DNA of 64,000 nt from Paenibacillus sp. FSL M7-0420 (GTDB taxonomy: Bacteria; Bacillota; Bacilli; Paenibacillales; Paenibacillaceae): NCBI RefSeq assembly GCF_038002345.1, contig NZ_JBBOCJ010000001.1:1550001-1614000 (forward strand), read 5' to 3'. The position numbers and the translations under genes are program-made. The notes below the pieces were generated by a model that was not told the DNA's origin, made no database searches, and saw only the letters and a list, made by a program, of their open reading frames with translations. Shown here piece after piece: positions 1 to 64,000 of this stretch. How positions within the stretch are numbered: the stretch's first letter is position 1; each line of letters begins with the position of its first letter.

Positions 1-858
1 TACCTGGGCGGTCAGGCTTTTGGCGGTGCGGTTGCGGATCTGTTGTTCGGCGAAGTGAGCCCGAGCGGCAAGCTGGCGGAGACCTTCCCGATGAAGCTGA
101 GCGACAATCCGTCCTTCCTGAACTTCCCCGGTGAAGGCGATACGGTGGAGTACAAGGAAGGCTTGTTCGTAGGCTACCGCTATTATGATAAAAAAGAAAT
201 CGAGCCGCTGTTCCCCTTCGGCTTCGGACTAAGCTACACGGAATTTGAGTACAGCAACCTGGTGCTGGATCAGACCCGCATTCAGGATACAGACACTGTG
301 CAGGTATCGGTCACCGTTAAGAATACCGGCAGCAGAACAGGCAAGGAAGTTGTGCAGCTGTATGTCAGTGATATGGAGAGCAGTATGATCCGTCCGCTGC
401 AGGAGCTGAAGGGCTTCGCCAAGATCGAGCTGCAGCCTGGGGAAGAACGCATCGTAACCTTCACCTTGGATAAGCGTTCTTTTGCCTACTACAATGTGAA
501 GCTGGCTGACTGGCATGTAGAGAGCGGGATGTTCACAATCTCTGTCGGATCTTCGTCACGCGATATCCGTCTGAGCACGCAGCTTGAGCTGGAGTCCACC
601 GTGAAGCTGTCCGGCCGCTTCCACCGCAACACCACAGTCGGCGATCTGCTCGCCAATCCGCTGACGGAGGAGAAGGCGAAGAGCTTCAGCAGCGTGTTCG
701 GGCTGGAGGATGTGCTTGGCGACAATCCGGAGATGCTGCTGGCCATGATGAAATATATGCCGCTGCGCGCCATGATCGGATTCGGCCAGGGCAAGTATAC
801 CGAGGCGGATCTGGAAGCGGATCTGCAGGAGCTGAACAGGCTGGCCGGACAGGAGTAA
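1..858 (+). CDS. Glycoside hydrolase family 3, C-terminal part (5' truncated by window edge)
   Basis: The reading frame is open from the first base, so the gene starts before the window; the ATG at 43 is internal. What remains is the end of the GH3 C-terminal alpha/beta domain, with the motif GKLAETFP followed by [10 protein letters not shown]. After it comes a fibronectin type III-like domain ([19 protein letters not shown], then a VQLYVSD strand) and a helical tail of roughly 80 residues. GH3 enzymes are retaining beta-glucosidases, beta-xylosidases or related exo-glycosidases. The nucleophile-bearing N-terminal domain is outside the window, so the substrate cannot be judged. The 80-residue tail rich in Leu, Met and Glu is longer than in many GH3 proteins. 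No signal peptide can be assessed. Confidence 0.93.
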
Positions 859-870
859 GAGATGCAGGGG

Positions 871-899
871 TTGCATTCCGCAGCGTAGTTTGCTAACAT
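871..899 (+). promoter_or_regulatory. Predicted sigma-A promoter for the guanidine riboswitch operon
   Basis: TTGCAT (871-876) and TAACAT (894-899) are separated by exactly 17 bases, directly upstream of the ykkC-type aptamer. Transcription would start near 906, placing the whole aptamer in the leader. The hexamers are imperfect, so this is a prediction from spacing and position. Confidence 0.5.
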
Positions 900-927
900 A
901 CGGTGTAAGTTCATAAGCAGTTAATAG

Positions 928-1030
928 TTCTCTAGGGTTCCGCAGCAGGTACACACCGCTGGCCTGGTCCGAGGGAGAACACACGGATGAAGCCAATCCG
1001 TGTATACACGGAGGGACAAAAGCCCGGGAG
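928..1030 (+). promoter_or_regulatory. Guanidine-I (ykkC class) riboswitch aptamer
   Basis: The leader carries the conserved blocks of the ykkC RNA in the right order: CTAGGGTTCCG (932-942), CTGGTCCGAG (964-973), ACACGG near 980 and 998, and GGGACAAAAGCCCGGGAGG (1013-1031). This RNA class binds free guanidinium and switches on guanidine export or degradation genes. Its last conserved block overlaps the left arm of a terminator, which is the usual attenuation layout. The genes downstream are paired SMR proteins, the classical YkkC/YkkD-type guanidinium exporters, which agrees with the assignment. Confidence 0.93.
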
Positions 1031-1070
1031 GTATCGTCAATAATGACGATAACCTTCCGGGCTTATTTTA
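1021..1070 (+). terminator. Riboswitch-controlled intrinsic terminator
   Basis: A long stem pairs AGCCCGGGAGGTATCGTCA (1021-1039) with the complementary arm ending at about 1064, closed by a short ATAA loop and followed by ATTTTA. The left arm is also the 3' part of the aptamer, so ligand binding would block terminator formation. Confidence 0.85.
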
Positions 1071-1090
1071 TGAAACAGGAGGCAGGAGAA

Positions 1091-1450
1091 ATGAAGAAGA
1101 GCACTAAGAGCTGGATCATGATTGCAGGCGCTGCTTGCTTTGAAGTGGTATGGGTCATCGGGCTGAAGCATGCCTCCGCTCCATGGGAATGGGCGGTTAC
1201 GGCAGCGGCGATACTGATCAGCTTCTACGCCCTCATCTGGGCCAGCGGCAGGCTGCCGGTCGGGACGGTCTATGCTGTATTTGTCGGACTTGGAACCGCA
1301 GGTACCGTTCTTGCGGGCGGAGTCCTGTTCGGTGAACCGCTGCGGCCGCTGAAGCTGCTGCTGATTGGCCTGCTGCTGGCAGGGGTCGTCGGACTGAAGC
1401 TGGTTACCCCGGCTCAGGCTGAATCTGAACAGACAAAGGGGCTGAACTGA
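1091..1450 (+). CDS. ykkC: Paired small multidrug resistance protein, guanidinium exporter subunit 1
   Basis: This 119-residue membrane protein has four predicted transmembrane helices typical of the SMR family and the essential TM1 glutamate in the FEVVWV motif. An upstream in-frame ATG at 1043 lies inside the terminator. The ATG at 1091 has CAGGAGGCAGGAG just before it, so I place the start there. It precedes a second, shorter SMR gene with one intervening base, the arrangement of heterodimeric paired SMR transporters such as YkkCD. The guanidine riboswitch in its leader makes proton-coupled guanidinium export the likely role. The C-terminal tail past TM4 is hydrophilic and about 15 residues long. 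Confidence 0.9.
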
Positions 1451-1451
1451 T

Positions 1452-1766
1452 ATGGCATGGGTTATGCTGATTGCCGCCGGTATATGTGAAATGTTCGGGG
1501 TTGCCATGATTGGCAAGCTGCACAAGGACCGCAACTGGCAGTCTGTCTGCCTTCTGATTCTAGGCTTCGGGGCAAGCTTCCTGCTGCTGTCTCTGGCGAT
1601 GGAAAGTCTGCCGATGGGAATTGCCTATGCGATCTGGACAGGGATTGGAGCGTCAGGGGCAGCGGTTATGGGCATGTTGTTCTACGGTGAAGCCCGCGAT
1701 CCGCGGCGGATCTTCTGCATCGTGCTGATTCTGGGAGCCGTAGCCGGCTTGAAGCTGATTGGCTGA
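1452..1766 (+). CDS. ykkD: Paired small multidrug resistance protein, guanidinium exporter subunit 2
   Basis: This 104-residue SMR protein has four hydrophobic helices and the TM1 glutamate in GICEMFGV. It starts one base after the stop of the preceding SMR gene, so the two are almost certainly co-translated and form a heterodimer in the membrane. SMR partners of this kind insert in opposite orientations; here the longer partner carries the extra C-terminal tail. Expression should follow the guanidine riboswitch upstream. No T-rich terminator is obvious after the stop, only a weak imperfect palindrome around 1771-1818. Confidence 0.9.
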   Translation: MAWVMLIAAGICEMFGVAMIGKLHKDRNWQSVCLLILGFGASFLLLSLAMESLPMGIAYAIWTGIGASGAAVMGMLFYGEARDPRRIFCIVLILGAVAGLKLIG

Positions 1767-1877
1767 GAATTCCGCTGAAACGTTACGGAGTTGGACACTT
1801 AACGGATGTTTCGCTGCCCCGGTTATGGTAAGTATAGTTAGTAAGAACATTATTCTTAATAAGGAGACTTATCACAT

Positions 1878-2741
1878 ATGAGCAGACCTGTATCTGAGAA
1901 TATCCGCCTGAAGGACGGAGCTGTGCTGCCCAGACTGGGGCAGGGAACGTGGAGGATTGGCGACCAGCCGGCGAACCGGGCAGAAGAGATTGCTGCGCTT
2001 CGCCAGGGTGTGGAGCTGGGTATGAATCTGATTGATACGGCTGAGATGTACGGGGACGGCCGTTCTGAGGAGCTGGTTGGTGAAGCGCTGCGGGGAATCC
2101 GCGACCGCGTATTCCTGGTCTCCAAGGTCTATCCGCATAATGCGGGCGGGACTAAGCTGATTAACAGCTGCGAAGCCAGCCTGAAGCGGCTCGGCACGGA
2201 CCATCTGGACCTGTACCTGCTGCATTGGCGCGGCAACATTCCTCTGGAAGAGACCGTGGAGGGGATGGAGGCACTGGTGGCTTCCGGTAAAATCGCCCGC
2301 TGGGGCGTATCCAATCTGGATACGGCAGATATGCAGGAGCTGCTGAGTATTCCCGGCGGCAATCACTGCGCAGTCAATCAAGTGCTCTACCATCTGGGCT
2401 CAAGAGGGATCGAGCATGATCTGCTGCCCTGGCTGAGAGGACATAAGATTCCTGTCATGGCCTATTCTCCGCTGGCCCAGGCAGGCACGCTGAGAAAAGG
2501 GCTGACTGAGAATGAAGCTGTGCAGCAGATTGCCCGGAATCATGAGGTCACTCCGCTGCAGGTTCTGCTGGCCTGGAGTATCCGGGACGAGGATATCCTG
2601 GCTATCCCCAAAGCCGCCACCCGCGAACATGTGAATGAGAATGCCGCTGCCGCGAAGCTTGTGCTTTCAGACGAAGAGTTGTGGCAGCTCGACGATGCTT
2701 TTCCCCAGCCGTCGTGGAAGATTCCGCTGGACATGATTTAA
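1878..2741 (+). CDS. Aldo/keto reductase
   Basis: This 287-residue protein has the aldo/keto reductase barrel. Visible motifs are the N-terminal GQGTWRIG, the catalytic Asp/Tyr stretch DTAEMYGDGRSEELVGEAL, the lysine strand VFLVSKVYP, LYLLHW with the conserved His, and the NADPH-binding region near AIPKAATREHVNENA. AKRs reduce aldehydes and ketones with NADPH in the cytosol. It has its own AAGGAGAC ribosome binding site and a 111-base gap from the SMR pair, so it is probably transcribed separately. The substrate is not predictable from sequence. The AIPKA rather than IPG or IPKS phosphate-binding motif resembles the YvgN/2,5-diketo-gluconate reductase branch. Confidence 0.9.
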   Translation: MSRPVSENIRLKDGAVLPRLGQGTWRIGDQPANRAEEIAALRQGVELGMNLIDTAEMYGDGRSEELVGEALRGIRDRVFLVSKVYPHNAGGTKLINSCEASLKRLGTDHLDLYLLHWRGNIPLEETVEGMEALVASGKIARWGVSNLDTADMQELLSIPGGNHCAVNQVLYHLGSRGIEHDLLPWLRGHKIPVMAYSPLAQAGTLRKGLTENEAVQQIARNHEVTPLQVLLAWSIRDEDILAIPKAATREHVNENAAAAKLVLSDEELWQLDDAFPQPSWKIPLDMI

Positions 2742-2768
2742 TCATAGCTTAACCGCTGCTGTATGGTA

Positions 2769-2799
2769 TAGCTGTCTCCGCTTAGGGGGCGGCTTTTTT
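2769..2799 (+). terminator. Intrinsic terminator after the aldo/keto reductase gene
   Basis: AGCTGTCTCC (2769-2778) pairs, with G-U wobbles, with GGGGGCGGCT (2785-2794), followed by a run of T. Confidence 0.7.
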
Positions 2800-3162
2800 G
2801 TTGTTCTAGGAGACAAAAATATGAAGCTGCTAAGGTGCGCTTGCCGGATAGCGGTACAGACCGCGAATGAGGCGCGTACATAGGTTGATTCCGTTCTTGT
2901 ACGCTTTCTAAGCCTTAGATGATATTATACGGGAATTTGTGCATCCTATGAGGAAGCTTGTAGGTCGTTGGAAGCAAGGCGGATACTGGACTTAAGCCCC
3001 TTGGCAGGAGCTCTTAAATGTTGTCAACAATGTTCATGCCGAAACCGTGTTTTCAATTTGGTGACAAAGAAAGCGCTTTGATTTACGATGTGTTCAAAGG
3101 GAAACACCTTTCAGGAAGAGTTGCGGAAGGTTCCCGTTCATTACAATAAGGGGGCATCTTAA
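2800..3162 (+). promoter_or_regulatory. mtl upstream region with cre-like site at 3068-3081
   Basis: This 360-base gene-free stretch precedes the mannitol operon. AGAAAGCGCTTTGA (3068-3081) matches 12 of 14 positions of the CcpA operator consensus TGNAANCGNTNNCA. That fits catabolite repression of mannitol uptake, as known in Bacillus. A TTGTCAACAATGTTCA stretch just upstream could be part of an MtlR site, but I cannot support it as a palindrome. The strong AAGGGGG ribosome binding site lies at about 3149-3155. The earlier part (2810-3000) holds nothing I recognise. Confidence 0.5.
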
Positions 3163-4602
3163 ATGGCCACAACGGCAACGAAACAAGCTTCATCCGGCGG
3201 TGCAAGGGTGAAGGTTCAACAATTCGGACGTATGCTCAGCGGTATGGTTATGCCGAATATCGGCGCTTTCATCGCTTGGGGATTGATTACAGCATTATTC
3301 ATTCCAACGGGCTGGTATCCCAATGAGAGCCTTGCAGCTCTAGTAGGTCCAATCATTAACTATCTGCTTCCTCTATTGATCGGTTACACCGGCGGACAGA
3401 TGGTTCACGGCAAACGCGGTGCTGTCATTGGTGCGCTGGTGACCATGGGGGTTATCGTCGGCTCGACGATTCCTATGTTCCTGGGTGCGATGATTGTCGG
3501 TCCGCTGGCTGCCTGGGTGCTGAAGCAGTTCGACAGAGCTGTGGACGGCAAAATCAGAGCCGGGTTCGAAATGCTGGTTAACAACTTCTCGCTGGGTATC
3601 ATCGGCGGCGCGCTGACTCTGGGAGCCTTAAAGGGTGTTGGACCGCTGGTTCAAGGCCTGACCAATATCCTCTCGAATGGCGTGGAGTTCCTGGTGAACC
3701 ATAACCTGCTGCCGCTCATCAACATCATCATTGAGCCGGCCAAGGTATTGTTCTTGAACAATGCGATCAACCACGGGGTACTGGGACCGATTGCGCTTGA
3801 AGAGTCCCAGAGAATCGGCAAATCCATCCTGTTCATGCTTGAATCGAATCCGGGTCCCGGACTTGGTATCCTGCTTGCATACTGGCTGGCGGGCAAAGGC
3901 TCTGCCAAATCCTCTGCACCGGGCGCTATTATCATTCACTTCCTGGGCGGGATTCATGAGATCTACTTCCCTTACATCCTGATGAACCCGCGTCTGATTC
4001 TGGCGGTCATCGGCGGCGGAATGTCCGGTACATTCACCTTCCAGATGCTGGGCGCCGGTCTGGTAGCTTCTCCTTCACCAGGCAGTATCTTTGCCTATTT
4101 CGCAATGACACCTAAGGGCGGATATCTTCCGATGATTGCCGGGGTTGTCGTGGCTACCATCGTATCGTTCCTGATTGCAGCTGTGCTTCTGAGATCTTCC
4201 AAGAGTAATGATGAAGAGGAGATGGATCTGGAAGCGGCAGAAGCCAGAATGAGAGACATGAAGTCGGCCGGTACTGCAGCTCAGACTGCGGCTACAGCAA
4301 CCGTGGCTTCCAATATCCGCAACAAAGCAAGTGTCCACAAAATCGTATTCGCTTGTGATGCAGGGATGGGATCGAGTGCCATGGGGGCATCGGTGCTGAG
4401 AAAGAAACTGCAGAACGCAGGGGTTAACATCACGGTGACTAACTCTGCTGTCAGTGAAATTCCTGCCGACGCGGATATCGTGGTTACCCAGAAGACGCTG
4501 ACGGACCGGGCGATTGCCAGCAATCCGAATGCCGAGCATATTTCTATCGATAACTTCCTGAAGAGCCCGAAATACGATGAGCTGGTGGAACGTTTGAAGT
4601 AA
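3163..4602 (+). CDS. mtlA: PTS mannitol transporter subunit IICB
   Basis: This 479-residue protein phosphorylates mannitol during import. Residues ~15-340 form the membrane IIC domain, with the GGIHEIYFPYI substrate motif (His265, Glu266). A charged linker at ~345-385 leads to a IIB domain with the phosphocysteine loop FACDAGMGSS, Cys398. It lacks a fused IIA, which is supplied by MtlF encoded downstream. Length and domain order match Bacillus MtlA. It has a strong ribosome binding site, a cre-like site upstream and a terminator directly after it. The first gene can therefore be expressed at a different level from mtlR-mtlF-mtlD. Confidence 0.97.
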   Translation: MATTATKQASSGGARVKVQQFGRMLSGMVMPNIGAFIAWGLITALFIPTGWYPNESLAALVGPIINYLLPLLIGYTGGQMVHGKRGAVIGALVTMGVIVGSTIPMFLGAMIVGPLAAWVLKQFDRAVDGKIRAGFEMLVNNFSLGIIGGALTLGALKGVGPLVQGLTNILSNGVEFLVNHNLLPLINIIIEPAKVLFLNNAINHGVLGPIALEESQRIGKSILFMLESNPGPGLGILLAYWLAGKGSAKSSAPGAIIIHFLGGIHEIYFPYILMNPRLILAVIGGGMSGTFTFQMLGAGLVASPSPGSIFAYFAMTPKGGYLPMIAGVVVATIVSFLIAAVLLRSSKSNDEEEMDLEAAEARMRDMKSAGTAAQTAATATVASNIRNKASVHKIVFACDAGMGSSAMGASVLRKKLQNAGVNITVTNSAVSEIPADADIVVTQKTLTDRAIASNPNAEHISIDNFLKSPKYDELVERLK

Positions 4603-4640
4603 GAGGCACAAGTGTAAAATCTAAGTATATAGTTCTCGCT

Positions 4641-4681
4641 GAAACGGATGCCGTCCCTTATAGGACGGTATAGCCGTTTTT
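4641..4681 (+). terminator. Intrinsic terminator between mtlA and mtlR
   Basis: AAACGG (4642-4647) and CCGTCC (4651-4656) pair with GGACGG (4663-4668) and CCGTTT (4674-4679), ending in T5. It should end most mtlA transcripts, so read-through or a separate promoter would feed mtlR. Confidence 0.8.
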
Positions 4682-4710
4682 GCTTGATGCAAGGCGGAGG
4701 GTTAGCGGAA

Positions 4711-6777
4711 ATGACGAAAATTACCGCCAGACAGCGCCAGATCCTGTGGCTTCTGCTTGAAGCGACCGGAGAGATTACCGCTGTAAAAATTGCCGAGGCT
4801 ACCGGGGTAAGCGTAAGAACCGTACACCGGGAGATGGAGGATATAGAGTCCGCGCTTGAGGACTTTGGTCTTGATCTGATCAAAAAATCAGGCAAAGGCA
4901 TCCAGTTGAGCGGCCCGGAGGCCGGTCTTGCGGAGCTGCGCCTGTTCCTGCGGGAAGAGAAGCCGGCGGATTATTCCGGCGAAGACCGCAAGGTATTCGA
5001 GCTCTGCGTGCTGCTGGAGGCAGAAGAGCCGGTGAAGCTGTTCACACTTGCGCATTCCCTCAAGGTTACAGTTGCTTCTATTAGCTATGATCTGGATGAA
5101 CTGGAGCATTGGGTCCGTAAGTTCGGTCTGGAGCTGGTCCGCAGGCGAGGCTACGGCGTAGAAATCACCGGCAGCGAGATCGACAAGCGCCGGGCGATTG
5201 GGCGGTTAGCCGCAGAGCATCTGGATTTGTCTGATCTGGTCGGCCATGGTTCTCTGGCTGAGAGCAATCCGGCTTTTCGTTTTCTATTAACTACAGTTGG
5301 AAAGTCCAACCTTATGGAAGTAGAGAATACGCTGTGGGATATGGAATGGAAATGGACCGCGGAGCTGCCCGAAATTGTCTATATGGAGATGCTCCTGGCC
5401 CTTGCTGTCACTACCCGGCGGATTGAGCTTAACCGGAGCATCGACAGCGGGGCGGAAGCGGGCTATTCCAGGGTGTCCGATCACCGGAACATTGCCGGAG
5501 CCGAGCGGTTTGTGGGGCAGCTCGCTGAGGTGCTTAAGCTGAAGATCCCCCGGGTAGAGATTCTGTATATCGCCGGGCTGTTCGACCGGGTCCAGGATTC
5601 CTTCTCCTCGTCGGGCTACGCCTATGGCGATATTGAATTAATGGAGATTGTCTACAAGCTGACGGAGAGTGTGGTCAAGCGGACAGGGCTGCCCTTCCAG
5701 AGTGACCGTTCCCTGCGCGAGGGGCTGCTGGAGCATATTGATCCGGCGCTGAAGCGGATCCGGGAAGGCACACGCATCCGCAACCCGCTGCTCGGCCCGA
5801 TCCGCAGGGATTACGAATATCTGTTCAACATCATCCGCGCAGCCGTGGAGGATATGGAACTGGAGCTTGAGATTCCGGATGAAGAAATCGGATTTCTGGT
5901 CATGCATTTCGGAGCTTCTGCAGAGCGGCTGAACCAGCTAAGGCGCAACGTAAGAGCCATTCTGGTCTGTGCCAGCGGCCTCAGCTCTTCCCGTCTGCTC
6001 GCCACCCGTCTGACCAAGGAAATGCCGCAGATTGAGATTCTCGGCAACATCTCCTGGTATGAAGCGGCACGCCTGCCGGATGAAGATTACGATCTGATTA
6101 TATCTACCATTGATCTGCCGATTGATAAGGAGCGTTACATTAAGATCAGTCCCCTGCTCACAGCGGAGGAGATTGAGAAGCTGCTGAATTACATCCAGAA
6201 TACTACCCTGCGGGAACGAGGGAAGGGGATGTCCGGTGAACCGGAACATGCGGCACGGGAGGAAGCCTCGCTTGAACGGCTCAGGAGCTACAAGGGCATT
6301 CTGGATGAGATCGTCAGCCTGCTGGAGCGGTTCCGCTTCCATCCGATTGATAATAAGGGGATGGATCTGTCAGCGACGATAGTGGAGATGCTGGAGACAC
6401 TGAATGGAAACGGTGTGGTCGGGGATGCCGGTATTGTGCTGGAGCGTCTGCTCGAACGGGAGCGGATGACCAGCCAGGTGATCCCGGATACCGCATTGGC
6501 GCTGTTCCATACCAGAAGCAGCCATATTCACCTGTCCTCGCTGACCCTGTACCGGCTCGATCAGCCCGTAATTCTGGAGGGGGATACAGAGGTCAGAGTC
6601 ATTCTGCTCATGCTGGCTCCGCGCAGACTCTCCAAGGAGAGCCTGGAGGTGCTCAGCGAGATCAGCGCACTGCTGCTGAACTCCGAGCTGGTTCAATTGC
6701 TGGAAGAGCGTTCAGAGTCAGAGATCCGGGGGTATTTGTCCTCGGAGCTGCTTCATTTTTTCCAAAATAAAAGTTGA
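4711..6777 (+). CDS. mtlR: Transcriptional activator of the mannitol operon (PRD/EIIB/EIIA multidomain)
   Basis: This 688-residue regulator has an N-terminal helix-turn-helix (ITARQRQILWLLLEATGE, then VSVRTVHREM), two PTS regulation domains, a IIB-like domain and a IIA-like domain. Regulatory residues fall where expected from Bacillus subtilis MtlR (H342, C419, H599): His342 in LLEHIDP of PRD2, Cys420 in LVCASGLSSS, and His600 in LFHTRSSH. This near-perfect numbering supports the start at 4711 over the upstream ATG at 4648, which overlaps the terminator; GGCGGAGGG lies just before 4711. Phosphorylation of PRD2 by HPr and dephosphorylation of the IIB/IIA-like domains should tie activation to mannitol flux. 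Confidence 0.95.
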   Translation: MTKITARQRQILWLLLEATGEITAVKIAEATGVSVRTVHREMEDIESALEDFGLDLIKKSGKGIQLSGPEAGLAELRLFLREEKPADYSGEDRKVFELCVLLEAEEPVKLFTLAHSLKVTVASISYDLDELEHWVRKFGLELVRRRGYGVEITGSEIDKRRAIGRLAAEHLDLSDLVGHGSLAESNPAFRFLLTTVGKSNLMEVENTLWDMEWKWTAELPEIVYMEMLLALAVTTRRIELNRSIDSGAEAGYSRVSDHRNIAGAERFVGQLAEVLKLKIPRVEILYIAGLFDRVQDSFSSSGYAYGDIELMEIVYKLTESVVKRTGLPFQSDRSLREGLLEHIDPALKRIREGTRIRNPLLGPIRRDYEYLFNIIRAAVEDMELELEIPDEEIGFLVMHFGASAERLNQLRRNVRAILVCASGLSSSRLLATRLTKEMPQIEILGNISWYEAARLPDEDYDLIISTIDLPIDKERYIKISPLLTAEEIEKLLNYIQNTTLRERGKGMSGEPEHAAREEASLERLRSYKGILDEIVSLLERFRFHPIDNKGMDLSATIVEMLETLNGNGVVGDAGIVLERLLERERMTSQVIPDTALALFHTRSSHIHLSSLTLYRLDQPVILEGDTEVRVILLMLAPRRLSKESLEVLSEISALLLNSELVQLLEERSESEIRGYLSSELLHFFQNKS

Positions 6778-6793
6778 AAGCGGGAGAAACCAT

Positions 6794-7228
6794 ATGAGTA
6801 TACTGTCAGAAAATAAAGTGATTATGCACGGAGCCGCAAACGATAAATACGAAGCCATCAAGATGGCGGGCAAGCTGCTGGTTGATGCAGGGCATGTAAC
6901 GGAAGAATATGTTCCCAAGATGCTGGAGCGCGAGGAAGTGGTGTCCACTTATATGGGCGGCGGATTGGCTATTCCGCATGGTACCAAGGAAGCGCGGCCT
7001 TTTATTAAGTCAACCGGGTTGTCGATCATCCGCTTTCCGGACGGGGTGGATTTCGGCGGCGATGAGCCGGCGTTTGTAGTCATCGGTATTGCAGCCGCAG
7101 GTGACGGGCATATGGAAGTTCTGACGAACGTGGCGATGATATTCACCGAGGATGATGCCATTGACCGCGTCATGAACGCTCCTACGGCTGCTGATGTTAT
7201 CGCAATCTTCGAAGGGGGACTGGAGTAA
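6794..7228 (+). CDS. mtlF: PTS mannitol transporter subunit IIA
   Basis: This 144-residue cytosolic protein carries phosphate from HPr to the IIB domain of MtlA. The phosphohistidine is His62 in AIPHGT, within the PTS_EIIA type 2 fold. The surrounding signature EEVVSTYMGGGLAIPHGT is typical of MtlF. A GCGGGAGAAACC ribosome binding site precedes it, 16 bases after the mtlR stop. Its stop codon overlaps the mtlD start by one base (TAATG), which implies translational coupling with the dehydrogenase. Confidence 0.97.
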   Translation: MSILSENKVIMHGAANDKYEAIKMAGKLLVDAGHVTEEYVPKMLEREEVVSTYMGGGLAIPHGTKEARPFIKSTGLSIIRFPDGVDFGGDEPAFVVIGIAAAGDGHMEVLTNVAMIFTEDDAIDRVMNAPTAADVIAIFEGGLE

Positions 7229-8373
7229 TGAAGGCGGTCCATTTCGGCGCGGGCAATATCGGCAGGGGCTTCATCGGGCTGTTGCTGTCGCAGGCGGGCT
7301 ATGAAGTTACCTTTGTGGATGTAAATGAGGCCTTTGTTACCCAGCTTAAGGAACGCGGTGAGTATCCGGTCACGCTGGCCAGCGACGGTCAGGAAACGGT
7401 CATCGTGAAGAATGTAACGGCTCTTAGCAGTGTCACGCATGCGGATGAAGTGGCGGCCGCCATTGCTGAAGCCGATCTGGTTACAACAGCAGTCGGCGTG
7501 TCCATTTTGAAGCATATTGCCGGTACTGTGGCGGAGGGCATCCGCAGAAGAGTGGCTGTCTCCTCCGCGCCGCTGCATGTGATCGCCTGCGAGAATGCGA
7601 TTGGCGGCAGTGCACAGCTCAAGGAGCTGGTATATGCGAAGCTGGATGATGAGACCCGTGCGAAGGCTGAATCTTCGGTTGCTTTTCCGAACGCGGCTGT
7701 GGACCGGATCGTTCCGCTCCAGCAGCATGAGGATATTCTGAAGGTGGTCGTGGAGCCGTTCTATGAATGGGTGGTGGACGCCTCGCAGATGATCCCGGGC
7801 TATACGCCGGTTGAAGGGGTGCATTATGTAGAGAATCTGGAGCCGTATATTGAACGCAAGCTCTTCACTGTGAACACGGGTCACTGCTCTGCGGCGTACC
7901 TTGGCTATCTGCAGGGCTACGAGACTATACAGCAGGCTATGGCGGATGAGGCGTTAACGGCGAAGGTTCGTGAGGTACTTGAGGAGACCGGCGCGGTGCT
8001 GGTCCAGAAGCACGGCTTCGATGAAGCGGAGCACAGTAAGTATATCGATAAAATCCTGGAGCGCTTCCGCAATCCGGCGCTTACCGATGAGGTGTCCCGT
8101 GTAGGCCGTTCGCCGCTGCGCAAGCTGTCGCCGAATGACCGTCTGGTATCCCCTGCAACGCAGGCGTATGACAGAGGGCTGAGCTACACGGCGTTGACTC
8201 GTTCCATGGCCGGTGCGCTGCTGTTCAAGGCGGGGGATGACCCGGAAGCGGTGGAGTTGGGGGCCGCAATCGCGGAGCTTGGAGCAGAAGCAGCGCTGAC
8301 GAAGTACACCGGGCTTGCTGCTGACCATCCGATCCATCAGTCTGCGATGGAGCAATACGCGATTTTGAGATAA
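7228..8373 (+). CDS. mtlD: Mannitol-1-phosphate 5-dehydrogenase
   Basis: This 381-residue NAD-dependent enzyme oxidises mannitol 1-phosphate to fructose 6-phosphate. The N-terminal Rossmann motif is MKAVHFGAGNIGRGFIG with the acidic VDV strand end. The central PNAAVDRIVP block and the later KLFTVNTGHC block (catalytic Lys in the mannitol dehydrogenase family) are present. It is coupled to mtlF and closes the operon, which ends in a clear terminator. Length matches the family. Confidence 0.97.
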   Translation: MKAVHFGAGNIGRGFIGLLLSQAGYEVTFVDVNEAFVTQLKERGEYPVTLASDGQETVIVKNVTALSSVTHADEVAAAIAEADLVTTAVGVSILKHIAGTVAEGIRRRVAVSSAPLHVIACENAIGGSAQLKELVYAKLDDETRAKAESSVAFPNAAVDRIVPLQQHEDILKVVVEPFYEWVVDASQMIPGYTPVEGVHYVENLEPYIERKLFTVNTGHCSAAYLGYLQGYETIQQAMADEALTAKVREVLEETGAVLVQKHGFDEAEHSKYIDKILERFRNPALTDEVSRVGRSPLRKLSPNDRLVSPATQAYDRGLSYTALTRSMAGALLFKAGDDPEAVELGAAIAELGAEAALTKYTGLAADHPIHQSAMEQYAILR

Positions 8374-8385
8374 GAACATAAAAGT

Positions 8386-8429
8386 ACAGCCGCAGGGAAA
8401 GCCTATAAGCTTATCCCTGCGGCTGTTTG
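8386..8429 (+). terminator. Intrinsic terminator of the mtl operon
   Basis: A perfect 13-bp stem, ACAGCCGCAGGGA (8386-8398) with TCCCTGCGGCTGT (8414-8426), is followed by TTTG. Confidence 0.85.
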
Positions 8430-8459
8430 CGTTAATGTGTGACTCTTAAAAGTCTGGGG

Positions 8460-8512
8460 TCCCCGCAAAGAACCTGAATAGGCTTCGGAGCTAAAGCCTC
8501 ACTTTGCGGGGA
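8460..8512 (-). terminator. Inverted repeat at the 3' end of the M42 peptidase gene
   Basis: TCCCCGCAAAG (8460-8470) pairs with CTTTGCGGGGA (8502-8512). A second nested stem, AGGCTT with AAGCCT (8480-8499), lies inside. There is no T-run on the minus strand, so its role as a terminator of the convergent gene is only likely. Confidence 0.55.
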
Positions 8513-8518
8513 GATTGA

Positions 8519-9592
8519 TTAGCTGTTCTCCAGAATCGTCTGCAGTGTCGTGCGGTCCAGTCCTTGCACGAGCTTGATCAGCAGCTCTTTGGCTGCCGCA
8601 TAATCATCACTGTGGATAATTGAGGTTGCCGTGTGGATGTAACGGGAACAGATCCCGATCACCGCTGAAGGAATACCGATTCCGCTGAGATGCACCTGAC
8701 CCGCATCCGTTCCTCCCTGGGAGACGAAATACTGGTATTTGATCTTATGGGTGTCAGCCGTATCCTGCACATATTCAATCAGTCCCCGGTGAGTAATCAT
8801 CGTCGGGTCAAAAATACGCAGCAGCGCGCCCTGGCCCAGATGGCCGAAGGCCTGGCGGTCGCCGGTCATATCGGCAGCGGCGCTGGCGTCCAGCCCGAAG
8901 AAAATATCCGGTGCCAGCAGATTGGCAGCTGTCCGGGCACCGCGCAGCCCGACCTCTTCCTGAACGGTAGCCCCGCAGTAGAGCGTATTCGGCAAGGCTT
9001 GCCCGTGCAGTTCCTTCATTAATTCAATAGCCAGTCCAACGCCATAGCGGTTGTCCCAGGCTTTGGCCATAATCTTCTTCGGATTGGCGAGTGGTGTGAA
9101 CGGGCAGACCGGCACGACCTGCTGTCCTGGAGCTACACCGAAGCTCTGCGCCTCTTCCCGATTGTCTGCGCCGATATCGATGTACATCTTGCTGATCTCC
9201 CCGGCTTTGCCGCGTTCATCCGCGCTCAGCAGATGGATAGGTGTACTGCCGACCACGCCGTTCAGCGTACCCTTCGGCGTAATAATCTGCAGGCGCTGTG
9301 AGGCCACGGCCGAAGCCAGCCATCCGCCCAGCGGTGTGAAGCGGATCATCCCGTTGTCTGTAATGCCGGTAACCATGAAGCCTACCTCATCGAAATGGCC
9401 GGCCACCATAATCTTGGGACCGCTTACTTCACCGCGCATCACGCCGAACAGGCTGCCCAGCCGGTCCTGTACGAATTCGTCCGTATAAGGCGTCATAGCC
9501 TCCTTGACATAAGCGCGCAGCTCGCGCTCGAAGCCGGAGGCTGAGGGGAATTCTGTTAATGTTTTGAACAATTCAAGTGTGTCTGTATTCAT
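8519..9592 (-). CDS. M42 family metallopeptidase (glutamyl/deblocking aminopeptidase-like)
   Basis: This 357-residue cytosolic aminopeptidase has the full M42 metal set: His66 and Asp68 in GHFDEVG, Asp180 in AWDNRYG, Glu212 and Glu213 in QEEVGLRG, Asp235 in GLDAS, and His320 in RYIHTATS. These dinuclear enzymes form large tetrahedral assemblies that trim N-terminal residues from short peptides. Related genes were long misannotated as endoglucanase M. The gene is monocistronic and convergent with mtlD. An AAGGAGCG ribosome binding site precedes the ATG at 9592. Confidence 0.93.
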
Positions 9593-9667
9593 ACATATAT
9601 CGCTCCTTTATGTTATGACATCTAGTATGAACATTCTTACTCCGCTTGTCCATGCCGGGAGGGCAAA

Positions 9668-9697
9668 TGAACACAGAGACTCCCTGTGCGAATACTA
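9668..9697 (+). promoter_or_regulatory. Predicted forespore (sigma-G/sigma-F) promoter
   Basis: TGAACA (9668-9673) and AATACTA (9691-9697) are separated by 17 bases. This is close to the sigma-G pattern TGAATA, 17-18 bases, CATACTA. It lies 48 bases upstream of the small membrane protein gene that precedes spoVAC, so it could drive the whole sporulation group. Confidence 0.55.
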
Positions 9698-9745
9698 TAC
9701 CGTAAGGGCTCTGCAGGCAGGAGCCGGAGAAAGGAAGCGAGGAGA

Positions 9746-9922
9746 ATGTGGCTCTCGGGGAGCGTAGCCCAGGCAGGCAGCCGGAGCGGATTCCGGAAAG
9801 TGCCGGGCCGCAGGCAGGGCTTGCCCAGGCGGTACCGCCGCCGGTACGGGCGGGAGAATGAGGCAGTGCTGATCCTGGTGCTGTTTCTGCTGCTGATTGT
9901 TGTGCTGTTTTATTTTTCCTGA
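9746..9922 (+). CDS. Small basic membrane protein upstream of spoVAC (uncharacterised)
   Basis: I do not recognise this 58-residue protein. The first ~36 residues are rich in Gly and Arg (for example RRYRRRYGRE). The last ~17 are a single hydrophobic helix, LILVLFLLLIVVLFYFS, so it would be a tail-anchored or C-terminally inserted membrane protein with a strongly basic head. The ATG has AAGGAAGCGAGGAG before it. The same frame continues upstream to 9686, but that stretch overlaps the predicted promoter. Context (forespore promoter, spoVA operon downstream) suggests a spore protein. Hydrophobic C-terminal tails of this kind occur in several small spore membrane proteins. Confidence 0.5.
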   Translation: MWLSGSVAQAGSRSGFRKVPGRRQGLPRRYRRRYGRENEAVLILVLFLLLIVVLFYFS

Positions 9923-10061
9923 GCAGGAGGGACATAACGGGGCCGCCTGAAGTGAACAATAAGGAAAACTTAATTCCGCACAGCACGAAGGGACGGGACT
10001 ACAGCACAGCTTACCCGCTGCCCGTTCCCTTTCGTATCCAACAGTTCAGGGGGTGTCTGCA

Positions 10062-10559
10062 TTGCCGGCAAAAACAAAAAAGTCAGGCGTCAAGCTGAAC
10101 CTTGACGGTCTGACCCCGAAGTCTTATCAGGAATTGGCCAAGCCTTATGTACCCTCCCGTCCGGTATTCAAGAATTGTATACGTGCCTTCCTGTCGGGAG
10201 GCTTGATCTGTGTGCTGGGACAAGGCATCCAGGAAGCGTTCATGGCGATATTCGATATGACCTCCCGGGAGGCGGCAAGCCCGACAGTTGCCATTCTGAT
10301 TCTGCTCTCCGTCATACTGACCAGCTTCGGGGTGTATGATAAGCTCGCCCAGTGGTGCGGTGCCGGCACAGCGGTTCCGGTCACAGGATTCGCCAACAGT
10401 ATGTGCTCCGCCGCACTGGAGCACCGGGCTGAAGGGCTGGTGCTGGGTGTGGGGGGGAACATGTTCAAGCTGGCCGGGTCGGTTATTGTGTTCGGTGTCG
10501 TTGCCGCTTTTATCGTGGGTGTAGTGTATGCCGTTATGGGCTGGGGAGGTGCACATTAA
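10062..10559 (+). CDS. spoVAC: Stage V sporulation protein AC
   Basis: This ~165-residue integral membrane protein of the SpoVA channel moves Ca-dipicolinic acid into the forespore and out again during germination; SpoVAC itself is mechanosensitive in Bacillus subtilis. It shows a cytosolic N-terminus, several hydrophobic helices and the family stretch FLSGGLICVLGQGIQ. The GTG at 10053 sits inside the ribosome binding site CAGGGGG. The TTG at 10062 has correct spacing, so I prefer it. spoVAD begins 3 bases after the stop. Confidence 0.92.
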   Translation: MPAKTKKSGVKLNLDGLTPKSYQELAKPYVPSRPVFKNCIRAFLSGGLICVLGQGIQEAFMAIFDMTSREAASPTVAILILLSVILTSFGVYDKLAQWCGAGTAVPVTGFANSMCSAALEHRAEGLVLGVGGNMFKLAGSVIVFGVVAAFIVGVVYAVMGWGGAH

Positions 10560-10562
10560 ACG

Positions 10563-11597
10563 ATGAAGCAGCTCGGCAGTCAGACCTGGGAATTTACGAA
10601 CCGTCCGGTGATCCTTGGGACCTCCGCTGTGGTGGGACCTGAAGAAGGGGAAGGGCCGCTGGCCTCAAGCTTCGACTTCATCTATGATTCGCTGGAGATG
10701 GGCGAGAAGACATGGGAGAAGGCAGAACGCGCCCTGTTCGAAAAAGCCGCCAAGCTCGCCCTGATGAATGCGAATCTGGAGCAGGATAAGCTGGAATTCT
10801 TCGTCGGCGGGGATCTGATGAATCAGATCATCAGCAGCTCCTTCGCCGCGCGGAAGCTCGGCGTGCCTTACTTGGGAGTGTTCGGTGCCTGCTCCACCTC
10901 GATGGAGAGCCTCGCCATCGCCTCCATGATTGTGGATTCCGGCGGTGGTAAGTACGCGCTGGCCGGTACATCCAGCCATAACTGTACAGTTGAGAAGCAG
11001 TTCCGCTACCCGACAGAGTATGGATCGCAGAAGCCGCCCACCGCCCAATATACCGTTACAGGCTCCGGCTGCGCAGTGGTAGGAGTGAACGATGGGGCGG
11101 TTCAAGGGCCGCAAGTGGTGTACGCAACGCTTGGGCGCATCATGGATCTGGGGCTGAAAGATCCGTTCAATATGGGAACTGCTATGGCCCCGGCCGCCGC
11201 CGATACCATCACGGCACATTTCCGCGATACGGGGCTGTCGCCCGGTCACTATGATCTGATTGTTACGGGCGATCTGGCTTCCGTCGGCTTGCCGATTGCC
11301 AAGGATCTGCTGGCCAAGGAAGGCATCCCGATGGAGGAGACGGTCTTCAATGACTGTGGACTCATGATGTACGACCTGGACAAGCAGAAGTATGTCATTG
11401 CCGGGGGAAGCGGCGCGGGCTGCTCCGCCACGGTAACCTACGGGCATATTATCGGCCGGATGAAGAAGGGGGAGTTGAAACGGGTATTGATCGTGGCGAC
11501 TGGAGCGCTGCTCTCGCCGCTGTCTTATCAGCAAGGGGAGAGTATTCCGTGCGTAGCCCATGCGGTAGCCCTGGAGATCGGAGGTGAGGGAGCATGA
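10563..11597 (+). CDS. spoVAD: Stage V sporulation protein AD
   Basis: This 344-residue protein has a thiolase-like fold and binds dipicolinic acid at the inner spore membrane. Visible signatures are VILGTSAVVGPEE near the N-terminus, the GACSTSMESLAIA stretch that aligns with the thiolase active-site cysteine region, and the C-terminal GALLSPLSYQQGESIP. The length is typical. It lies between spoVAC and spoVAE, and its stop overlaps the spoVAE start (ATGA), so the three are co-translated. The ATG at 10563 has only a weak ribosome binding site (GGGGAGGTGC at the end of spoVAC), which fits coupling. Confidence 0.95.
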   Translation: MKQLGSQTWEFTNRPVILGTSAVVGPEEGEGPLASSFDFIYDSLEMGEKTWEKAERALFEKAAKLALMNANLEQDKLEFFVGGDLMNQIISSSFAARKLGVPYLGVFGACSTSMESLAIASMIVDSGGGKYALAGTSSHNCTVEKQFRYPTEYGSQKPPTAQYTVTGSGCAVVGVNDGAVQGPQVVYATLGRIMDLGLKDPFNMGTAMAPAAADTITAHFRDTGLSPGHYDLIVTGDLASVGLPIAKDLLAKEGIPMEETVFNDCGLMMYDLDKQKYVIAGGSGAGCSATVTYGHIIGRMKKGELKRVLIVATGALLSPLSYQQGESIPCVAHAVALEIGGEGA

Positions 11598-11944
11598 TTT
11601 ATTTATGGGCTTTTCTGGTCGGGGGTGCGATATGCGTGATCGGCCAGCTGATGTTCGATGTGCTGAAGCTGACTCCGGCCCATACCATGAGTACGCTGGT
11701 GGTGCTTGGTGCGGCTGCCGATGCTTTTGGCATCTACGATCCGCTCGTGAAATTCGCCGGAGCCGGGGCCAGCGTGCCCATTACCAGCTTCGGGAATTCT
11801 CTGGTCCACGGCGCGCTGACTGAGCTGGAACGCGATGGCTGGGTCGGTGTCGTCACCGGGATCTTCGATGTGACCAGCGCCGGGATTTCCTCGGCGATTG
11901 TCTTCTCTTTCCTGGCGGCGCTGGTGGTCCGGCCGAAGGGGTAA
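11594..11944 (+). CDS. spoVAE: Stage V sporulation protein AE (SpoVAEb type)
   Basis: This 116-residue membrane protein is the third SpoVA channel component in this minimal C-D-E set. It begins with a hydrophobic helix (YLWAFLVGGAICVIGQLM), shares the helix and glycine pattern of SpoVAC, and contains the family motif AGASVPITSFGNSLVHGA. Its start overlaps the spoVAD stop. An intrinsic terminator follows 39 bases after the stop. The other spoVA genes (AA, AB, AF) are absent here, as in many non-Bacillus spore formers, where AC-AD-AEb form the core. Confidence 0.94.
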   Translation: MIYLWAFLVGGAICVIGQLMFDVLKLTPAHTMSTLVVLGAAADAFGIYDPLVKFAGAGASVPITSFGNSLVHGALTELERDGWVGVVTGIFDVTSAGISSAIVFSFLAALVVRPKG

Positions 11945-11982
11945 CTGACGGCAGATGGAGCATATACAGATATGTTGATTCC

Positions 11983-12008
11983 GGGATCGCCCATGGCGGT
12001 CCCTTTTT
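11983..12008 (+). terminator. Intrinsic terminator of the spoVA operon
   Basis: GGGATCGCC (11983-11991) pairs with GGCGGTCCC (11995-12003), with one wobble or mismatch, followed by T5. Confidence 0.8.
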
Positions 12009-12165
12009 ATATGAAGGGGGTGTACGACGCCGGATGCGGGTTTCTTTTAGACAAATCTAGCATGCCGCTCTATAAATTCACTTGGCCTAACATGTACTTT
12101 CGGTACTCCTATCATGTAAAATGTATATATTACTGCTTATTCTGATATAGGAGGGTTTAACATAC

Positions 12166-13122
12166 ATGCCCGTACGTCAAGAATCCACGCAAATTATGAA
12201 CGCTGTCCGCACTAATCTGGAATCCTGTATTCTCGGTAAAAGCTTTGAAATAGAACTGCTGCTGACCGCACTGTTAGCGGGCGGACATGTCCTGATTGAG
12301 GATGTTCCGGGAACTGGCAAAACCCAGCTGATCCGCGCGCTCTCCCGGTCGATGTCCGGCGAATACCGGCGCATCCAGTGTAACCCGGATATTCTTCCGA
12401 GTGATATTACCGGCGTATCCGTCTATCATCCGCGTGATGAGATGTTCCACTTCCGTCCGGGTCCGGTGATGACCAATATCCTGCTGGCCGATGAGATCAA
12501 CCGGGCGACCACCAAGACCCAGTCCGCACTGCTTGAGGTAATGGAAGAACGCAATGTTACGGTCGATGGAGAGACCTATCCCCTTCCGCATCCGTTCATG
12601 CTCTGTGCGACCCAGAATCCGATAGATTTCGAGGGAACCTATACCCTTCCCGAAGCTCAGCTGGACCGCTTCATGCTGCGCATCAGCCTGGGCTACCCCG
12701 ATGCCGATACCGAGAAGAACCTGCTGCTAACCCATCAGCAGGGCCAGCCGGTGGACAGGCTGGCTCCCGTAACCAGCATGGAGACGATTGCGGCCATTCA
12801 GGAGGAGATCCGTGATGTGTTCATCAGCGAGCCGGTGCTGAACTACCTGCTGGATGTGGTCCGCCAGACGAGGGTACATCCGCTGGTGATGCTGGGCGCA
12901 AGCCCCCGGGCATCCTTATCGTTCATGATGGCCTGCAAGGCCTACGCTTTTCTCCAGGAACGGGATTATGTGCTGCCTGACGATGTGAAGACCCTGACCC
13001 CTTATACACTGGGACACCGGATCCTGCTGCGGCCGGAATCACGCCTGGACAACGTCAGCATGGACTCCCTGCTGCAGAAGCTGCTTCAGAGCATTAATGT
13101 GCCTGTAACCATGAGGCAATAA
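12166..13122 (+). CDS. MoxR family AAA ATPase
   Basis: This 318-residue AAA+ ATPase has Walker A in DVPGTGKTQL, Walker B in ILLADEINRAT, sensor 1 in CATQNPIDFEGTY, and the MoxR-specific PEAQLDRF stretch. MoxR proteins act as chaperone-like ATPases, usually encoded beside DUF58 and transglutaminase-like proteins exactly as here. Their client is presumably one of these partners or an envelope target. The gene has an AGGAGGG ribosome binding site and starts a three-gene operon; the DUF58 gene follows after 1 base. No function beyond the family can be stated. Confidence 0.95.
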   Translation: MPVRQESTQIMNAVRTNLESCILGKSFEIELLLTALLAGGHVLIEDVPGTGKTQLIRALSRSMSGEYRRIQCNPDILPSDITGVSVYHPRDEMFHFRPGPVMTNILLADEINRATTKTQSALLEVMEERNVTVDGETYPLPHPFMLCATQNPIDFEGTYTLPEAQLDRFMLRISLGYPDADTEKNLLLTHQQGQPVDRLAPVTSMETIAAIQEEIRDVFISEPVLNYLLDVVRQTRVHPLVMLGASPRASLSFMMACKAYAFLQERDYVLPDDVKTLTPYTLGHRILLRPESRLDNVSMDSLLQKLLQSINVPVTMRQ

Positions 13123-13123
13123 G

Positions 13124-14374
13124 ATGAGGGCCTTACTTACGCGGGCTGCCGCTGCGGTTCAGCTGAGGAAGTTCACGGGCGTTCTGGCAATTTGGGTCAT
13201 TACACTCTTCTACGTGCTGTTTCAGGGCGGCAAAACCTCGTTCATGCTGTTCATCATGGTCTCTGTTCTTTTTCTGTATCTGTTCATTGGCGGTCTTGAA
13301 GGGGTCCGGCGGGCCAGAGGCGCACGCAGCTTCTATTCCGAACAGGATAAGCCGGATCTGCTCTATGCCGGGGGCTTTCTCAAGGTGAAGCTGGAAGTGA
13401 CCATTCCGGGATTTCTGCCTTTGCCCTACGTGGTTGTAAGAGAAATTCTGAAGCGCCATAACGGAGAGTCCTGGGTGTTCGAGGAGAGCCTGATTCCGAA
13501 CATGGGCGGACGGGGCGAGCTGCTGTTCCAGACGCCGCTGCTGGAGCGGGGCCGTTATTCTTTTGAGAATACGGATATTCTCAGCGAGGATATCTTCGGT
13601 CTGATGGAGCATAAGGGGACCTTCAAGGCAGAAGGCCAATTCCGGGTGATGCCCCGGGCCGTCGTAGTGCCGCGCTGGCAGCTGTATGAGCGCAAGGCGC
13701 GCCTGTCGGGGCCGCAGGTATCACTGCTTCAGTCCAGGCGCGAGACCACGCAGATCAACGGTGTCCGTGATTATGTCTACGGGGACCGGCTGACGCGCAT
13801 TCACTGGAATGCAACGGCGAAGACCGGCGAGTGGAAATCGAAGGAATTCGAGCATGAATCCGTTCCCAGAACCATTCTGGTGCTGGACGGAACCTCCAGC
13901 GGCTATTATAACTCTGCACAATTCGAGCTGGCAGTCTCGGTCACGGCTTCTCTCCTCGGCTTCGGCATCCGGGAGCGGATCGGCATCGGCCTGTGCTGTC
14001 TGGATAAGCATAATAAGGTGTTCAGTCCGGCGGAAGGCAATGCCGAGCGGCAAAAGATGATTCAGTATCTGATTGACATCAACGCAGAAGGCAAGGGGCC
14101 GCTGATTGACAGGCTGGAGAGTGTCCAGCGGCTGTTCCCCAAGGGGTCGTATTTCGTACTGATCAGTCCGCAGAGCGGCAGAGTGGTACTGGATACGCTG
14201 CGCTGGGCGGAGAACCGGGGGATGACCCCTTCCCATATTCATGTTCTGCATCCTTCCGGGAAATACCGGGCCGGAGAGTGGCAGAATATTCTGCACTCGC
14301 ATGGCGTTACCGGACATAGCATCAGCACACTTCAGGAGCTTCCTGCGGTACTTGGAGGTGATTCTGTCCGATGA
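13124..14374 (+). CDS. DUF58 domain protein
   Basis: This 416-residue protein begins with two hydrophobic helices (residues ~20-60) and a beta-sandwich-like region. The DUF58 signature sits around residues 205-245 (RDYVYGDRLTRIHWNATAK), followed by a von Willebrand A-like segment with LVLDGTSSG. DUF58 proteins are membrane-anchored partners of MoxR ATPases. The gene lies 1 base after moxR and overlaps the transglutaminase gene by 4 bases (ATGA), so the three products are likely made in equal amounts. The molecular role is unknown. Confidence 0.92.
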   Translation: MRALLTRAAAAVQLRKFTGVLAIWVITLFYVLFQGGKTSFMLFIMVSVLFLYLFIGGLEGVRRARGARSFYSEQDKPDLLYAGGFLKVKLEVTIPGFLPLPYVVVREILKRHNGESWVFEESLIPNMGGRGELLFQTPLLERGRYSFENTDILSEDIFGLMEHKGTFKAEGQFRVMPRAVVVPRWQLYERKARLSGPQVSLLQSRRETTQINGVRDYVYGDRLTRIHWNATAKTGEWKSKEFEHESVPRTILVLDGTSSGYYNSAQFELAVSVTASLLGFGIRERIGIGLCCLDKHNKVFSPAEGNAERQKMIQYLIDINAEGKGPLIDRLESVQRLFPKGSYFVLISPQSGRVVLDTLRWAENRGMTPSHIHVLHPSGKYRAGEWQNILHSHGVTGHSISTLQELPAVLGGDSVR

Positions 14375-16614
14375 AGCACTGGTTCCAGGCAATACGTTCC
14401 TCATGGCATCACGGGCTGACGCTGCTATGGCTGAGCATGATCGCTATGCAGTGGGTGTCCTATACGGTGCCCTTCTGGCTGCAGGAGACCACCGTTTCTG
14501 TGGCGCTAACCCTGCTGGCTGTTACAGCTATTGAAATTATTTTTCCGTTCAAAAGAGTGTACCGCATACTGCTGGAAGGCGCGGCAGTGGTATTAATTGT
14601 ATACAACGTGATTATCAGCTACGGGATTTACATTCCCGATCCTCTGCTGCCGGCATTTCTTGACCGGCTGCCCGGGATAGCGGTATCGATGATTCCGTAC
14701 ATGTGGTTTGTGCTGGGGGCTTGGGCGCTGCTGCTTATGTCCGCTTGGTGGGTGAACGGCAAGGCGCGGATTCTGATGTTCATCGCGGCGAATATCACAG
14801 CCTTCGCCGCGCTGGATTCATTCACGACAGCGGTAATGTGGCAGGAGGTAGCCTGGACGGTCTTTGCCGGGATGGGCTGGCTGGTCACCCGGCATCTGAG
14901 GAATTTCCAGCTGCATTATCCGCGCGGCTGGACCTATATGCTGAGGTATCCGATGAAGGTTGCCTTGAATATAGCGATAGTTTTCTCACTGGTTATCCTT
15001 GCCGGGGTGAATATGCCGGGCGTGCGTCCCACCTTGACCGACCCTTATACCGCCTGGCAAAAGTGGAATGGGAACTCCGTCTCTTCCAGACCCTCCTCCG
15101 GGAGCGGGGATGCTGCAAGCGGCGGGTCAGCGGCGAACGGGACGACCTCGGGCTACAGCTTGAATGATGACAATCTGGGCGGGGGCTTCAACTTCGATTA
15201 TTCGCCGGTCATGCAAGTGACCTCCGATCTGCGCACCTATATGCGCGGCGAGATCCGCAGCGTGTATTCGGGCAAAGGCTGGACAGACGATGATACCTCC
15301 GGCCGGGGAACGCATAACGAGGTGCAGGTGGGCGAGCCGCTGGAACGTGCTGCCGCCTCCAAGACAGAGACGCGTACGCTCAAGCAGACCGTCAAGCTGC
15401 TCGGAGGGAACAGTTATCCGGTTCTGTTCGGCGGCTATTCGATCTCGGGGGTAGACTCGGTGGACGGGCAGGAACAGAGCACCGGCTTGTCCTGGCGGAG
15501 TGAAGACAGTGAGCTGCTGTGGAATCCCGGAGGCAAGACAAGGGCTTACCCGCAGACCTATGTGGTAACCTCGGAGGTGCCGGTGGTTCCCCTTCAGGAG
15601 TTAAGCAAGCAGACCTTCGAGCAGCTCTATGGGAACAAGAATATCGACCCGCAGTATCTTCAGCTCCCGGATAACTATCCCGAGCGGGTGAGCGCGCTGG
15701 CCAAGGAGATTACGGACAGAGCGCAGACGCCATACGAGAAGACGATCCTGCTGCAGCAATACCTGCAAGCAACCTTTCCCTACACGAATCAGCCGGATAC
15801 CTCACGGGCCAGAAGCAAGGACATGGTCGAGAGCTTCCTGTTTGAGATCAGGGAAGGATACTGCGACTACTATTCCACGGCGCTTGTCACCATGGCGAGG
15901 TCACTGGATATACCGGCCCGCTGGGTGAAGGGATATGCTCCCGGGGAGCAGGCCGAGATTCCGGATAGCGTAATGCTTCAGCAGGGTGCTGCCGGTTATG
16001 TAAATAACAATTACACGATTACCAATGCAGACGCCCACTCCTGGGCCGAGATCTATTTCGGCGATTACGGATGGGTTCCTGTTGAGGCAACACCAGGATT
16101 CGATGTTCCGGTGCTGACGCAGAGTGAGCAGGATAATCCGGACCAGCCTGAAGTAGAGGTAGAGGAGCCTGAAGAGCTTGAACCGGCGGCAGCGGGCCAG
16201 ACGGACAAGTCTTCCGGATTCCATCCCGGCACCTGGGCCGTGGCTGGAGCAGCGGCTGTACTCCTGCTCTGGACCCTATTCCTGATCTGGCAGCGCCGGC
16301 TGAGCCTGCGCTTCCTGATTACCCGTATCCGCCTCGGCGGCCAGCCCACTCCGGCGCAAAAAGTTGCCGCAGAAACGGAGCGCTGGGTAAGGTATATGCG
16401 CAGGAAGGGTATGCTGAAGAAAGAGCATGAAACCCTGCGTGAATCCGTGGCACGGTGGAGCGTGGAACGCCCGCAAGCTGCAGGCAGTCTTGCTGCACTG
16501 CTGAAGATGTTCGAGCGGGCGAATTACAGCCCTGAGGTTATTGAAGACAAAGACTGGCACAGCGTGTATACTGAAGCTTTGCGGCTGCGAAAAATCATGA
16601 AGTCCGGCAAGTAA
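14371..16614 (+). CDS. Membrane transglutaminase-like protease domain protein (TgpA-type)
   Basis: This 747-residue protein has about six N-terminal membrane helices (residues ~15-220), a large extracytoplasmic loop rich in Ser and Gly (~230-270), a transglutaminase core, one more helix (~630-650) and a cytosolic DUF4129-like tail. The core keeps Cys498 in REGYCDYYSTA and His556 in NADAHSWAEI. The third position is Glu572 in WVPVEATPGF where many transglutaminases have Asp; Glu is also seen in related Firmicute proteins. With MoxR and DUF58 it forms a conserved envelope module. Protease, cross-linking and peptidoglycan roles have all been proposed, and sequence does not decide between them. 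Confidence 0.93.
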   Translation: MKHWFQAIRSSWHHGLTLLWLSMIAMQWVSYTVPFWLQETTVSVALTLLAVTAIEIIFPFKRVYRILLEGAAVVLIVYNVIISYGIYIPDPLLPAFLDRLPGIAVSMIPYMWFVLGAWALLLMSAWWVNGKARILMFIAANITAFAALDSFTTAVMWQEVAWTVFAGMGWLVTRHLRNFQLHYPRGWTYMLRYPMKVALNIAIVFSLVILAGVNMPGVRPTLTDPYTAWQKWNGNSVSSRPSSGSGDAASGGSAANGTTSGYSLNDDNLGGGFNFDYSPVMQVTSDLRTYMRGEIRSVYSGKGWTDDDTSGRGTHNEVQVGEPLERAAASKTETRTLKQTVKLLGGNSYPVLFGGYSISGVDSVDGQEQSTGLSWRSEDSELLWNPGGKTRAYPQTYVVTSEVPVVPLQELSKQTFEQLYGNKNIDPQYLQLPDNYPERVSALAKEITDRAQTPYEKTILLQQYLQATFPYTNQPDTSRARSKDMVESFLFEIREGYCDYYSTALVTMARSLDIPARWVKGYAPGEQAEIPDSVMLQQGAAGYVNNNYTITNADAHSWAEIYFGDYGWVPVEATPGFDVPVLTQSEQDNPDQPEVEVEEPEELEPAAAGQTDKSSGFHPGTWAVAGAAAVLLLWTLFLIWQRRLSLRFLITRIRLGGQPTPAQKVAAETERWVRYMRRKGMLKKEHETLRESVARWSVERPQAAGSLAALLKMFERANYSPEVIEDKDWHSVYTEALRLRKIMKSGK

Positions 16615-16709
16615 TGCCCACTGGTGGTGAAATGCTGGCGGACCCTGGGATTTTTGCAGTCCTATAGAGCCGGGTTACAAGTTTCCTGTATGAAAATGAG
16701 GTGAATGTA

Positions 16710-17234
16710 TTGTTTGAAAGATTAGTCCCCAAGCTCCGGGTCAACACGGTGTTTGATATCGCTCTGGAGGAGCTGTACCGCCAAGGCTACCGGGGAATTA
16801 TTACGGATCTGGATAATACGCTGGTCGGCGCCAAGGCGCCGCTGGCTACTCCTGAGCTGCTGCTCTGGTTCGCCAAGGTGAAGGAGCTGGGCTTCAAGCT
16901 TGTGATCGTATCCAACAACAATATGGACCGGGTGTCGCGTTTTGCCACCCCGCTGAATATTGAATTTGTACATCAGGCCAAGAAGCCCAGCAATTCCCCG
17001 TTCCTGCGGGCCATGAAGCTGATGGAGCTGGGACCGGAGCAGACGATTGTAGTCGGCGACCAGATGCTGACCGATGTATACGGCGGCAACCGGCTGGGTC
17101 TGTTCACGGTACTCGTGCTGCCGATCTCCGTCAAGGATGAAGGCATAGGAACAAGAATTAACCGCAGAGTGGAGCAGATAGCCTTGACCCGTCTGCGTAA
17201 GCAAGGATTGTGGCAAGAGGAGGATAAATCTTAA
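16710..17234 (+). CDS. yqeG: YqeG family HAD-type phosphatase
   Basis: This ~174-residue HAD hydrolase has motif I in ITDLDNTLVG, a threonine/serine motif II in VIVSNNN, a lysine in KKPSNSPF, and motif IV in VVGDQMLTDVYGGN. YqeG is a conserved Firmicute phosphatase (IIIA superfamily, related to PGP phosphatase) that heads the yqe cluster. The GTG at 16701 sits on the ribosome binding site GAGGTG. The TTG at 16710 has proper spacing and is preferred. It overlaps yqeH by one base. The substrate is unproven. Confidence 0.92.
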   Translation: MFERLVPKLRVNTVFDIALEELYRQGYRGIITDLDNTLVGAKAPLATPELLLWFAKVKELGFKLVIVSNNNMDRVSRFATPLNIEFVHQAKKPSNSPFLRAMKLMELGPEQTIVVGDQMLTDVYGGNRLGLFTVLVLPISVKDEGIGTRINRRVEQIALTRLRKQGLWQEEDKS

Positions 17235-18364
17235 TGAATGCAATGAACGATGGAACAGCGCGGCCTGAGAAATGCAGCGGCTGCGGCATTAAGCTACAGA
17301 GCGTAGACAAGGAGCTCCCCGGCTATATTCCGGAGGTTGCCTTCGAACGGGAGCCGGTAATTTGCCAGCGCTGCTTCCGGATCAAGAATTACAATGAAGC
17401 CTCTTCCGTATCGGTGAACCAGGATGAATTCCTGAAGCTGTTAAGCGGAGTAGGCGAGAAGAATGCACTGGTAATCCATATTGTGGATCTGTTCGATTTC
17501 GAGGGCAGTCTGATTTCCGGGCTGCAGCGGTTTGTCGGCAATAATCAGGTCATTCTGGCAGTGAACAAGATTGATCTGCTGCCGAAGGTGACCAACTGGA
17601 ACCGATTGCGCAACTGGATGCAGCAGCGCTGCAAGGAAGAGGGACTGCGCACGGCGGAGATTGTCCTGGTCAGCGCGAAGCGTAATCAGGGCTTCGACCG
17701 TCTGCTGGAGGCCGTTACCGAGCTGCGCGGCCAGCGTGATGTATACGTTGTCGGGGCTACCAATGTAGGCAAGTCCACCTTGATTAACCGGCTGATCTCC
17801 GATTACAGTGACCTGGAAGAGGAGCTGACCACCTCCCGTTATCCGGGCACTACCCTCGATATGGTCAAAATCCCGCTGGATGACGGCCATTCCATCATTG
17901 ATACGCCGGGAATCGTGTACCCGTGGCGGTACAGCGAGCTGGTCGAGCGCAAGGATCTGGGCGCAGTGATGCCCGAGAACCCGCTCAAGCCTGCGGTCTA
18001 TCAGCTGAATGAAGGCCAGTCGCTGTTCTTCGGCGGACTGGGACGCTTCGACTTCATTCAGGGGGAACGCCAGTCCTTCACCTGCTTCATCAGCGGCACA
18101 CTGAAGATTCACCGCACGAAGCTGGAGCGTGCAGATTCCCTGTATCAAGACCACCGGGGCGAGCTGCTGTCTCCGCCGGGGACTGCCGACATGGATAAGC
18201 TGCCGCAGTGGCAGCGCCATGAATTCCGTATCGCCAGGAATAGTGAGACCGACCTGTTCATCTCCGGTCTGGGCTGGATCAAGGTGAACGGTACAGCCGG
18301 AGCGGTAGTAGCTGTCCATGTGCCGCGCGGCGTCAAGGTGCTTACCCGTCCTTCGCTGATCTAA
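17234..18364 (+). CDS. yqeH: Circularly permuted ribosome biogenesis GTPase YqeH
   Basis: This 376-residue GTPase has an N-terminal zinc finger (CSGCGIKL and CQRCFRIKNY). Its G motifs come in permuted order: G4 AVNKIDLLP (near residue 115), then the P-loop GATNVGKST (near 178) and G3 DTPG (near 223). A C-terminal RNA-binding region follows. YqeH is needed for 30S ribosomal subunit assembly in Bacillus subtilis. The neighbours aroE and yhbY keep the usual order. Start and stop overlap with yqeG suggests co-translation; GAGGAGG lies before the start. Confidence 0.96.
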   Translation: MNAMNDGTARPEKCSGCGIKLQSVDKELPGYIPEVAFEREPVICQRCFRIKNYNEASSVSVNQDEFLKLLSGVGEKNALVIHIVDLFDFEGSLISGLQRFVGNNQVILAVNKIDLLPKVTNWNRLRNWMQQRCKEEGLRTAEIVLVSAKRNQGFDRLLEAVTELRGQRDVYVVGATNVGKSTLINRLISDYSDLEEELTTSRYPGTTLDMVKIPLDDGHSIIDTPGIVYPWRYSELVERKDLGAVMPENPLKPAVYQLNEGQSLFFGGLGRFDFIQGERQSFTCFISGTLKIHRTKLERADSLYQDHRGELLSPPGTADMDKLPQWQRHEFRIARNSETDLFISGLGWIKVNGTAGAVVAVHVPRGVKVLTRPSLI

Positions 18365-18384
18365 TTGTACAGGAGGAAGGCGAC

Positions 18385-19263
18385 ATGACTGAGACAAACA
18401 GGAACACGCAGAGTCACGGGGAGCTGCTGCTGGGCGTGATGGGTGACCCGATTGCCCAGTCCAAATCCCCGCTGATGCACGGGGCGGCGCTCCATGCGCT
18501 CGGTCTCTCCGGGGCTTATGTGCCGCTGCACATTACGCCTGACAAGCTGGGCGATGCGGTGCAGGCGATACGGACGCTTGGCTTCCGGGGCGTGAATGTA
18601 ACGATCCCCCATAAGGTTGCCGTGATGGAGTATCTGGACCGGCTGGATTCAAGTGCGGTGGATGTCGGCGCAGTCAATACCATCGTCAACGACAATGGTA
18701 TACTGACCGGCTTCAATACGGATGGCATCGGTTATGTCCGCTCACTGAAGACAGAGGCTGCGCCGGATCTTACCGGCGCCCGCATCCTGGTGATTGGAGC
18801 CGGCGGTGCGGCCAGAGGGATTGTCTCGGCGCTGCTGAAGGAGCAGCCGGCAAGAATCCTGATTGTGAACCGAAATGAGGTACGGGCCCGTCAGCTGGCA
18901 GACAGCTTCAGCAGCCGGGGCAGCTTAACCGGAGCAGGGATGGATGCCGTTCCCGGCGTGCTGGGCAGCATGGATATTGTAATTAATACGACATCCGTAG
19001 GCATGTATCCGCATATGGAGGACATGCCGATCGATCCGGCCGGGCTGCACGAAGGGATGATCGTCAGCGATCTGATCTATAATCCGCTGCATACCCGGCT
19101 GCTTACAGAGAGCCTGAAGCGCGGCTGCACCGTTCACGGCGGGCTGGGCATGTTCGTCTACCAGGGAGCTTACGCCCTGGAGTATTGGACGGGGCTTACG
19201 GCTCCCGCAGCGATTATGCGGCAGACTATTGCGGATTGTCTCGGCCAGGTGCCGGGCAAATGA
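18385..19263 (+). CDS. aroE: Shikimate 5-dehydrogenase
   Basis: This 292-residue NADPH-dependent enzyme reduces 3-dehydroshikimate to shikimate in aromatic amino acid synthesis. The N-terminal substrate site shows GDPIAQSKSPLMH. The catalytic Lys/Asp region is NVTIPHKVAVMEYLD plus FNTDGIGY, and the cofactor motif is VIGAGGAARGI, followed by NRNEVRARQLAD for NADP. It has an AGGAGGAAGG ribosome binding site. It keeps its conserved place between yqeH and yhbY although its pathway is unrelated to ribosome assembly. Confidence 0.96.
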   Translation: MTETNRNTQSHGELLLGVMGDPIAQSKSPLMHGAALHALGLSGAYVPLHITPDKLGDAVQAIRTLGFRGVNVTIPHKVAVMEYLDRLDSSAVDVGAVNTIVNDNGILTGFNTDGIGYVRSLKTEAAPDLTGARILVIGAGGAARGIVSALLKEQPARILIVNRNEVRARQLADSFSSRGSLTGAGMDAVPGVLGSMDIVINTTSVGMYPHMEDMPIDPAGLHEGMIVSDLIYNPLHTRLLTESLKRGCTVHGGLGMFVYQGAYALEYWTGLTAPAAIMRQTIADCLGQVPGK

Positions 19264-19314
19264 TTTTCACTGAACAGGGTAATAATATATGTTAATTAAG
19301 GAGTTTTCACATTT

Positions 19315-19608
19315 ATGTTAACAGGCAAACAAAAACGTTATCTGCGCTCTTTGGCTCATCATCTGGATGCTGTATTCCAGGTTGGCAAAGGCGGCGTAAA
19401 CGATCATCTGATCCGTCACATTGAAGAAGCTATTGAGAAACGCGAGCTGATGAAGATCAGTGTACTGAATAACAACGCTGATGATCCCAAGGAAATTGGT
19501 GCCGCGCTTGCCGAGCAGTCCGGTTCGGAGCTTGTTCAGGTTATCGGCAAGACTATCGTTCTGTACAAGGAATCACGCGACAACAAAACGATTGAGCTTC
19601 CAAGATAG
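19315..19608 (+). CDS. yhbY: Ribosome assembly RNA-binding protein YhbY (YqeI)
   Basis: This 97-residue protein is a single CRM domain, beginning LTGKQKRYLRSLAHHLDAVFQVG and containing the GKGGVND loop, which is the RNA-binding GxxG-like turn. YhbY proteins bind pre-50S particles. An AAGGAG ribosome binding site precedes the ATG. nadD follows after 12 bases with AGGAGG overlapping the yhbY stop. Length and position are typical of the yqe cluster. Confidence 0.95.
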   Translation: MLTGKQKRYLRSLAHHLDAVFQVGKGGVNDHLIRHIEEAIEKRELMKISVLNNNADDPKEIGAALAEQSGSELVQVIGKTIVLYKESRDNKTIELPR

Positions 19609-19620
19609 GAGGTTGACCTC

Positions 19621-20211
19621 TTGAGAGTAGGCATAATGGGAGGGACCTTCGATCCTCTGCATATCGGCCATATGATGGCCGCTGAGACGGCGCGCGAGAG
19701 CTACGGTCTGCAGGAGGTCTGGTTCATGCCTTCGCATATTCCGCCTCATAAGCATGAGGCCGGGGCAACCGGTGAAGAGCGGCTGGCAATGGTGGAGGGA
19801 GCGGTGAAGAATCACCCTTCCTTTGGCATTCTTGACTGGGAAATCGTGCGGGGCGGAGTATCCTATACGCTGGAGACGGTGATTAGTCTGCAGGAGGAAT
19901 ATCCGCAGCATGAGTTCTTTTTCATCGTGGGTGCGGATATGGTTCAGTATCTGCCCAAGTGGCAGGGGATCGAAGAGCTGGTGCAGCGGCTGACCTTCAT
20001 CGGTGTCGGACGTCCGGGCACTCCGCTGGATCTGGGACTGCTGCCGGAGTTCATTGCCGGTAAAGTGCTGCTGGCGGATATGCCGCTGGTCGATCTCTCC
20101 TCCACCATGCTCAGAGCCCGGGCCGCCGAAGGAAAGTCGATCCGCTATATGGTTCCGGATGCTGTATATGAATATGTTCAAAGGAGTGGATTGTATGGAG
20201 TACAGCCGTGA
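19621..20211 (+). CDS. nadD: Nicotinate-nucleotide adenylyltransferase
   Basis: This 196-residue enzyme joins nicotinate mononucleotide and ATP to form deamido-NAD. The nucleotidyltransferase signature is MGGTFDPLHIGHMMAAE, with the paired histidines of HxGH. The second motif, DLSSTMLRARAAEGKS, holds the ATP phosphate-binding residues. The start is TTG with AGGAGG seven bases upstream. The last 17 bases overlap yqeK. Confidence 0.96.
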   Translation: MRVGIMGGTFDPLHIGHMMAAETARESYGLQEVWFMPSHIPPHKHEAGATGEERLAMVEGAVKNHPSFGILDWEIVRGGVSYTLETVISLQEEYPQHEFFFIVGADMVQYLPKWQGIEELVQRLTFIGVGRPGTPLDLGLLPEFIAGKVLLADMPLVDLSSTMLRARAAEGKSIRYMVPDAVYEYVQRSGLYGVQP

Positions 20212-20773
20212 AGCGCTGATTGAGGCGGTATCCGGCCAGATGCCGGACAAACGCTGGAAGCATACACTCGGTGTGATGGAGTCTGCTGTGAAGCTGGCGC
20301 AGCGGTATGGCGCTGACCCGCAGCGGGCCGAGACCGCTGCCATCCTGCATGATGTGGCCAAATATTGGCCGGTGGAACGGATGCGGGAGATCATTGAACA
20401 GAATGGATTATCCGCTGAGCTTTTGAAATATGACAAGCAGCTATGGCATGCTGAGGTTGGTGCTTATACCGCCGAGCATGATTATGGCATTACGGATTCG
20501 GAGGTACTGGATGCGATCCGTTACCATACCTCGGGCCGGGAGAACATGAGTCTGCTGGAGCGGATCGTCTGTCTGGCTGATTATATTGAGCCTGGACGGG
20601 ACTTCCCCGGTGTGGAGGAGATCCGCAGGCTATCGAAGGTCAGCCTGGAGGAAGGGCTGATTGCCGGACTGGATTCCACTATACGAGTGCTGCTGGAGAA
20701 GCGCCGGGTCGTATTTCCGCTTACGGTGCTGGCGCGCAACGATTTAGTTAGAACATTGGAGGATAAACTATGA
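20195..20773 (+). CDS. yqeK: HD domain protein YqeK (symmetrical Ap4A hydrolase)
   Basis: This 192-residue HD-domain protein has the metal ligands in ILHDVAKYW, plus the upstream His in KRWKHTLGVMESA and downstream HAEVGAYTAEHDYG. YqeK proteins hydrolyse diadenosine tetraphosphate to ADP. The frame extends upstream to 20003, but that part lies inside nadD. The ATG at 20195 follows AAAGGAGTGG, overlaps nadD by 17 bases and gives the usual length. rsfS overlaps its stop by 4 bases. Confidence 0.93.
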   Translation: MEYSREALIEAVSGQMPDKRWKHTLGVMESAVKLAQRYGADPQRAETAAILHDVAKYWPVERMREIIEQNGLSAELLKYDKQLWHAEVGAYTAEHDYGITDSEVLDAIRYHTSGRENMSLLERIVCLADYIEPGRDFPGVEEIRRLSKVSLEEGLIAGLDSTIRVLLEKRRVVFPLTVLARNDLVRTLEDKL

Positions 20774-21117
20774 GTGTACAATCAAACAAGCTGTTTGAGC
20801 TGGCGTTACACGCCGTTCAGGATAAAAAAGCAATGAACGTGGTGGCTCTCGATCTGCGTAGTGTGTCGCCGATCAGCGATTATTTCATCATCTGCCACGG
20901 TAATTCCGATACCCAGGTTCAGGCGATCGCCACTGAGGTGCGCAAGGTAGTCCATGAAGCAGGCGGGGTAATCAAAGGCATCGAGGGGATGGATGCGGCA
21001 CGCTGGGTACTGATGGACCTTGGCGATGTGATTGTCCATGTCTTCCACCGCGATGAGCGTGAATATTACAATATTGAGCGTCTGTGGTCGGATGCCAAGG
21101 TCGTGGAGACGGTATGA
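20770..21117 (+). CDS. rsfS: Ribosome silencing factor
   Basis: This 115-residue RsfS (YqeL) binds ribosomal protein L14 and blocks subunit joining in starved cells. Family features are the VVALDLRSVSPISDYFIICHG core, the GIEGMDAARWVLMDLGDVIVH stretch and the ending HRDEREYYNIERLW. ATG overlaps the yqeK stop, and the cvfB start overlaps its own stop (ATGA). It is the usual partner of nadD and yqeK. Confidence 0.96.
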   Translation: MSVQSNKLFELALHAVQDKKAMNVVALDLRSVSPISDYFIICHGNSDTQVQAIATEVRKVVHEAGGVIKGIEGMDAARWVLMDLGDVIVHVFHRDEREYYNIERLWSDAKVVETV

Positions 21118-22037
21118 GTCTGATTGCAGGAACTACGGTTACGCTTGAAGTGATGCGGGAGGTATCCCCTTACGGATACTTCCTGAGCGCGGGCGACCAG
21201 GATATTATGCTTCATTACACCGAGCTTGTGGGCAGTAAGCCGAAGATCGGCGACAAGGTGGAGGTCTTCCTCTTCTTCGATACCGAGGACCGTCCTGCGG
21301 CGACGATGAAGAAGCCGTATCTGACGCTTGGCGAGATGGCGCTGCTGGAAGTGGCGGATATCCATCCGCGGCTGGGCTGCTTCCTGGAGATGGGGCTTGG
21401 ACGGCAGCTGCTGCTGCCGCTCAGCGAGCTTCCCGAGCTGGTGGAGCTGCGTCCGCAGATTGGCGACAAGGTCTTCGCAATTATGGAGCATGACAAGCAG
21501 GGACGTCTCCGTGCCAAGCTGGCCGGAGAGCAGGAGCTTGCGCCGCTGGCCTTGCCTGCACCGGAATCGTGGCAGGGGCAGACGGTCACAGCCCGGGTAT
21601 ATAAGCCGCTGCAGATGGGCACCTTCGTGCTTGTAGATGCCAGTGTGCTCGGCTTCGGCATCATCGGAATGGTCCACTCCTCTGAACGCGTTCGCTTGCT
21701 GCGTCTGGGTGAAGTGATTGAAGCGCGCGTGGCCCATATCCGTGAGGATGGCCGCGTCAACCTCAGCATGGGCCACCGCAAGGAAGTGGGCCGTGATGTG
21801 GATTCGGCGGCTCTGCTAGATTTTCTGGCTTCCCGTCCGGGCGGCGGAATGCCATATTCGGATGCTACGCCTCCCGATATTATCAAGCAGCGCTTCGGCA
21901 TCAGCAAATCAGCCTTCAAGCGCGCGCTTGGCAAGCTGATGAAGGAAGGGCTGGTTGTCCAGAAGGAGAACTGGACCTATCTGGCTTCCCGCGAAGAGGA
22001 GCAGGCCGGACCGGACAGCGATTCTGACAACCAATAG
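21114..22037 (+). CDS. cvfB: S1 domain RNA-binding protein, CvfB/YitL family
   Basis: This 307-residue protein consists of tandem S1-like OB domains (first near residues 5-65, further ones to ~215) with a winged-helix C-terminus (FGISKSAFKRALGKLMKEGLV). This matches the CvfB architecture, an RNA-binding regulator of virulence and haemolysin expression in Staphylococcus. The start at 21114 overlaps the rsfS stop. The frame also extends upstream to 21084, inside rsfS. In Bacillus subtilis rsfS is followed directly by yqeM, so cvfB is an extra member of this block here. Confidence 0.9.
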   Translation: MSLIAGTTVTLEVMREVSPYGYFLSAGDQDIMLHYTELVGSKPKIGDKVEVFLFFDTEDRPAATMKKPYLTLGEMALLEVADIHPRLGCFLEMGLGRQLLLPLSELPELVELRPQIGDKVFAIMEHDKQGRLRAKLAGEQELAPLALPAPESWQGQTVTARVYKPLQMGTFVLVDASVLGFGIIGMVHSSERVRLLRLGEVIEARVAHIREDGRVNLSMGHRKEVGRDVDSAALLDFLASRPGGGMPYSDATPPDIIKQRFGISKSAFKRALGKLMKEGLVVQKENWTYLASREEEQAGPDSDSDNQ

Positions 22038-22059
22038 TATAGAGAAAGCGGTGTACGCA

Positions 22060-22830
22060 GTGTCTTCCTATGGCAAATTTGCTTATGTATACGATGCGCT
22101 TATGGCGGATATGCCGTATCCGGATTGGCTGGCCTTTGCCGAGACGGCATGGGGCAAATACGGCAAGCCGCGCACGGTAGCCGAGCTCGGCTGTGGTACC
22201 GGCAGCCTGACGATTCCGCTGGCGGGGGCAGGGTATCACATGACGGGGATTGATCTTTCTTCGGACATGCTGTCCGTTGCTCAGCGGAAGCTGGAGCAGC
22301 AGCCGCAGGGACGGCGCTTTTTGCGCGAGGGCAGTGTGCAGTGGGTTCAGCAGAACATGAAGGAATGGGAGCTGCCGGAGCCGGTGGATTCCGTGATTTC
22401 CTTCTGCGACTGCCTGAATTATGTGCTGGAGGAGCAGGACATCCGCAAGGTATTCTCCTGCACGTATGACGGGCTTAAACCGGGCGGGACCTTCCTGTTC
22501 GATGTGCATCATCCGAACACGCTGATCCGCTATGAGGAAGAGCAGCCCTTCGTACTGGATGAGCTGGATGTATCCTACATCTGGACCTGTGAGCTGGATG
22601 TGCCGCGCCGGGAGATTGAGCATCACCTGTCCATCTTCGCCCGCGAGGAGGGCCGCTCAGACACGTACCGGCGCTTCGAAGAGACTCATACCCAGCGTGC
22701 CTATGACCCGGAGTGGATGAAGCAGGAGCTGCTTGCCGCCGGATTCAGCGAGGTGTCGGTGTATGCGGACTTCGAGTGGGTGGCGGCAGATGATTCGGCG
22801 CAGCGGCTGTTCTATGTGGCTGTGAAATGA
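22060..22830 (+). CDS. yqeM: Class I SAM-dependent methyltransferase (YqeM-like)
   Basis: This ~256-residue methyltransferase has SAM motif I in VAELGCGTGSLTIPLA and the post-motif acidic loop GIDLSSDML. Further SAM-binding segments include ISFCDCLNYVL, and the family C-terminus is FYVAVK. The frame is open upstream to 21955 within cvfB. The GTG at 22060 follows AAAGCGGTG and gives the YqeM N-terminus SSYGKFAYVYDALM. It is the last gene of the yqeG cluster. Its substrate is unknown. Confidence 0.9.
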   Translation: MSSYGKFAYVYDALMADMPYPDWLAFAETAWGKYGKPRTVAELGCGTGSLTIPLAGAGYHMTGIDLSSDMLSVAQRKLEQQPQGRRFLREGSVQWVQQNMKEWELPEPVDSVISFCDCLNYVLEEQDIRKVFSCTYDGLKPGGTFLFDVHHPNTLIRYEEEQPFVLDELDVSYIWTCELDVPRREIEHHLSIFAREEGRSDTYRRFEETHTQRAYDPEWMKQELLAAGFSEVSVYADFEWVAADDSAQRLFYVAVK

Positions 22831-22870
22831 AGCTGCTACAGAGTTGAACTTGAAGCGTAATCGTCACTGC

Positions 22871-22990
22871 GGAGAACATTTGGACTTACGGCCGCTGTTG
22901 TCTGCAGATTTCATGATTTAATACCGCTGTTCGCGGTAGAAATCCGCAGACAAAGGCGGACGCTACCGCTCCTACAGTTCCAAATTTCCC
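22871..22990. repeat. Long imperfect palindrome with nested hairpin
   Basis: The outer arms include TTTGGA (22879-22884) with TCCAAA (22979-22984), and TTGTCTGCAGATTTC (22898-22912) with GAAATCCGCAGACAA (22939-22953), one mismatch. A perfect inner hairpin pairs ACCGC (22923-22927) with GCGGT (22933-22937). The element is about 115 bp and non-coding, just after yqeM. It has the look of a dispersed REP- or MITE-like element. No second copy is present in this window. Confidence 0.6.
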
Positions 22991-23053
22991 CTCCGTTCCT
23001 TTTTGCTTCTCGTTAAATTCTTTAGAGCTTCATATATGGTTGAGGTAGTATGG

Positions 23054-23088
23054 AGGTCCTTACCCGAAATTGGGTAAGGGCCTTCTTT
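23054..23088 (+). terminator. Intrinsic terminator before hairpin array A
   Basis: GGTCCTTACCC (23055-23065) pairs with GGGTAAGGGCC (23072-23082), followed by TTCTTT. It lies 225 bases after yqeM, directly before the first repeat unit. Confidence 0.75.
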
Positions 23089-23100
23089 GATCTTGATATG

Positions 23101-23400
23101 GACCAAATGTATGCGGAAAACCGAACACAATCGGCGCTGCTTAGGTGCATAGACCAAATGTATGCGAAAAACAGCATACAATCGGCGCTGCTGAGGTACA
23201 TGGACCAAATGTATGTGAAAAACAGCATACAATCGGCGCTACTGGGTCACATGGACCAAATGTATGTGAAAAACAGCATACAATGGGCGCTGCTGAGGTA
23301 CATGGACAAAATGTATGTGGAAAACAGCATACAATCGGCGCAACTGAGGCCGCGTGGAGCAAATGTATGTGGAAAACAGCATACAATCGGAGCAATGTGC
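23101..23400. repeat. 51-bp hairpin array A (6 units)
   Basis: Units begin at 23101, 23152, 23203, 23254, 23305 and 23357, a spacing of 51, 51, 51, 51 and 52. Each has arms TGTATGC or TGTATGT and GCATACA around an A-rich loop (GAAAAACA), then a GC-rich linker such as ATCGGCGCTGCTGAGG. The first unit differs: its left arm matches the others but the right arm is CCGAACACA. Several frames on both strands stay open only because 51 is a multiple of three; no frame has coding-like composition. Confidence 0.9.
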
Positions 23401-23483
23401 TGGTGCGAGGGCGAGTGAGGCAGATGTACAAGTACCATCTGTACAAAAGGACGCATCAGCCGTTCTAATCTGCATGGCATAGC

Positions 23484-23514
23484 AAACCGGGCCGTATCTT
23501 CAGATACGGCCCGG
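23484..23514 (-). terminator. Hairpin terminator for the small minus-strand gene
   Basis: CCGGGCCGTATCT (23487-23499) pairs with AGATACGGCCCGG (23502-23514). On the minus strand the stem ends in TTTG, a short T-run. Confidence 0.6.
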
Positions 23515-23531
23515 CCATCTTCCAAGCAGGC

Positions 23532-23690
23532 TTACCGGTGTTCGAACAAATCGATGGTGCCGAGTACAATATGCGCCAGACCAAATCCAAGAATGCCGGT
23601 TGCCGCGATCTTATATCTGCTCCCCAGAAAAGCTGCACTCGAAGCAGTAACTACGGTCCCCAGTACGGCGGGTATCATCCCTTCACGCAT
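23532..23690 (-). CDS. Small hydrophobic protein (uncharacterised)
   Basis: This 52-residue frame reads MREGMIPAVLGTVVTAS at its start and ends IVLGTIDLFEHR. It has two hydrophobic, Gly/Ala-rich segments (residues ~5-22 and ~29-45) separated by SRYK, so a two-helix membrane hairpin is likely. A GAGGGAGTG ribosome binding site lies about 8 bases before the ATG and a hairpin terminator follows the stop. Together these make it a convincing gene despite its size. I recall similar short proteins in Paenibacillus annotated as hypothetical, but cannot assign a function. Confidence 0.65.
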   Translation of the reverse strand: MREGMIPAVLGTVVTASSAAFLGSRYKIAATGILGFGLAHIVLGTIDLFEHR

Positions 23691-23808
23691 TCGAAACACT
23701 CCCTCACGGTAGTTTGAAAGACATTCGTTAGTGTGGGTTAAGGCCCGGACAATTATACTTCGAGTTTATGCCAGCGGCGGCAGGGAAGCGGCTGTCTGTT
23801 ATAAACGG

Positions 23809-24768
23809 TCAATCTGCCACTCCTGCTGTGGTCACCCGGCCGGAAGGGTCTTCGACCTCATGCACATTGTAGAGCACGCGCGCCAGCAGATCCTGGCTGT
23901 AATTGCCGAAATGCTTGCCGTAGATCGTCAAGCCGCGCTTGTTCACCGGTTTGTCGGTGACGGCAATGCGGAAGGTCAGCTCGCTTTTGTAATCCAGCTT
24001 GATGTCGTCAAGGGTAATGTCTGAGATGCGGCAGCCGTCAATGAAGCTGCCCTCCTGATTGATGCGGATCAGCTTCAGCATGCCGTACTGGTTGAGGTGG
24101 GGAGGCCACCAGTCCGGGTTGAAGGTGCCGCGCGCATCGCCGAAGTCACCGGGGCTGGTCCAGAAGCCGATCTCGATGCCGTTCACATAGAAATACAGAT
24201 CCGAGGGATAATTGTCGCTGAACCCGGGAGCCTCGGAGCCGATCTCCATGGAGAACTGGATTTCCCTGAAGGTCTGGTTGGCTTTGAGATAGTTAGGGAT
24301 GCGGTACTCCAGGAAGCCTTCGGCCATCCAGATGATCTCGGAGTCGATCCGCTGGGGATCGGCGAAGTAACGCGGCTCGTCGAAGTCCCCGATAATGCTG
24401 TCCTTGGTGGCCAGTCCGCAGGTGGGAACAGCCTGATAATTACTGTAATGGCCCACCTGAATCTCGACCTCGTACAGATTATCGACATCCTTGCTGCGCA
24501 GATCCACCATCAGCTTATCTTTATTCAGGTAGCAGACCTTCTGAATTCCGTGCTTGCCTACGGCCGTATTAATCTCAATTAAGCCGCTCTCCTCCAGCTT
24601 CTTGATATGCATGGTAATGGCCCCGTTGCTGAGATTCAGCTTCTTGGCAATTTCGTTGAGATTCAGGGCCTGATTGGTCGCCAGCAGCTCAAGAATCTGG
24701 ATGCGGATTTCTGAGCTGAGCGCCTTGAAGATATCAATCCCGCTCATCAGATCTTTAATATAAATCAT
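23809..24768 (-). CDS. ArsR-type winged-helix regulator with C-terminal sensor domain
   Basis: This 319-residue protein has an N-terminal winged helix (IFKALSSEIRIQILELLATN, then LNEIAKKLNLSNGAITMHIKKLEESGLIE) like ArsR repressors. A ~220-residue beta-rich C-terminal domain follows, unlike the short ArsR proteins. It is divergent from an ABC sugar importer and GH43 operon across a 460-base AT-rich region, so it probably controls that operon in response to a sugar. I place the start at 24768 (AAGG upstream); a longer frame runs to 24798. The C-terminal domain, with PRYFADP and FWTSPGDFGDARG, is not one I can name. Confidence 0.8.
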   Translation of the reverse strand: MIYIKDLMSGIDIFKALSSEIRIQILELLATNQALNLNEIAKKLNLSNGAITMHIKKLEESGLIEINTAVGKHGIQKVCYLNKDKLMVDLRSKDVDNLYEVEIQVGHYSNYQAVPTCGLATKDSIIGDFDEPRYFADPQRIDSEIIWMAEGFLEYRIPNYLKANQTFREIQFSMEIGSEAPGFSDNYPSDLYFYVNGIEIGFWTSPGDFGDARGTFNPDWWPPHLNQYGMLKLIRINQEGSFIDGCRISDITLDDIKLDYKSELTFRIAVTDKPVNKRGLTIYGKHFGNYSQDLLARVLYNVHEVEDPSGRVTTAGVAD

Positions 24769-24798
24769 ATTTAGAGTACCTTCTTCCACTGAGGTCAT

Positions 24799-25229
24799 GA
24801 GAATCGAAACTATTTTATAAAATTATAAACTAACCGACCCTAAAAGGAAAGTATTCTGCCTTTATTTGTAGAAACCGATTAAATTTAAGCTAAAAGTAAA
24901 AGTTAAAGGCTGTTTGTTTTATATAATTATGAATACTTAATGCGCGGTTAAGTCAATATTAAATGATTTTTTTCAGTAAAAAGACAATAAATAACGTTTA
25001 GTTTGAATGTATTTAAAAAGATTTAAACTTTTATATTTACACTCCACTTTATATATGCTATTTTATACCTGTAAGCGAATACATTCAATTGAATTTCAAT
25101 TATTTAATTAAAGAGTGAAACATAATGCGTCATGCGGTAGCTTGAACTAACAGAGCCGGTGAGGTTCCCTAGTTCTTCTATATAGATTGTATCAATCGAA
25201 TTGCTCAGCAAATCCTAGGAGGGGTTACA
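24799..25229. promoter_or_regulatory. AT-rich divergent control region with a predicted promoter at 25036-25064
   Basis: The region between the regulator and the binding-protein gene is far more AT-rich than its surroundings. TTTACA (25036-25041), 17 bases, TATTTT (25059-25064) is a good sigma-A match directed at the importer genes. The 12-bp palindrome ATTCAATTGAAT (25085-25096) and repeated TTTAAA/AACTTTTA stretches around 25010-25035 are candidate operators for the divergent ArsR-type regulator. Confidence 0.5.
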
Positions 25230-26627
25230 GTGTTAAAGAAAAAGGGCTGGTTCACACTGCTGTCGTTGGTTCTGATGGTATCGGTTGTACTTACAGGCTG
25301 CGGCGGGAAGAACAATGCATCGTCCGGGGGCAATAGCGGAAGCGAAGCTACGGCGAATGCCGGCAGCAAGGATTCCAAGGAAACCAAGAATCTCACCTTT
25401 ATGTTCCGCGGGGGAACCGATGAGCAGAAGGCCTATGAGGGTGTTGTGAAAAAATATGAAGCCGATCATCCGAACGTCAAGGTTAAGATCGTTGTGACTG
25501 CGGCGGATCAATATGCGACCAAGCTGAAAGCCTCTATTACGGGGAACAGCGTTCCGGACGTTTTCTATTTTGAATCCGGTGACCTGAAGGCTTATGTGAA
25601 CAGCGGCGTGCTGCTGGACCTGACCAGCTATGTGGAGAAGAACCCTAACATTGACTTGAATAACATCTGGAAATATGGCGTGGATCTGTACCGTTACGAC
25701 GGCACCATGGCCGGGCAAGGCAATCTGTACGGGATGCCTAAGGATGTAGGCCCTTTTGCACTCGGCTATAACAAGACCATGTTCGAAGCTGCGGGTATCC
25801 CGCTGCCGGACAAAGACAAACCGTACACCTGGGATGAATTCATCAAAGTCGCTCAGCAGCTGACGATTGACAAGGACGGGGACGGCAAGCTGGATCAATT
25901 CGGCGCAGGCTTCAACGTACAGTGGGCCTTGCCTTCCTTCGTCTGGAGCAACGGGGCGGACTGGCTGGATGCGACCAAGACCAAGGTTACGATTGATGAT
26001 CCGAAATTCATCGAAGCCCTGCAATTTTTCACTGACATGCAGCTTAAATACGGCATTACGCCGTCCACAGAACAAGCACAGACTCTGGATACCTACCAGC
26101 GCTGGATGAAAGGTGAAATGGCCTTCTTCCCTGTAGGTCCGTGGGATATGAGCACTTACGAGAAGCTTCCCTTCGATTATGACCTGATTCCATATCCTGC
26201 CGGCTCCACAGGCAAATCCGCCACATGGACCGGCTCACTCGGCATCGGTGCTTCCGCCAAAACCAAGCATCCCGATGAAGCCGTGGATCTGATCAACTAT
26301 CTGACGGCCTCCAAGGAGGGAATGGAAGCGCTGGTGAAGGCTAAGGTGCAAATTCCGAACCTGATGGATATGGCTAAGGAATGGGCTGCTGATACTACGA
26401 CCAAACCGGCGAACAAGGAAGAATTCCTCCAGGTCGTGAATGAATACGGACGGGTGCTGCCTGGCCACTACACGTACAATGCTGAATGGTATAACCTGTT
26501 CTACACGGACATCCAGCCGGTGCTTGACGGCAAGGTTACCCCGGAGGAATATGTGAAGACGGAACAGCCGAAGATGCAGAAGCTGCTGGATAAAGCGGTT
26601 GAGCAAGAGGCGAAATCCAAGAAATAA
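25230..26627 (+). CDS. ABC transporter sugar-binding lipoprotein
   Basis: This 465-residue extracellular solute-binding protein (family 1, MalE-like) has a lipoprotein signal ending in VVLTGCGGK, followed by a Ser/Gly/Asn-rich linker. The start is GTG with a strong AGGAGGGG ribosome binding site. A family-1 signature region is visible in [20 protein letters not shown]. It delivers a sugar to the two permeases encoded next. No ATPase gene is present, so a shared ATPase such as MsmX is likely. The downstream GH43 gene and nearby GH127 gene suggest arabino-oligosaccharides as ligand, which is an inference from neighbours only. Confidence 0.93.
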
Positions 26628-26657
26628 GCGGTACACATCGTTCTTATCCAGCATACC

Positions 26658-26700
26658 AAGTGATGTCCGGTCTCCTGTAACAGCGGGCCGGCATCACTTT
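26658..26700 (+). terminator. Intercistronic hairpin between binding protein and permease genes
   Basis: AAGTGATG (26658-26665) and CCGG (26667-26670) pair with CCGG (26688-26691) and CATCACTT (26692-26699). The stem is followed by TTGTTG rather than a long T-run, so partial termination or 3'-end protection of the binding-protein mRNA is likely. Confidence 0.6.
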
Positions 26701-26733
26701 GTTGCTGGACCATCCGAATTTGAGGTGATTCTA

Positions 26734-27624
26734 ATGAACACTAAGCTGGGTCTGTACCGCAAGGAGAAAATCTACGGGTTTCTGTTTATCCTGCCTCCGC
26801 TGCTGGGACTGCTGATCTTTACGCTGTACCCGATGATTTATTCGATCTATGGCTCATTCACGGATTGGGATGGTCTCGGCCAGATGAACTTCATCGGCCT
26901 CGGCAACTTCAAGGATCTGTGGTCGGATGAGCTGTTCCATAAGGCCTTATTCAATACCTTGTTCATGATGCTTGGCATTCCGATCGGCATTACGCTGGCG
27001 CTGCTGCTGGCGCTTGGGCTGAACCGGGGGGTGCCCGGGACTACAGCGTTCCGGGTCATCTATTATGTTCCGGTCATTTCTTCTCTGGCCGCAGTATCGA
27101 TCATGTGGAACTGGGCCTATAACGGTGATTATGGTCTCGTCAACCAGTTCCTTGATCTCTTCGGAATCAGCGGGCCGAACTGGATGGCGAATAAATATAC
27201 GGTCAAGCCGGCGCTGATCATTATGGCGGTATGGAAGGGCCTCGGTTATACGATGCTGCTCTATCTGGCGGCGCTGCAGAGTGTCTCCAGATCTTATTAT
27301 GAAGCGGCGGAGCTGGACGGAGCCAGCGGCTTCAAGTCCTTTTGGCATATCACCTGGCCGATGGTGCGCCCGGTAACCTTTTTCATCATCGTGACCAACA
27401 TTATTGGAGGATCGCAAATTTTTACCGAGATGAACATTATGACCCCTACAGGCGGGCCTGAATATGCTTCAGCCTCCGTGGTGTTCTACATTTGGCAAAA
27501 GGCCTTCGGCAACTTCCAGATGGGCTATGCCTCTGCTATGGCGGTATTCCTCGGCGTGTTCATATTTGTTGTGACTCTTATCCAATTCCGAATGAACGAG
27601 AAGCAATCGTTCGATGTCGATTAA
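26734..27624 (+). CDS. ABC sugar transporter permease (MalF/UgpA type)
   Basis: This 296-residue membrane protein has six predicted helices and the EAA loop YYEAAELDGASGFKSFWHIT, which contacts the ATPase. The frame extends upstream to 26599, but that part overlaps the binding-protein gene and the intercistronic hairpin. The ATG at 26734 has GAGGTG at the right distance. It pairs with the following permease to form the importer channel. Confidence 0.94.
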   Translation: MNTKLGLYRKEKIYGFLFILPPLLGLLIFTLYPMIYSIYGSFTDWDGLGQMNFIGLGNFKDLWSDELFHKALFNTLFMMLGIPIGITLALLLALGLNRGVPGTTAFRVIYYVPVISSLAAVSIMWNWAYNGDYGLVNQFLDLFGISGPNWMANKYTVKPALIIMAVWKGLGYTMLLYLAALQSVSRSYYEAAELDGASGFKSFWHITWPMVRPVTFFIIVTNIIGGSQIFTEMNIMTPTGGPEYASASVVFYIWQKAFGNFQMGYASAMAVFLGVFIFVVTLIQFRMNEKQSFDVD

Positions 27625-27648
27625 CTGAAGAGGGAGGAGACCATAAAT

Positions 27649-28485
27649 ATGACGAGCAGAAGAAGAGTTACCCATAGCATTATCTTTGTTCTACTTTTAA
27701 TCGGCGCGGTGTTCATGATCGGCCCGCTGCTCTGGATGCTGTCCACCTCATTCAAGGATAAGCAGGATGTGTTCGCCTTGCCTCCGGTGTGGATTCCGCG
27801 GCCGTTCCATTTCGATAAATACAGTGAGATCTGGACGGCGGGTCCGCTGCTAAGCGGGATCAGGAACAGCTTGATCATCGCGGTGACGGTGACGATTGTA
27901 GGTACGTTCACCTCCAGCCTTGCGGCGTTTTCCTTTGCTAAATTGCGGTTTCCGGGTAAAAATAAAATATTCCTGCTGATGCTGTCATCCCTGATGATTC
28001 CGTATCCGGCAGTCATGATTCCGCAGTTCTTCATGTTCTCGAAGCTGGGCTGGATTGATACGCTGCTGCCGCTGATCGTGCCGGGCCTGTTCGGCAATAT
28101 CGTCATGATCTTCTTCCTGCGGCAGTATCTGAGCAGTGTGCCCAATGCCATTATCGAAGCGGCCAAAATCGACGGAAGTTCGTACTTCCGCCTGTACAGC
28201 TCGATCACCTTCCCGCTGATCAAGCCGGCGGTGGCAGCGCAGCTGATCCTGTGGTTCATGGGTATCTGGAACGACTACCTGTCTCCGATTATCTATCTGA
28301 ATTCACCGGAGAAGCAGACGCTCCAGCTGGTTATCGCCAACTTCAATGCGACCTATGCGATCCAGACGGACTATCCGCTGATTATGGCGGCTTCGATTAT
28401 TGCCCTGCTGCCGATGCTGATTATCTTCCTTGTATTCCAAAAGCAAATCATTGAATCTGTTGCCATCTCCGGAGTGAAGGGCTGA
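27649..28485 (+). CDS. ABC sugar transporter permease (MalG type)
   Basis: This 278-residue membrane protein has six helices and the EAA loop IIEAAKIDGSSYFRLYSSI, the partner of the preceding permease. An AGGGAGGAG ribosome binding site lies before the ATG. It ends in the typical ESVAISGVKG tail of carbohydrate uptake family 1 permeases. The GH43 gene starts 73 bases later, with no terminator between, so it is probably in the same transcript. Confidence 0.94.
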   Translation: MTSRRRVTHSIIFVLLLIGAVFMIGPLLWMLSTSFKDKQDVFALPPVWIPRPFHFDKYSEIWTAGPLLSGIRNSLIIAVTVTIVGTFTSSLAAFSFAKLRFPGKNKIFLLMLSSLMIPYPAVMIPQFFMFSKLGWIDTLLPLIVPGLFGNIVMIFFLRQYLSSVPNAIIEAAKIDGSSYFRLYSSITFPLIKPAVAAQLILWFMGIWNDYLSPIIYLNSPEKQTLQLVIANFNATYAIQTDYPLIMAASIIALLPMLIIFLVFQKQIIESVAISGVKG

Positions 28486-28558
28486 CCCTTCCTTCGGAAT
28501 ACCGAATTACCGGCTGAGCACCGCCAGCCACCAGTTCAAGGCCAAAGGAGAAACCATA

Positions 28559-29521
28559 ATGAATACAAATAGAGAGTACACTAACCCGCTTGTCGAACAG
28601 CGTGCAGATCCCTGGGTATACAAGCATACCGACGGTTATTACTATTTCACCGCTTCCGTGCCGGAATATGACCGGATTGAAGTACGCAGAGCGTTAACGA
28701 TTGAGGGGCTTCGGGAAGCACAGCCGGTAGTCGCCTGGCGCAAATATGAGAGCGGCCCGCTCAGCGCCAATATCTGGGCACCCGAAATCCATTATATTGA
28801 TAGCAAATGGTATATTTACTTCGCGGCGGCCCGCACCACGGAGACGAAGGAAGGGCTGTTCGACCACCGGATGTACGCCCTGGAGAATACTTCAGCGAAC
28901 CCGCTGGAAGGAGAGTGGACCGAGAAGGGGCAGGTGAGAACCGCCTGGGAATCCTTCGCCCTGGACGCTACGGTGTTCGAGCATAAGGGCGTGCATTACT
29001 ATGTATGGGCGCAAAAGGACCCCGAGATTGACGGCAACTCCAATCTGTATATCTCAGCCATGGAGAACGGCTGGACGCTCAAGGGTCCGCAGACAATGAT
29101 CTCTTCGCCGGAGTATCCTTGGGAGGTCATCGGCTTCAAGGTAAACGAGGGGGCTGCCGTGCTGAAGCGGGGCGGCCGGATCTTCGTGAGCTTCTCGGCC
29201 AGCGCCACCGATCACAACTATTGTATGGGGCTGCTCACTGCATCGGAGGACAGCGATCTGCTGGACGCCTCATCCTGGGCCAAGCATCCCGAACCGGTGT
29301 TCCAGACCAGTGAGGAGAACGGGCAGTACGGCCCGGGACATAACAGCTTTACGGTGGACGAGCACGGCGGGGATGTTCTGATCTACCATGCCCGCAGCTA
29401 TAAGGAGATCACCGGAGACCCGCTCTACGACCCGAACCGCCACACCCGTGCGCAGCACCTGCGCTGGAACGCGGACGGCACGCCGGATTTCGGCGTGCCT
29501 GTGAGGGATGGCGCGAAGTAG
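28559..29521 (+). CDS. Glycoside hydrolase family 43 (probable alpha-L-arabinofuranosidase)
   Basis: This 320-residue five-bladed beta-propeller enzyme has the GH43 triad: Asp17 in EQRADPWVY (base), Asp136 in FALDATVFEH (pKa modulator) and Glu197 in FKVNEGAAVL (acid). No signal peptide is visible, so it acts in the cytosol on sugars imported by the transporter encoded just upstream. The sequence resembles intracellular exo-arabinofuranosidases rather than endo-arabinanases, but GH43 also includes beta-xylosidases. An AAGGAG ribosome binding site precedes the ATG. A terminator follows about 100 bases after the stop. Confidence 0.9.
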   Translation: MNTNREYTNPLVEQRADPWVYKHTDGYYYFTASVPEYDRIEVRRALTIEGLREAQPVVAWRKYESGPLSANIWAPEIHYIDSKWYIYFAAARTTETKEGLFDHRMYALENTSANPLEGEWTEKGQVRTAWESFALDATVFEHKGVHYYVWAQKDPEIDGNSNLYISAMENGWTLKGPQTMISSPEYPWEVIGFKVNEGAAVLKRGGRIFVSFSASATDHNYCMGLLTASEDSDLLDASSWAKHPEPVFQTSEENGQYGPGHNSFTVDEHGGDVLIYHARSYKEITGDPLYDPNRHTRAQHLRWNADGTPDFGVPVRDGAK

Positions 29522-29623
29522 GGCAGAGTTCAGTCGGGAAGAGAGTGGGGTAGCACGCAGAACTGCGGAGTTCCGTTGAAGGCCGCTCCGAGGGTTGGCT
29601 ACCGGCTGCATAGAGTGAAATGC

Positions 29624-29664
29624 AAAGAGTCCCGCAACCCTTTGGAGGGGAGCGGGACTCTTTG
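29624..29664 (+). terminator. Intrinsic terminator after the GH43 operon
   Basis: AAAGAGTCCCGC (29624-29635) pairs with GCGGGACTCTTT (29652-29663). It also has an A-run on its 5' side, so it could serve both strands. Confidence 0.8.
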
Positions 29665-29714
29665 TGCTGAGCCTCTGAATTAGCCAATGGTCTGGTGGCA
29701 GAGCGCCCTGGTAC

Positions 29715-30002
29715 GGCAGCTGCCGTTGCATTTTATGCAGGATTTCCGCACAGGCCGCTCTTATTGGGCTACATTGTTGCATTTTATGCAGGATTTTTCT
29801 GAATTTGTTGCTGTCTGTGGCACATTGTTGCACTTTATGCAGGAATTCCAGCAGTTTGGTGCTGATTTAAGTTGTAATGTTGCATTGTGTGCAGGATTTC
29901 CGCACGGGCCGCTCTTATTGGGCTACATTGTTGCATTTAGTGCAGGATTTTCTCATAGGCCGGTTCTATTGAGCCGCATTGTTGTATTCCGTGCAGGATT
30001 GT
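29715..30002. repeat. 51-bp hairpin array B (6 units)
   Basis: The motif GTTGCA or GTTGTA, then a short loop and TGCAGGATT, recurs at 29725, 29776, 29827, 29879, 29930 and 29981 (spacing 51, 51, 52, 51, 51). Stems are short (TGCAT with ATGCA, loop TTT), and the loop and arms vary. Linkers such as TCCGCACAGGCCGCTCTTAT recur in alternate units. It lies between the GH43 terminator and the convergent anti-sigma gene. Read on the minus strand it is the same family as array E at 63.4 kb. Confidence 0.88.
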
Positions 30003-30043
30003 CGTGCTGGCTGGTCGCCGTGCTTTATTCTGCACTAACCCCC

Positions 30044-31366
30044 TTATTTGTCCCCTAGAGGAACCGGAACAGTCTGTCTATAGAACTTAATATAGTGGAA
30101 GCCATCCATCATCAGGAATTCCGGCTTCTCCGTGGTCTGGAAGGAATATGTGCGTTCCCACAGGATATTGCCGTTCTTGAGATCCCACGGGCGGGAATCG
30201 GATATCGAACTGACGGGAACGGCGGCTCCTCCGGCTTGAACAGCCAAAGTATCCTTATCCAGCATAGTGAACTGCTTCCCGGCAATCACGATAGCATAGC
30301 CGTCAGCAGTCCTGGCGACACTGCGAATCCAGAGCTTCTCCTCGCCGACCAGAACCGACCGGTCCGAAGGCGAGGCCAGAGAGATCGGCTCTTCAACGTT
30401 CTGATATCCGCTGAAATTATCCAGTACAAGTTCAACACTCTGCGGCTTGTCTGTCGGCAGCACATCGTATTCTATGATAAATTCCGGGGCTCCCTTTTTA
30501 CTGGAATTCGTACCCCGCATCGACCGGAAATCAACCTCAGTCCCATTCACATATAGTTTGGTTACAGCAGAGAATCTTGGATTTTCGCCATTATCCATCT
30601 TATAATGTCCCTTTACGATAGTTGACGTAGGAGAAGCCGTAATCGTGTCATAGAAGACGGTTCCCTGATCCACCGGTACAGCCTGGTCAATATCTGCGAC
30701 GAGCAGGCTTTTCATGGCAAGGTTCGGGTCATATTTGAAGGAGATAGGATAGTGTGCCACTTTCCCGTTCTCCAACAGCTCGCTGAAGGTAACGGTCAAT
30801 GTTCTGGAGAAGGGGCTGGCCGGCTCGAATTTGTATACTCCTTCGAAGCGGCTACTGTCCTTGTTGCCGCCGCCGCTCCCCCCCAGGGGATCTGAATCCG
30901 TCATGAACCCTTCCAGTTTATCTACTCCGTAACGGAGTGAATAGTTGCCGTCAGGGAAGTCGCCGGTATATATACTGCCTGAAGACGGATCAATACTGTA
31001 ATACATCGTCAAGGCGTTGTCGTCTGCAATTACCCCGTTAATGGTAATCACCGTTCCGTCACCTAATGTTTTGCTTTTATTGACGCTTTGACCGTATCCG
31101 TGGTCCGCCAATTCAGAAAAGGCCATGGTATTCAGCTCAGTCTGACTGAACAGCTTCCCCCCGTAATAGGCCAGCGCAGGATACTGATAGACGCCCACTG
31201 TCAGTAACATGGCTGCTGCGGCTGTGGCGACCCAGGACCGTGCCCGTCCAGCCCGTGATTTCCGTCTAACCGGAGCCTGCTCCAGCGCCTTCCGCAATCT
31301 GCCTTCAAGTTCTGACGGCGTCTTGATCTGCTGATGTTTCTGTAATCTCTCCTCGATCGTTCTCAT
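30044..31366 (-). CDS. Membrane-anchored DUF4179 domain protein, probable anti-sigma factor
   Basis: This 440-residue protein has a short cytosolic N-terminus (ERLQKHQQIKTPSELEGRLR), one membrane helix (~residues 45-65: WVATAAAAMLLTVGVYQYP) and a large extracytoplasmic region. That region begins with DUF4179 and continues with Ig-like beta domains. DUF4179 proteins next to ECF sigma factors are taken to be anti-sigma factors. The start at 31366 follows GGAGGTGACC and overlaps the 3' end of the sigma gene by 62 bases, so the pair is co-expressed. The signal it senses is unknown. Confidence 0.85.
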   Translation of the reverse strand: MRTIEERLQKHQQIKTPSELEGRLRKALEQAPVRRKSRAGRARSWVATAAAAMLLTVGVYQYPALAYYGGKLFSQTELNTMAFSELADHGYGQSVNKSKTLGDGTVITINGVIADDNALTMYYSIDPSSGSIYTGDFPDGNYSLRYGVDKLEGFMTDSDPLGGSGGGNKDSSRFEGVYKFEPASPFSRTLTVTFSELLENGKVAHYPISFKYDPNLAMKSLLVADIDQAVPVDQGTVFYDTITASPTSTIVKGHYKMDNGENPRFSAVTKLYVNGTEVDFRSMRGTNSSKKGAPEFIIEYDVLPTDKPQSVELVLDNFSGYQNVEEPISLASPSDRSVLVGEEKLWIRSVARTADGYAIVIAGKQFTMLDKDTLAVQAGGAAVPVSSISDSRPWDLKNGNILWERTYSFQTTEKPEFLMMDGFHYIKFYRQTVPVPLGDK

Positions 31367-31901
31367 AACGGTCACCTCCAATCATAGCTTTTAGTTTCTG
31401 TATCCCCTGCGAAATTCTGGACTTGATCGTGCCGACCGGCGCTTCGGTGATATCGGCAATGGTCTGATACGGCAGATCGTGGACATAACGCAGCTCAATC
31501 GCCTCCCGCTGCCGGGGATTCAGCTGAGCGAGCAGAACGGACAGATCCATTTCAGACTCGGTATCGCGGTACGGGTTAGTTGCAGTCCATGCCTCCATTG
31601 CAGGCTCCGGCGCCTCGTCCTCCTCCAGGGGAACGAACCGGTTCTGGTTGCGGAGGACCGTTTTGCAGCGGTTAACCAGAATGGTTTTGCTCCAGCTGTA
31701 GAAGGCCTCGCTCTTCTTCAGTTGCGCAAGCTTCTCATAGAGCGTGACGATCATGTCCTCCATTACATCCATCGCGTCATGCTCATTCCTCATATAGCTA
31801 TAGGCAAGACGGTAATAAGCGTCCTGTTCGGCTAGGATCAGTTCTAATAATGCTTCTTTGTTGCCGCGCTGTGCGGCTCTGACAAGACGGCTTATATTCA
31901 T
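31305..31901 (-). CDS. ECF RNA polymerase sigma factor
   Basis: This 198-residue sigma-70 family ECF factor has region 2 (YYRLAYSYMRNEHDAMDVMEDMIVTLY) and region 4 (LNPRQREAIELRYVHDLPYQTIADITEAPVGTIKSRISQGIQKLK), with the helix-turn-helix in the latter. It is encoded just before its probable anti-sigma factor. A TGAACTTT followed 11 bases later by CGCA, upstream on the minus strand (about 31925-31950), could be an autoregulated ECF promoter, but this is weak. A GGGGTGAGC ribosome binding site precedes the ATG. Confidence 0.93.
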   Translation of the reverse strand: MNISRLVRAAQRGNKEALLELILAEQDAYYRLAYSYMRNEHDAMDVMEDMIVTLYEKLAQLKKSEAFYSWSKTILVNRCKTVLRNQNRFVPLEEDEAPEPAMEAWTATNPYRDTESEMDLSVLLAQLNPRQREAIELRYVHDLPYQTIADITEAPVGTIKSRISQGIQKLKAMIGGDRYENDRGEITETSADQDAVRT

Positions 31902-31960
31902 GTGCTCACCCCTTTCACAGATAAGAGTGCGTAGCCGCCCGGAAAGTTCATTATGCTCTC

Positions 31961-32017
31961 AAAAAAATATCCACAGCCTATTCCAGAGAAATTCTTAGTC
32001 TCTGGAATAGGCTGTGG
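31961..32017 (-). terminator. Intrinsic terminator of the AraC regulator gene
   Basis: A perfect 19-bp stem (31971-31989 with 31999-32017) ends in TATTTTTTT on the minus strand. It lies between the AraC gene and the sigma factor gene. Confidence 0.85.
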
Positions 32018-32059
32018 AGGGAGCGAGGAAGAGGCAGGAGCTGGCGGATGCTCTCACGC

Positions 32060-32914
32060 TCATTCGTAGAACAGCAGGCGCTTGGCATAAGCGTTGCGGA
32101 ACTCGGTGGGAGTGAGGCCGACAATTTTTTTGAACGATTTCATGAAATTATGGCAATCCTTATAGCCAAGCTGCAGTGAGACTTCGCTGACATTCTGGTT
32201 GGTGTCGGTCAGCAGGAATTTCGCCAGCTCCATCTTCTGCTGCAGAATATATTGCTTCAGGGAGATCCCGGAGATGACGGTGAACAGATGGGAGAGATAC
32301 TTCTCGTTATAGCCGAAATAGGCGGCGATCTGCGATACCTTAATATGCTCGCTGCGGCTCCATTTAATGTAGTCCACAATATCGTGGTAGAGCTGCTCCT
32401 GCTTCGTTCTTTTGAACGGATCGGCATCGGTTGGCAGGGTCTGGTTGTACAGCTCGCACAGAATAACGGTAGACATATAGTTGCCCAGCACCGTCTGATT
32501 GTAGCTCCGCACCGAGTCCTGGAGCTGCTTCATCATGACGATGATTTTCTCGACATTCCGCAGGGTTCCGTATTGGGGCAGGTGAATAACGTATTCTTCC
32601 TTGTCGCCGTTTGACGGAGGGGGGGCCGCAGTCTGACTACCGTTCGCAGCATGAAAATGCAGCCAATAAAAGCTACAGTCCGAAGACTTGTACCCGTATT
32701 GTCTGGTAAGCGGAGGCAGGAGCAGGAACTCGCCTTTGGAGACCACGAACTGCTCGTTGTCACCCGCCAGATAGAGCACGCCTTCGGTCATAACAATCAG
32801 CTCATAATCCTGTAAAATCCGGCTTAAGTGAATCCACTCCGCCGAGGGGGCCACGAATTTGCCGGTCATCTCCAGATGTACCGGCTTATCTACCAGCAGT
32901 GTGAATGCAGTCAT
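32060..32914 (-). CDS. AraC family transcriptional regulator
   Basis: This 284-residue regulator has an N-terminal cupin-like sensing domain (to ~140) and a C-terminal double helix-turn-helix (residues ~180-278: HIKVSQIAAYFGYNEKYLSH, then VSEVSLQLGYKDCHNFMKSFKKI). It is followed by its own terminator and lies 130 bases downstream of the GH127 gene on the same strand, separated by a hairpin. It likely controls arabinoside genes nearby, judging only by position. Confidence 0.92.
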   Translation of the reverse strand: MTAFTLLVDKPVHLEMTGKFVAPSAEWIHLSRILQDYELIVMTEGVLYLAGDNEQFVVSKGEFLLLPPLTRQYGYKSSDCSFYWLHFHAANGSQTAAPPPSNGDKEEYVIHLPQYGTLRNVEKIIVMMKQLQDSVRSYNQTVLGNYMSTVILCELYNQTLPTDADPFKRTKQEQLYHDIVDYIKWSRSEHIKVSQIAAYFGYNEKYLSHLFTVISGISLKQYILQQKMELAKFLLTDTNQNVSEVSLQLGYKDCHNFMKSFKKIVGLTPTEFRNAYAKRLLFYE

Positions 32915-32967
32915 GTTATCATCCCCCTCGGTGTGGAAATAGTCTTATCCTATTACCATATCAAATA

Positions 32968-33013
32968 AGGGCTATCTTGCATACAGCAGAAGCTGCATCC
33001 GAGATAACCCTTG
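32968..33013 (-). terminator. Probable terminator after the GH127 gene
   Basis: AAGGGCTATCTTG (32968-32980) pairs with CGAGATAACCCTT (33001-33013), with two mismatches or wobbles, followed by ATTTG on the minus strand. Confidence 0.6.
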
Positions 33014-33044
33014 TGTGGAACAGTGTGTTGCATTATGCCAATGG

Positions 33045-35642
33045 TTATTCTTTCACAATCTGAAGCTTATATTCCTGCACGGTGACATGATCCTCCGCCT
33101 TGACCGTGAGCTTCACCTCAGTGCGGCTATGCGGCAGCTTGATCTCGCGCGGGAGTGAATCCTCGATCAGAATCCCGTCTGCATAGACCAGGGCATTGTG
33201 ATGGTGTGGTGTAACGTTCAGTTGTACCTGGCTTGCCGCTTGCGGAACGCTCAGGCTATACGTGGTTATGCCGCTGCTGAAGGAGGTAGACAGCGTTCCT
33301 TCACTGAAGGCAAGCTGGCGCAGTCCGGCATTGTGATCATAACCGGTCATCATGCGCAGCAGGTCGAAGATGCCATTTTCCTTCTCAGGAACCACGAATT
33401 TGACTTCCACCTCAGTCTTGCCGCCAATTGCTTCAGCAGGAATCAGATAACTCCGCTCGTAGAAGCTGCGGGCTTCATCCGTATGCAGCACCTCGCTCGC
33501 AATCAGCTCCCCGTCTACATAAATCGCTATTTTCTTACCATTATTTCCTGAGAAATAAGTGACCGAGAGGTAGTTGTCCGTGCGCGGTGCCACCTTCATC
33601 CGGTAGCTGAACCAGCCGCCGTTCTCCGCTTTGCGGATGTTATATCCGTCCCAGGTGGCTACAGAGGTGTTCTCTCCCTCAATGCCATGCTCCAGCTCAT
33701 ACTGGTCATTGCCGACAGGCAGGCTGTCCAGTGTAGCGTCCTGCACACGCTGCCGGATTTTGCCCTGTAAAATATGCTTCTGCAGCTCAGCCGAATCCGC
33801 CTCCACCAGACGCCAGTAGATGCCGTAACGCTCACTATGCTGCTTATAATGCGGGGTGAAGACCAGCCGCTGATCCTCATCCGTTCCCCGCAGCGCAAAG
33901 GCCAGTTCTTCCTGCTCCAGCCGGACTACACGGTCCGCAAGCTGCTCCAGCCACTCCTGCGGGCTCTCGTTCACCGTCGTGATGAAGTCCTTCACCAGCA
34001 TGTTGCGGGTCGGCACACTGACAGCAACCCCTGTAGCGGATACGGACAGGTCGCTGTCGCCCAGAGCGGCGCTCAGCACCACCGGCCCATACTTGAACGC
34101 GACCACCTGGCGGGCATCCGGCAGGCTGAAGTGCGTCAGCTTCACCGGCAGCTTGAGCTGAAGCATGTCGCCGTCTTCCCATACTCTGCTAGTCACGATG
34201 TAATTTCCGCTGACCGCTGAGTTCACAGGCTGCCCGTTCAATAGAAGCTCAGGTTCTCCGGCCAGCCAATCCGGCAGACGAAGCTTCAGCGTGGTGGACT
34301 GAGCCTGAGGCTGCATCACTGAGATCTTGAACTCTACAGTATCACTATAAGGCAGATTGGCCGACTGGATCAGCATCAGGCCGTGCGCGGCAGAATCCAG
34401 GGTAGAGCTAAGGTACTGGTTGACCACTATGCTGTCCGCATCGTAGAAATACAGGCTGTCATTCAGCTTGGTGAAGCTCTCCATGCCGGTTCCCGTACAG
34501 CACCAGAAATGCTCGAACGGCGAGCTGTACACCTTGAAATACCCGGTAGCCATAGGCTGGAAATACATCGTCATCCCGGTAAGCGGGTGCTGTGAGGACA
34601 CAATAGCATTCAGATACGTGTTCTCGTAGAAGTCGGCGTAACGGGTATCTCCCGTGAGTTTGAACAGCTCGCGGGTCAGCTTGAGCATATTGTAGGTGTT
34701 GCAGGTCTCCGCTGTGAAGTTGGAGCGTTCCCGGTCCAGCATATCCGGATCACCGAAGTGCTCCCATTCGCTGTTCCCTCCGGTGATGTAGCTGTGATGA
34801 TGGACAACCATCTCCCAGAACTGCACCGCCGCTTCCAGATAAAAGGCTTCACTCTCCCCAAGTGTCCGGTAACGGTTCAGCGCACCGAGGAATTTCGGAA
34901 TCGTGGTATTAGCGTGCTTGCCCTTGAGAATATCCCTGCCCTCATGGACAGGAGTGAAGAGAGTCAGCTCGTCGAAGCTGTGTGCGGCGCTTAAATGGCC
35001 TGCTTTTCCGGTGATTCTGTACAGGTCGTAGAGGCAGTCATTCATCCCGCCGTATTCCACCGATAATACACGCTGATGGACCTCTTCAGACCAGGAGGCT
35101 GTGCGGCGGTATACCCAGTCCCCGAGCTTATCCGCCAGGGCATAGGCCGTCTTGCTGCCGGTGGCAGAGTAGGACGCTGTGAGTCCGGCGATGATTTTGT
35201 GCATCGTATACCAGGGGACCCAGGCCGGCTGCTTGTTCTCCACATGATCGAAAAGGCGTTCCTCGAACGCGGAGAGGTAACCGCTCTCATGCTGGCACAG
35301 GGCCAGCTCTTCCAGGAGATAGTTCAGCCTGAGCGCCAGCCCGTCATCCCGCGTACAGGCATAGGCCTGGGACAGCGCCGACAGATAGTGGCCCAGCGTG
35401 TGTCCGCGGATCTCTGTGTTCTCCCAGCCGGGATATTTGTCGGCACGCTTCGGCAGTCCCCGGTTCTCGCGGAAGCCCGCCAGCAGACGGTCTGGATCAT
35501 AGCTGGTCAGATAATCAATCTCCTTGGCAAAGGCGTTCGCGATATACGGATCGGACACACGGACCTGGTCCATGCGGTATTCCTCGTACAAAGGCTTACC
35601 CTGAATCGGGGCCGCAAGCGGCTGATGGGGTGTAATTGTCAT
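33045..35642 (-). CDS. Glycoside hydrolase family 127 (probable beta-L-arabinofuranosidase)
   Basis: This 865-residue (alpha/alpha)6-barrel enzyme is of the former DUF1680. The metal/catalytic motifs are present: Glu312 and Cys314 in TAETCNTYNM, and the cysteine pair Cys381-Cys382 in HFWCCTGTGME. In Bifidobacterium HypBA1 the equivalent zinc-bound cysteine acts as nucleophile. The barrel is followed by beta-sandwich domains. The last ~100 residues (LSVPQAASQVQLNVTP) resemble a cadherin-like or Ig-like extension, making this longer than the ~650-residue core enzymes. No signal peptide is seen, so it is probably cytosolic. It complements the GH43 enzyme for arabinan or hydroxyproline-linked arabinosides. 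Confidence 0.9.
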   Translation of the reverse strand: MTITPHQPLAAPIQGKPLYEEYRMDQVRVSDPYIANAFAKEIDYLTSYDPDRLLAGFRENRGLPKRADKYPGWENTEIRGHTLGHYLSALSQAYACTRDDGLALRLNYLLEELALCQHESGYLSAFEERLFDHVENKQPAWVPWYTMHKIIAGLTASYSATGSKTAYALADKLGDWVYRRTASWSEEVHQRVLSVEYGGMNDCLYDLYRITGKAGHLSAAHSFDELTLFTPVHEGRDILKGKHANTTIPKFLGALNRYRTLGESEAFYLEAAVQFWEMVVHHHSYITGGNSEWEHFGDPDMLDRERSNFTAETCNTYNMLKLTRELFKLTGDTRYADFYENTYLNAIVSSQHPLTGMTMYFQPMATGYFKVYSSPFEHFWCCTGTGMESFTKLNDSLYFYDADSIVVNQYLSSTLDSAAHGLMLIQSANLPYSDTVEFKISVMQPQAQSTTLKLRLPDWLAGEPELLLNGQPVNSAVSGNYIVTSRVWEDGDMLQLKLPVKLTHFSLPDARQVVAFKYGPVVLSAALGDSDLSVSATGVAVSVPTRNMLVKDFITTVNESPQEWLEQLADRVVRLEQEELAFALRGTDEDQRLVFTPHYKQHSERYGIYWRLVEADSAELQKHILQGKIRQRVQDATLDSLPVGNDQYELEHGIEGENTSVATWDGYNIRKAENGGWFSYRMKVAPRTDNYLSVTYFSGNNGKKIAIYVDGELIASEVLHTDEARSFYERSYLIPAEAIGGKTEVEVKFVVPEKENGIFDLLRMMTGYDHNAGLRQLAFSEGTLSTSFSSGITTYSLSVPQAASQVQLNVTPHHHNALVYADGILIEDSLPREIKLPHSRTEVKLTVKAEDHVTVQEYKLQIVKE

Positions 35643-35783
35643 TTTGTATCCTCATTCCTATAGGTTCTGTAGGGTTACTGCTGGATGAATATCCTACATT
35701 TAAGCTTATAGATAAAGGGCTGGTGGGTAAATAGTGATTGGATTGAATATGTGTGAAAAGGTTAGATTGGTGGGGGGAGACGC

Positions 35784-35825
35784 AAAAAAAGCCACAACCG
35801 CTGCTGGGCAACAGGCTGTGGCTTA
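35784..35825 (-). terminator. Intrinsic terminator of the small secreted-protein gene
   Basis: TAAGCCACA and TGTGGCTTTTTTT (minus strand) form a stem with a GC-rich internal part and a T7 run. It lies 41 bases after the stop of the gene ending at 35866. Confidence 0.85.
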
Positions 35826-35865
35826 AGGTTTGTGAAAGGTAAGGGATTAAGGAGGTAGCAGCTCC

Positions 35866-36393
35866 TTATGGAGTGTACTGCTGCACGATCGATACAATCT
35901 GGTTATCCTGAATCGTGAGGTGATAAGGCGAACCGCTTAGATCGAATATATCCGTCTTGGCGAATTCATGAATGAACTGCTTCAGCGTGAGCGATTCGTT
36001 CCAGTTAATGTCCAGGTCTTCGAGCTTGCCGGTGCGGTCATAGATCTGCATGATGACCTTGGCATCCGGGGCTACCGTATAAGTGGTCAGCGTGTCGCTG
36101 TCGTTCACGATATAGTAACCGTCCGGGGCACCGCCGATTTCGGCTGCGGATTCCGGCTCCCGCTGGGCGAAGACCGCGTCGGCTGCTGCGCCTTCATACC
36201 ATTCGATTTCATCTCCGGTGAGCGTCGTCTGACCGTTATGGTTCTCTAAGGAATGTATATACACTGTCAGATGCTGGGCCAACCCCTCGCTCTTGGCATC
36301 TGCGGTTTTGATGGTTGTGCTCGCCGTAGTCACGAGGGAAAGAAACAACAGGACCAGTACAGGAAGCAGGTAGACGTTTTTGTTTTTTAACAT
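35866..36393 (-). CDS. Secreted or membrane-anchored protein (uncharacterised)
   Basis: This 175-residue protein has an N-terminal hydrophobic segment (VYLLPVLVLLFLSLVTTAST) that is a signal peptide or anchor. A mixed-charge extracytoplasmic part follows, with no domain I recognise. The stretch DGYYIVNDSDTLTTYTVAPDAKVIMQIYD looks beta-rich. The start at 36393 follows AAGGGGGAAA; an in-frame ATG at 36429 gives an unlikely N-terminus. It is transcribed divergently from an XRE-TPR regulator and has its own terminator. Confidence 0.75.
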   Translation of the reverse strand: MLKNKNVYLLPVLVLLFLSLVTTASTTIKTADAKSEGLAQHLTVYIHSLENHNGQTTLTGDEIEWYEGAAADAVFAQREPESAAEIGGAPDGYYIVNDSDTLTTYTVAPDAKVIMQIYDRTGKLEDLDINWNESLTLKQFIHEFAKTDIFDLSGSPYHLTIQDNQIVSIVQQYTP

Positions 36394-36620
36394 TATGAAT
36401 TTCCCCCTTGGCGTAATCTTACACGGCATAAGTCTACACTCTTTATTTACCCTGCCGGAATATTCTCAAACTTGTTTATACCCTAATAAACGTTAGTCCA
36501 GCAGAAATGTTGCAAAAGATTTTTTAACTGGGTATATATAACAAATATTCCGTCTTTGTCAACCTCTTTTGAACCGTTCAAACCAGATTGACCTGCCTAA
36601 TTAAGGGATTTATGATATAG

Positions 36621-36650
36621 GAATATCTGGATTTTTACTAGAATATCTGG
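36621..36650. promoter_or_regulatory. Paired 10-bp direct repeats before the XRE-TPR regulator
   Basis: GAATATCTGG occurs at 36621-36630 and again at 36641-36650, exactly 20 bp apart (about two helical turns), just upstream of the ribosome binding site of the regulator gene. Same-face spacing fits a dimeric or cooperative operator, possibly for autoregulation. Confidence 0.45.
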
Positions 36651-36671
36651 TTCTTGAGGGGCGGTATTGGT

Positions 36672-38072
36672 TTGCAACAGCACACTACAATTCAAACAGA
36701 ACTGGCTGCTTTTCTTAGAAAAGAAGGCCAGACAATCAATCAGTTCGCAGGAATCTCCGGTGTCAATTCGGGAACGCTCAGCAGCATTATTAATGGTAAC
36801 CGTCCTATTGCCATGCAGCAGCTGGACCGGATTACCGCCGGAATGGGGCTTCCTGAAGGAGCATTTTATGAGTTATATATAGATGAATGTGTCGTACATT
36901 CCGCACCCGACTGGCGTCGGCTGGGACCCTTCCTGCACCGCTGTGCGGAGCTGGACAAGCTGGAGTGTATCCGGCAGGTGGTTCAAATCATCATGGACAA
37001 TATTACATATGCCCCGCTCCTGTTCGATACGGCGGAGGAATTCTACGGGCAAGGCAAGCTTCAGGCAGCGGCTCTGCTGTATGAAGGGGTAGCCGACACT
37101 GAGAAATATCAGCATTCGGAGCGGCTGGCCCTGTGTCAGTACCGGCTGTTCACGATCCGGATCGGCCAGAGCCCGGAGGCGGATTTCCGTGCGGCGACCC
37201 GGTTTGAATATTTTGTAGAGCGCCTGGAGGAAATAGACCAGTTGGAAGCGCTTCGGCAGCTGGCAGATATCTATATTGCTCTACAGCACTGGGAGAAGGC
37301 CAGACTACTGGCAGAGGAGCTGCGTCATAAGACATCTATCCAGTACGAAATCAGATTCTACAAAACGAAAAAGAAGAAGGAGCTGAGGCAGGCGCCCAGA
37401 CCACTTTGCTTCTATATATTGTATGCTTACTGGCTGCAATCCAAGGTATGCGAGGAATCCGGTGAATATGAGCGGGCGCTGGAATATGTGGGCCTTTACA
37501 CTGAAATGAGCTGGATTGTCGAGGAATCGGAAGAGGTTCAGCAGATCCGGGCGCAGTTCAGCAGGCTGGGGACAGTCTACAAGTCTCTATACCGTCTAAT
37601 GTGCGGTGAGCTTGAGGCTCTTCCCGAGGTGATGGAATCTATCGGCACCTCCGGGCTTGGACTGCTGGACGGGCTGCTTAAGACAGTTCAAGCGGCTAAC
37701 CGTTATGGCTGGGAAGTGGACGGGCTTATCAGCCGCTTCCAGCCGCTGCTCACACCGGAGGGAGCAGCCTTCGGGCAAGCCGAAGGAACTCCGGGCAGGG
37801 AGACGCCGGAGCAATATCCGGTACTGCTCTATGAGCTGGCGCTGTACTCTCTCAAAGCAGAGAAGATCGAGCAGGGGATACGTTATATCTTCGGTAGCCT
37901 GGAGGCTTCCGCCGCACTTGGCAGCATAGCCTGTGTGATCCGCTGTGTAAGATTATTCGAGCAATTCCGGCCGCATGCTTCAGCAGAAGACCAGGATCGG
38001 TATAAGCAGCTTATTAATAGGGTGCAGGTTGCTCATGCAGAGCAGACGGTTAAGACACAAGACCAGTTGTAG
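36672..38072 (+). CDS. XRE-type regulator with C-terminal TPR-like repeats
   Basis: This ~466-residue protein has an N-terminal helix-turn-helix (INQFAGISGVNSGTLSSIINGNRPI, residues ~18-50) and a long all-helical region with TPR-like pairs (for example LQAAALLYEGV, YERALEYVGLY, LALYSLKAEKIEQGI). This is the layout of RRNPP-type regulators, which bind signalling peptides. No adjacent peptide gene is evident. The TTG at 36672 has GAGGGGCGG upstream; an in-frame TTG at 36654 is less well placed. A terminator follows and then hairpin array C. Confidence 0.8.
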   Translation: MQQHTTIQTELAAFLRKEGQTINQFAGISGVNSGTLSSIINGNRPIAMQQLDRITAGMGLPEGAFYELYIDECVVHSAPDWRRLGPFLHRCAELDKLECIRQVVQIIMDNITYAPLLFDTAEEFYGQGKLQAAALLYEGVADTEKYQHSERLALCQYRLFTIRIGQSPEADFRAATRFEYFVERLEEIDQLEALRQLADIYIALQHWEKARLLAEELRHKTSIQYEIRFYKTKKKKELRQAPRPLCFYILYAYWLQSKVCEESGEYERALEYVGLYTEMSWIVEESEEVQQIRAQFSRLGTVYKSLYRLMCGELEALPEVMESIGTSGLGLLDGLLKTVQAANRYGWEVDGLISRFQPLLTPEGAAFGQAEGTPGRETPEQYPVLLYELALYSLKAEKIEQGIRYIFGSLEASAALGSIACVIRCVRLFEQFRPHASAEDQDRYKQLINRVQVAHAEQTVKTQDQL

Positions 38073-38089
38073 TATGCCATAGTTCGTAT

Positions 38090-38128
38090 GCAAGGAAGCC
38101 CCTTCCGGGATGGAGGGGGCTTCCTTGC
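38090..38128 (+). terminator. Intrinsic terminator before hairpin array C
   Basis: GCAAGGAAGCCCC (38090-38102) pairs with GGGGCTTCCTTGC (38116-38128), a perfect 13-bp stem. The T-run is absent, so it may be a weak terminator. The first array unit starts three bases later. Confidence 0.65.
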
Positions 38129-38130
38129 AT

Positions 38131-38570
38131 GGACCGAATGTATGCGGAAAACCGATTACATTGCGCCGGGTGGTGGTGTGCGGGCGTAATGTAATCGAAA
38201 AACCGATCACATTACGCCGGGCGGTGGTGTGCGGGCGTAATGTAATCGAAAAACCGATTACATTGCGCCGGGTGGTGGCGTGCGGGCCGAATGTAATCGA
38301 AAAACCGATTACATTACGCTGGGTGGTGGCGTGCGGTCCGAATGTAATCGAAAAACCGACTACATTGCGCCGGGTGGTGGCGTGCGGTCCGAATGTAATC
38401 GAAAAACCGATCACATTGCGCCGGGTGGTGGTGTGCGGGCGCAATGTAATCGAAAAACCGATTACATTGCGCCGGGTGGTGGTGTGCGGGCCGAATGTAA
38501 TCGAAAAACCGATTACATTGCGCTGGGTGCTTTGCGGTCCGCAATGTAATCGAAAAACCGATTACATGAC
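38131..38570. repeat. 51-bp hairpin array C (9 units)
   Basis: Unit stems begin at 38137, 38188, 38239, 38290, 38341, 38392, 38443, 38494 and 38543 (seven intervals of 51, last 49). Most are near-perfect hairpins with 10-bp arms AATGTAATCG and CGATTACATT around loop AAAAAC. The linker is GC-rich (GCGCCGGGTGGTGGTGTGCG). The first unit has the array-A left arm (TGTATGCGG) joined to the array-C right arm. Stem changes are single transitions that leave a G-U pair on one strand. It lies between convergent genes. Confidence 0.93.
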
Positions 38571-38595
38571 GCCAGCCGCCACACCATCTCGCCCT

Positions 38596-38666
38596 CACCA
38601 CGCTCGGCCCCACCACGCCCCGTCCCCACCACGCTCGGCCCCACCACGCCCCGTCCCCACCACGCC
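38596..38666. repeat. C-rich 31-bp tandem repeat
   Basis: CACCACGCTCGGCCC followed by CACCACGCCCCGTCC occurs at 38596 and again at 38627, and the start of a third copy follows. It is strongly strand-asymmetric (almost no G runs on the plus strand) and lies directly after array C, before the end of the aldo/keto reductase gene. Confidence 0.75.
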
Positions 38667-38695
38667 CTTGCCCTACCCTCCAACTCGCCCCGGCC

Positions 38696-39670
38696 CTATC
38701 GCGCCGGTGCGAAGCCGGCGACCTCGCTGAGGATCGCATCGATCGCCTTCAGCGTATCCGGCTGAAGCACGACTTCCACAGCCTGCGCGTTCTCCCGCAC
38801 CTGCTCGGGTCTGCTGGCGCCGATCAGCGCCGAGCTTACGCCGGGCTGGCGCAGTACCCAGGCCAGGGCAAGCTGGGAGAGCTTCAGGTCCAGCTCTCCG
38901 GCAAGCGCATCCAGCTTGCCAACAACCTCCAGCACATCATCCCGCAGGTAGCTGCGGATGACGCCGTTCACGGAAGCATCCGCGCCGCGCGTACCGGCCG
39001 GGGGCTGTTGGCCCGGCTTGTATTTGCCGGTCAGAATGCCCTGGGCCAGCGGGGAGAAGACCACTTGTCCCAGACCTTCCTGCGCCGATACTTCCAGCAC
39101 CTCGTCCTCGATATACCGCTCGAACATGTTATAGATCGGCTGATTGGCGGCGAGCGGCCGCAGGTTCAGTCTGCGGCTGATGCCAGCCGCCTGCGAGATC
39201 TGGGCGGCGCTCCATTCGCTGACGGCGGAGTAGAGGATTTTCCCCTGGGCGGTAAGGTCATCAAGGGCGCGAAGCGTCTCCTCCACAGGGGTCTCCCGGT
39301 CGAAGCGGTGGCAGAAGTACACATCGATATAATCCGTGCCCAGCCGGCGCAGGCTGGCTTCGCATTGCTCCATAATATGCTTGCGCGATAACCCGCGGTC
39401 ATTCACCCCGTCCCCCATCGGAAAATACACCTTGGTACTCAGGACGTAATCGGACCGATTGTACGCGCGGAGTGCAGCACCCATGGCTTTCTCACCTTCG
39501 CCTCGGTTGTAGGCATTGGCCGTATCGAAGAAATTGATACCGCATTCAAAAGCAGCGGCAATACACTCATCCGCCGCCTTCTGCTCGGCAGCCGTGCCGT
39601 ATGTAAGCCAGCTCCCCAGGCCAATCTCGCTAACCTTAAGTCCGGTGTTGCCCAGTCTTCTGTATTTCAT
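38696..39670 (-). CDS. Aldo/keto reductase (Kv-beta/YghZ-like)
   Basis: This 324-residue NADPH-dependent reductase begins MKYRRLGNTGLKVSEIGLG. Catalytic residues lie in FFDTANAYNRGEGE (Asp, Tyr), VLSTKVYFP (Lys) and VYFCHRFD (His), and the cofactor site is in SALIGASRPEQVRENAQ. It resembles the AKR12/YghZ group that reduces aldehydes such as methylglyoxal. It is monocistronic, on the minus strand, convergent with the XRE-TPR gene across array C. Confidence 0.92.
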   Translation of the reverse strand: MKYRRLGNTGLKVSEIGLGSWLTYGTAAEQKAADECIAAAFECGINFFDTANAYNRGEGEKAMGAALRAYNRSDYVLSTKVYFPMGDGVNDRGLSRKHIMEQCEASLRRLGTDYIDVYFCHRFDRETPVEETLRALDDLTAQGKILYSAVSEWSAAQISQAAGISRRLNLRPLAANQPIYNMFERYIEDEVLEVSAQEGLGQVVFSPLAQGILTGKYKPGQQPPAGTRGADASVNGVIRSYLRDDVLEVVGKLDALAGELDLKLSQLALAWVLRQPGVSSALIGASRPEQVRENAQAVEVVLQPDTLKAIDAILSEVAGFAPAR

Positions 39671-39813
39671 ATTATATTCATTCCTTCCATAGAAGATTAT
39701 GATGAAGAACGATCCCGTCTATCGTATCATATCCGCCGCGTCAAGCGAATGCACACCGGGTTATTCCCCCTTTTGCTGGAGGGCGTGCACGTTTTCCTTG
39801 TAGATAAGCCTGT

Positions 39814-39861
39814 ACATATGTCAGCACATACGTCAGCGCATATGTCTGTACATACGGTAGA
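39814..39861. promoter_or_regulatory. Four 12-bp direct repeats containing a CATAYGT core
   Basis: ACATATGTCAGC, ACATACGTCAGC, GCATATGTCTGT and ACATACGGTAGA follow each other without gaps. Each contains an 8-bp near-palindrome (ACATATGT type). They lie between the divergent aldo/keto reductase and histidine kinase genes, about 115 bases before the kinase start. A repeated operator is plausible. The spacing of 12 bp is not an exact helical turn. Confidence 0.5.
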
Positions 39862-39976
39862 TCCATCGTCCGCATACGGTGAATCTACTTTTTCATCTGC
39901 TGTGTATTGTCGGAGCGGACGTTCAGGTGACATAATCGAAGAGCAGAGCATCTGCACACAGGAAGGCGTGAAGGAC

Positions 39977-41734
39977 TTGAACTATTTCCGGAAGCAATCA
40001 TTCAGCAGCAAACTAAAAACCGCATTCTTGGCCGTGATCCTCCTCTCCGTACTGATGACCGGGGGATTGTCGTATTCCATCTCGGCGGCGACTCTGGAGA
40101 AGAATGCGCTGAAGCTTACCCAGGATAACGTTGTCAAATCGGCGCAGATTATCGACGAGAAGCTGAACAAGCTGATGCTGATTATGATGACCTTTATGAT
40201 CAGCCAGCCCTTTCACGATATGATGAGGGATGTCGTCACCGGGGACACGGGCCGGTATTATACTCACCTGAATGATCTTGATAACGTTTTCTCACAGGCG
40301 CGGATTGCGGAGCCGCTGATCCATTCGATCTATGTGTCCACGCCGATCGGGGAGTTCTACCCTTCCTCGATGAACCGGAACCGTCTGACGGAGTTCAAGG
40401 ATACCTTACTATATGAGCGGATCGAACAGGAGAAGAAGAATACATGGGTGGAAGGCCATGAGGACATGCTCTTCTCCGGGAAGGAACGGGTGATTTCACT
40501 GATTCTGGAGCCTATCTTTGATACAGCGGTCCGCGGGGTCTATATTATCGTCAACATCCGTGAAGACGGCTTCCGCAAGCTGGTGAGCGGGGACACCGGC
40601 GGAGGGGCGCGCAGCTTCCTGCTGAACGCGGCAGGCAGTCCCGTCTATTCTGTGAAGGACCCGCTCGTTCTGCAGGCGGTGGAGGGCAGTGATCTGACCG
40701 GAATGATCAGCAGCAGCCGGGATCTCAGCAATACCTTCAAGCTGGGAGGCGAATCGTATCTGCTGAACTATGCCCATCTGGGCATTGCCGATTGGACGAT
40801 GACCACGATTCAGTCCAAGGCCGGCGTGCTGAAGGATATGATCTACGTGAAATGGCTGCTCGTGGTGGTAGCCCTCTTCGCCTTCACGGTTACAATGATG
40901 GTATCAGGAGCCTTTACCCGTTATCTGCTGCGTCCGCTGCAAGGTCTGATGAAGGTGATGAGGCGGGTGGAAAGCAATGATCTGACTGCCAGATTCGAGA
41001 GCGGGAGCGGGGACGAGCTGGCCCAGGTCGGGATGCGGTTCAACCAGATGCTGGAGCAGATCGTAGTGCTGATCGGAGAGGTCACACAGGCGCAGACCAA
41101 TAAGCGCTCGGCAGAGATCAAGGCCTTGTCGGCGCAGATGGACCCCCATTTCCTGTACAACACGCTGAATACGATCTACTGGAAGCTCAATCTGCAGCAG
41201 GTGAAGCAGTCGCAGAGCATGGTCATGTCGCTGTCCCGGCTGTTCCAGCTCGGGCTGAACAAGGGGCAGGAGATTACTACGCTGTCTAAGGAACTGGAGC
41301 ATGTCCGCATGTATCTGGAGCTGCAATGCAGCTGCTATGAAGGGTTATTCCGTTATGAGATCTTTGTCGAGGATGAAGCGCTGGTTACCCTCCCGATTCC
41401 GCGCATTCTGCTGCAGCCGCTGGTCGAGAACAGCATTCTGCATGGCTTCCGCAACCGGGAGAGCGGGGGGCAGATCGATATCGAAGTCTTCGATGAGGGA
41501 GCACGCTGGTGTCTTAAGGTCAGTGACAATGGAGCTGGTATGGACGAGGAGGCGGTCCGTGCGCTGTTCCGGCGGGAATCGGAGAAGGGCTATGCCGTAT
41601 CCAATCTGATCCGCAGGCTGCAGCTCTACTATGGGGACAGTGCAGCATTACGGGTGGACAGCGGCCTTGGCCGGGGGACGGCGGTTATCATATCTTTACC
41701 CAAACGGGAGGAGCATCAGGATGGACGATCATAG
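39977..41734 (+). CDS. Sensor histidine kinase (YesM-type), module 1
   Basis: This ~585-residue kinase has a first membrane helix (~residues 18-38), a large extracytoplasmic sensor, a second helix (~295-315), a HAMP domain, and a His_kinase domain with the phospho-acceptor His391 in AQMDPHFLYNTLN. The ATPase N-box is LLQPLVENSILHGF and the G-box DNGAGMD. It belongs to the LytS/YesM group that usually senses carbohydrates with a partner binding protein. The frame is open upstream to 39749, but that part contains the 12-bp repeats and has poor composition. TTG 39977 or GTG 39968 is the likely start. It overlaps the response regulator gene. Confidence 0.9.
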   Translation: MNYFRKQSFSSKLKTAFLAVILLSVLMTGGLSYSISAATLEKNALKLTQDNVVKSAQIIDEKLNKLMLIMMTFMISQPFHDMMRDVVTGDTGRYYTHLNDLDNVFSQARIAEPLIHSIYVSTPIGEFYPSSMNRNRLTEFKDTLLYERIEQEKKNTWVEGHEDMLFSGKERVISLILEPIFDTAVRGVYIIVNIREDGFRKLVSGDTGGGARSFLLNAAGSPVYSVKDPLVLQAVEGSDLTGMISSSRDLSNTFKLGGESYLLNYAHLGIADWTMTTIQSKAGVLKDMIYVKWLLVVVALFAFTVTMMVSGAFTRYLLRPLQGLMKVMRRVESNDLTARFESGSGDELAQVGMRFNQMLEQIVVLIGEVTQAQTNKRSAEIKALSAQMDPHFLYNTLNTIYWKLNLQQVKQSQSMVMSLSRLFQLGLNKGQEITTLSKELEHVRMYLELQCSCYEGLFRYEIFVEDEALVTLPIPRILLQPLVENSILHGFRNRESGGQIDIEVFDEGARWCLKVSDNGAGMDEEAVRALFRRESEKGYAVSNLIRRLQLYYGDSAALRVDSGLGRGTAVIISLPKREEHQDGRS

Positions 41735-43352
41735 TGTAACCCTGTGTATCATTGATGATATTAAAAGCGTCGTGGAAGGCCTGACCTGCATGAATTGGGC
41801 GGAACACGGCATCCGGGTGGCAGGAACGGCGGCTAACGGTGAGGATGGGCTGGACCTGATCGCGAAGCAGCAGCCGGATCTGGTCATTACGGATATCCGT
41901 ATGCCGAGGATGGACGGGCTGGCCATGCTGCGTGCCGTACTGGAATACCACCGGAACTGTAAAATCATTCTGGTCAGCGGGTATGCCGACTTTGAATATG
42001 CGCAGCAGGCGGTACAGCTCGGCGCGTTCGACTTCGTGGTCAAGCCGTTCACGGAAGAGGAGATTATGAAGGCGGTGCTGCGGGCGAAGTCGGAGATTAT
42101 GGAGGCGCGTTCCAGACAGGATACCCTACGGGAGATGGAGAACAAGCTGCGGGAGAGTCTGCCGGTGCTGCGGCAGGAATATTTCGCTCTGCTGGTCAGC
42201 CACAGAACGTCGTGGGAGCAGGCGAAGGCGCGCTGGGAATTCTTAGGCATCGATCTGAACCCCAAGGGGTTCGTGGTGATGCTGCTGGAGATCGATCACT
42301 TTCAGGAGCGGGCAGCAGAGCTGTCTATCCACGAGGTGGAGCTGATCCGCTTCTCCCTGCTGAATATCACCCAGGAGACCATTGCCGGGCATACGCGCTG
42401 CGTGGTGTTCCGGGCCAAGCATAACCGCTATCTTGCGGTGATGAATGACTGTGGTCCGGCCAGTGCAGTGGAGATTGCCGAGCGCTGCTGCAAGAACATT
42501 GAACGGTATACCAAGTTCACGGTATCGGCCGGGGTCGGAGGCCGGGTGGAAGAGACCAGCGAGCTGCCGGATTCCTACCGCCAAGCGCACCGGGCGCTGG
42601 CTCACCATCTGTTCACCGGAGGCAATGCGGCCATTATGTATACAGATGTTCACCAGAACGGAAGCCAGGAGCCGCTGGCGCTGGAATACAAGGACGAGCT
42701 GCTGCTGGCGCTGCGCTCCGGCAATGTCAGCCGGACAGGCGCGATCCTCGCAGCGATCTCAGAATCGCTGCAGAATCTGAGCTCCGGGCACAATCCCGAT
42801 TATTTGCTCGTTCTGTATGAGGAGCTGGCCGCATCAGCGATCCGCACCTTCTATGAGCTGGTTCCGTACGGGGAGATTCAGCCGCTGATCCAGCGGTTCC
42901 GGACGGTGCAGGGAACAGCGGGACTGCCGCTTGCCACTCTTCAGCGGCTGCTGCTGGAGCTGTGTACAGAAGGGGCCGCCCTGGTGCGCAGAAGCAGCTT
43001 GTCGGAAGGGCAGAAGGTGATCTATGAAGCGGTAGAGTATATCAAAGGCCGTTTGTCCGAGGACATCACGGTCGGGGAATGTGCGGCACATGTTCATCTC
43101 AGCCCCAGCTATTTCTCCAGCCTGTTCAAGAAGGTGAACGGAGTGACCGTTACCCAGTATATTACCGCAGAGCGTATTCACCGGGCCAAGCTGCTGCTGG
43201 TGGAAGGGGCGCAGGTGCAGGAGGTGGCTGCCGCTGTGGGGTATGAGGAGCGCAGATATTTCAGCGAGATGTTCAAGAAAATCACCGGCCAGACGCCGTC
43301 GGAATTCAGGGCGGGGTACCACCCGGACCGCCACGAGGAGTCCTACCCGTGA
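41721..43352 (+). CDS. Response regulator with AraC-type DNA-binding domain, module 1
   Basis: This 543-residue YesN-type regulator has a receiver domain with acidic pocket CIIDDIKSV and phospho-acceptor Asp58 in VITDIRMPRMDG, a ~270-residue linker, and a C-terminal AraC double helix-turn-helix (ITVGECAAHVHLSPSYFSSLFKKVNG to ITGQTPSEFRAGY). The ATG at 41721 follows AGGAGCATCAGG and overlaps the kinase stop by 14 bases. It most likely activates the binding-protein operon at 47.2 kb. It is clearly paralogous to the regulator at 57.2 kb; both begin with the same DDIKSVVE stretch. Confidence 0.95.
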   Translation: MDDHSVTLCIIDDIKSVVEGLTCMNWAEHGIRVAGTAANGEDGLDLIAKQQPDLVITDIRMPRMDGLAMLRAVLEYHRNCKIILVSGYADFEYAQQAVQLGAFDFVVKPFTEEEIMKAVLRAKSEIMEARSRQDTLREMENKLRESLPVLRQEYFALLVSHRTSWEQAKARWEFLGIDLNPKGFVVMLLEIDHFQERAAELSIHEVELIRFSLLNITQETIAGHTRCVVFRAKHNRYLAVMNDCGPASAVEIAERCCKNIERYTKFTVSAGVGGRVEETSELPDSYRQAHRALAHHLFTGGNAAIMYTDVHQNGSQEPLALEYKDELLLALRSGNVSRTGAILAAISESLQNLSSGHNPDYLLVLYEELAASAIRTFYELVPYGEIQPLIQRFRTVQGTAGLPLATLQRLLLELCTEGAALVRRSSLSEGQKVIYEAVEYIKGRLSEDITVGECAAHVHLSPSYFSSLFKKVNGVTVTQYITAERIHRAKLLLVEGAQVQEVAAAVGYEERRYFSEMFKKITGQTPSEFRAGYHPDRHEESYP

Positions 43353-44179
43353 CAGCGTCCGATCCGCAACGGTGCAGCGTCCTGTATGCCAATTACTTCA
43401 CACACACGCAGCCTCACTCCGTTCAGTATCAGGACGGGTTATCCTTCTATCTCTTCAGACTTCAGATGGAAGGGACCTGTCGTGCGCTGGTAGGAGGAGT
43501 GTACGAGACGATCATCCCCGGCGATCTGCTGATCTATGCTCCGGATCAGCCGTACGAGCTGATCGTACAGCCCCGCAGCTATCCAGGTTCTGGCGGAGTT
43601 CAGCCCGCCTCGGATTATTTCCTGATCGCCAGCGGCGAGTGGCTGGACTCGTGGTGGCAGGACCGCAGGCTGCCGGCCCGGACGAATATCGGCTTCGATG
43701 ATACGGTCATTACCCTATGGAAGCATATTGCCGGCGAGAAGAGGAAGGTGATGCGGCATCAGGAGGAGCTGCTGGATTATTTGCTTAGAACGTTCTGCCT
43801 GACGCTGGAGCAGGTGATCCAGGCACGGCGGCGCACCAAAGGGGCGGAGACTGCCTACAAGCTGAAGCAGTTCATTGACAATCATGCCCATGAACCGCTC
43901 AGCCTGGAGCAGATCTCCGCCTCCGTAGGGTTAAGCATCTCCCGTGCTTCCAGTCTGTTCAAAGTTGCTTTTGGCCAATCGCCATTCGCCTACTGCATTG
44001 ATGTCAGGCTGAAGTCTGCCGAGCAGCAGGTGCTCTACAGTACACTCTCACTGGAGCAGGTTGCCGACAATACGGGCTTCCAGAGCTACGCCCATTTCTG
44101 CCGGATGTTCCGGGAACGGTATGGCGCTCCCCCGGGAGAGTACCGGCGCAGCTTCGGCTTCCGGTTCAATCCCGGGTGA
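43349..44179 (+). CDS. AraC family transcriptional regulator
   Basis: This 276-residue regulator has a cupin-type N-terminal domain (SFYLFRLQMEGTCRALVGG) and C-terminal AraC helices (LSLEQISASVGLSISRASSLFKVAFGQ, then LSLEQVADNTGFQSYAHFCRMFRERYG). GTG overlaps the stop of the response regulator gene (GTGA), so three regulators are co-translated. Its 3' end overlaps the convergent FAD oxidoreductase gene by 14 bases. Why a two-component system needs a third regulator is unclear; it may serve a different gene of the same locus. Confidence 0.9.
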   Translation: MTASDPQRCSVLYANYFTHTQPHSVQYQDGLSFYLFRLQMEGTCRALVGGVYETIIPGDLLIYAPDQPYELIVQPRSYPGSGGVQPASDYFLIASGEWLDSWWQDRRLPARTNIGFDDTVITLWKHIAGEKRKVMRHQEELLDYLLRTFCLTLEQVIQARRRTKGAETAYKLKQFIDNHAHEPLSLEQISASVGLSISRASSLFKVAFGQSPFAYCIDVRLKSAEQQVLYSTLSLEQVADNTGFQSYAHFCRMFRERYGAPPGEYRRSFGFRFNPG

Positions 44180-45674
44180 GCCCGGTGGTGTAGAGCACCT
44201 GATTGGACGCAAGGAGTAAGGCTTGCAGCCGCTCATACTCCACATCCTGAACCACGCCGTCCGCCTCAAGCGCCAGTACAGCAGCGGCGGCCGCCGATTG
44301 TCCCAGAATCATGAAGACCGGCTCCATCCGGATGGAGCCGTAGGCCGCATGAGTGGCCGACAAGCATACCGGTACGATCAGGTTGGTGCATTCGCTGCGT
44401 TTCGGCACCATCGCCCGGTAGCTGATCGGATAAGGCTCGTCCAGCCGGATGTAGAATCCACCCTCTGTGCTGACATGCCCGTCTTCGTTCACATAGTATT
44501 GGGTATGGTGCGAGTCCATGGCGAAGGAGCCCATCCCGGCGGAATCCGGCACCGGGTGCTCCCGCCTTACATCATGCTCCGTCACCACATAATCTCCGCT
44601 CATTCTGCGGGATTCCCTGATGTAGAGCTGGGAAGGCCAGTGGCCGCTGTCCGTGAATTCATCGAGCGGCAGGCCCCACTGCTTATAGGCTTCCCGGATC
44701 TCCTCCGGCACCCGCAGATGGTTCTGGATCGTCCAGACATATCCCTGCTGGTAGATGCGGTGGGCCTCCCATATCTGTTCCCGCGCCGCATAATCCGCCT
44801 CTGGATAGCAGTGGTTCATCCCGTTGTAATCTGTTGATATACCGCTGTTGTTATTGGAATCGGTCTTGTCCGCAGTGACCCGGTTCAGCTTGAAGAAGCG
44901 TGAGCGCTGCCCCTGCTCAATGGCCCGGAACAGAATCTCATAATCGGCTTCGTGATAGCCCTCAGGCTTGCCGACCATCATCCGGTTGCCCGGATTGTCT
45001 GTCAGACACATACGGAAGTTATAGGCTTGCAGCTTGCGGTCCCCCTCGCCGGCATCGCCGCCGCGGCCCGCATTAACACGCGAGAGTAATCCGCTCGAAG
45101 GCACTCCTTTAATGACATAGGGGTCAATTCCCGGAGGGAGTTCGTTCAGTTCAGGTCCGGGCTGAATGCCGTTTAACGTCTCCCCGTACTGTGCGTTCGG
45201 CTCCCGGCCGACCACATAGGACACGCCGGAATGGCCCATCAGGTCTCCCTCGTAAGAGGCGTCAATGAACATTTTACCGTGATAGACCTTCCCGGATTCC
45301 ATAGTAATGGAGGTGATTCTTGCGCCTTGCCGGGTTACCCCATTCTTAAGCTCCAGCCTTTCCCCGCAGACGACTTCAAGATGATGCTCCGCCACCCAGT
45401 CCTGCAGCACCTCAAGCGCAACCTTGGGCTCGAACAGCCAGCACGCCCCGTCCTGCGCATATTTCTGCGCAATCCGCTGGTAGAATTCCAGAGACAGGCC
45501 GCCGACTGCCTCTTTCATTCCCACATCCGTATCCCCCAGCCCTCCGGTGGTCATGCCGCCGATCCTCCGGCTCTGCTCGATAACTACCGCACTTTTCCCC
45601 ATGATAGCTGCCTGGACAGCCGCTGTAATGCCTGCAGCCGTTCCGCCGTATATGACAAGATCATACTGTTTCAT
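44166..45674 (-). CDS. FAD-dependent oxidoreductase (FAD_oxidored family)
   Basis: This ~502-residue flavoprotein begins with the dinucleotide motif DLVIYGGTAAGITAAVQAA and the acidic VVIEQSRRIGGMTTGGLGD, typical of family PF12831. It ends with an FAD-contacting stretch AYGSIRMEPVFMILGQSAA. Substrates of this family are largely unknown, and members often sit in carbohydrate loci. The ATG at 45683 lies 3 bases after AAGGAGG and that at 45674 twelve bases after it; I chose 45674 for its cleaner N-terminus. It is divergent from the GH130 gene and convergent with the AraC gene. Confidence 0.88.
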   Translation of the reverse strand: MKQYDLVIYGGTAAGITAAVQAAIMGKSAVVIEQSRRIGGMTTGGLGDTDVGMKEAVGGLSLEFYQRIAQKYAQDGACWLFEPKVALEVLQDWVAEHHLEVVCGERLELKNGVTRQGARITSITMESGKVYHGKMFIDASYEGDLMGHSGVSYVVGREPNAQYGETLNGIQPGPELNELPPGIDPYVIKGVPSSGLLSRVNAGRGGDAGEGDRKLQAYNFRMCLTDNPGNRMMVGKPEGYHEADYEILFRAIEQGQRSRFFKLNRVTADKTDSNNNSGISTDYNGMNHCYPEADYAAREQIWEAHRIYQQGYVWTIQNHLRVPEEIREAYKQWGLPLDEFTDSGHWPSQLYIRESRRMSGDYVVTEHDVRREHPVPDSAGMGSFAMDSHHTQYYVNEDGHVSTEGGFYIRLDEPYPISYRAMVPKRSECTNLIVPVCLSATHAAYGSIRMEPVFMILGQSAAAAAVLALEADGVVQDVEYERLQALLLASNQVLYTTGLTRD

Positions 45675-45904
45675 CCGGCTCATCTTCCTCCTTGGTAACG
45701 ATTTTGCCTGCAAAAATGATTATAAGCCGCTGCCCGGACCCGCGTGAATGATGGATCTTCCTGATTCAATTGACGGATCTTACTGTTTTGCCCGGAAGGC
45801 CGGTTTCAGGGGAAAAGTCTTTTGAATTCGCGGATGGTCTATGATAAGTTGTTTGCTGAAAAACGGAATATGCCCCTGCTTCAGGAGGCAGACCAGGAGG
45901 AACT

Positions 45905-47128
45905 ATGAAACCACAATTTCGCTATTTGAGCAAACCGGCGCTTGAACCTGTACCAGGCTGTGACTGGGCGGACAAAATGGTTCTGAATCCGGCGATCATT
46001 CAGGACCCTGATTCGGATGACATTCATATGCTGTTTCGGGCAACCGGCCCGTGGCCGCAGAAGAGAAGAGAGGGCTGTCATGATCCCTATCCGATTTTTT
46101 TGGGCTATGCGCGGAGCAGGGATCGGGGAGAGACCTGGGAGGCAGATTTTTCAAGACCAGCTCTGGCTCCGGCCCTCGGGTATGAAGAGGATGAATTGTA
46201 CATCACGGACATTTACGGAAAAAAGGTGCGGAATTATGCCAACGGCTGTGTGGAGGACCCCCGTATCTTTTATATCGGGAACGAGCTGTATGTCACGGTG
46301 GCCTGCCGGGCCTTTCCCCCTGGCCCCTACTGGCTTAGCAGCCAGCAGCCTCCGGTCCAGACGCGCTTTGAATATGTGCCGGATTGGATCTTCGCGGGAG
46401 AGAGCACAGACCCGTTTATTCAATCGGCCCGGGCGAATGATACGGTCAGCGTTCTGTTCAAGCTGGATTTGGCCAAGCTGAAGGAGAGGAAATATGAAGA
46501 CGCTTTCGTGTATGTAGGCCCGCTTACCGAGGGGCATGTCAGCGATAACCGTGATGTGTTCCTGTTTCCTGAGAAGATGAGGATTGCAGGTAAATGGCAA
46601 TATCTGATGCTGCACCGGCCGATGAATGTCCTTCCCTTTGCAGGCGGGGAGCAGGCGGGCAAGCCCTCTATCTATCTGGCGGCGGCAGAATCGATTGCAG
46701 ATTTCGCTTCACCTGCAGCAGTCCACCGGCTGCTGGCCAGTCCGCTGTTCGATTGGGAGGAGAACCGTGTGGGGGCAAGCTGGCCGCCGGTCGCCCTGGG
46801 AAATCAGGAGTGGCTGGTGGCTTATCACGCGAAGAAGAATGTACAGTTTGGCTATACGCAGTCCTTTATGATCCTTAAGGAGCAGGAGAACGATTTTCCG
46901 GTTATTATTCACCGGTGCTCTGACCGCCTGATGTACGCTGAGCGGGATTGGGAGATGCCGGAGGATTACCCTACGCCCTGCCTGTTTACCACGGGAGGCA
47001 TTGTTATGGGGGAGGATTTAATCATGTCTTATGGCGCTGCGGATCAGAAGGTTGGCATCGCCTGGGTTCATTTTGCGGAATTATTGGAGTATATCCGGAC
47101 ATTTGATGAGAACGGCATCCTGCTGTAA
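45905..47128 (+). CDS. GH130-related five-bladed propeller glycosidase
   Basis: This 407-residue protein resembles GH130 phosphorylases and mannosidases. Features are ADKMVLNPAIIQDPDSDDIHMLFRA near the start, the GH130 Asp-Pro-Arg motif in GCVEDPRIF (Asp118, proposed proton donor), and later blade motifs ending in MSYGAADQKVGIAWV. It is only distantly related to the two 335-residue GH130 proteins of this window and has ~70 extra residues. There is no signal peptide. AGGAGGAAC lies before the ATG. The importer operon follows 145 bases downstream. Confidence 0.8.
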   Translation: MKPQFRYLSKPALEPVPGCDWADKMVLNPAIIQDPDSDDIHMLFRATGPWPQKRREGCHDPYPIFLGYARSRDRGETWEADFSRPALAPALGYEEDELYITDIYGKKVRNYANGCVEDPRIFYIGNELYVTVACRAFPPGPYWLSSQQPPVQTRFEYVPDWIFAGESTDPFIQSARANDTVSVLFKLDLAKLKERKYEDAFVYVGPLTEGHVSDNRDVFLFPEKMRIAGKWQYLMLHRPMNVLPFAGGEQAGKPSIYLAAAESIADFASPAAVHRLLASPLFDWEENRVGASWPPVALGNQEWLVAYHAKKNVQFGYTQSFMILKEQENDFPVIIHRCSDRLMYAERDWEMPEDYPTPCLFTTGGIVMGEDLIMSYGAADQKVGIAWVHFAELLEYIRTFDENGILL

Positions 47129-47273
47129 CGGGAGAGCCCGGCCGCTGCCGCCTGCCGCAAAGAATAGAATTCTGTCCCTCAAGAGTGAGTCTGCCGCACT
47201 CCTTTTGCGGGAGGGGTGGCCTATAATAGAGAACGAGCTCACAATACAAATGTCAATCAAAGGGGTAGAACGT

Positions 47274-48692
47274 ATGCAGAAAAAATGGTTGGGCCTCAGC
47301 CTGAGCCTCATGCTGGCCGCCGGAATCGCCGGCTGCGGCGGGAACGGGAACAATAACAAGAGCGGCGGTGCGGCAGAGGGAACACCCGGAGCGGCAACAG
47401 CGAGTCCGACAGCTTCGGCCGCAGTAGAAACAGGCGAGCCGGTACAGCTTAAGTACTGGACGGATGACCGTCATGACCAGGAATATATCAAGGAACTGAT
47501 CAACAAGTTCAATGAGACGAACGGCGAGAATATCCAGGTGGAACTGACAGTCATGTCTGAGAATTACGCGCAGAGCGTTGACATTGCCTTCACCAGCAAC
47601 CAAGCACCGGATATCCTGCGTCTGAAGAGCGGCAACACCCCCGAATTTGTCAAAAAAGGCTATCTGGCTCCGATTGACGATTACTTGACCGACGAGATCA
47701 AAACGAAATTCGGCAGCTTGCTAATCGACAATGTCAACCGTTTTGACGGCAAAGTGTATTCTTTGGCCAACACCGGCCTGACCCTGCGTCTGATCTACAA
47801 TAAGGATCTCTTTGACAAAGCAGGCATCGCGAATCCTCCGGTATCGTTGCAGGAAATGGTCGATGACGCCAAAAAAATCACTGAAGCCGGCAAAGCCGAG
47901 GGCATATACGGCTTCGCGCTGAACTTCAAAAGCCCGAAGGCGGCCTTCGACCGTTCGATCCGCGAGATTCTCTCCTTGAGCGGCTACCAGGGCCTTGGCT
48001 TTGACCTGAAGACAGGCCAGTTCGACTTCGCGCCTTACTCTCAGGTTATCGAGTATTTCAAGCAGATGTACGAAGACAGAAGTATTCTGCCGGGGGCGGA
48101 GACACTGGATATCGACCCGCTGCGCGCCCAATTTGCCGCAGGCAAAATCGGTATGTACCTCAGCTTCTCGACGGAGCCGGGGGTATACCAGGACCAGTTC
48201 CCGACAGAGATCAACTGGGCAGGTGCGCTGGCCCCTACGCTGGACGGGCAGATTAAGGGAACCTCGGAGATCGTATCCGCCGGCACCTGGCTCGGGATCA
48301 GCGCGAAATCGGCGCACCAGGAGGCCGCCTGGAAATTCATGCAGTATATGTACGGCGACGATATTCTGAAGACGTATCATGAGAAGGGCTTCGGGATTGC
48401 TGTAGTGCCGAGTATTGTGGAGCAGGCTCAGAAGCCGGAAATTGGCGGTATGGAAGGCTTCCTGGTCGGTGAGCATGACTCGCTCTGGCCTGCTGTGCCG
48501 AACGTCACGCCGGAAGGCTCTACCTATGCGGATGCTTTCTTCAAATATATGCTTTCGGGTGGGGACTCCAAGGCCATTGCTGCTGATCTGAATACAAGAT
48601 ACAATGACGCATTGTCCAAAGCAGTGGAGAAGGGCGAGGTTACCGTTACACCGGACCCGGCCTTTGATCCAATGAAGCCGCAGGGAGAATAA
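47274..48692 (+). CDS. ABC transporter sugar-binding lipoprotein, module 1
   Basis: This 472-residue family 1 binding protein has a lipoprotein signal with cleavage at AAGIAGCGGN, then a low-complexity Gly/Asn/Ala/Thr linker. It is a close paralogue of the protein at 58985: both share YWT.DRHD, a LYNKDLF-type stretch, LDIDPLRAQFA.GKIGMY and FFKYML.GGD. The ATG at 47274 follows AAGGGG; the frame is open upstream to 47031 inside the GH130-related gene. TATAAT at 47222-47227 is a likely -10. An intercistronic hairpin follows. Confidence 0.93.
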   Translation: MQKKWLGLSLSLMLAAGIAGCGGNGNNNKSGGAAEGTPGAATASPTASAAVETGEPVQLKYWTDDRHDQEYIKELINKFNETNGENIQVELTVMSENYAQSVDIAFTSNQAPDILRLKSGNTPEFVKKGYLAPIDDYLTDEIKTKFGSLLIDNVNRFDGKVYSLANTGLTLRLIYNKDLFDKAGIANPPVSLQEMVDDAKKITEAGKAEGIYGFALNFKSPKAAFDRSIREILSLSGYQGLGFDLKTGQFDFAPYSQVIEYFKQMYEDRSILPGAETLDIDPLRAQFAAGKIGMYLSFSTEPGVYQDQFPTEINWAGALAPTLDGQIKGTSEIVSAGTWLGISAKSAHQEAAWKFMQYMYGDDILKTYHEKGFGIAVVPSIVEQAQKPEIGGMEGFLVGEHDSLWPAVPNVTPEGSTYADAFFKYMLSGGDSKAIAADLNTRYNDALSKAVEKGEVTVTPDPAFDPMKPQGE

Positions 48693-48702
48693 CGGGTTAC
48701 AC

Positions 48703-48737
48703 AGGGGCTTGTACGGGATTCCCGGATCAGCCCCTTT
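48703..48737 (+). terminator. Intercistronic hairpin after the module 1 binding-protein gene
   Basis: AGGGGCT (48703-48709) pairs with AGCCCCT (48729-48735), with inner GGG/CCC pairs, followed by TTTGCTTT. It probably acts as a partial terminator. Confidence 0.65.
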
Positions 48738-48760
48738 GCTTTCCCTGAAGGAGACTAATT

Positions 48761-49660
48761 ATGATCTACAAATGGAAAAGGCTTGGGGAGAATTCCCTGT
48801 TCCTGGCACCGAGCATCATTCTGACACTCACGCTCGGCATCTATCCTCTGATCTGGATGCTGCGCTATATGTTCTATGATTATGCCGGATACGGCGAGGC
48901 GCTGTTTACCGGGCTGGACAATTTCAGCCGGCTGCTGCGGGATACCCTGTTCTGGGAATCGGTCGGCAATACCTTCATTTTTGCCGGAGGGAAGCTGCTG
49001 CTGACCCTGCCGCTGTCCCTGCTGCTGGCTGTTATTCTCAACGGCAGACTGCGCGGGTCGAATCTGCTCCGGGGCATTTATTTCATGCCGACGGTTATAA
49101 GTACCGCAGTGATCTCTGTTGTTTTTTATAACATCTTCAATTCCTATAACGGGATGGTTAACACAGTTCTGATGAAGCTGCATCTCGTCTCCCAGCCGGT
49201 TGACTGGCTTGGTCCGAAGCACGCCATGCTGACGGTTATTCTTGTGGCGGTGTGGGGTGCCGTCGGGAACTATATGCTGCTCTTCCTCGCCGGGCTGCAG
49301 AGCATTCCGCAGGACCTGTACGAGAGCGCGTCCATCGACGGAGCGAACGCCGGAAGACGCTTCTGGAATATTACGCTTCCGATGCTGGCTCCGGTAGCCC
49401 AGATGGTCATTATGCTGGCGATTATCGCTTCGCTGAAGGGCTATGAGAGCATCATGGTCATCACCGAAGGCGGACCGATCGGCAAAACGGAAGTCATGTA
49501 TCTCTATCTATACAAGCTGCTATTCCCTGTATCCACCGGTTCACCGGTAACGCAGCAGCTCGGTTACGGCAGCGCCGTGGGCTTCGCCACCGCTGTGATT
49601 GTCGGAGCGGTAACCGGACTGTATTTCTTCTTCAGCCGCAAAATGAACAAGGTGTATTAG
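48761..49660 (+). CDS. ABC sugar transporter permease (MalF/UgpA type), module 1
   Basis: This 299-residue protein has six membrane helices and the EAA loop LYESASIDGANAGRRFWNIT. The GSNLLRGIYFMPTVISTAVISV block is nearly identical to the module 2 permease at 60480. An AAGGAG ribosome binding site is present. It forms the channel with the permease that follows 13 bases later. Confidence 0.94.
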   Translation: MIYKWKRLGENSLFLAPSIILTLTLGIYPLIWMLRYMFYDYAGYGEALFTGLDNFSRLLRDTLFWESVGNTFIFAGGKLLLTLPLSLLLAVILNGRLRGSNLLRGIYFMPTVISTAVISVVFYNIFNSYNGMVNTVLMKLHLVSQPVDWLGPKHAMLTVILVAVWGAVGNYMLLFLAGLQSIPQDLYESASIDGANAGRRFWNITLPMLAPVAQMVIMLAIIASLKGYESIMVITEGGPIGKTEVMYLYLYKLLFPVSTGSPVTQQLGYGSAVGFATAVIVGAVTGLYFFFSRKMNKVY

Positions 49661-49673
49661 GAGGCTTATCCCA

Positions 49674-50573
49674 ATGAACGAATCTGTGATATCCAAGCAG
49701 TCCGCAGGGCGGCCGCAGACAGCTGGCCGGACGCCCGGTCTTGCCGGGAGAATCGTGACCCGGACCGTGATGTGGCTTTTTCTGCTGGCAACGGCGGTCC
49801 TGACCTTGTTTCCGCTGCTGATGACGCTGACCGGTTCCTTGAAGACCGGGGCCGAGATGATGACCGGGGGAACCCTGTTCCCCGCCAAGCTGCAATTGAA
49901 TAACTATGCCGAAGCCTGGAAGCAGGCCAATTTCGCCCGCTATACCTGGAACAGTGCTTTTATGAGTGTGATGGTGACGGTGGGGACGCTGCTGGTGGCC
50001 TCGATGGCTGCTTATGTGGTGGACCGGCGTGATTTTCCGGGGAAAAGGATCTATGTCACAGTGCAGGCGTCCATGATGTTCATCTCAGTGGGAGCGATTG
50101 TCCTGCGCCCGCAGTTCGATCTGATGGTTGCGCTGCATCTGAATACGACGCTGTGGGGGGTTATTCTGATTCTGGTCAGCGCCCATTCCAGCACCTTCTT
50201 CATGCTGCAGGGCTTCTTCAAGGCGATTCCCCGGGAGCTGGATGAGGCGGCGATGGTGGACGGGTCGGGCTTCATCCGCACGTTCTTCCGCATTATTCTG
50301 CCGCTGCTGACTCCAGGGCTTGGCGTGGCCGGACTCTTCGCCTTCCGCCATGCCTGGAACGAATACATTCTGCCCCTGGTCTTCACGATGACCAATCCGC
50401 AGCTGCAGACGCTGACGGTCGGACTGGCGAATCTCCGCTACGGTTCCTCGGCTGCGATGCAGATTCATCTGATGATGGCCGGGGCCTGTCTGTCGATCCT
50501 GCCGATGCTGCTGGCGTATATTCTGGCGAATAAGACCTTCATTCAGGTGACTGCCGGATCGGTTAAGGGGTAA
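49674..50573 (+). CDS. ABC sugar transporter permease (MalG type), module 1
   Basis: This 299-residue protein has a cytosolic N-terminus of ~25 residues, six helices, and the EAA loop ELDEAAMVDGSGFIRTFFRII. It ends in KTFIQVTAGSVKG, like its paralogue at 61397. The N-terminal extension (SKQSAGRPQTAGRTPGLAG) is longer than in the paralogue. A FAD oxidoreductase gene follows after 34 bases with AGGAGG, so it is probably in the same operon. Confidence 0.94.
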   Translation: MNESVISKQSAGRPQTAGRTPGLAGRIVTRTVMWLFLLATAVLTLFPLLMTLTGSLKTGAEMMTGGTLFPAKLQLNNYAEAWKQANFARYTWNSAFMSVMVTVGTLLVASMAAYVVDRRDFPGKRIYVTVQASMMFISVGAIVLRPQFDLMVALHLNTTLWGVILILVSAHSSTFFMLQGFFKAIPRELDEAAMVDGSGFIRTFFRIILPLLTPGLGVAGLFAFRHAWNEYILPLVFTMTNPQLQTLTVGLANLRYGSSAAMQIHLMMAGACLSILPMLLAYILANKTFIQVTAGSVKG

Positions 50574-50607
50574 TAAATCTAAAGTCATAGCGTATAGGAG
50601 GATAAAG

Positions 50608-51996
50608 ATGAATTACGGACATATTACAGTGCCGCAGGCAGAGGTGCCGGTCTCCTGCGAGGTGGATGTGCTGGTTATCGGCGGCGGGGCGGCAGGGATT
50701 GCCGCCGCGATCTCCGCTGCCGAAGGCGGAGCAAGCACCATGATCGTGGAGCAGCGCGGGTATCTGGGCGGAATGGGCACCGTGGCGCTGGTGCCTGCCT
50801 TCTGTCCCTATACGGACAAGGTTAAGCCGATTATCCGCGGCCTCGGCCTGAAGCTGATGGAGCGGATGAAGCAGGCTTGTGATCCGGGCTATCAGGAGGA
50901 ATACCGCGAGCAGCTGGACTGGGTGCCGATTGATCCTGAAGTGTTGAAGCGCGTCTATGACAGCGCTGTGCTGGAGAGCGGTGTGACGCCGCTGTTTCAC
51001 ACCTTTGTCTACGATGTGGTGCGGTCGCCGGACGGCCAGACGATAGAGGGTGTAATGATTGTCAACAAATCCGGGAGGTCCTTCATCCGCTGCCGTTATA
51101 TCATCGACTGCACCGGCGACGGCGACATTGCTGCCCTGTCGGGCGTGCCTTTCCAGAAGGGCGGCGATGACGGAGAGCTTCAGCCGGGCAGCATGTGTTA
51201 TCTGCTGGCGAATGTTGACCGGCCAAGCTTCAGCCGCTTCCTTGAGGAGACCGGAGATACAGGTCAATTGCACCGGACCGTGGAGCAGGCCATCCTGGAG
51301 GGAGCTCTGCCGGAAGGCCGCAAATCCATCTCAGGCCTGGCCTGGGTGAGCGATCAGCTGGTCGGCGTGAACTTCGGCCATGTGTTCGGGGTGGACGGAA
51401 CGAAGGCCGAGGACCTGACACGGGGAGCCATTGAAGGCCGCCGGACGGTGCTGCGGCAGCTGGAATTCTTCCGGAAGTATGTGCCCGGCTTCGAACAGGC
51501 GCATCTGGTGGCAAGCGGAGAGCAGCTTGGCATTCGGGAGACGCGGCGTATCCAGGGCGATTATACGCTGACTGTGGATGACTTCGTGGCCGCGCGTTCT
51601 TTCCCTGACGATATCGCCCGTAATGCCTACTACATTGACATCCATCTGGCGACCAGCAAAAGTGATATGACCTTCAATCATCTGCCGCCGGGCGTCTCCC
51701 ACGGGGTGCCTTACCGGGTGATGCTTCCGGTGGGCATCCGCAATCTGTGGGTAGCGGGACGTTCCGTGTCTTCGGACCGGGCGGTGCAAGGCTCGCTGCG
51801 CGTCATGCCGAACTGCTTCTCGATGGGCCAGGCCTGCGGGACGGCAGCAACGCTTGCGCTCCGGGACGGCACAGACTCCCGCAGCATTTCGATTCCTGAG
51901 CTGCAGCAGCGCCTGCTGGAGCAGGACGTGTGGCTCGGGGAGAATTTCGCTTCCGGGGCAGCGGCTCAGGATGCGGAAGCGGGGCAGGCGCAGTGA
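50608..51996 (+). CDS. FAD-dependent oxidoreductase, second copy
   Basis: This 462-residue flavoprotein of the same family as that at 44166 has the dinucleotide motif VLVIGGGAAGIAAAISAAEGG, acidic MIVEQRGYLGGMG and a C-terminal SMGQACGTAATLA. An AGGAGG ribosome binding site precedes the ATG. It lies in the importer operon of module 1 and overlaps the SGNH hydrolase gene by 4 bases. Sequence similarity between the two FAD proteins is limited to the family core, so they probably differ in substrate. Confidence 0.9.
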   Translation: MNYGHITVPQAEVPVSCEVDVLVIGGGAAGIAAAISAAEGGASTMIVEQRGYLGGMGTVALVPAFCPYTDKVKPIIRGLGLKLMERMKQACDPGYQEEYREQLDWVPIDPEVLKRVYDSAVLESGVTPLFHTFVYDVVRSPDGQTIEGVMIVNKSGRSFIRCRYIIDCTGDGDIAALSGVPFQKGGDDGELQPGSMCYLLANVDRPSFSRFLEETGDTGQLHRTVEQAILEGALPEGRKSISGLAWVSDQLVGVNFGHVFGVDGTKAEDLTRGAIEGRRTVLRQLEFFRKYVPGFEQAHLVASGEQLGIRETRRIQGDYTLTVDDFVAARSFPDDIARNAYYIDIHLATSKSDMTFNHLPPGVSHGVPYRVMLPVGIRNLWVAGRSVSSDRAVQGSLRVMPNCFSMGQACGTAATLALRDGTDSRSISIPELQQRLLEQDVWLGENFASGAAAQDAEAGQAQ

Positions 51997-53282
51997 GCAG
52001 TGCGAAGGACTTGAAGAGCGAGAAGAACGGGAAGAGTGTGAAGAGCGTGAAGAGCGGGAAGAGTGTGGAGAACGTGAAGAGCGCGGAGAGTGAGAAGAGC
52101 GTGAAGATCGCGGAGAGCGTGAAGAGCGTGGAGAGCGTGAAGAGCGCGGAGAGTGTGAAGAGCGCGGAGAGTGTGAAGAGCGCGGAGAGTGTGAAGAGCG
52201 TGAAGAGCGCGGAGAGTGTGAAGAGCGTGAAGAGCATGAAGAGCGTGAAGAACGTGGAAAACGAGAAGAGTGTGAAGAATGTGAGGAGCCTTCCTTTGCA
52301 GGAGGCGTGGTTTCACGGGGCGGTCTCGCTGGAGCACCGGCAGGAGGGCATCAAGCCCTGGCGGATTCCCTTCCGGGACTACGACTTGTATCCGCCGGAT
52401 GGGATCGGCGGCAAGGCGGAGATCTGCTCCGGTATCCGGCTGCGGCTGGCATCCGGCTCGGAGACCCTCCTCCTCTGGTTTGAGCCGCTGGCTGAGGACG
52501 CTTCGCTGGATTGTGTGGCTGACGGCCGGCTGGTGCAGACGCTCCGGCTTGCTGCGGGAGCTGCGGACGCCCGCTTCACCCGGCTTCCCCCAGGTATGAA
52601 GGAACTGGATATCTATCTGCCGCAGAACACCGGTATGACTATCAGCGGTCTTGCGATTGATGATGACGCTGTTGCTGAACCGCTGGCGGACCTGAGGCCG
52701 CGCTGGGTGACGTATGGAAGCTCGATTACCCAGTGCGTGGCAGCTTCTAGCCCGTCGCGCACCTGGCCGGTGATCGCCGCCGGGGAAATCGGCTATCACT
52801 TGACCAATCTCGGCTTCTCCGGCAACTGCCTGATGGAGCCGATGATAGGCCGGCTAATCCGGGATCTGCCGGCTGACCTGATTACCCTGTGCGTTGGCGT
52901 GAACATCTATGGCGCAGCGTCCTCCAACCCGCGGATGTTCAAGCCGCTGCTGATCGGTCTGCTGGAGACCATCCGGGAGAAGCATACAGAGACCCCGTTG
53001 GTGGTCATCTCGCCTATCTACGGAACGGAGCGGGAGACGGAGGAGAATCCGCTCGGCTTCACCCTGCCGCTGATGCGCGGGGAGATCGCGGAGACGGTGA
53101 AGCTGCTGCAGGCGCGGGGAGACCGCCATCTGCATTACCTGGATGGTCTGAAGTGGTTTGGTCCGGCGGACGGAGAGCTGCTGACCGATGGCCTGCACCC
53201 CGGCCCCGAAGGCTATGAGCTGCTGGGCAGCCGCTTCGGAAGCAGGCTGGCGGCTGCGCTCCGGGGCGAAACGCTGGATTAG
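51993..53282 (+). CDS. SGNH/GDSL hydrolase with a 9-bp-repeat-encoded N-terminal extension
   Basis: The C-terminal ~330 residues are an SGNH esterase with an N-terminal beta-sandwich, similar in plan to SsfX3-like enzymes. Visible are block I VTYGSSITQC (Ser244), block II GFSGNC, block III CVGVNIYG and block V DGLHPGPEGYELL. It probably removes acyl groups from sugars. From the GTG at 51993, which overlaps the previous stop, residues ~5-98 are repeats of VKS, AES and VES. An alternative start is TTG 52296 with GAGGAG (52283-52288) seven bases upstream, which would leave the repeat outside the protein. The unbroken 9-bp phase over the whole repeat favours translation, but this is not settled. 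Confidence 0.75.
   Translation: MSSAKDLKSEKNGKSVKSVKSGKSVENVKSAESEKSVKIAESVKSVESVKSAESVKSAESVKSAESVKSVKSAESVKSVKSMKSVKNVENEKSVKNVRSLPLQEAWFHGAVSLEHRQEGIKPWRIPFRDYDLYPPDGIGGKAEICSGIRLRLASGSETLLLWFEPLAEDASLDCVADGRLVQTLRLAAGAADARFTRLPPGMKELDIYLPQNTGMTISGLAIDDDAVAEPLADLRPRWVTYGSSITQCVAASSPSRTWPVIAAGEIGYHLTNLGFSGNCLMEPMIGRLIRDLPADLITLCVGVNIYGAASSNPRMFKPLLIGLLETIREKHTETPLVVISPIYGTERETEENPLGFTLPLMRGEIAETVKLLQARGDRHLHYLDGLKWFGPADGELLTDGLHPGPEGYELLGSRFGSRLAAALRGETLD
52011..52291 (+). repeat. 9-bp minisatellite (GTGAAGAGC / GCGGAGAGT)
   Basis: About 30 tandem 9-bp units, purine-rich on the plus strand, encode Val-Lys-Ser, Ala-Glu-Ser and variants. The units have diverged by substitution, but no unit breaks the 9-bp phase. 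The opposite strand is also open (Leu/Phe/Thr-rich), as expected for any 9-bp repeat without stops, and is not evidence of a gene. Confidence 0.92.
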
Positions 53283-53405
53283 TACAGCATCAGATTTAGA
53301 ACTGTAAGAATGAACCTCAGGGGTGTTAAAGTCTGAGTATGAACATCGAGCTAGTATTAGGCTGAACCTGCACCCGTTGCCGACTTTTACTCTTACATTT
53401 AAGTA

Positions 53406-53593
53406 TCTGATTGTATTTCCTGCAATAGAAAATGGTTTACAGACCGTAAAATGAGATTCTATTGTATTTCATACAGTAGAATGTTGTGTTTTGGGTGAAA
53501 AATGGCCTTTGTTCAACATTCAATTGTACAGAATACAATAGATTCTATTTCGAAGCCTTTTTTACAGTATTCCATTGTACAAAATGCAGTTAC
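53406..53593. repeat. 51-bp hairpin array G (4 degenerate units)
   Basis: TTGTA-type hairpins start at 53411, 53462, 53524 and 53575, with spacings of 51, 62 and 51. Stems include TGTAT with ATACA (loop TTC) and ATTGTA with TACAAT. Linkers are AT-rich, unlike the GC-rich linkers of the other arrays. The rest of the 53283-53824 gap shows no gene. Upstream of array G I see nothing recognisable. Confidence 0.65.
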
Positions 53594-53780
53594 TATCGTT
53601 CCAGCGCCTACAGCATCCGAATGACTGCTGTGCGAATGAGACGCTGGCTCGTTAAGGTCTGGTAATGGTCATATTCACAATATCAGCTCTGATGCGCTAC
53701 TAGCTGAAAATGGAAGATTTCATGTGAACATTCTATAGATTAACTATGCAATATGATGCATAATAGGGATGCAAAGTCAC

Positions 53781-53794
53781 TGGTTGCGCTTTCA
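53781..53794. promoter_or_regulatory. cre-like site in the GH130 leader
   Basis: TGGTTGCGCTTTCA matches 12 of 14 positions of the CcpA consensus, missing both A residues of the left half. It lies 30 bases before the GH130 start and just after TATGAT/CATAAT -10-like sequences (about 53750-53765), where CcpA could block elongation. The match is weak. Confidence 0.3.
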
Positions 53795-53824
53795 TCTATT
53801 AACTTACAGAGGGGAATCTGCACA

Positions 53825-54832
53825 ATGAACGAGCTGACAACAGGCACGCTGACTTCAAGTCCGGTAATGGTCCGGCATCCGCTTAACCCGATTCTGAAGC
53901 CTTCCGATGTACCCTATGGACCGGCCATGGTATTCAACGCCGGGGTGACGAAATTTAAGGGCAGATATGTCATGGTGTTCCGCAACGATTACGGGGATGA
54001 GAACAAGGGGATCGTGGCTCCTCATCATACGACCAATCTGGGCCTGGCCTTCAGCGATGACGGCGTAAGCTGGGAGGTACAGCCGGAGCCCTGCTGGTCC
54101 TGGCATGATGAAGAGGTGGTCCGGGTGTATGACCCGCGCCTGAGTGTCGTTGGAGACCGCTGTTATATGTGCTTCGCAGTTGATACGCGTCACGGGTTGC
54201 GCGGCGGGATCGCTGTCACTGACGATTTCAGTTCGTTTGAAGTACTAAGCCTGTCGCTGCCTGATAACCGCAACATGGTGCTCTTCCCGGAGATGATCGG
54301 AGGCAAGTATGTAAGACTGGAGCGCCCGCTTCCGGTCTACAGCCGGGGCGGCCGCGACCGCTTCGATATGTGGATGAGCGATTCCCCGGATCTGAAGTAC
54401 TGGGGGAATCATAAGCTGCTGCTGGCCGTTGAGCAAGTGGCTTATGCCAATGATAAGGTAGGTCCCGGTGCGCCGCCGGTGAAGACGGACAAGGGCTGGC
54501 TGACCACCTTCCATGCGGTGGACCTCGACCCTGTCCGGGGTAAGAACGGCTGGGAGGACAGCTGGAAGAAGCGTTACACCGCCGGCATTATGCTGCTGGA
54601 CCTCGAAGATCCCAGCAAGATTATCGGCCGGGCGGAAGCTCCGCTGCTGGTGCCGGAGGCGGTGTACGAAACTTCGGGCGGCTTCCGCAACGATGTCATT
54701 TTCCCCGGCGGGATGATTCTGGAGGACACCGGAGAGGTCAAAATCTATTACGGTGCGGCCGATACTGTGGAATGCCTGGCGACGGCCCATGTGGACGATC
54801 TGCTCCGGCTCTGCCTGGAGCCACAGAGATAA
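53825..54832 (+). CDS. GH130 glycoside phosphorylase/hydrolase, copy 1
   Basis: This 335-residue five-bladed propeller has GH130 landmarks: the FRNDYG strand, Asp103 in VYDPRLSVV (proton donor position), VDTRHGLRGG, RPLPVYSRGGRDRFD, GWLTTFHAVD and YYGAADTVECLATA. Members cleave beta-mannosides, mostly by phosphorolysis to mannose 1-phosphate. Which activity applies here cannot be told from sequence alone. The ATG at 53825 follows GAGGGG; an in-frame ATG further upstream lies in the cre-like leader. A second copy of equal length lies at 62309, about three-quarters identical by eye. There is no signal peptide. Confidence 0.88.
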   Translation: MNELTTGTLTSSPVMVRHPLNPILKPSDVPYGPAMVFNAGVTKFKGRYVMVFRNDYGDENKGIVAPHHTTNLGLAFSDDGVSWEVQPEPCWSWHDEEVVRVYDPRLSVVGDRCYMCFAVDTRHGLRGGIAVTDDFSSFEVLSLSLPDNRNMVLFPEMIGGKYVRLERPLPVYSRGGRDRFDMWMSDSPDLKYWGNHKLLLAVEQVAYANDKVGPGAPPVKTDKGWLTTFHAVDLDPVRGKNGWEDSWKKRYTAGIMLLDLEDPSKIIGRAEAPLLVPEAVYETSGGFRNDVIFPGGMILEDTGEVKIYYGAADTVECLATAHVDDLLRLCLEPQR

Positions 54833-54847
54833 TTAGACCGGTTGTAT

Positions 54848-54890
54848 AGGCAGGGGGACTTCCGTTATGCGGAGGGCTTCCTGCCTTTTT
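54848..54890 (+). terminator. Intrinsic terminator after GH130 copy 1
   Basis: AGGCAGG (54848-54854) with CTTCCTGCCT (54877-54886) forms the stem, with inner CCG/CGG pairs and a T5 run. Array D begins about 110 bases later. Confidence 0.85.
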
Positions 54891-54998
54891 CATTAATAAG
54901 GAAATTATGATGCATCGGCAGGATGACTATATTCTGGATCAGTAACAGGAATGACTTCACTGATTTCACCGGACACATGGACAGCGCGTGGTCATCTG

Positions 54999-55236
54999 GG
55001 CCGAATGTGGTCGGAAAACCGACTACATTCGGTGCGGCAGAGATGTGTGAGCCAGATATGGTCGAAAAACCGACTACATTCGGTGCGACAGAGATGTGTG
55101 AGCCAGATATGGTCGAAAAACCGACTACATTCGGTGCGGCAGAGATGTGTGAGCTGGATATGGTCGGAAAACCGACCACATTCGGTGCGGCGGAGGTGTG
55201 AGGGCGGGATGTAGTCGAAAAACCGATCACAATGGG
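54999..55236. repeat. 51-bp hairpin array D (5 units)
   Basis: Units start at 55004, 55055, 55106, 55157 and 55208, exactly 51 apart. Arms are TGGTCG or TAGTCG with CGACTACA or CGACCACA around an AAAA or AAAAAC loop. The linker is TTCGGTGCGGCAGAGATGTG. The loop is shared with array C while the stem bases differ on both sides. It lies between a terminator and the promoter of the next kinase gene. Confidence 0.92.
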
Positions 55237-55275
55237 GATGCTGCAGGCGTTTTGTTCGAATTATCATAACCTGTC

Positions 55276-55305
55276 TTGACGCCGGGCCGGGAGCAGCCGT
55301 ATTGT
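55276..55305 (+). promoter_or_regulatory. Predicted sigma-A promoter for the module 2 kinase/regulator genes
   Basis: TTGACG (55276-55281), 18 bases, TATTGT (55300-55305), located 63 bases before the kinase start and 40 bases after array D. Confidence 0.5.
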
Positions 55306-55368
55306 ACAAGTGACAAGAACTGACAATCAATAGGGAGGTACAAGGTACATGCTTCAGAAGGAAAAGCT

Positions 55369-57177
55369 ATGAATACATTCACAGCCTATGTCCGGCAGCT
55401 CCGGCGGCAGATCGCCGGCAGGTATTACCGGATATCCATCAAACAGAGGATTCTGTTCTCGTTCATCGTGCTGATCACGCTGTCCATCGGTGCAATGGGC
55501 ACCTTCTCGTATTGGATTGCCGCGCAGGAGATCGAGGATAATGCCTACGCCGGCAGCCGGGAGACCGTAAGCAAGACGGCCCAGCTGCTGGATTCCCGCC
55601 TGAATGATGTGGCGCTGTCCGTGCAGTCCCTGATGCTGAGCGATGCGTACCGCAAGATGATGCTCGATGTGTTCAGCCATGAGGTGTCCAATTACTATGT
55701 ACATTTGTCGGATCTGCAATATGTGCTCTCCCAGGCAATGTTCAATCAGCCGATCATTGAGAGTGTGCTAATCGTAACCCCGATTGGCGATTTCTATCCC
55801 ACTACGCAGATCCGGGCGCAGGACAACTCGTTCTACGGCTCGGAATTATATGATCTGAGCAAGGAGCAGCCGGGCGGCTACTGGGCCAAAGGACATTATG
55901 ATCGGTTGTTTACAGGCAGCCAGCGGGTGGTCTCCTTCATAGTCCGGGGAATTTATGAATACCCTTACACGCCGATCAGCAATGTATTTATTGTGGTCAA
56001 TATCAGGGAGAGCCGGATCGATGAGCTGCTGAATCAAGGCGGAGAACAAGCAGGGAGGAATTATTATCTGGTGAGCGGGGAAGGAGAGGCGGTGTTGGAG
56101 TCCCGCTGGCCGTTCCGGGGCAGATTCCCCTGGAAGCCGGTGCTCGCCGGAGCCGGGAAAGCGGCCGATCCGCAGGATCACTACTACAGCTATGGCGGCA
56201 AGGAATATTTGGTGAATTATACAAGCTCAGCCGCATCACCCGACTGGATCATCTCCGGCATGCAGTCGCGGGACCAGCTGCTGGGCAAGCTGCAGCGGGT
56301 GCAGCGCATTACCTTTTATGTCATCGTTGTCTTCCTGCTGATCACCTGGCTGATCTCCAATCAGCTGACATCTGTGCTGCTGAAGCCCCTGTTTAAGCTC
56401 CGGCGGCTAATGCGCAGAGTCGAAGAGAACCAGCTCAGCGTGGTGTATGAGAGCCGTTATGAGGACGAGGTTGCCCAGGTCGGCTTTCAGTTTAACCGGA
56501 TGATGTCGGAGATTCAGGCGCTGATCGCGGATGTGAAGACCAAGGAGGAGGACAAGCGGCATGCCGAGATCCGTGCCCTTACGGCGCAGATGGAGCCGCA
56601 CTTTCTGTACAATACGCTCAATACCATCTATTGCAAATCGGTCATGGGCGAGAATGACGATGTGAATGAGATGATCCTGTCCTTGTCGCAGATGTTCCAG
56701 CTCGGGCTCAGCGGCGGCAAGGATATGATTCCCCTTGGGGATGAGCTGTCCCACATGCGGCAGTATTTCGCCATTCAGCAGAAATGCTATGAAGGATTGT
56801 TTGAATACACGGTGACGGTGGAGGATGAGTCACTGCTTACTTGTCTGCTGCCCAAAATTATCCTGCAGCCGGTGGTGGAGAACAGCATCCAGCACGGATT
56901 CAGTGACCGGACTATAGGAGGCAGGATAGACATCACGGTCAGCCGGGAGCAGGGGGTGCTGCATATTTGCATTACCGACAATGGACGGGGGCTTGACGCT
57001 GCACGGGTCAAGCAGGGGATGGCCTCGGCTCCGCAGTCGAGGAAAGGCTATGCCCTGTTCAACATCAGGCACCGGCTGGCCCTGTATTACGGGGACGAAG
57101 CCCGTATGGATGTGGGTGGCGAGCCAGGTAAGGGATCACGGACGGATCTGTGGATTCCGCCTAGGGAGGAGAGATGA
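55369..57177 (+). CDS. Sensor histidine kinase (YesM-type), module 2
   Basis: This 602-residue kinase has membrane helices at ~28-50 and ~305-330 flanking an extracytoplasmic sensor, then HAMP, and His411 in TAQMEPHFLYNTLN. The N-box is ILQPVVENSIQHGF and the G-box DNGRGLD. It is a paralogue of the kinase at 39977, with strong conservation in the HAMP-kinase part (DEVAQVGFQFNRM against DELAQVGMRFNQM) and divergence in the sensor, so the two systems probably read different ligands. The response regulator gene follows 3 bases after its stop. Confidence 0.94.
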   Translation: MNTFTAYVRQLRRQIAGRYYRISIKQRILFSFIVLITLSIGAMGTFSYWIAAQEIEDNAYAGSRETVSKTAQLLDSRLNDVALSVQSLMLSDAYRKMMLDVFSHEVSNYYVHLSDLQYVLSQAMFNQPIIESVLIVTPIGDFYPTTQIRAQDNSFYGSELYDLSKEQPGGYWAKGHYDRLFTGSQRVVSFIVRGIYEYPYTPISNVFIVVNIRESRIDELLNQGGEQAGRNYYLVSGEGEAVLESRWPFRGRFPWKPVLAGAGKAADPQDHYYSYGGKEYLVNYTSSAASPDWIISGMQSRDQLLGKLQRVQRITFYVIVVFLLITWLISNQLTSVLLKPLFKLRRLMRRVEENQLSVVYESRYEDEVAQVGFQFNRMMSEIQALIADVKTKEEDKRHAEIRALTAQMEPHFLYNTLNTIYCKSVMGENDDVNEMILSLSQMFQLGLSGGKDMIPLGDELSHMRQYFAIQQKCYEGLFEYTVTVEDESLLTCLLPKIILQPVVENSIQHGFSDRTIGGRIDITVSREQGVLHICITDNGRGLDAARVKQGMASAPQSRKGYALFNIRHRLALYYGDEARMDVGGEPGKGSRTDLWIPPREER

Positions 57178-57180
57178 AGG

Positions 57181-58812
57181 ATGGACCGGAAGCAGGAGCC
57201 GGAAAGGTTCAAATTATGTGTAATTGACGATATCAAAAGTGTGGTGGAGATGGTCTCGCGCAAGCCGCCGTGGCAGGAGCACGGTATTGAGGTCGCCGGT
57301 ACGGCGCTTGACGGTGAAGCGGGGCTGCAGATCATCCGCGAGACCCGGCCCGACATTGTGCTGACGGATATCCGGATGCCAAGAATGGACGGCCTGCAGA
57401 TGACCCGGGCGATTCTGGAGGTACTGCCGGATTGTAAGATTATTATCCTCAGCGCCTACTCGGAGTTCTCTTATGCCCAGGAAGCCATGCGGCTGGGGGC
57501 GCTTGATTTCGTGAAGAAGCCCTTTTCCCTGGAAGAGATTGTGAATGCAGTGCTGAAGGCCAGGGAGCTGTGCCGGGAGGAGCGTCAGGAGACCGCCAGA
57601 CTTGCTGTGATGGAATCCAAAATCAAGGAAAGTCTGCCTATCCTCCGCCAGGAATATCTCACCTTCCTGCTGCACCACCAGACGACAGAGGCGGATGCCC
57701 GTTCCCGCTGGGCCTATCTCGATATCCCGCTGGACCAGCATGATTTCTTCGTGTTTGTCGCCGAGATCGATCATTTCGCGGAGAAGCTGGGCGGCCAGCC
57801 TGTGCAGGAGGTCGAGCTGCTAAGGTTCAGCCTGCACAATATTTTCGAAGAGACGATTTCCGCCCTGACCCGCGGCGTTATTATCCGGGAGTCGACAGAC
57901 CGGTACGTCTGCATCATGAACGGCTCGGACCCGGAGACCGCCGCGCGGATTACGGAGGCCTGCTGCATGAATGTCAGCCGCTTCTCGCGTCATACCATTT
58001 CTATTGGCGTGGGTCTGGGTACGGTGGCGATTCAGGAGCTGGGCACGGCGTACAGGCAGGCGCTCAGCGCACTGGGGTATCATTTCTATACGGGGGGCAA
58101 CGGGGTATATCATTATAGCAATATTGAGAACAAACCACTCTCGCTTCACAGCTATTCCGCCGCCGCCGAGCAGGAGCTGCTGTTCGCCCTGCGTTCCGGC
58201 AATTCTGCCAAAAGCCTTCAGATGCTGGACCAGCTATTCTCGGAGCTGCTGGACAGCGGGCTTTTGCCCGATCCGCGTTATGTTGAAAGTGTCGGCTATG
58301 AGCTGGGCTCCAGGATCTGCCGGGTCCTGCTGGAGCAGTTCCCTTACGGGCAGGTGGAGCCGCTGGAACTCCGAATTGCCGCCATGAAGAACCAGGTGCA
58401 TCCATCCCTGCAGGATATCCGGGAACTGCTGTCCTGGCTGTGCCGGGAGGCCTGTGCGCTGGTGGAGGAAGCCCGTTCTCAGGAATCCACGCGGATTATC
58501 CGTCAGGCCGTCGAATACATCCATAGTCATCTGGATACGGGGCTGTCGCTGGAGCAGGTGGCGAAGCAGATTAACCTCAGCCAGGGATATTTCTCCAATC
58601 TGTTCAAGAAGGTGCAGGGGATTTCGTTCCAGCAGTATGTGATGCATGAGAAGATGGAGAAGGCCAAGGCGATGCTGATCGGCGGCCGGCAGGTTCAGGA
58701 GATCGCCCAGGATCTCGGGTATGAGCACAGGCGTTATTTCAGCGAGGTGTTCAAGAAATATACCGGCATGACCCCGTCCGAGTTCAAATTGCATTATCTT
58801 GGAAAAGAATAG
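57181..58812 (+). CDS. Response regulator with AraC-type DNA-binding domain, module 2
   Basis: This 543-residue protein has the same length as its paralogue at 41721. The receiver has CVIDDIKSVVE and the phospho-acceptor Asp63 in VLTDIRMPRMDG. The C-terminal AraC helices are LSLEQVAKQINLSQGYFSNLFKKVQG and YTGMTPSEFKLHYL. The gene follows the kinase by 3 bases with GAGGAGAGATGAAGG. It presumably activates the binding-protein operon 170 bases downstream, whose leader has TATAAT at 58933-58938. Confidence 0.95.
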   Translation: MDRKQEPERFKLCVIDDIKSVVEMVSRKPPWQEHGIEVAGTALDGEAGLQIIRETRPDIVLTDIRMPRMDGLQMTRAILEVLPDCKIIILSAYSEFSYAQEAMRLGALDFVKKPFSLEEIVNAVLKARELCREERQETARLAVMESKIKESLPILRQEYLTFLLHHQTTEADARSRWAYLDIPLDQHDFFVFVAEIDHFAEKLGGQPVQEVELLRFSLHNIFEETISALTRGVIIRESTDRYVCIMNGSDPETAARITEACCMNVSRFSRHTISIGVGLGTVAIQELGTAYRQALSALGYHFYTGGNGVYHYSNIENKPLSLHSYSAAAEQELLFALRSGNSAKSLQMLDQLFSELLDSGLLPDPRYVESVGYELGSRICRVLLEQFPYGQVEPLELRIAAMKNQVHPSLQDIRELLSWLCREACALVEEARSQESTRIIRQAVEYIHSHLDTGLSLEQVAKQINLSQGYFSNLFKKVQGISFQQYVMHEKMEKAKAMLIGGRQVQEIAQDLGYEHRRYFSEVFKKYTGMTPSEFKLHYLGKE

Positions 58813-58984
58813 AAATCAGCAGGGGAGGAATTTCCGCGGGGCGGAGATGACCTCCCTTAACTCTATCTAACTCCTGCAGAAACCTGCCCTTAATGTGGGC
58901 TTACCCGCCTTATCCGTTGTGTCCAATCGATCTATAATCAGGTTGTAAGTGAATACAGCAGGGATATATAAGGGGGAACTACCA

Positions 58985-60373
58985 ATGATGAAGCGTACGC
59001 TAATAACATCTCTGAGCCTGGTCCTGGCACTTGGCCTGACAGCCTGCGGCAACGGCAACGGTAACGGCGGCAACGCAGTTGAAGGCAAGGGAGAAGGGGC
59101 GAAGGCTGGTTCGGGAGAAAAAACTAAAATCAGCTATTGGACAGGCGACCGCCACGATGCCGATTTTATAAAGGAGAAGGTAGCCGAGTTCAACGCATCC
59201 AATAAGGATGGGATTGAAGTAGAGCTTGTCGTCAAGGGCGATGACTTTGATACCGCGCTCGATCTGTCCTTCCAGACCTCCGATGCGCCGGATGTGATCC
59301 GGGTGAAGGAGAATACCATCCAGACCTTTTACAAAAAAGGCTTTCTCGCTCCCATTGACGAGTTCCTCACCGATGAGGTGAAGACGAAATTCCCGGCTAT
59401 GCCGGATTTGAATGAATTTGACGGCAAGCGTTACAGCCTGCCTAACTTCGGAACGACCATGCGTCTGGTATACAACAAGGATCTGTTCGCCAAAGCAGGC
59501 ATTGAGCATCCGCCGACCACTCTGCAGGAGCTGGTGGATACAGCCAAGAAACTGACAGCAGCCGGCAAGGCGGATGGTGCTTACGGCTTCGCCCTGAACT
59601 TCAAGAACCCCGGCAGTGCGTTCGCACGTTCGGCGCGGGTGGTTGCAGAGATGAGCGGCTATGGCGGCTTCGGGTATGATTTCAAAACGGCCCGCTACGA
59701 CTTCAGCGGCTTCGAGCCGATCATCAATGCCTTTAAGCAGATCAAGGACGACGGCAGTATGCTGCCGGGTGTAGAATCGCTGGATATTGACCCGCTGCGG
59801 GCGCAGTTTGCAGAAGGCAAGATCGGAATGTACATGTCCTACTCCTCGGAGCCGGGCGTCTACAAGAATCAGTTCCCGGCCAAGATTGACTGGGCGGCCG
59901 CTCCGGTTCCGACCATCGACGGCAATGTGAAGGGGGCTTCCGGCTTCCTCGGGGGCCAATGGCTGGCGCTCAGCTCGAAATCAGAGCACAAAGAAGCAGC
60001 CTGGAAGTTCATGGAGTTCATGTACGGCGATCAGGTGCTGACGGATTATCAGGAAAAAGGCTTCGGCATCTCCATGGTTCCATCCATCAGCGCAGCCGCC
60101 AAGACACCGGATGTGAACGGCATTGAAGGCTTCCTGCCGAACAAGCACGATGGAGTGTGGCCGGTCTATCCGTCTGTAGCCCCGGAAGGAATGAAATCGG
60201 ATGACGCCTTCTTCAAATATATGCTGAACGGCGGCGACCTGAAGGCGATTATCGCTGATCTGAACAAACGCTATAATGCTGCACTGGACAGCGTGATTGC
60301 GAATGACGGCGTGAAGGCCGAGCCGGATGCCGGCTTTGATCCCGCCGCGCTGGGCGGCAAGTTCGCCAAGTAG
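58985..60373 (+). CDS. ABC transporter sugar-binding lipoprotein, module 2
   Basis: This 462-residue family 1 binding protein has a lipoprotein signal ending LALGLTACGNG, then a Gly/Asn-rich linker. It is a close paralogue of the module 1 protein at 47274. AAGGGGG precedes the ATG pair at 58985/58988. Its position after a YesM/YesN-type pair and before two permeases repeats the module 1 order exactly. The ligand is probably a mannose-containing oligosaccharide, judging only by the GH130 neighbours. Confidence 0.93.
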   Translation: MMKRTLITSLSLVLALGLTACGNGNGNGGNAVEGKGEGAKAGSGEKTKISYWTGDRHDADFIKEKVAEFNASNKDGIEVELVVKGDDFDTALDLSFQTSDAPDVIRVKENTIQTFYKKGFLAPIDEFLTDEVKTKFPAMPDLNEFDGKRYSLPNFGTTMRLVYNKDLFAKAGIEHPPTTLQELVDTAKKLTAAGKADGAYGFALNFKNPGSAFARSARVVAEMSGYGGFGYDFKTARYDFSGFEPIINAFKQIKDDGSMLPGVESLDIDPLRAQFAEGKIGMYMSYSSEPGVYKNQFPAKIDWAAAPVPTIDGNVKGASGFLGGQWLALSSKSEHKEAAWKFMEFMYGDQVLTDYQEKGFGISMVPSISAAAKTPDVNGIEGFLPNKHDGVWPVYPSVAPEGMKSDDAFFKYMLNGGDLKAIIADLNKRYNAALDSVIANDGVKAEPDAGFDPAALGGKFAK

Positions 60374-60397
60374 ATCGAAGGTTAGGGATAGAGATAC

Positions 60398-60452
60398 AGG
60401 CCGGGATAGCGGGGGATGAGGGAGCAACTCTCTCATCCCTCTGCTCTGGCCG
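60398..60452 (+). terminator. Intercistronic hairpin after the module 2 binding-protein gene
   Basis: GGGATGAGGGAG (60413-60424) pairs with CTCTCTCATCCC (60428-60439), enclosed by outer GGCC (60399-60402) and GGCC (60448-60451). No T-run follows, so mRNA protection or attenuation is more likely than full termination. Confidence 0.6.
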
Positions 60453-60479
60453 TAAGGGAGAGGAGCCGGAAGAAACCAG

Positions 60480-61382
60480 ATGAACAAAACAAAACATGCC
60501 TTATTTTCATATAGCTTTATCTTTCCAAGTGCCTTGCTCACTGTGGTCCTTGGAATTTACCCGATTGCCTGGGCGTTCCGCTATATGTTCTATGATTACA
60601 AAGGGTTCGGAACGGCCCGGTTTACCGGTCTGGCTAATTTCAGCCGCATTCTGAAGGACACCCAGTTCTGGGATTCGGTGGTGAACACATTTGTCTATGC
60701 AGGCGGCAAGCTGCTGATCACCATTCCGCTGGCCCTGCTGCTGGCAGCGATATTAAACCGGGGGCTGCGGGGCAGACAGCTGCTGCGGGGGATTTTCTTC
60801 ATGCCGACCGTTATCAGTACAGCCGTAATGGCCGTAGTCTTCTTCACGATTTTCAACTCGTATAACGGAATTCTCAACCAGTTCCTGATCCGCTTGGGCC
60901 TCACAGATTCCGGCGTGGACTGGCTGGGGCCGAAATATGCCATGCTCACCGTCATTCTGGTTGCGGCCTGGGGCGCGGTCGGCAATTATATGCTGCTCTT
61001 CCTCGCCGGTCTGCAGAATATTCCCGAGGATGTGTATGAGGCCTCTTCCCTGGACGGGGCAGGGAAAATTCAGCAGTTCCGCTATGTCACCCTGCCGATG
61101 CTCGGGCCTGTCATGCAGATGGTTATTATGCTGGCGATCATTACAGCTCTGAAGGGTTACGAGAGCATCATGGTTCTGACCGAAGGAGGTCCTGTAGGCA
61201 AGACGGAGGTCATGTTCCTGTATTTATACAAATTATTCTTCCCTGTCGGCGGGGGCAGCGCGGGTGTTCAGGTCCAGGAGTTCGGATACGGCAGTGCGGT
61301 CGCCTTTGTGTCTGCGGTCATTGTAGGGATGATATCACTCATTTATTTCTACGCATCCAGACGCATGAATCAGACCGATTGA
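60480..61382 (+). CDS. ABC sugar transporter permease (MalF/UgpA type), module 2
   Basis: This 300-residue protein has six helices and the EAA loop VYEASSLDGAGKIQQFRYVT. The LLRGIFFMPTVISTAVMAV stretch matches the module 1 permease. A GAGAGGAG ribosome binding site lies upstream. Its stop is followed within 15 bases by the start of the second permease. Confidence 0.94.
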   Translation: MNKTKHALFSYSFIFPSALLTVVLGIYPIAWAFRYMFYDYKGFGTARFTGLANFSRILKDTQFWDSVVNTFVYAGGKLLITIPLALLLAAILNRGLRGRQLLRGIFFMPTVISTAVMAVVFFTIFNSYNGILNQFLIRLGLTDSGVDWLGPKYAMLTVILVAAWGAVGNYMLLFLAGLQNIPEDVYEASSLDGAGKIQQFRYVTLPMLGPVMQMVIMLAIITALKGYESIMVLTEGGPVGKTEVMFLYLYKLFFPVGGGSAGVQVQEFGYGSAVAFVSAVIVGMISLIYFYASRRMNQTD

Positions 61383-61396
61383 GGAGAGAGGCTATT

Positions 61397-62233
61397 ATGA
61401 GACTAAGAACCATACTGGGCAAAACAATCCTGTGGACTTTTTTGCTGTCATTTGCTTTTATCACCCTGATTCCTGTTGTGATCACTATTCTCGGCTCCTT
61501 CAAGACGAATGCCGAGCTGACTGCGGGAGCAACCTTCCTGCCGGATAGCTGGCACTTCTCGAACTATGCCGAAGCCTGGTCGCAGGCGAATTTCTCCAGA
61601 TATACGCTGAACAGTCTGCTGGTGTCTCTGGCGGCAGTGGTAGGCACGCTGCTGGTCTCCTCCATGGCGGCTTATGTGGTGGACCGGATGGATTTTGCCG
61701 GCAAAAAATTGTATATCGGACTGCAGTCCTTCACCATGTTCGTGGCTGTAGGGGCGGTTGTGCTGCGTCCGCAGTTCGATCTGATGGTTAAGCTTCATCT
61801 GCATAGCAGCCTGTGGGGGGTTATATTGATTCTGATCTCTGCCCATGCTTCGATCTTCTTCATTCTGTTCAGCTTCATGAAGGGAATTCCCCGCGAGCTG
61901 GACGAGGCGGCGCTGATAGACGGCTGCTCCCCCGGCCGGACCTTCTGGCGGATTATTCTGCCGCTGCTCGGACCCGGTCTGGGCGTAGGCGCCCTGTTCA
62001 CCTTCCGCGGCGCGTGGAATGAATATCTGCTACCGCTCGTGTTCACGATGACGAAGCCGGAGCTGCAGACGCTAACCGTCGGGCTGGCGAACCTGAAATA
62101 CGGGATTTCGGCCGCTTCCCAGACCCACTATATGATGGCGGGAGCTTGCTTATCCATTCTGCCGATTCTCGTCGCCTACCTGTTTGCGAACAAATCCTTC
62201 ATGCAGATGACGGCCGGTTCCCTGAAGGGGTAA
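61397..62233 (+). CDS. ABC sugar transporter permease (MalG type), module 2
   Basis: This 278-residue protein has six helices and the EAA loop ELDEAALIDGCSPGRTFWRII, ending SFMQMTAGSLKG. The ATG at 61397 has GAGGAGAGAGG upstream; an in-frame TTG at 61379 overlaps the preceding gene and is less likely. It lacks the N-terminal extension of the module 1 counterpart. GH130 copy 2 follows after 75 bases. Confidence 0.94.
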   Translation: MRLRTILGKTILWTFLLSFAFITLIPVVITILGSFKTNAELTAGATFLPDSWHFSNYAEAWSQANFSRYTLNSLLVSLAAVVGTLLVSSMAAYVVDRMDFAGKKLYIGLQSFTMFVAVGAVVLRPQFDLMVKLHLHSSLWGVILILISAHASIFFILFSFMKGIPRELDEAALIDGCSPGRTFWRIILPLLGPGLGVGALFTFRGAWNEYLLPLVFTMTKPELQTLTVGLANLKYGISAASQTHYMMAGACLSILPILVAYLFANKSFMQMTAGSLKG

Positions 62234-62251
62234 CTGTCCGGCCTTACACAT

Positions 62252-62294
62252 AACACTCAACATTCAACACACAACATTCAACATTCAATATTCA
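62252..62294 (+). repeat. Short AACATTCAA-type repeats before GH130 copy 2
   Basis: Variants of the 9-bp word AACATTCAA occur five times in 43 bases, with almost no G, directly before the AAGGAGGT ribosome binding site. The unstructured, G-free leader should leave the ribosome binding site highly accessible. Confidence 0.6.
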
Positions 62295-62308
62295 AGGAGG
62301 TACACCCC

Positions 62309-63316
62309 ATGACTCAACACGTTTCGGCGATTCTGCAATCCGCCCCTTTCATCCGGCGGTATCACGGCAATCCGGTGCTGGATGCAGCGAAGGTTCCTTA
62401 CCCCACCGCACTGGTATTCAATGCCGGTGTAACGAAATTTAACGGCAAATATGTGATGATCTTCCGCAACGATTACGGCTCACTGGACGATCAGACGCTG
62501 GAGCCGCACCACACTACGGATCTCGGCATTGCTTACAGTGACGACGGTCTGAGCTGGACCGCCGGCCCGAAGCCGGTGTTCAAAATGCATGACGAGGAAA
62601 TTATCCGCGCCTATGATCCGCGCCTGACCGTGCTCGGCGGCCGCTGTTTCATGTGTTTTGCCGTGGATACGCGCCATGGCATCCGCGGCGGCATTGCCGT
62701 TACCGATGATCTGGAACACTTCGAGGTGCTCAGCCTGTCTACACCGGACCTGCGCAATATGGTACTGTTCCCCGAGACCATCGGCGGCAAGTATGTCCGG
62801 CTGGAGCGTCCCTTTACGGTGTACAGCCGCGGCGGCCGGGACCGCTTCGATGCCTGGATCTCCGAGTCGCCGGACCTTGTGCATTGGGGCAACTCCAGCC
62901 TGCTGCTCGCTGTCGAGCAGGTGCCGTTTGCTAATGATAAGGTCGGTCCGGCTGCACCTCCGGTCCGGACAGACAAGGGCTGGCTGACCACCTTCCATGC
63001 GGTGGATGTGGACCCGGCCAGAGGCAAGCACGGCTGGGAGGACACCTGGAAGAAGCGCTATACCGCCGGAATTATGCTGCTGGATCTGGAGGACCCCCGC
63101 AAGGTGATCGGCATGAGCAGGCAGCCGCTGCTGGCACCGGAGACAGATTATGAGATTGGCGGGGGCTTCCGCAATCATGTGATTTTTCCCGGCGGGATGA
63201 TTCTGGAGGATGACGGCGAGGTCAAAATCTATTACGGCTCTGCGGATACGGTAGAATGCCTGGCCACGGCCCATGTGGACGATCTGCTCCGGCTCTGTCT
63301 GGAGTCAGGGGAATAA
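62309..63316 (+). CDS. GH130 glycoside phosphorylase/hydrolase, copy 2
   Basis: This 335-residue propeller is a close paralogue of the enzyme at 53825, with Asp103 in AYDPRLTVL, VDTRHGIRGG, RPFTVYSRGGRDRFD, GWLTTFHAVD and YYGSADTVECLATA. It is the last gene of the module 2 importer operon and has a near-perfect AAGGAGGT ribosome binding site. Two enzymes this alike at the two ends of one module suggest a recent duplication with possible specialisation. Array E starts about 75 bases after the stop. Confidence 0.88.
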   Translation: MTQHVSAILQSAPFIRRYHGNPVLDAAKVPYPTALVFNAGVTKFNGKYVMIFRNDYGSLDDQTLEPHHTTDLGIAYSDDGLSWTAGPKPVFKMHDEEIIRAYDPRLTVLGGRCFMCFAVDTRHGIRGGIAVTDDLEHFEVLSLSTPDLRNMVLFPETIGGKYVRLERPFTVYSRGGRDRFDAWISESPDLVHWGNSSLLLAVEQVPFANDKVGPAAPPVRTDKGWLTTFHAVDVDPARGKHGWEDTWKKRYTAGIMLLDLEDPRKVIGMSRQPLLAPETDYEIGGGFRNHVIFPGGMILEDDGEVKIYYGSADTVECLATAHVDDLLRLCLESGE

Positions 63317-63389
63317 ATAAGATGGCAGCTAGCTGAAGGCTGAAAGGTGGAACAACATTGGGGCCATCTGCCATGATTGGAGCGGCGTG

Positions 63390-63727
63390 CGCGGAGATTG
63401 TGCATGAAGTGCAACAATCCAGCTCCATAGGAGCCGCCAGCGCGGAAATCCTGCACAAAATGCAACAATGTAGTTCAATAGGAGCGGCCATAAGGAGATT
63501 GTGCATGAAGTGCAACAATTTAGCTACATAGGAGCCGCCAGCGCAGGAATCCTGCACAAATAGCAACAATCCAGCTCCATAGGAGCGGTCAGCGCGGAAA
63601 TCCTGCACAAATTGCAACAATACAGCTCAAATTAGCACCGGTTCGCCGAAATTCCTGCAAAAGTTGCAACAATAACTCCACAGCCAGTAACCAATTTAGA
63701 TAAATCCTGCAAAAGGTGCAACAATGC
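63390..63727. repeat. 51-bp hairpin array E (7 units)
   Basis: GCAACAAT marks the units at 63411, 63462, 63512, 63563, 63614, 63666 and 63718 (spacing 50-52). The stem is CCTGCA or TGTGCA with TGCAAC around CAAAA-type loops. Linkers carry CAGCTCCATAGGAGC and GCCAGCGCGGAAAT. Reverse-complemented, array B has the same hairpin and linker words (AATAAGAGCGGCC against AATAGGAGCGGCC). Confidence 0.9.
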
Positions 63728-63749
63728 CGGAGACAACCGGCACCGTAAG

Positions 63750-64000
63750 CGGGCTGAGGTGTATAAATACACCAGATCCAGCCGGAAGCAGGCGCAGAGC
63801 GGGAATGAGGTGTATAAATGCACCAGATTCAGCCGAAAGCAGGCGCAGGGCGGAAATGAGGTGTATAAATACACCAGATTCAGCCGGAAGCAGGCGAAGG
63901 GCGGAAATGAGGTGTATAAATACACCAGATTCAGCCGAAAGCGGGCGCAGGGCAGAAATCAGGTGTATAAATGCACCAGATCCAGCCGGAAGCGGGCGAA
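63750..64000. repeat. 51-bp hairpin array F (at least 5 units, continues past the window)
   Basis: GAGGTGTATAAA units start at 63756, 63807, 63858 and 63909, and AGGTGTATAAA at 63961, all in 51-bp register. The stem is GGTGTAT with ATACACC (loop AA), or GGTGTAT with A-GCACC (one G-T pair). The linker is CAGATTCAGCCGAAAGCAGG. The first hairpin centre lies 51-52 bp after the last hairpin centre of array E. Confidence 0.92.

What the first reader, a model, noticed from the sequence alone, without database searches (positions are those of the whole stretch)
23101..64000. Seven stem-loop arrays with different stems share one 51-bp period
About 42 hairpin units in seven intergenic arrays (A 23.1, B 29.7, C 38.1, G 53.4, D 55.0, E 63.4, F 63.75 kb) repeat at 51 bp in nearly every interval I could count. 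The few exceptions are 49, 50, 52 and one 62. Yet the stems fall into several unrelated sequence families (TGTATGC, TGTAATCG, TGGTCG, TGCAT/TGCA, GGTGTAT, TTGTA). Slippage alone would conserve period within an array, not across families. A shared constraint is suggested: a protein that measures about five helical turns, an RNA that must place hairpins regularly, or one copying mechanism. I know of no described element with these properties.
Basis: seen in the sequence. Interest (0 to 1): 0.9.

Follow-up and report, generated by a model that had tools for sequence, protein, structure and literature searches.

The report
Replication-oriented 51-bp hairpin satellite arrays
Short hairpin-forming DNA repeats with a fixed 51-letter period are scattered through this Paenibacillus chromosome; the fixed length was already in print, but nearly all the arrays examined face the same way relative to DNA replication, which points to the replication fork as the place where they are made or used.

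Summary
Tandem arrays of hairpin units with a 51-bp period lie at A, B, C, D, E and F; G is a degenerate one. In a 10% systematic sample of the genome 51 bp is by far the commonest tandem period.

Three corrections. [quoted passage not shown] (2) The stems are not all unrelated: A, C and D are one family; B is E's family on the other strand; F aligns in register with A/C/D. Only E/B could not be linked. (3) 51-52 bp also occurs in other Paenibacillus species and in four Bacilli genomes of other families.

Not found in print: the units are hairpins (15 of 26 published Bacillus consensus repeats tested carry a significant palindrome), and arrays are locked to replication. The strand with the A-rich loop is the leading-strand sequence in 51 of 53 arrays examined here, including 18 of 18 between convergent genes, and likewise in three other species. 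Best reading: a fork-coupled hairpin satellite; the cause of the fixed length stays inferred.

The parts
23098..23390 (+). Array A: about 5.7 units of 51 bp, core TGTATG(T/C)GAAAAACAGCATACA, in a convergent gap; A-rich loop on +
29725..30000 (-). Array B: about 5.4 units, reverse strand reads TCCTGCATAAAATGCAACAAT; same family as E, opposite strand; an exception to the replication lock
38134..38567 (+). Array C: 8.5 units, core TGTAATCGAAAAACCGATTACA, in a convergent gap; one of many arrays of this family in the genome
53380..53590 (.). Array G: degenerate array, best lag 51 at 0.675 identity, a few weak palindromes
55008..55226 (+). Array D: 4.3 units, core TGGTCGAAAAACCGACTACA, same family as A and C
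63389..63674 (+). Array E: about 5 units, core TCCTGCACAAAATGCAACAAT, two unit types alternating (101-bp super-period)
63755..64000 (+). Array F: 4.8 units seen, core GGTGTATAAATACACC, runs off the window end

Best explanation
These are dispersed hairpin satellites of the 51-53-bp class. Each unit of the A/C/D family is an imperfect palindrome (22-bp core, extended by short matching ends) followed by a variable spacer. A few copies seed a gap between genes and expand head to tail. Shown: period, hairpin, in-array homogeneity, genome-wide dispersal, avoidance of promoter gaps, turnover between species at the one gap compared, and an orientation tied to replication with the A-rich loop on the leading-strand sequence (also the lagging-strand template). 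Inferred: arrays are made, spread or kept in single-stranded DNA at the replication fork, where the hairpins form; tandem duplication then passes the unit length on, so one period persists while stems and spacers drift. A remaining constraint near five helical turns, from a bound protein or from hairpin spacing, keeps the length at 51-52.
For: Orientation: 51 of 53 own-genome arrays with 3 or more units have the A-rich strand as leading-strand sequence; 18 of 18 in convergent gaps; 6 of 7 where both flanking genes run against replication (origin from dnaA at 7.28 Mb; GC skew). The 53 are the arrays in the loci fetched, the samples and the window, not a census. Other species: 46 of 49 arrays in P. 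piscarius and P. silagei lie on the strand with positive flanking GC skew; in G039 15 of 15 clusters of two or more exact GGGATAAATCCC units follow the skew (one cluster has one unit of four turned round). Turnover: in the gap of array C, of 8 relatives fetched one has the same family cut by an insertion sequence, one has an array with a different stem, one has a remnant and five have none. Spacers are homologous between arrays (0.57 against 0.29 when shifted), so length can be inherited. Only 1 of 50 placed arrays lies in a divergent gap, against 59 of 249 gaps.
Against: A simple slippage model wants the more stable hairpin on the nascent lagging strand. Predicted DNA folding of whole units goes the other way: the nascent-lagging complement is more stable in only 10 of 53 arrays; ordinary intergenic DNA leans the same way (58 of 188), so part of this is composition. 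E/B is locked less tightly: 39 clusters with and 8 against, counted by eye from the 100 of 190 places listed; array B is one of the 8. In G039 both single exact matches face the other way. Single units could not be judged: of three single core matches in 844 kb, all in the lead direction, one is split off an array by an insertion sequence and one has a second, weaker unit. No enzyme was identified. A two-step cause (random spread, then selection on orientation) would leave the same pattern.
Confidence: 0.45

Rival explanations
1. Oriented binding arrays: a chromosome-organising or segregation protein binds the palindromes with about five turns between them, and selection keeps them pointing along the replichore, as for translocase guide motifs.
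For: Strand lock in several species; modal length 51-53 in 46 of 46 countable arrays while neighbouring units differ at about 7 of 51 positions; published guess of a polymerising nucleoid protein (PMC8161180).
Against: Array C's position is not kept between species; only 12 of 61 genus genomes, the own one included, carry many copies of the A/C/D core; stems change freely; no protein found.
Confidence: 0.28
2. RNA elements: arrays are 3' UTR or small-RNA hairpins that stabilise or regulate transcripts.
For: Both strands of a 256-base piece of array C fold better than shuffles (z -4.2 and -7.3); arrays follow gene ends; stems show paired changes; 52-nt repeats of B. coagulans are transcribed according to PMC8161180.
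Against: Arrays follow replication, not transcription: in 6 of 7 gaps where both genes run head-on the array is antisense to both. Mismatches favour G.T on the strand antisense to most upstream genes (161 A.C against 76 G.T on the A-rich strand). Turnover.
Confidence: 0.12
3. REP/BIME-like elements moved by a Y1 (IS200/IS605 or RAYT) transposase, whose single-strand target choice gives the strand lock.
For: Palindromic, intergenic and multicopy; strand bias; one IS605-like TnpA stands next to an array; four of six array-rich genomes searched do hold Y1 matches.
Against: The other two array-rich genomes (G053, G051) have no Y1 match, while two of six array-poor ones (G002, G010) do; the own genome has one intact copy beside a TnpB-like ORF and one broken copy.
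Confidence: 0.05
4. Passive drift: plain tandem duplication of one old repeat with no constraint beyond descent; orientation reflects leading-strand purine bias alone.
For: In-register similarity of F-type and A/C/D units; array DNA is purine-rich on the leading strand (mean 0.605 over 22 arrays against 0.525 for other intergenic DNA).
Against: Composition drift cannot turn round a conserved core in 51 of 53 arrays; E/B shows no demonstrable homology yet shares the period.
Confidence: 0.1

Closest known systems
51-53-nt constant-size tandem repeats of Bacillus and Paenibacillus (Subirana and Messeguer, PMC8161180)
   Same: Period 51-53, several sequence families per genome, few repeats per array, only partly conserved between strains, stated to be particularly abundant in Paenibacillus
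   Different: That text reports no sequence conservation (beyond short signals per species) and does not use the words palindrome, hairpin, orientation or leading strand; here hairpins, shared skeletons and replication orientation are shown
REP/BIME elements of enterobacteria (features recalled)
   Same: Intergenic palindromes in clusters, often between convergent genes, also hit by insertion sequences
   Different: Fixed 51-bp period, and no Y1/RAYT transposase needed
BOX elements of Streptococcus (features recalled)
   Same: Repeated hairpin modules in intergenic DNA
   Different: No boxA/boxC-type end modules seen: in 35 arrays flank identity to the array consensus falls towards background beyond about 8 bp upstream and 6 bp downstream of the end cores
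CRISPR arrays
   Same: Palindromic core and spacer of near-constant length
   Different: Spacers repeat within an array instead of being unique

Membership tests
51-53-nt constant-size tandem repeats | Period 51-53 nt dominating the genome's tandem repeats | tested here: met
   16 of 45 arrays in 800 kb have period 51 and one has 52; no other period exceeds 5
51-53-nt constant-size tandem repeats | Several sequence families of the same length, non-coding | tested here: met
51-53-nt constant-size tandem repeats | Only partly conserved between related genomes | tested here: met
   Gap C in 8 relatives, species not strains; one gap only
51-53-nt constant-size tandem repeats | Transcribed (reported for B. 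coagulans) | not testable with these tools
   No RNA data held
REP/BIME | Associated Y1/RAYT transposase | tested here: not met
   Two of six array-rich genomes lack any PF01797 match; the own copy is IS605-like
REP/BIME | Palindromic, intergenic, multicopy | tested here: met
CRISPR | Unique spacers | tested here: not met
   88-91% matches over the whole unit within arrays A, C, D and F
CRISPR | cas genes nearby | not tested
   No cas search was run
Rfam RNA families | Match to a curated model at gathering score | tested here: not met
   Only a guanidine-I riboswitch at 921-1032 in the window

The most novel reading that the evidence does not exclude
Across Bacillales an unrecognised replication-coupled process or oriented chromosome-organising system makes or uses hairpin satellites with a period of about five DNA turns, and sets both their length and their direction relative to the fork, whatever the stem sequence.
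Probability: 0.3. Interest if true: 0.8.

Novelty: new member of a known kind. Interest (0 to 1): 0.55.

Why it matters
The published 51-53-nt repeats had no established function or mechanism. A replication-strand lock, shown here in several Paenibacillus species, turns a curiosity of length into a testable link with the replication fork or chromosome layout, and says which experiments to do first.

Tried and rejected
Orientation-dependent slippage with the stabler hairpin on the nascent lagging strand: predicted folding energies go the other way (10 of 53). RAYT/IS605 mobilisation: no Y1 transposase match in two array-rich genomes. A second conserved hairpin in the spacer: only weak pairing, best diagonal 0.25-0.82 per outer pair. 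G.T against A.C mismatch asymmetry as proof of a functional RNA strand: 161 against 76 pooled over 333 units, but per array only 22 against 15 with 10 ties, so not decisive. Homology of E/B to the other families: not shown; the best shift is not register 0. first made this comparison with one E unit put among the F-type units by a slip in my script; one search repeats it with the groups right (40 A/C/D, 12 F-type, 3 E/B units) and its numbers are the ones given. nhmmer with F-type seeds in other species: weak outside near relatives. In the four non-Paenibacillus genomes the palindromes are too symmetric to assign direction by the loop motif; both strands matched, so no lock was scored there. 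No covariance model was built.

Own-genome orientation was counted twice; 46 of 49, replichore borders 3.8 and 7.4 Mb, four arrays overlapping predicted ORFs left out; 51 of 53, those four kept, origin moved to dnaA (7.281 Mb) and terminus set at 3.78 Mb, within the GC-skew change between about 3.67 and 3.84 Mb. If array L002 (3.799 Mb) is put on the other side, becomes 50 of 53.
Full report
WHAT IS THERE. The window holds six clear tandem arrays of 51-bp units (A, B, C, D, E, F) and a degenerate one (G). A lag scan from 20 to 200 bp shows, besides 51 and its multiples, a 31-bp GC-rich repeat at 38.6 kb and a repeat in a predicted gene at 52 kb. The shuffled window peaks at 0.46 identity.

GENOME SCALE. 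The window is G000:C1:1550001-1614000 of a 7.67-Mb genome. Forty evenly placed 20-kb stretches (800 kb; one lies inside the window) gave 45 non-overlapping tandem arrays, 16 of period 51. With a lag scan of 844 kb, 18 of 33 arrays scored as non-coding have period 51, one 52, one 101 and two 103; some of the other periods are, by their sequence, repeats in genes that my simple gene caller missed. Spacing between intergenic hairpins, ignoring sequence, peaks at 51: 26 intervals, the next values (52, 102) 3 each. The core pattern TGTANNNGAAAAACNNNNTACA with up to 2 mismatches occurs 802 times, against 20 for the reversed control.

FAMILIES. A, C and D belong to one family. Between 40 array consensuses the 22-bp core is 0.88 identical and the 29-bp spacer 0.57, against 0.29 when shifted, so spacers are homologous. 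These 40 are the arrays, of 47 found, with at least three units usable at 51-bp spacing. B is the family of E on the other strand. F-type units (12 seeds; a thirteenth was not retrieved) align with A/C/D without gaps best at register 0 of 51 circular shifts: 0.416 against 0.261, sd 0.043; array F's own unit 0.483; spacer columns alone 0.354 against 0.244, sd 0.044, where a wrong shift reaches 0.344. E/B (3 units) does not align best at register 0. One array (L073, 8.3-8.7 kb, minus strand) carries units with different stems at about 51-bp spacing. The array in L067 keeps the 51-bp period although its units read GTGTATAAATCCC, no longer a clean palindrome.

HAIRPINS. In 333 units of the A/C/D family three stem pairs (core columns counted from 0) show changes on both sides: pair 4-17 has A-T 190, T-A 56, G-C 25; pair 5-16 has T-A 267, G-C 40; pair 3-18 has A-T 214, G-C 10. 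Against this, 161 A.C, 76 G.T and 82 other mismatches occur on the A-rich strand. Array edges show identity to the array consensus falling towards background beyond about 8 bp before the first core and 6 bp after the last, from 35 arrays.

REPLICATION LOCK. Origin: dnaA lies at 7.281 Mb. GC skew is positive in the stretches from 0.04 to 3.65 Mb (one of -0.02 at 2.89 Mb), negative from 3.84 to 7.26 Mb and positive at 7.45 Mb. The arrays scored are those with three or more units in the window, in the sample stretches and in loci; this is not a census, and 48 of the 53 are of the A/C/D family. Of the 53, 51 have the A-rich strand as leading-strand sequence (p = 3e-13). To separate this from gene direction: all 18 arrays between convergent genes, and 6 of 7 where both genes run head-on, follow replication (24 of 25, p = 1.5e-6). 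The exceptions are L022 (5.67 Mb) and L024 (7.56 Mb); L002 (3.80 Mb) sits near the terminus border. An earlier count with other borders and four arrays fewer gave 46 of 49. The E/B family is biased less: 39 clusters with and 8 against, counted by eye from the 100 of 190 places listed.

OTHER SPECIES. The A/C/D core is expanded well above its control in 12 of 61 genomes of the genus, the own one included. In samples of five other species, 51-bp arrays with other stems turn up once in G014 (400 kb) and once in G039 (200 kb), and in none of G028, G043 or G016 (200 kb each); by pattern, G028 does carry arrays of the A/C/D core at 51-bp spacing. In P. piscarius and P. silagei (named; G059 taken as P. 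silagei from equal contig lengths) 46 of 49 arrays lie on the strand with positive flanking GC skew, a proxy that also follows gene direction. In G039 all 15 clusters of two or more exact GGGATAAATCCC units follow the skew, one of them with one unit of four turned round, while two single matches do not. A hairpin taken from published Bacillus repeats was found in 4 of 398 Bacilli genomes, all four of other families. In 14 stretches chosen around those places the tandem periods include 51 (6), 52 (4), 53 (1) and doubles of these (6), beside 21 (3) and single others.

POSITION AND TURNOVER. Arrays avoid divergent gaps (1 of 50 placed arrays against 59 of 249 gaps of at least 150 bp, p = 1.4e-4) and favour convergent ones (18 of 50 against 33 of 249, p = 3e-4). 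In the gap of array C (beside an aldo/keto reductase gene), 16 genomes were searched with that gene, 15 matched, and I fetched 8 of them, about 1.3 kb each. G042 has the same family interrupted by a transposase gene, G011 has a 51-bp array with another stem, G009 a remnant by my reading, and five have none in the stretch fetched; the gene on the far side of the gap differs between several of them. In the own genome the same insertion-sequence end also splits an array in L086.

LITERATURE. PMC8161180 (whole text read in five parts) reports 4029 tandem repeats in 176 Bacillus genomes, 1886 of them 51-53 nt, with constant size and variable sequence, and says they are particularly abundant in Paenibacillus, citing J Bacteriol 2020 e00229-20, which is not held. 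It proposes a protein that polymerises on DNA, or small RNAs. A word search of its main text found no palindrome, hairpin, orientation or leading strand. Of PMC8625621 I saw passages only. Searches, judged by titles and abstract beginnings, showed no report of the hairpin unit or the strand lock, but most subscription papers are not in that library, the 2020 paper among them. Of 26 consensus repeats copied from the 27 in Table 1 of PMC8161180, 15 carry a palindrome that exceeds shuffles at p < 0.05 (about one expected; not corrected for the relatedness of some of them); 11 do not.

MECHANISM. Shown: homogeneous tandem units, homologous spacers, dispersal, turnover at one gap and orientation tied to replication. 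Inferred: formation, spread or retention in single-stranded DNA at the fork, with length inherited by tandem duplication. The simple slippage version predicts the stabler hairpin on the nascent lagging strand; folding energies do not show this in 43 of 53 arrays, nor in 130 of 188 ordinary intergenic gaps, so the exact step is open. An oriented protein-binding array kept by selection is the main rival. A Y1 transposase is not required. The period near five helical turns is compatible with a bound protein, but nothing here tests that.

VERDICT. Real and striking, but a member of a published class. The hairpin unit and the replication lock are what this work adds.

Noticed in passing
L086:1077-2584; L276:879-960: The same insertion-sequence end (IS3-like by recall of the transposase; no family search) sits inside array spacers in the own genome and in G042, so arrays seem to be insertion targets.
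   Followed up: partly
L109:975-2958: An IS605-like pair of ORFs (Y1 TnpA by Pfam model; TnpB-like by recall) lies directly beside a short 51-bp array.
   Followed up: partly
window:38596-38665: A 31-bp GC-rich tandem repeat directly follows array C.
   Followed up: no
window:52012-52289: An 18/27-bp repeat inside the predicted gene 51993-53282.
   Followed up: no
window:921-1032: Guanidine-I riboswitch (Rfam, 85.7 bits).
   Followed up: no
window:53825-54832 and 62309-63316: Two GH130 family genes about 8.5 kb apart, each followed by a 51-bp array of a different family (D and E).
   Followed up: no
L068:6820-7540: A 51-bp array lies between inverted copies of a longer repeat, as if carried in a larger repeated element.
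   Followed up: no
first units of many A/C/D-family arrays: The first unit is often a diverged variant (TGTATGCGGAAAACCGAACACA type) resembling the core common in G028.
   Followed up: partly
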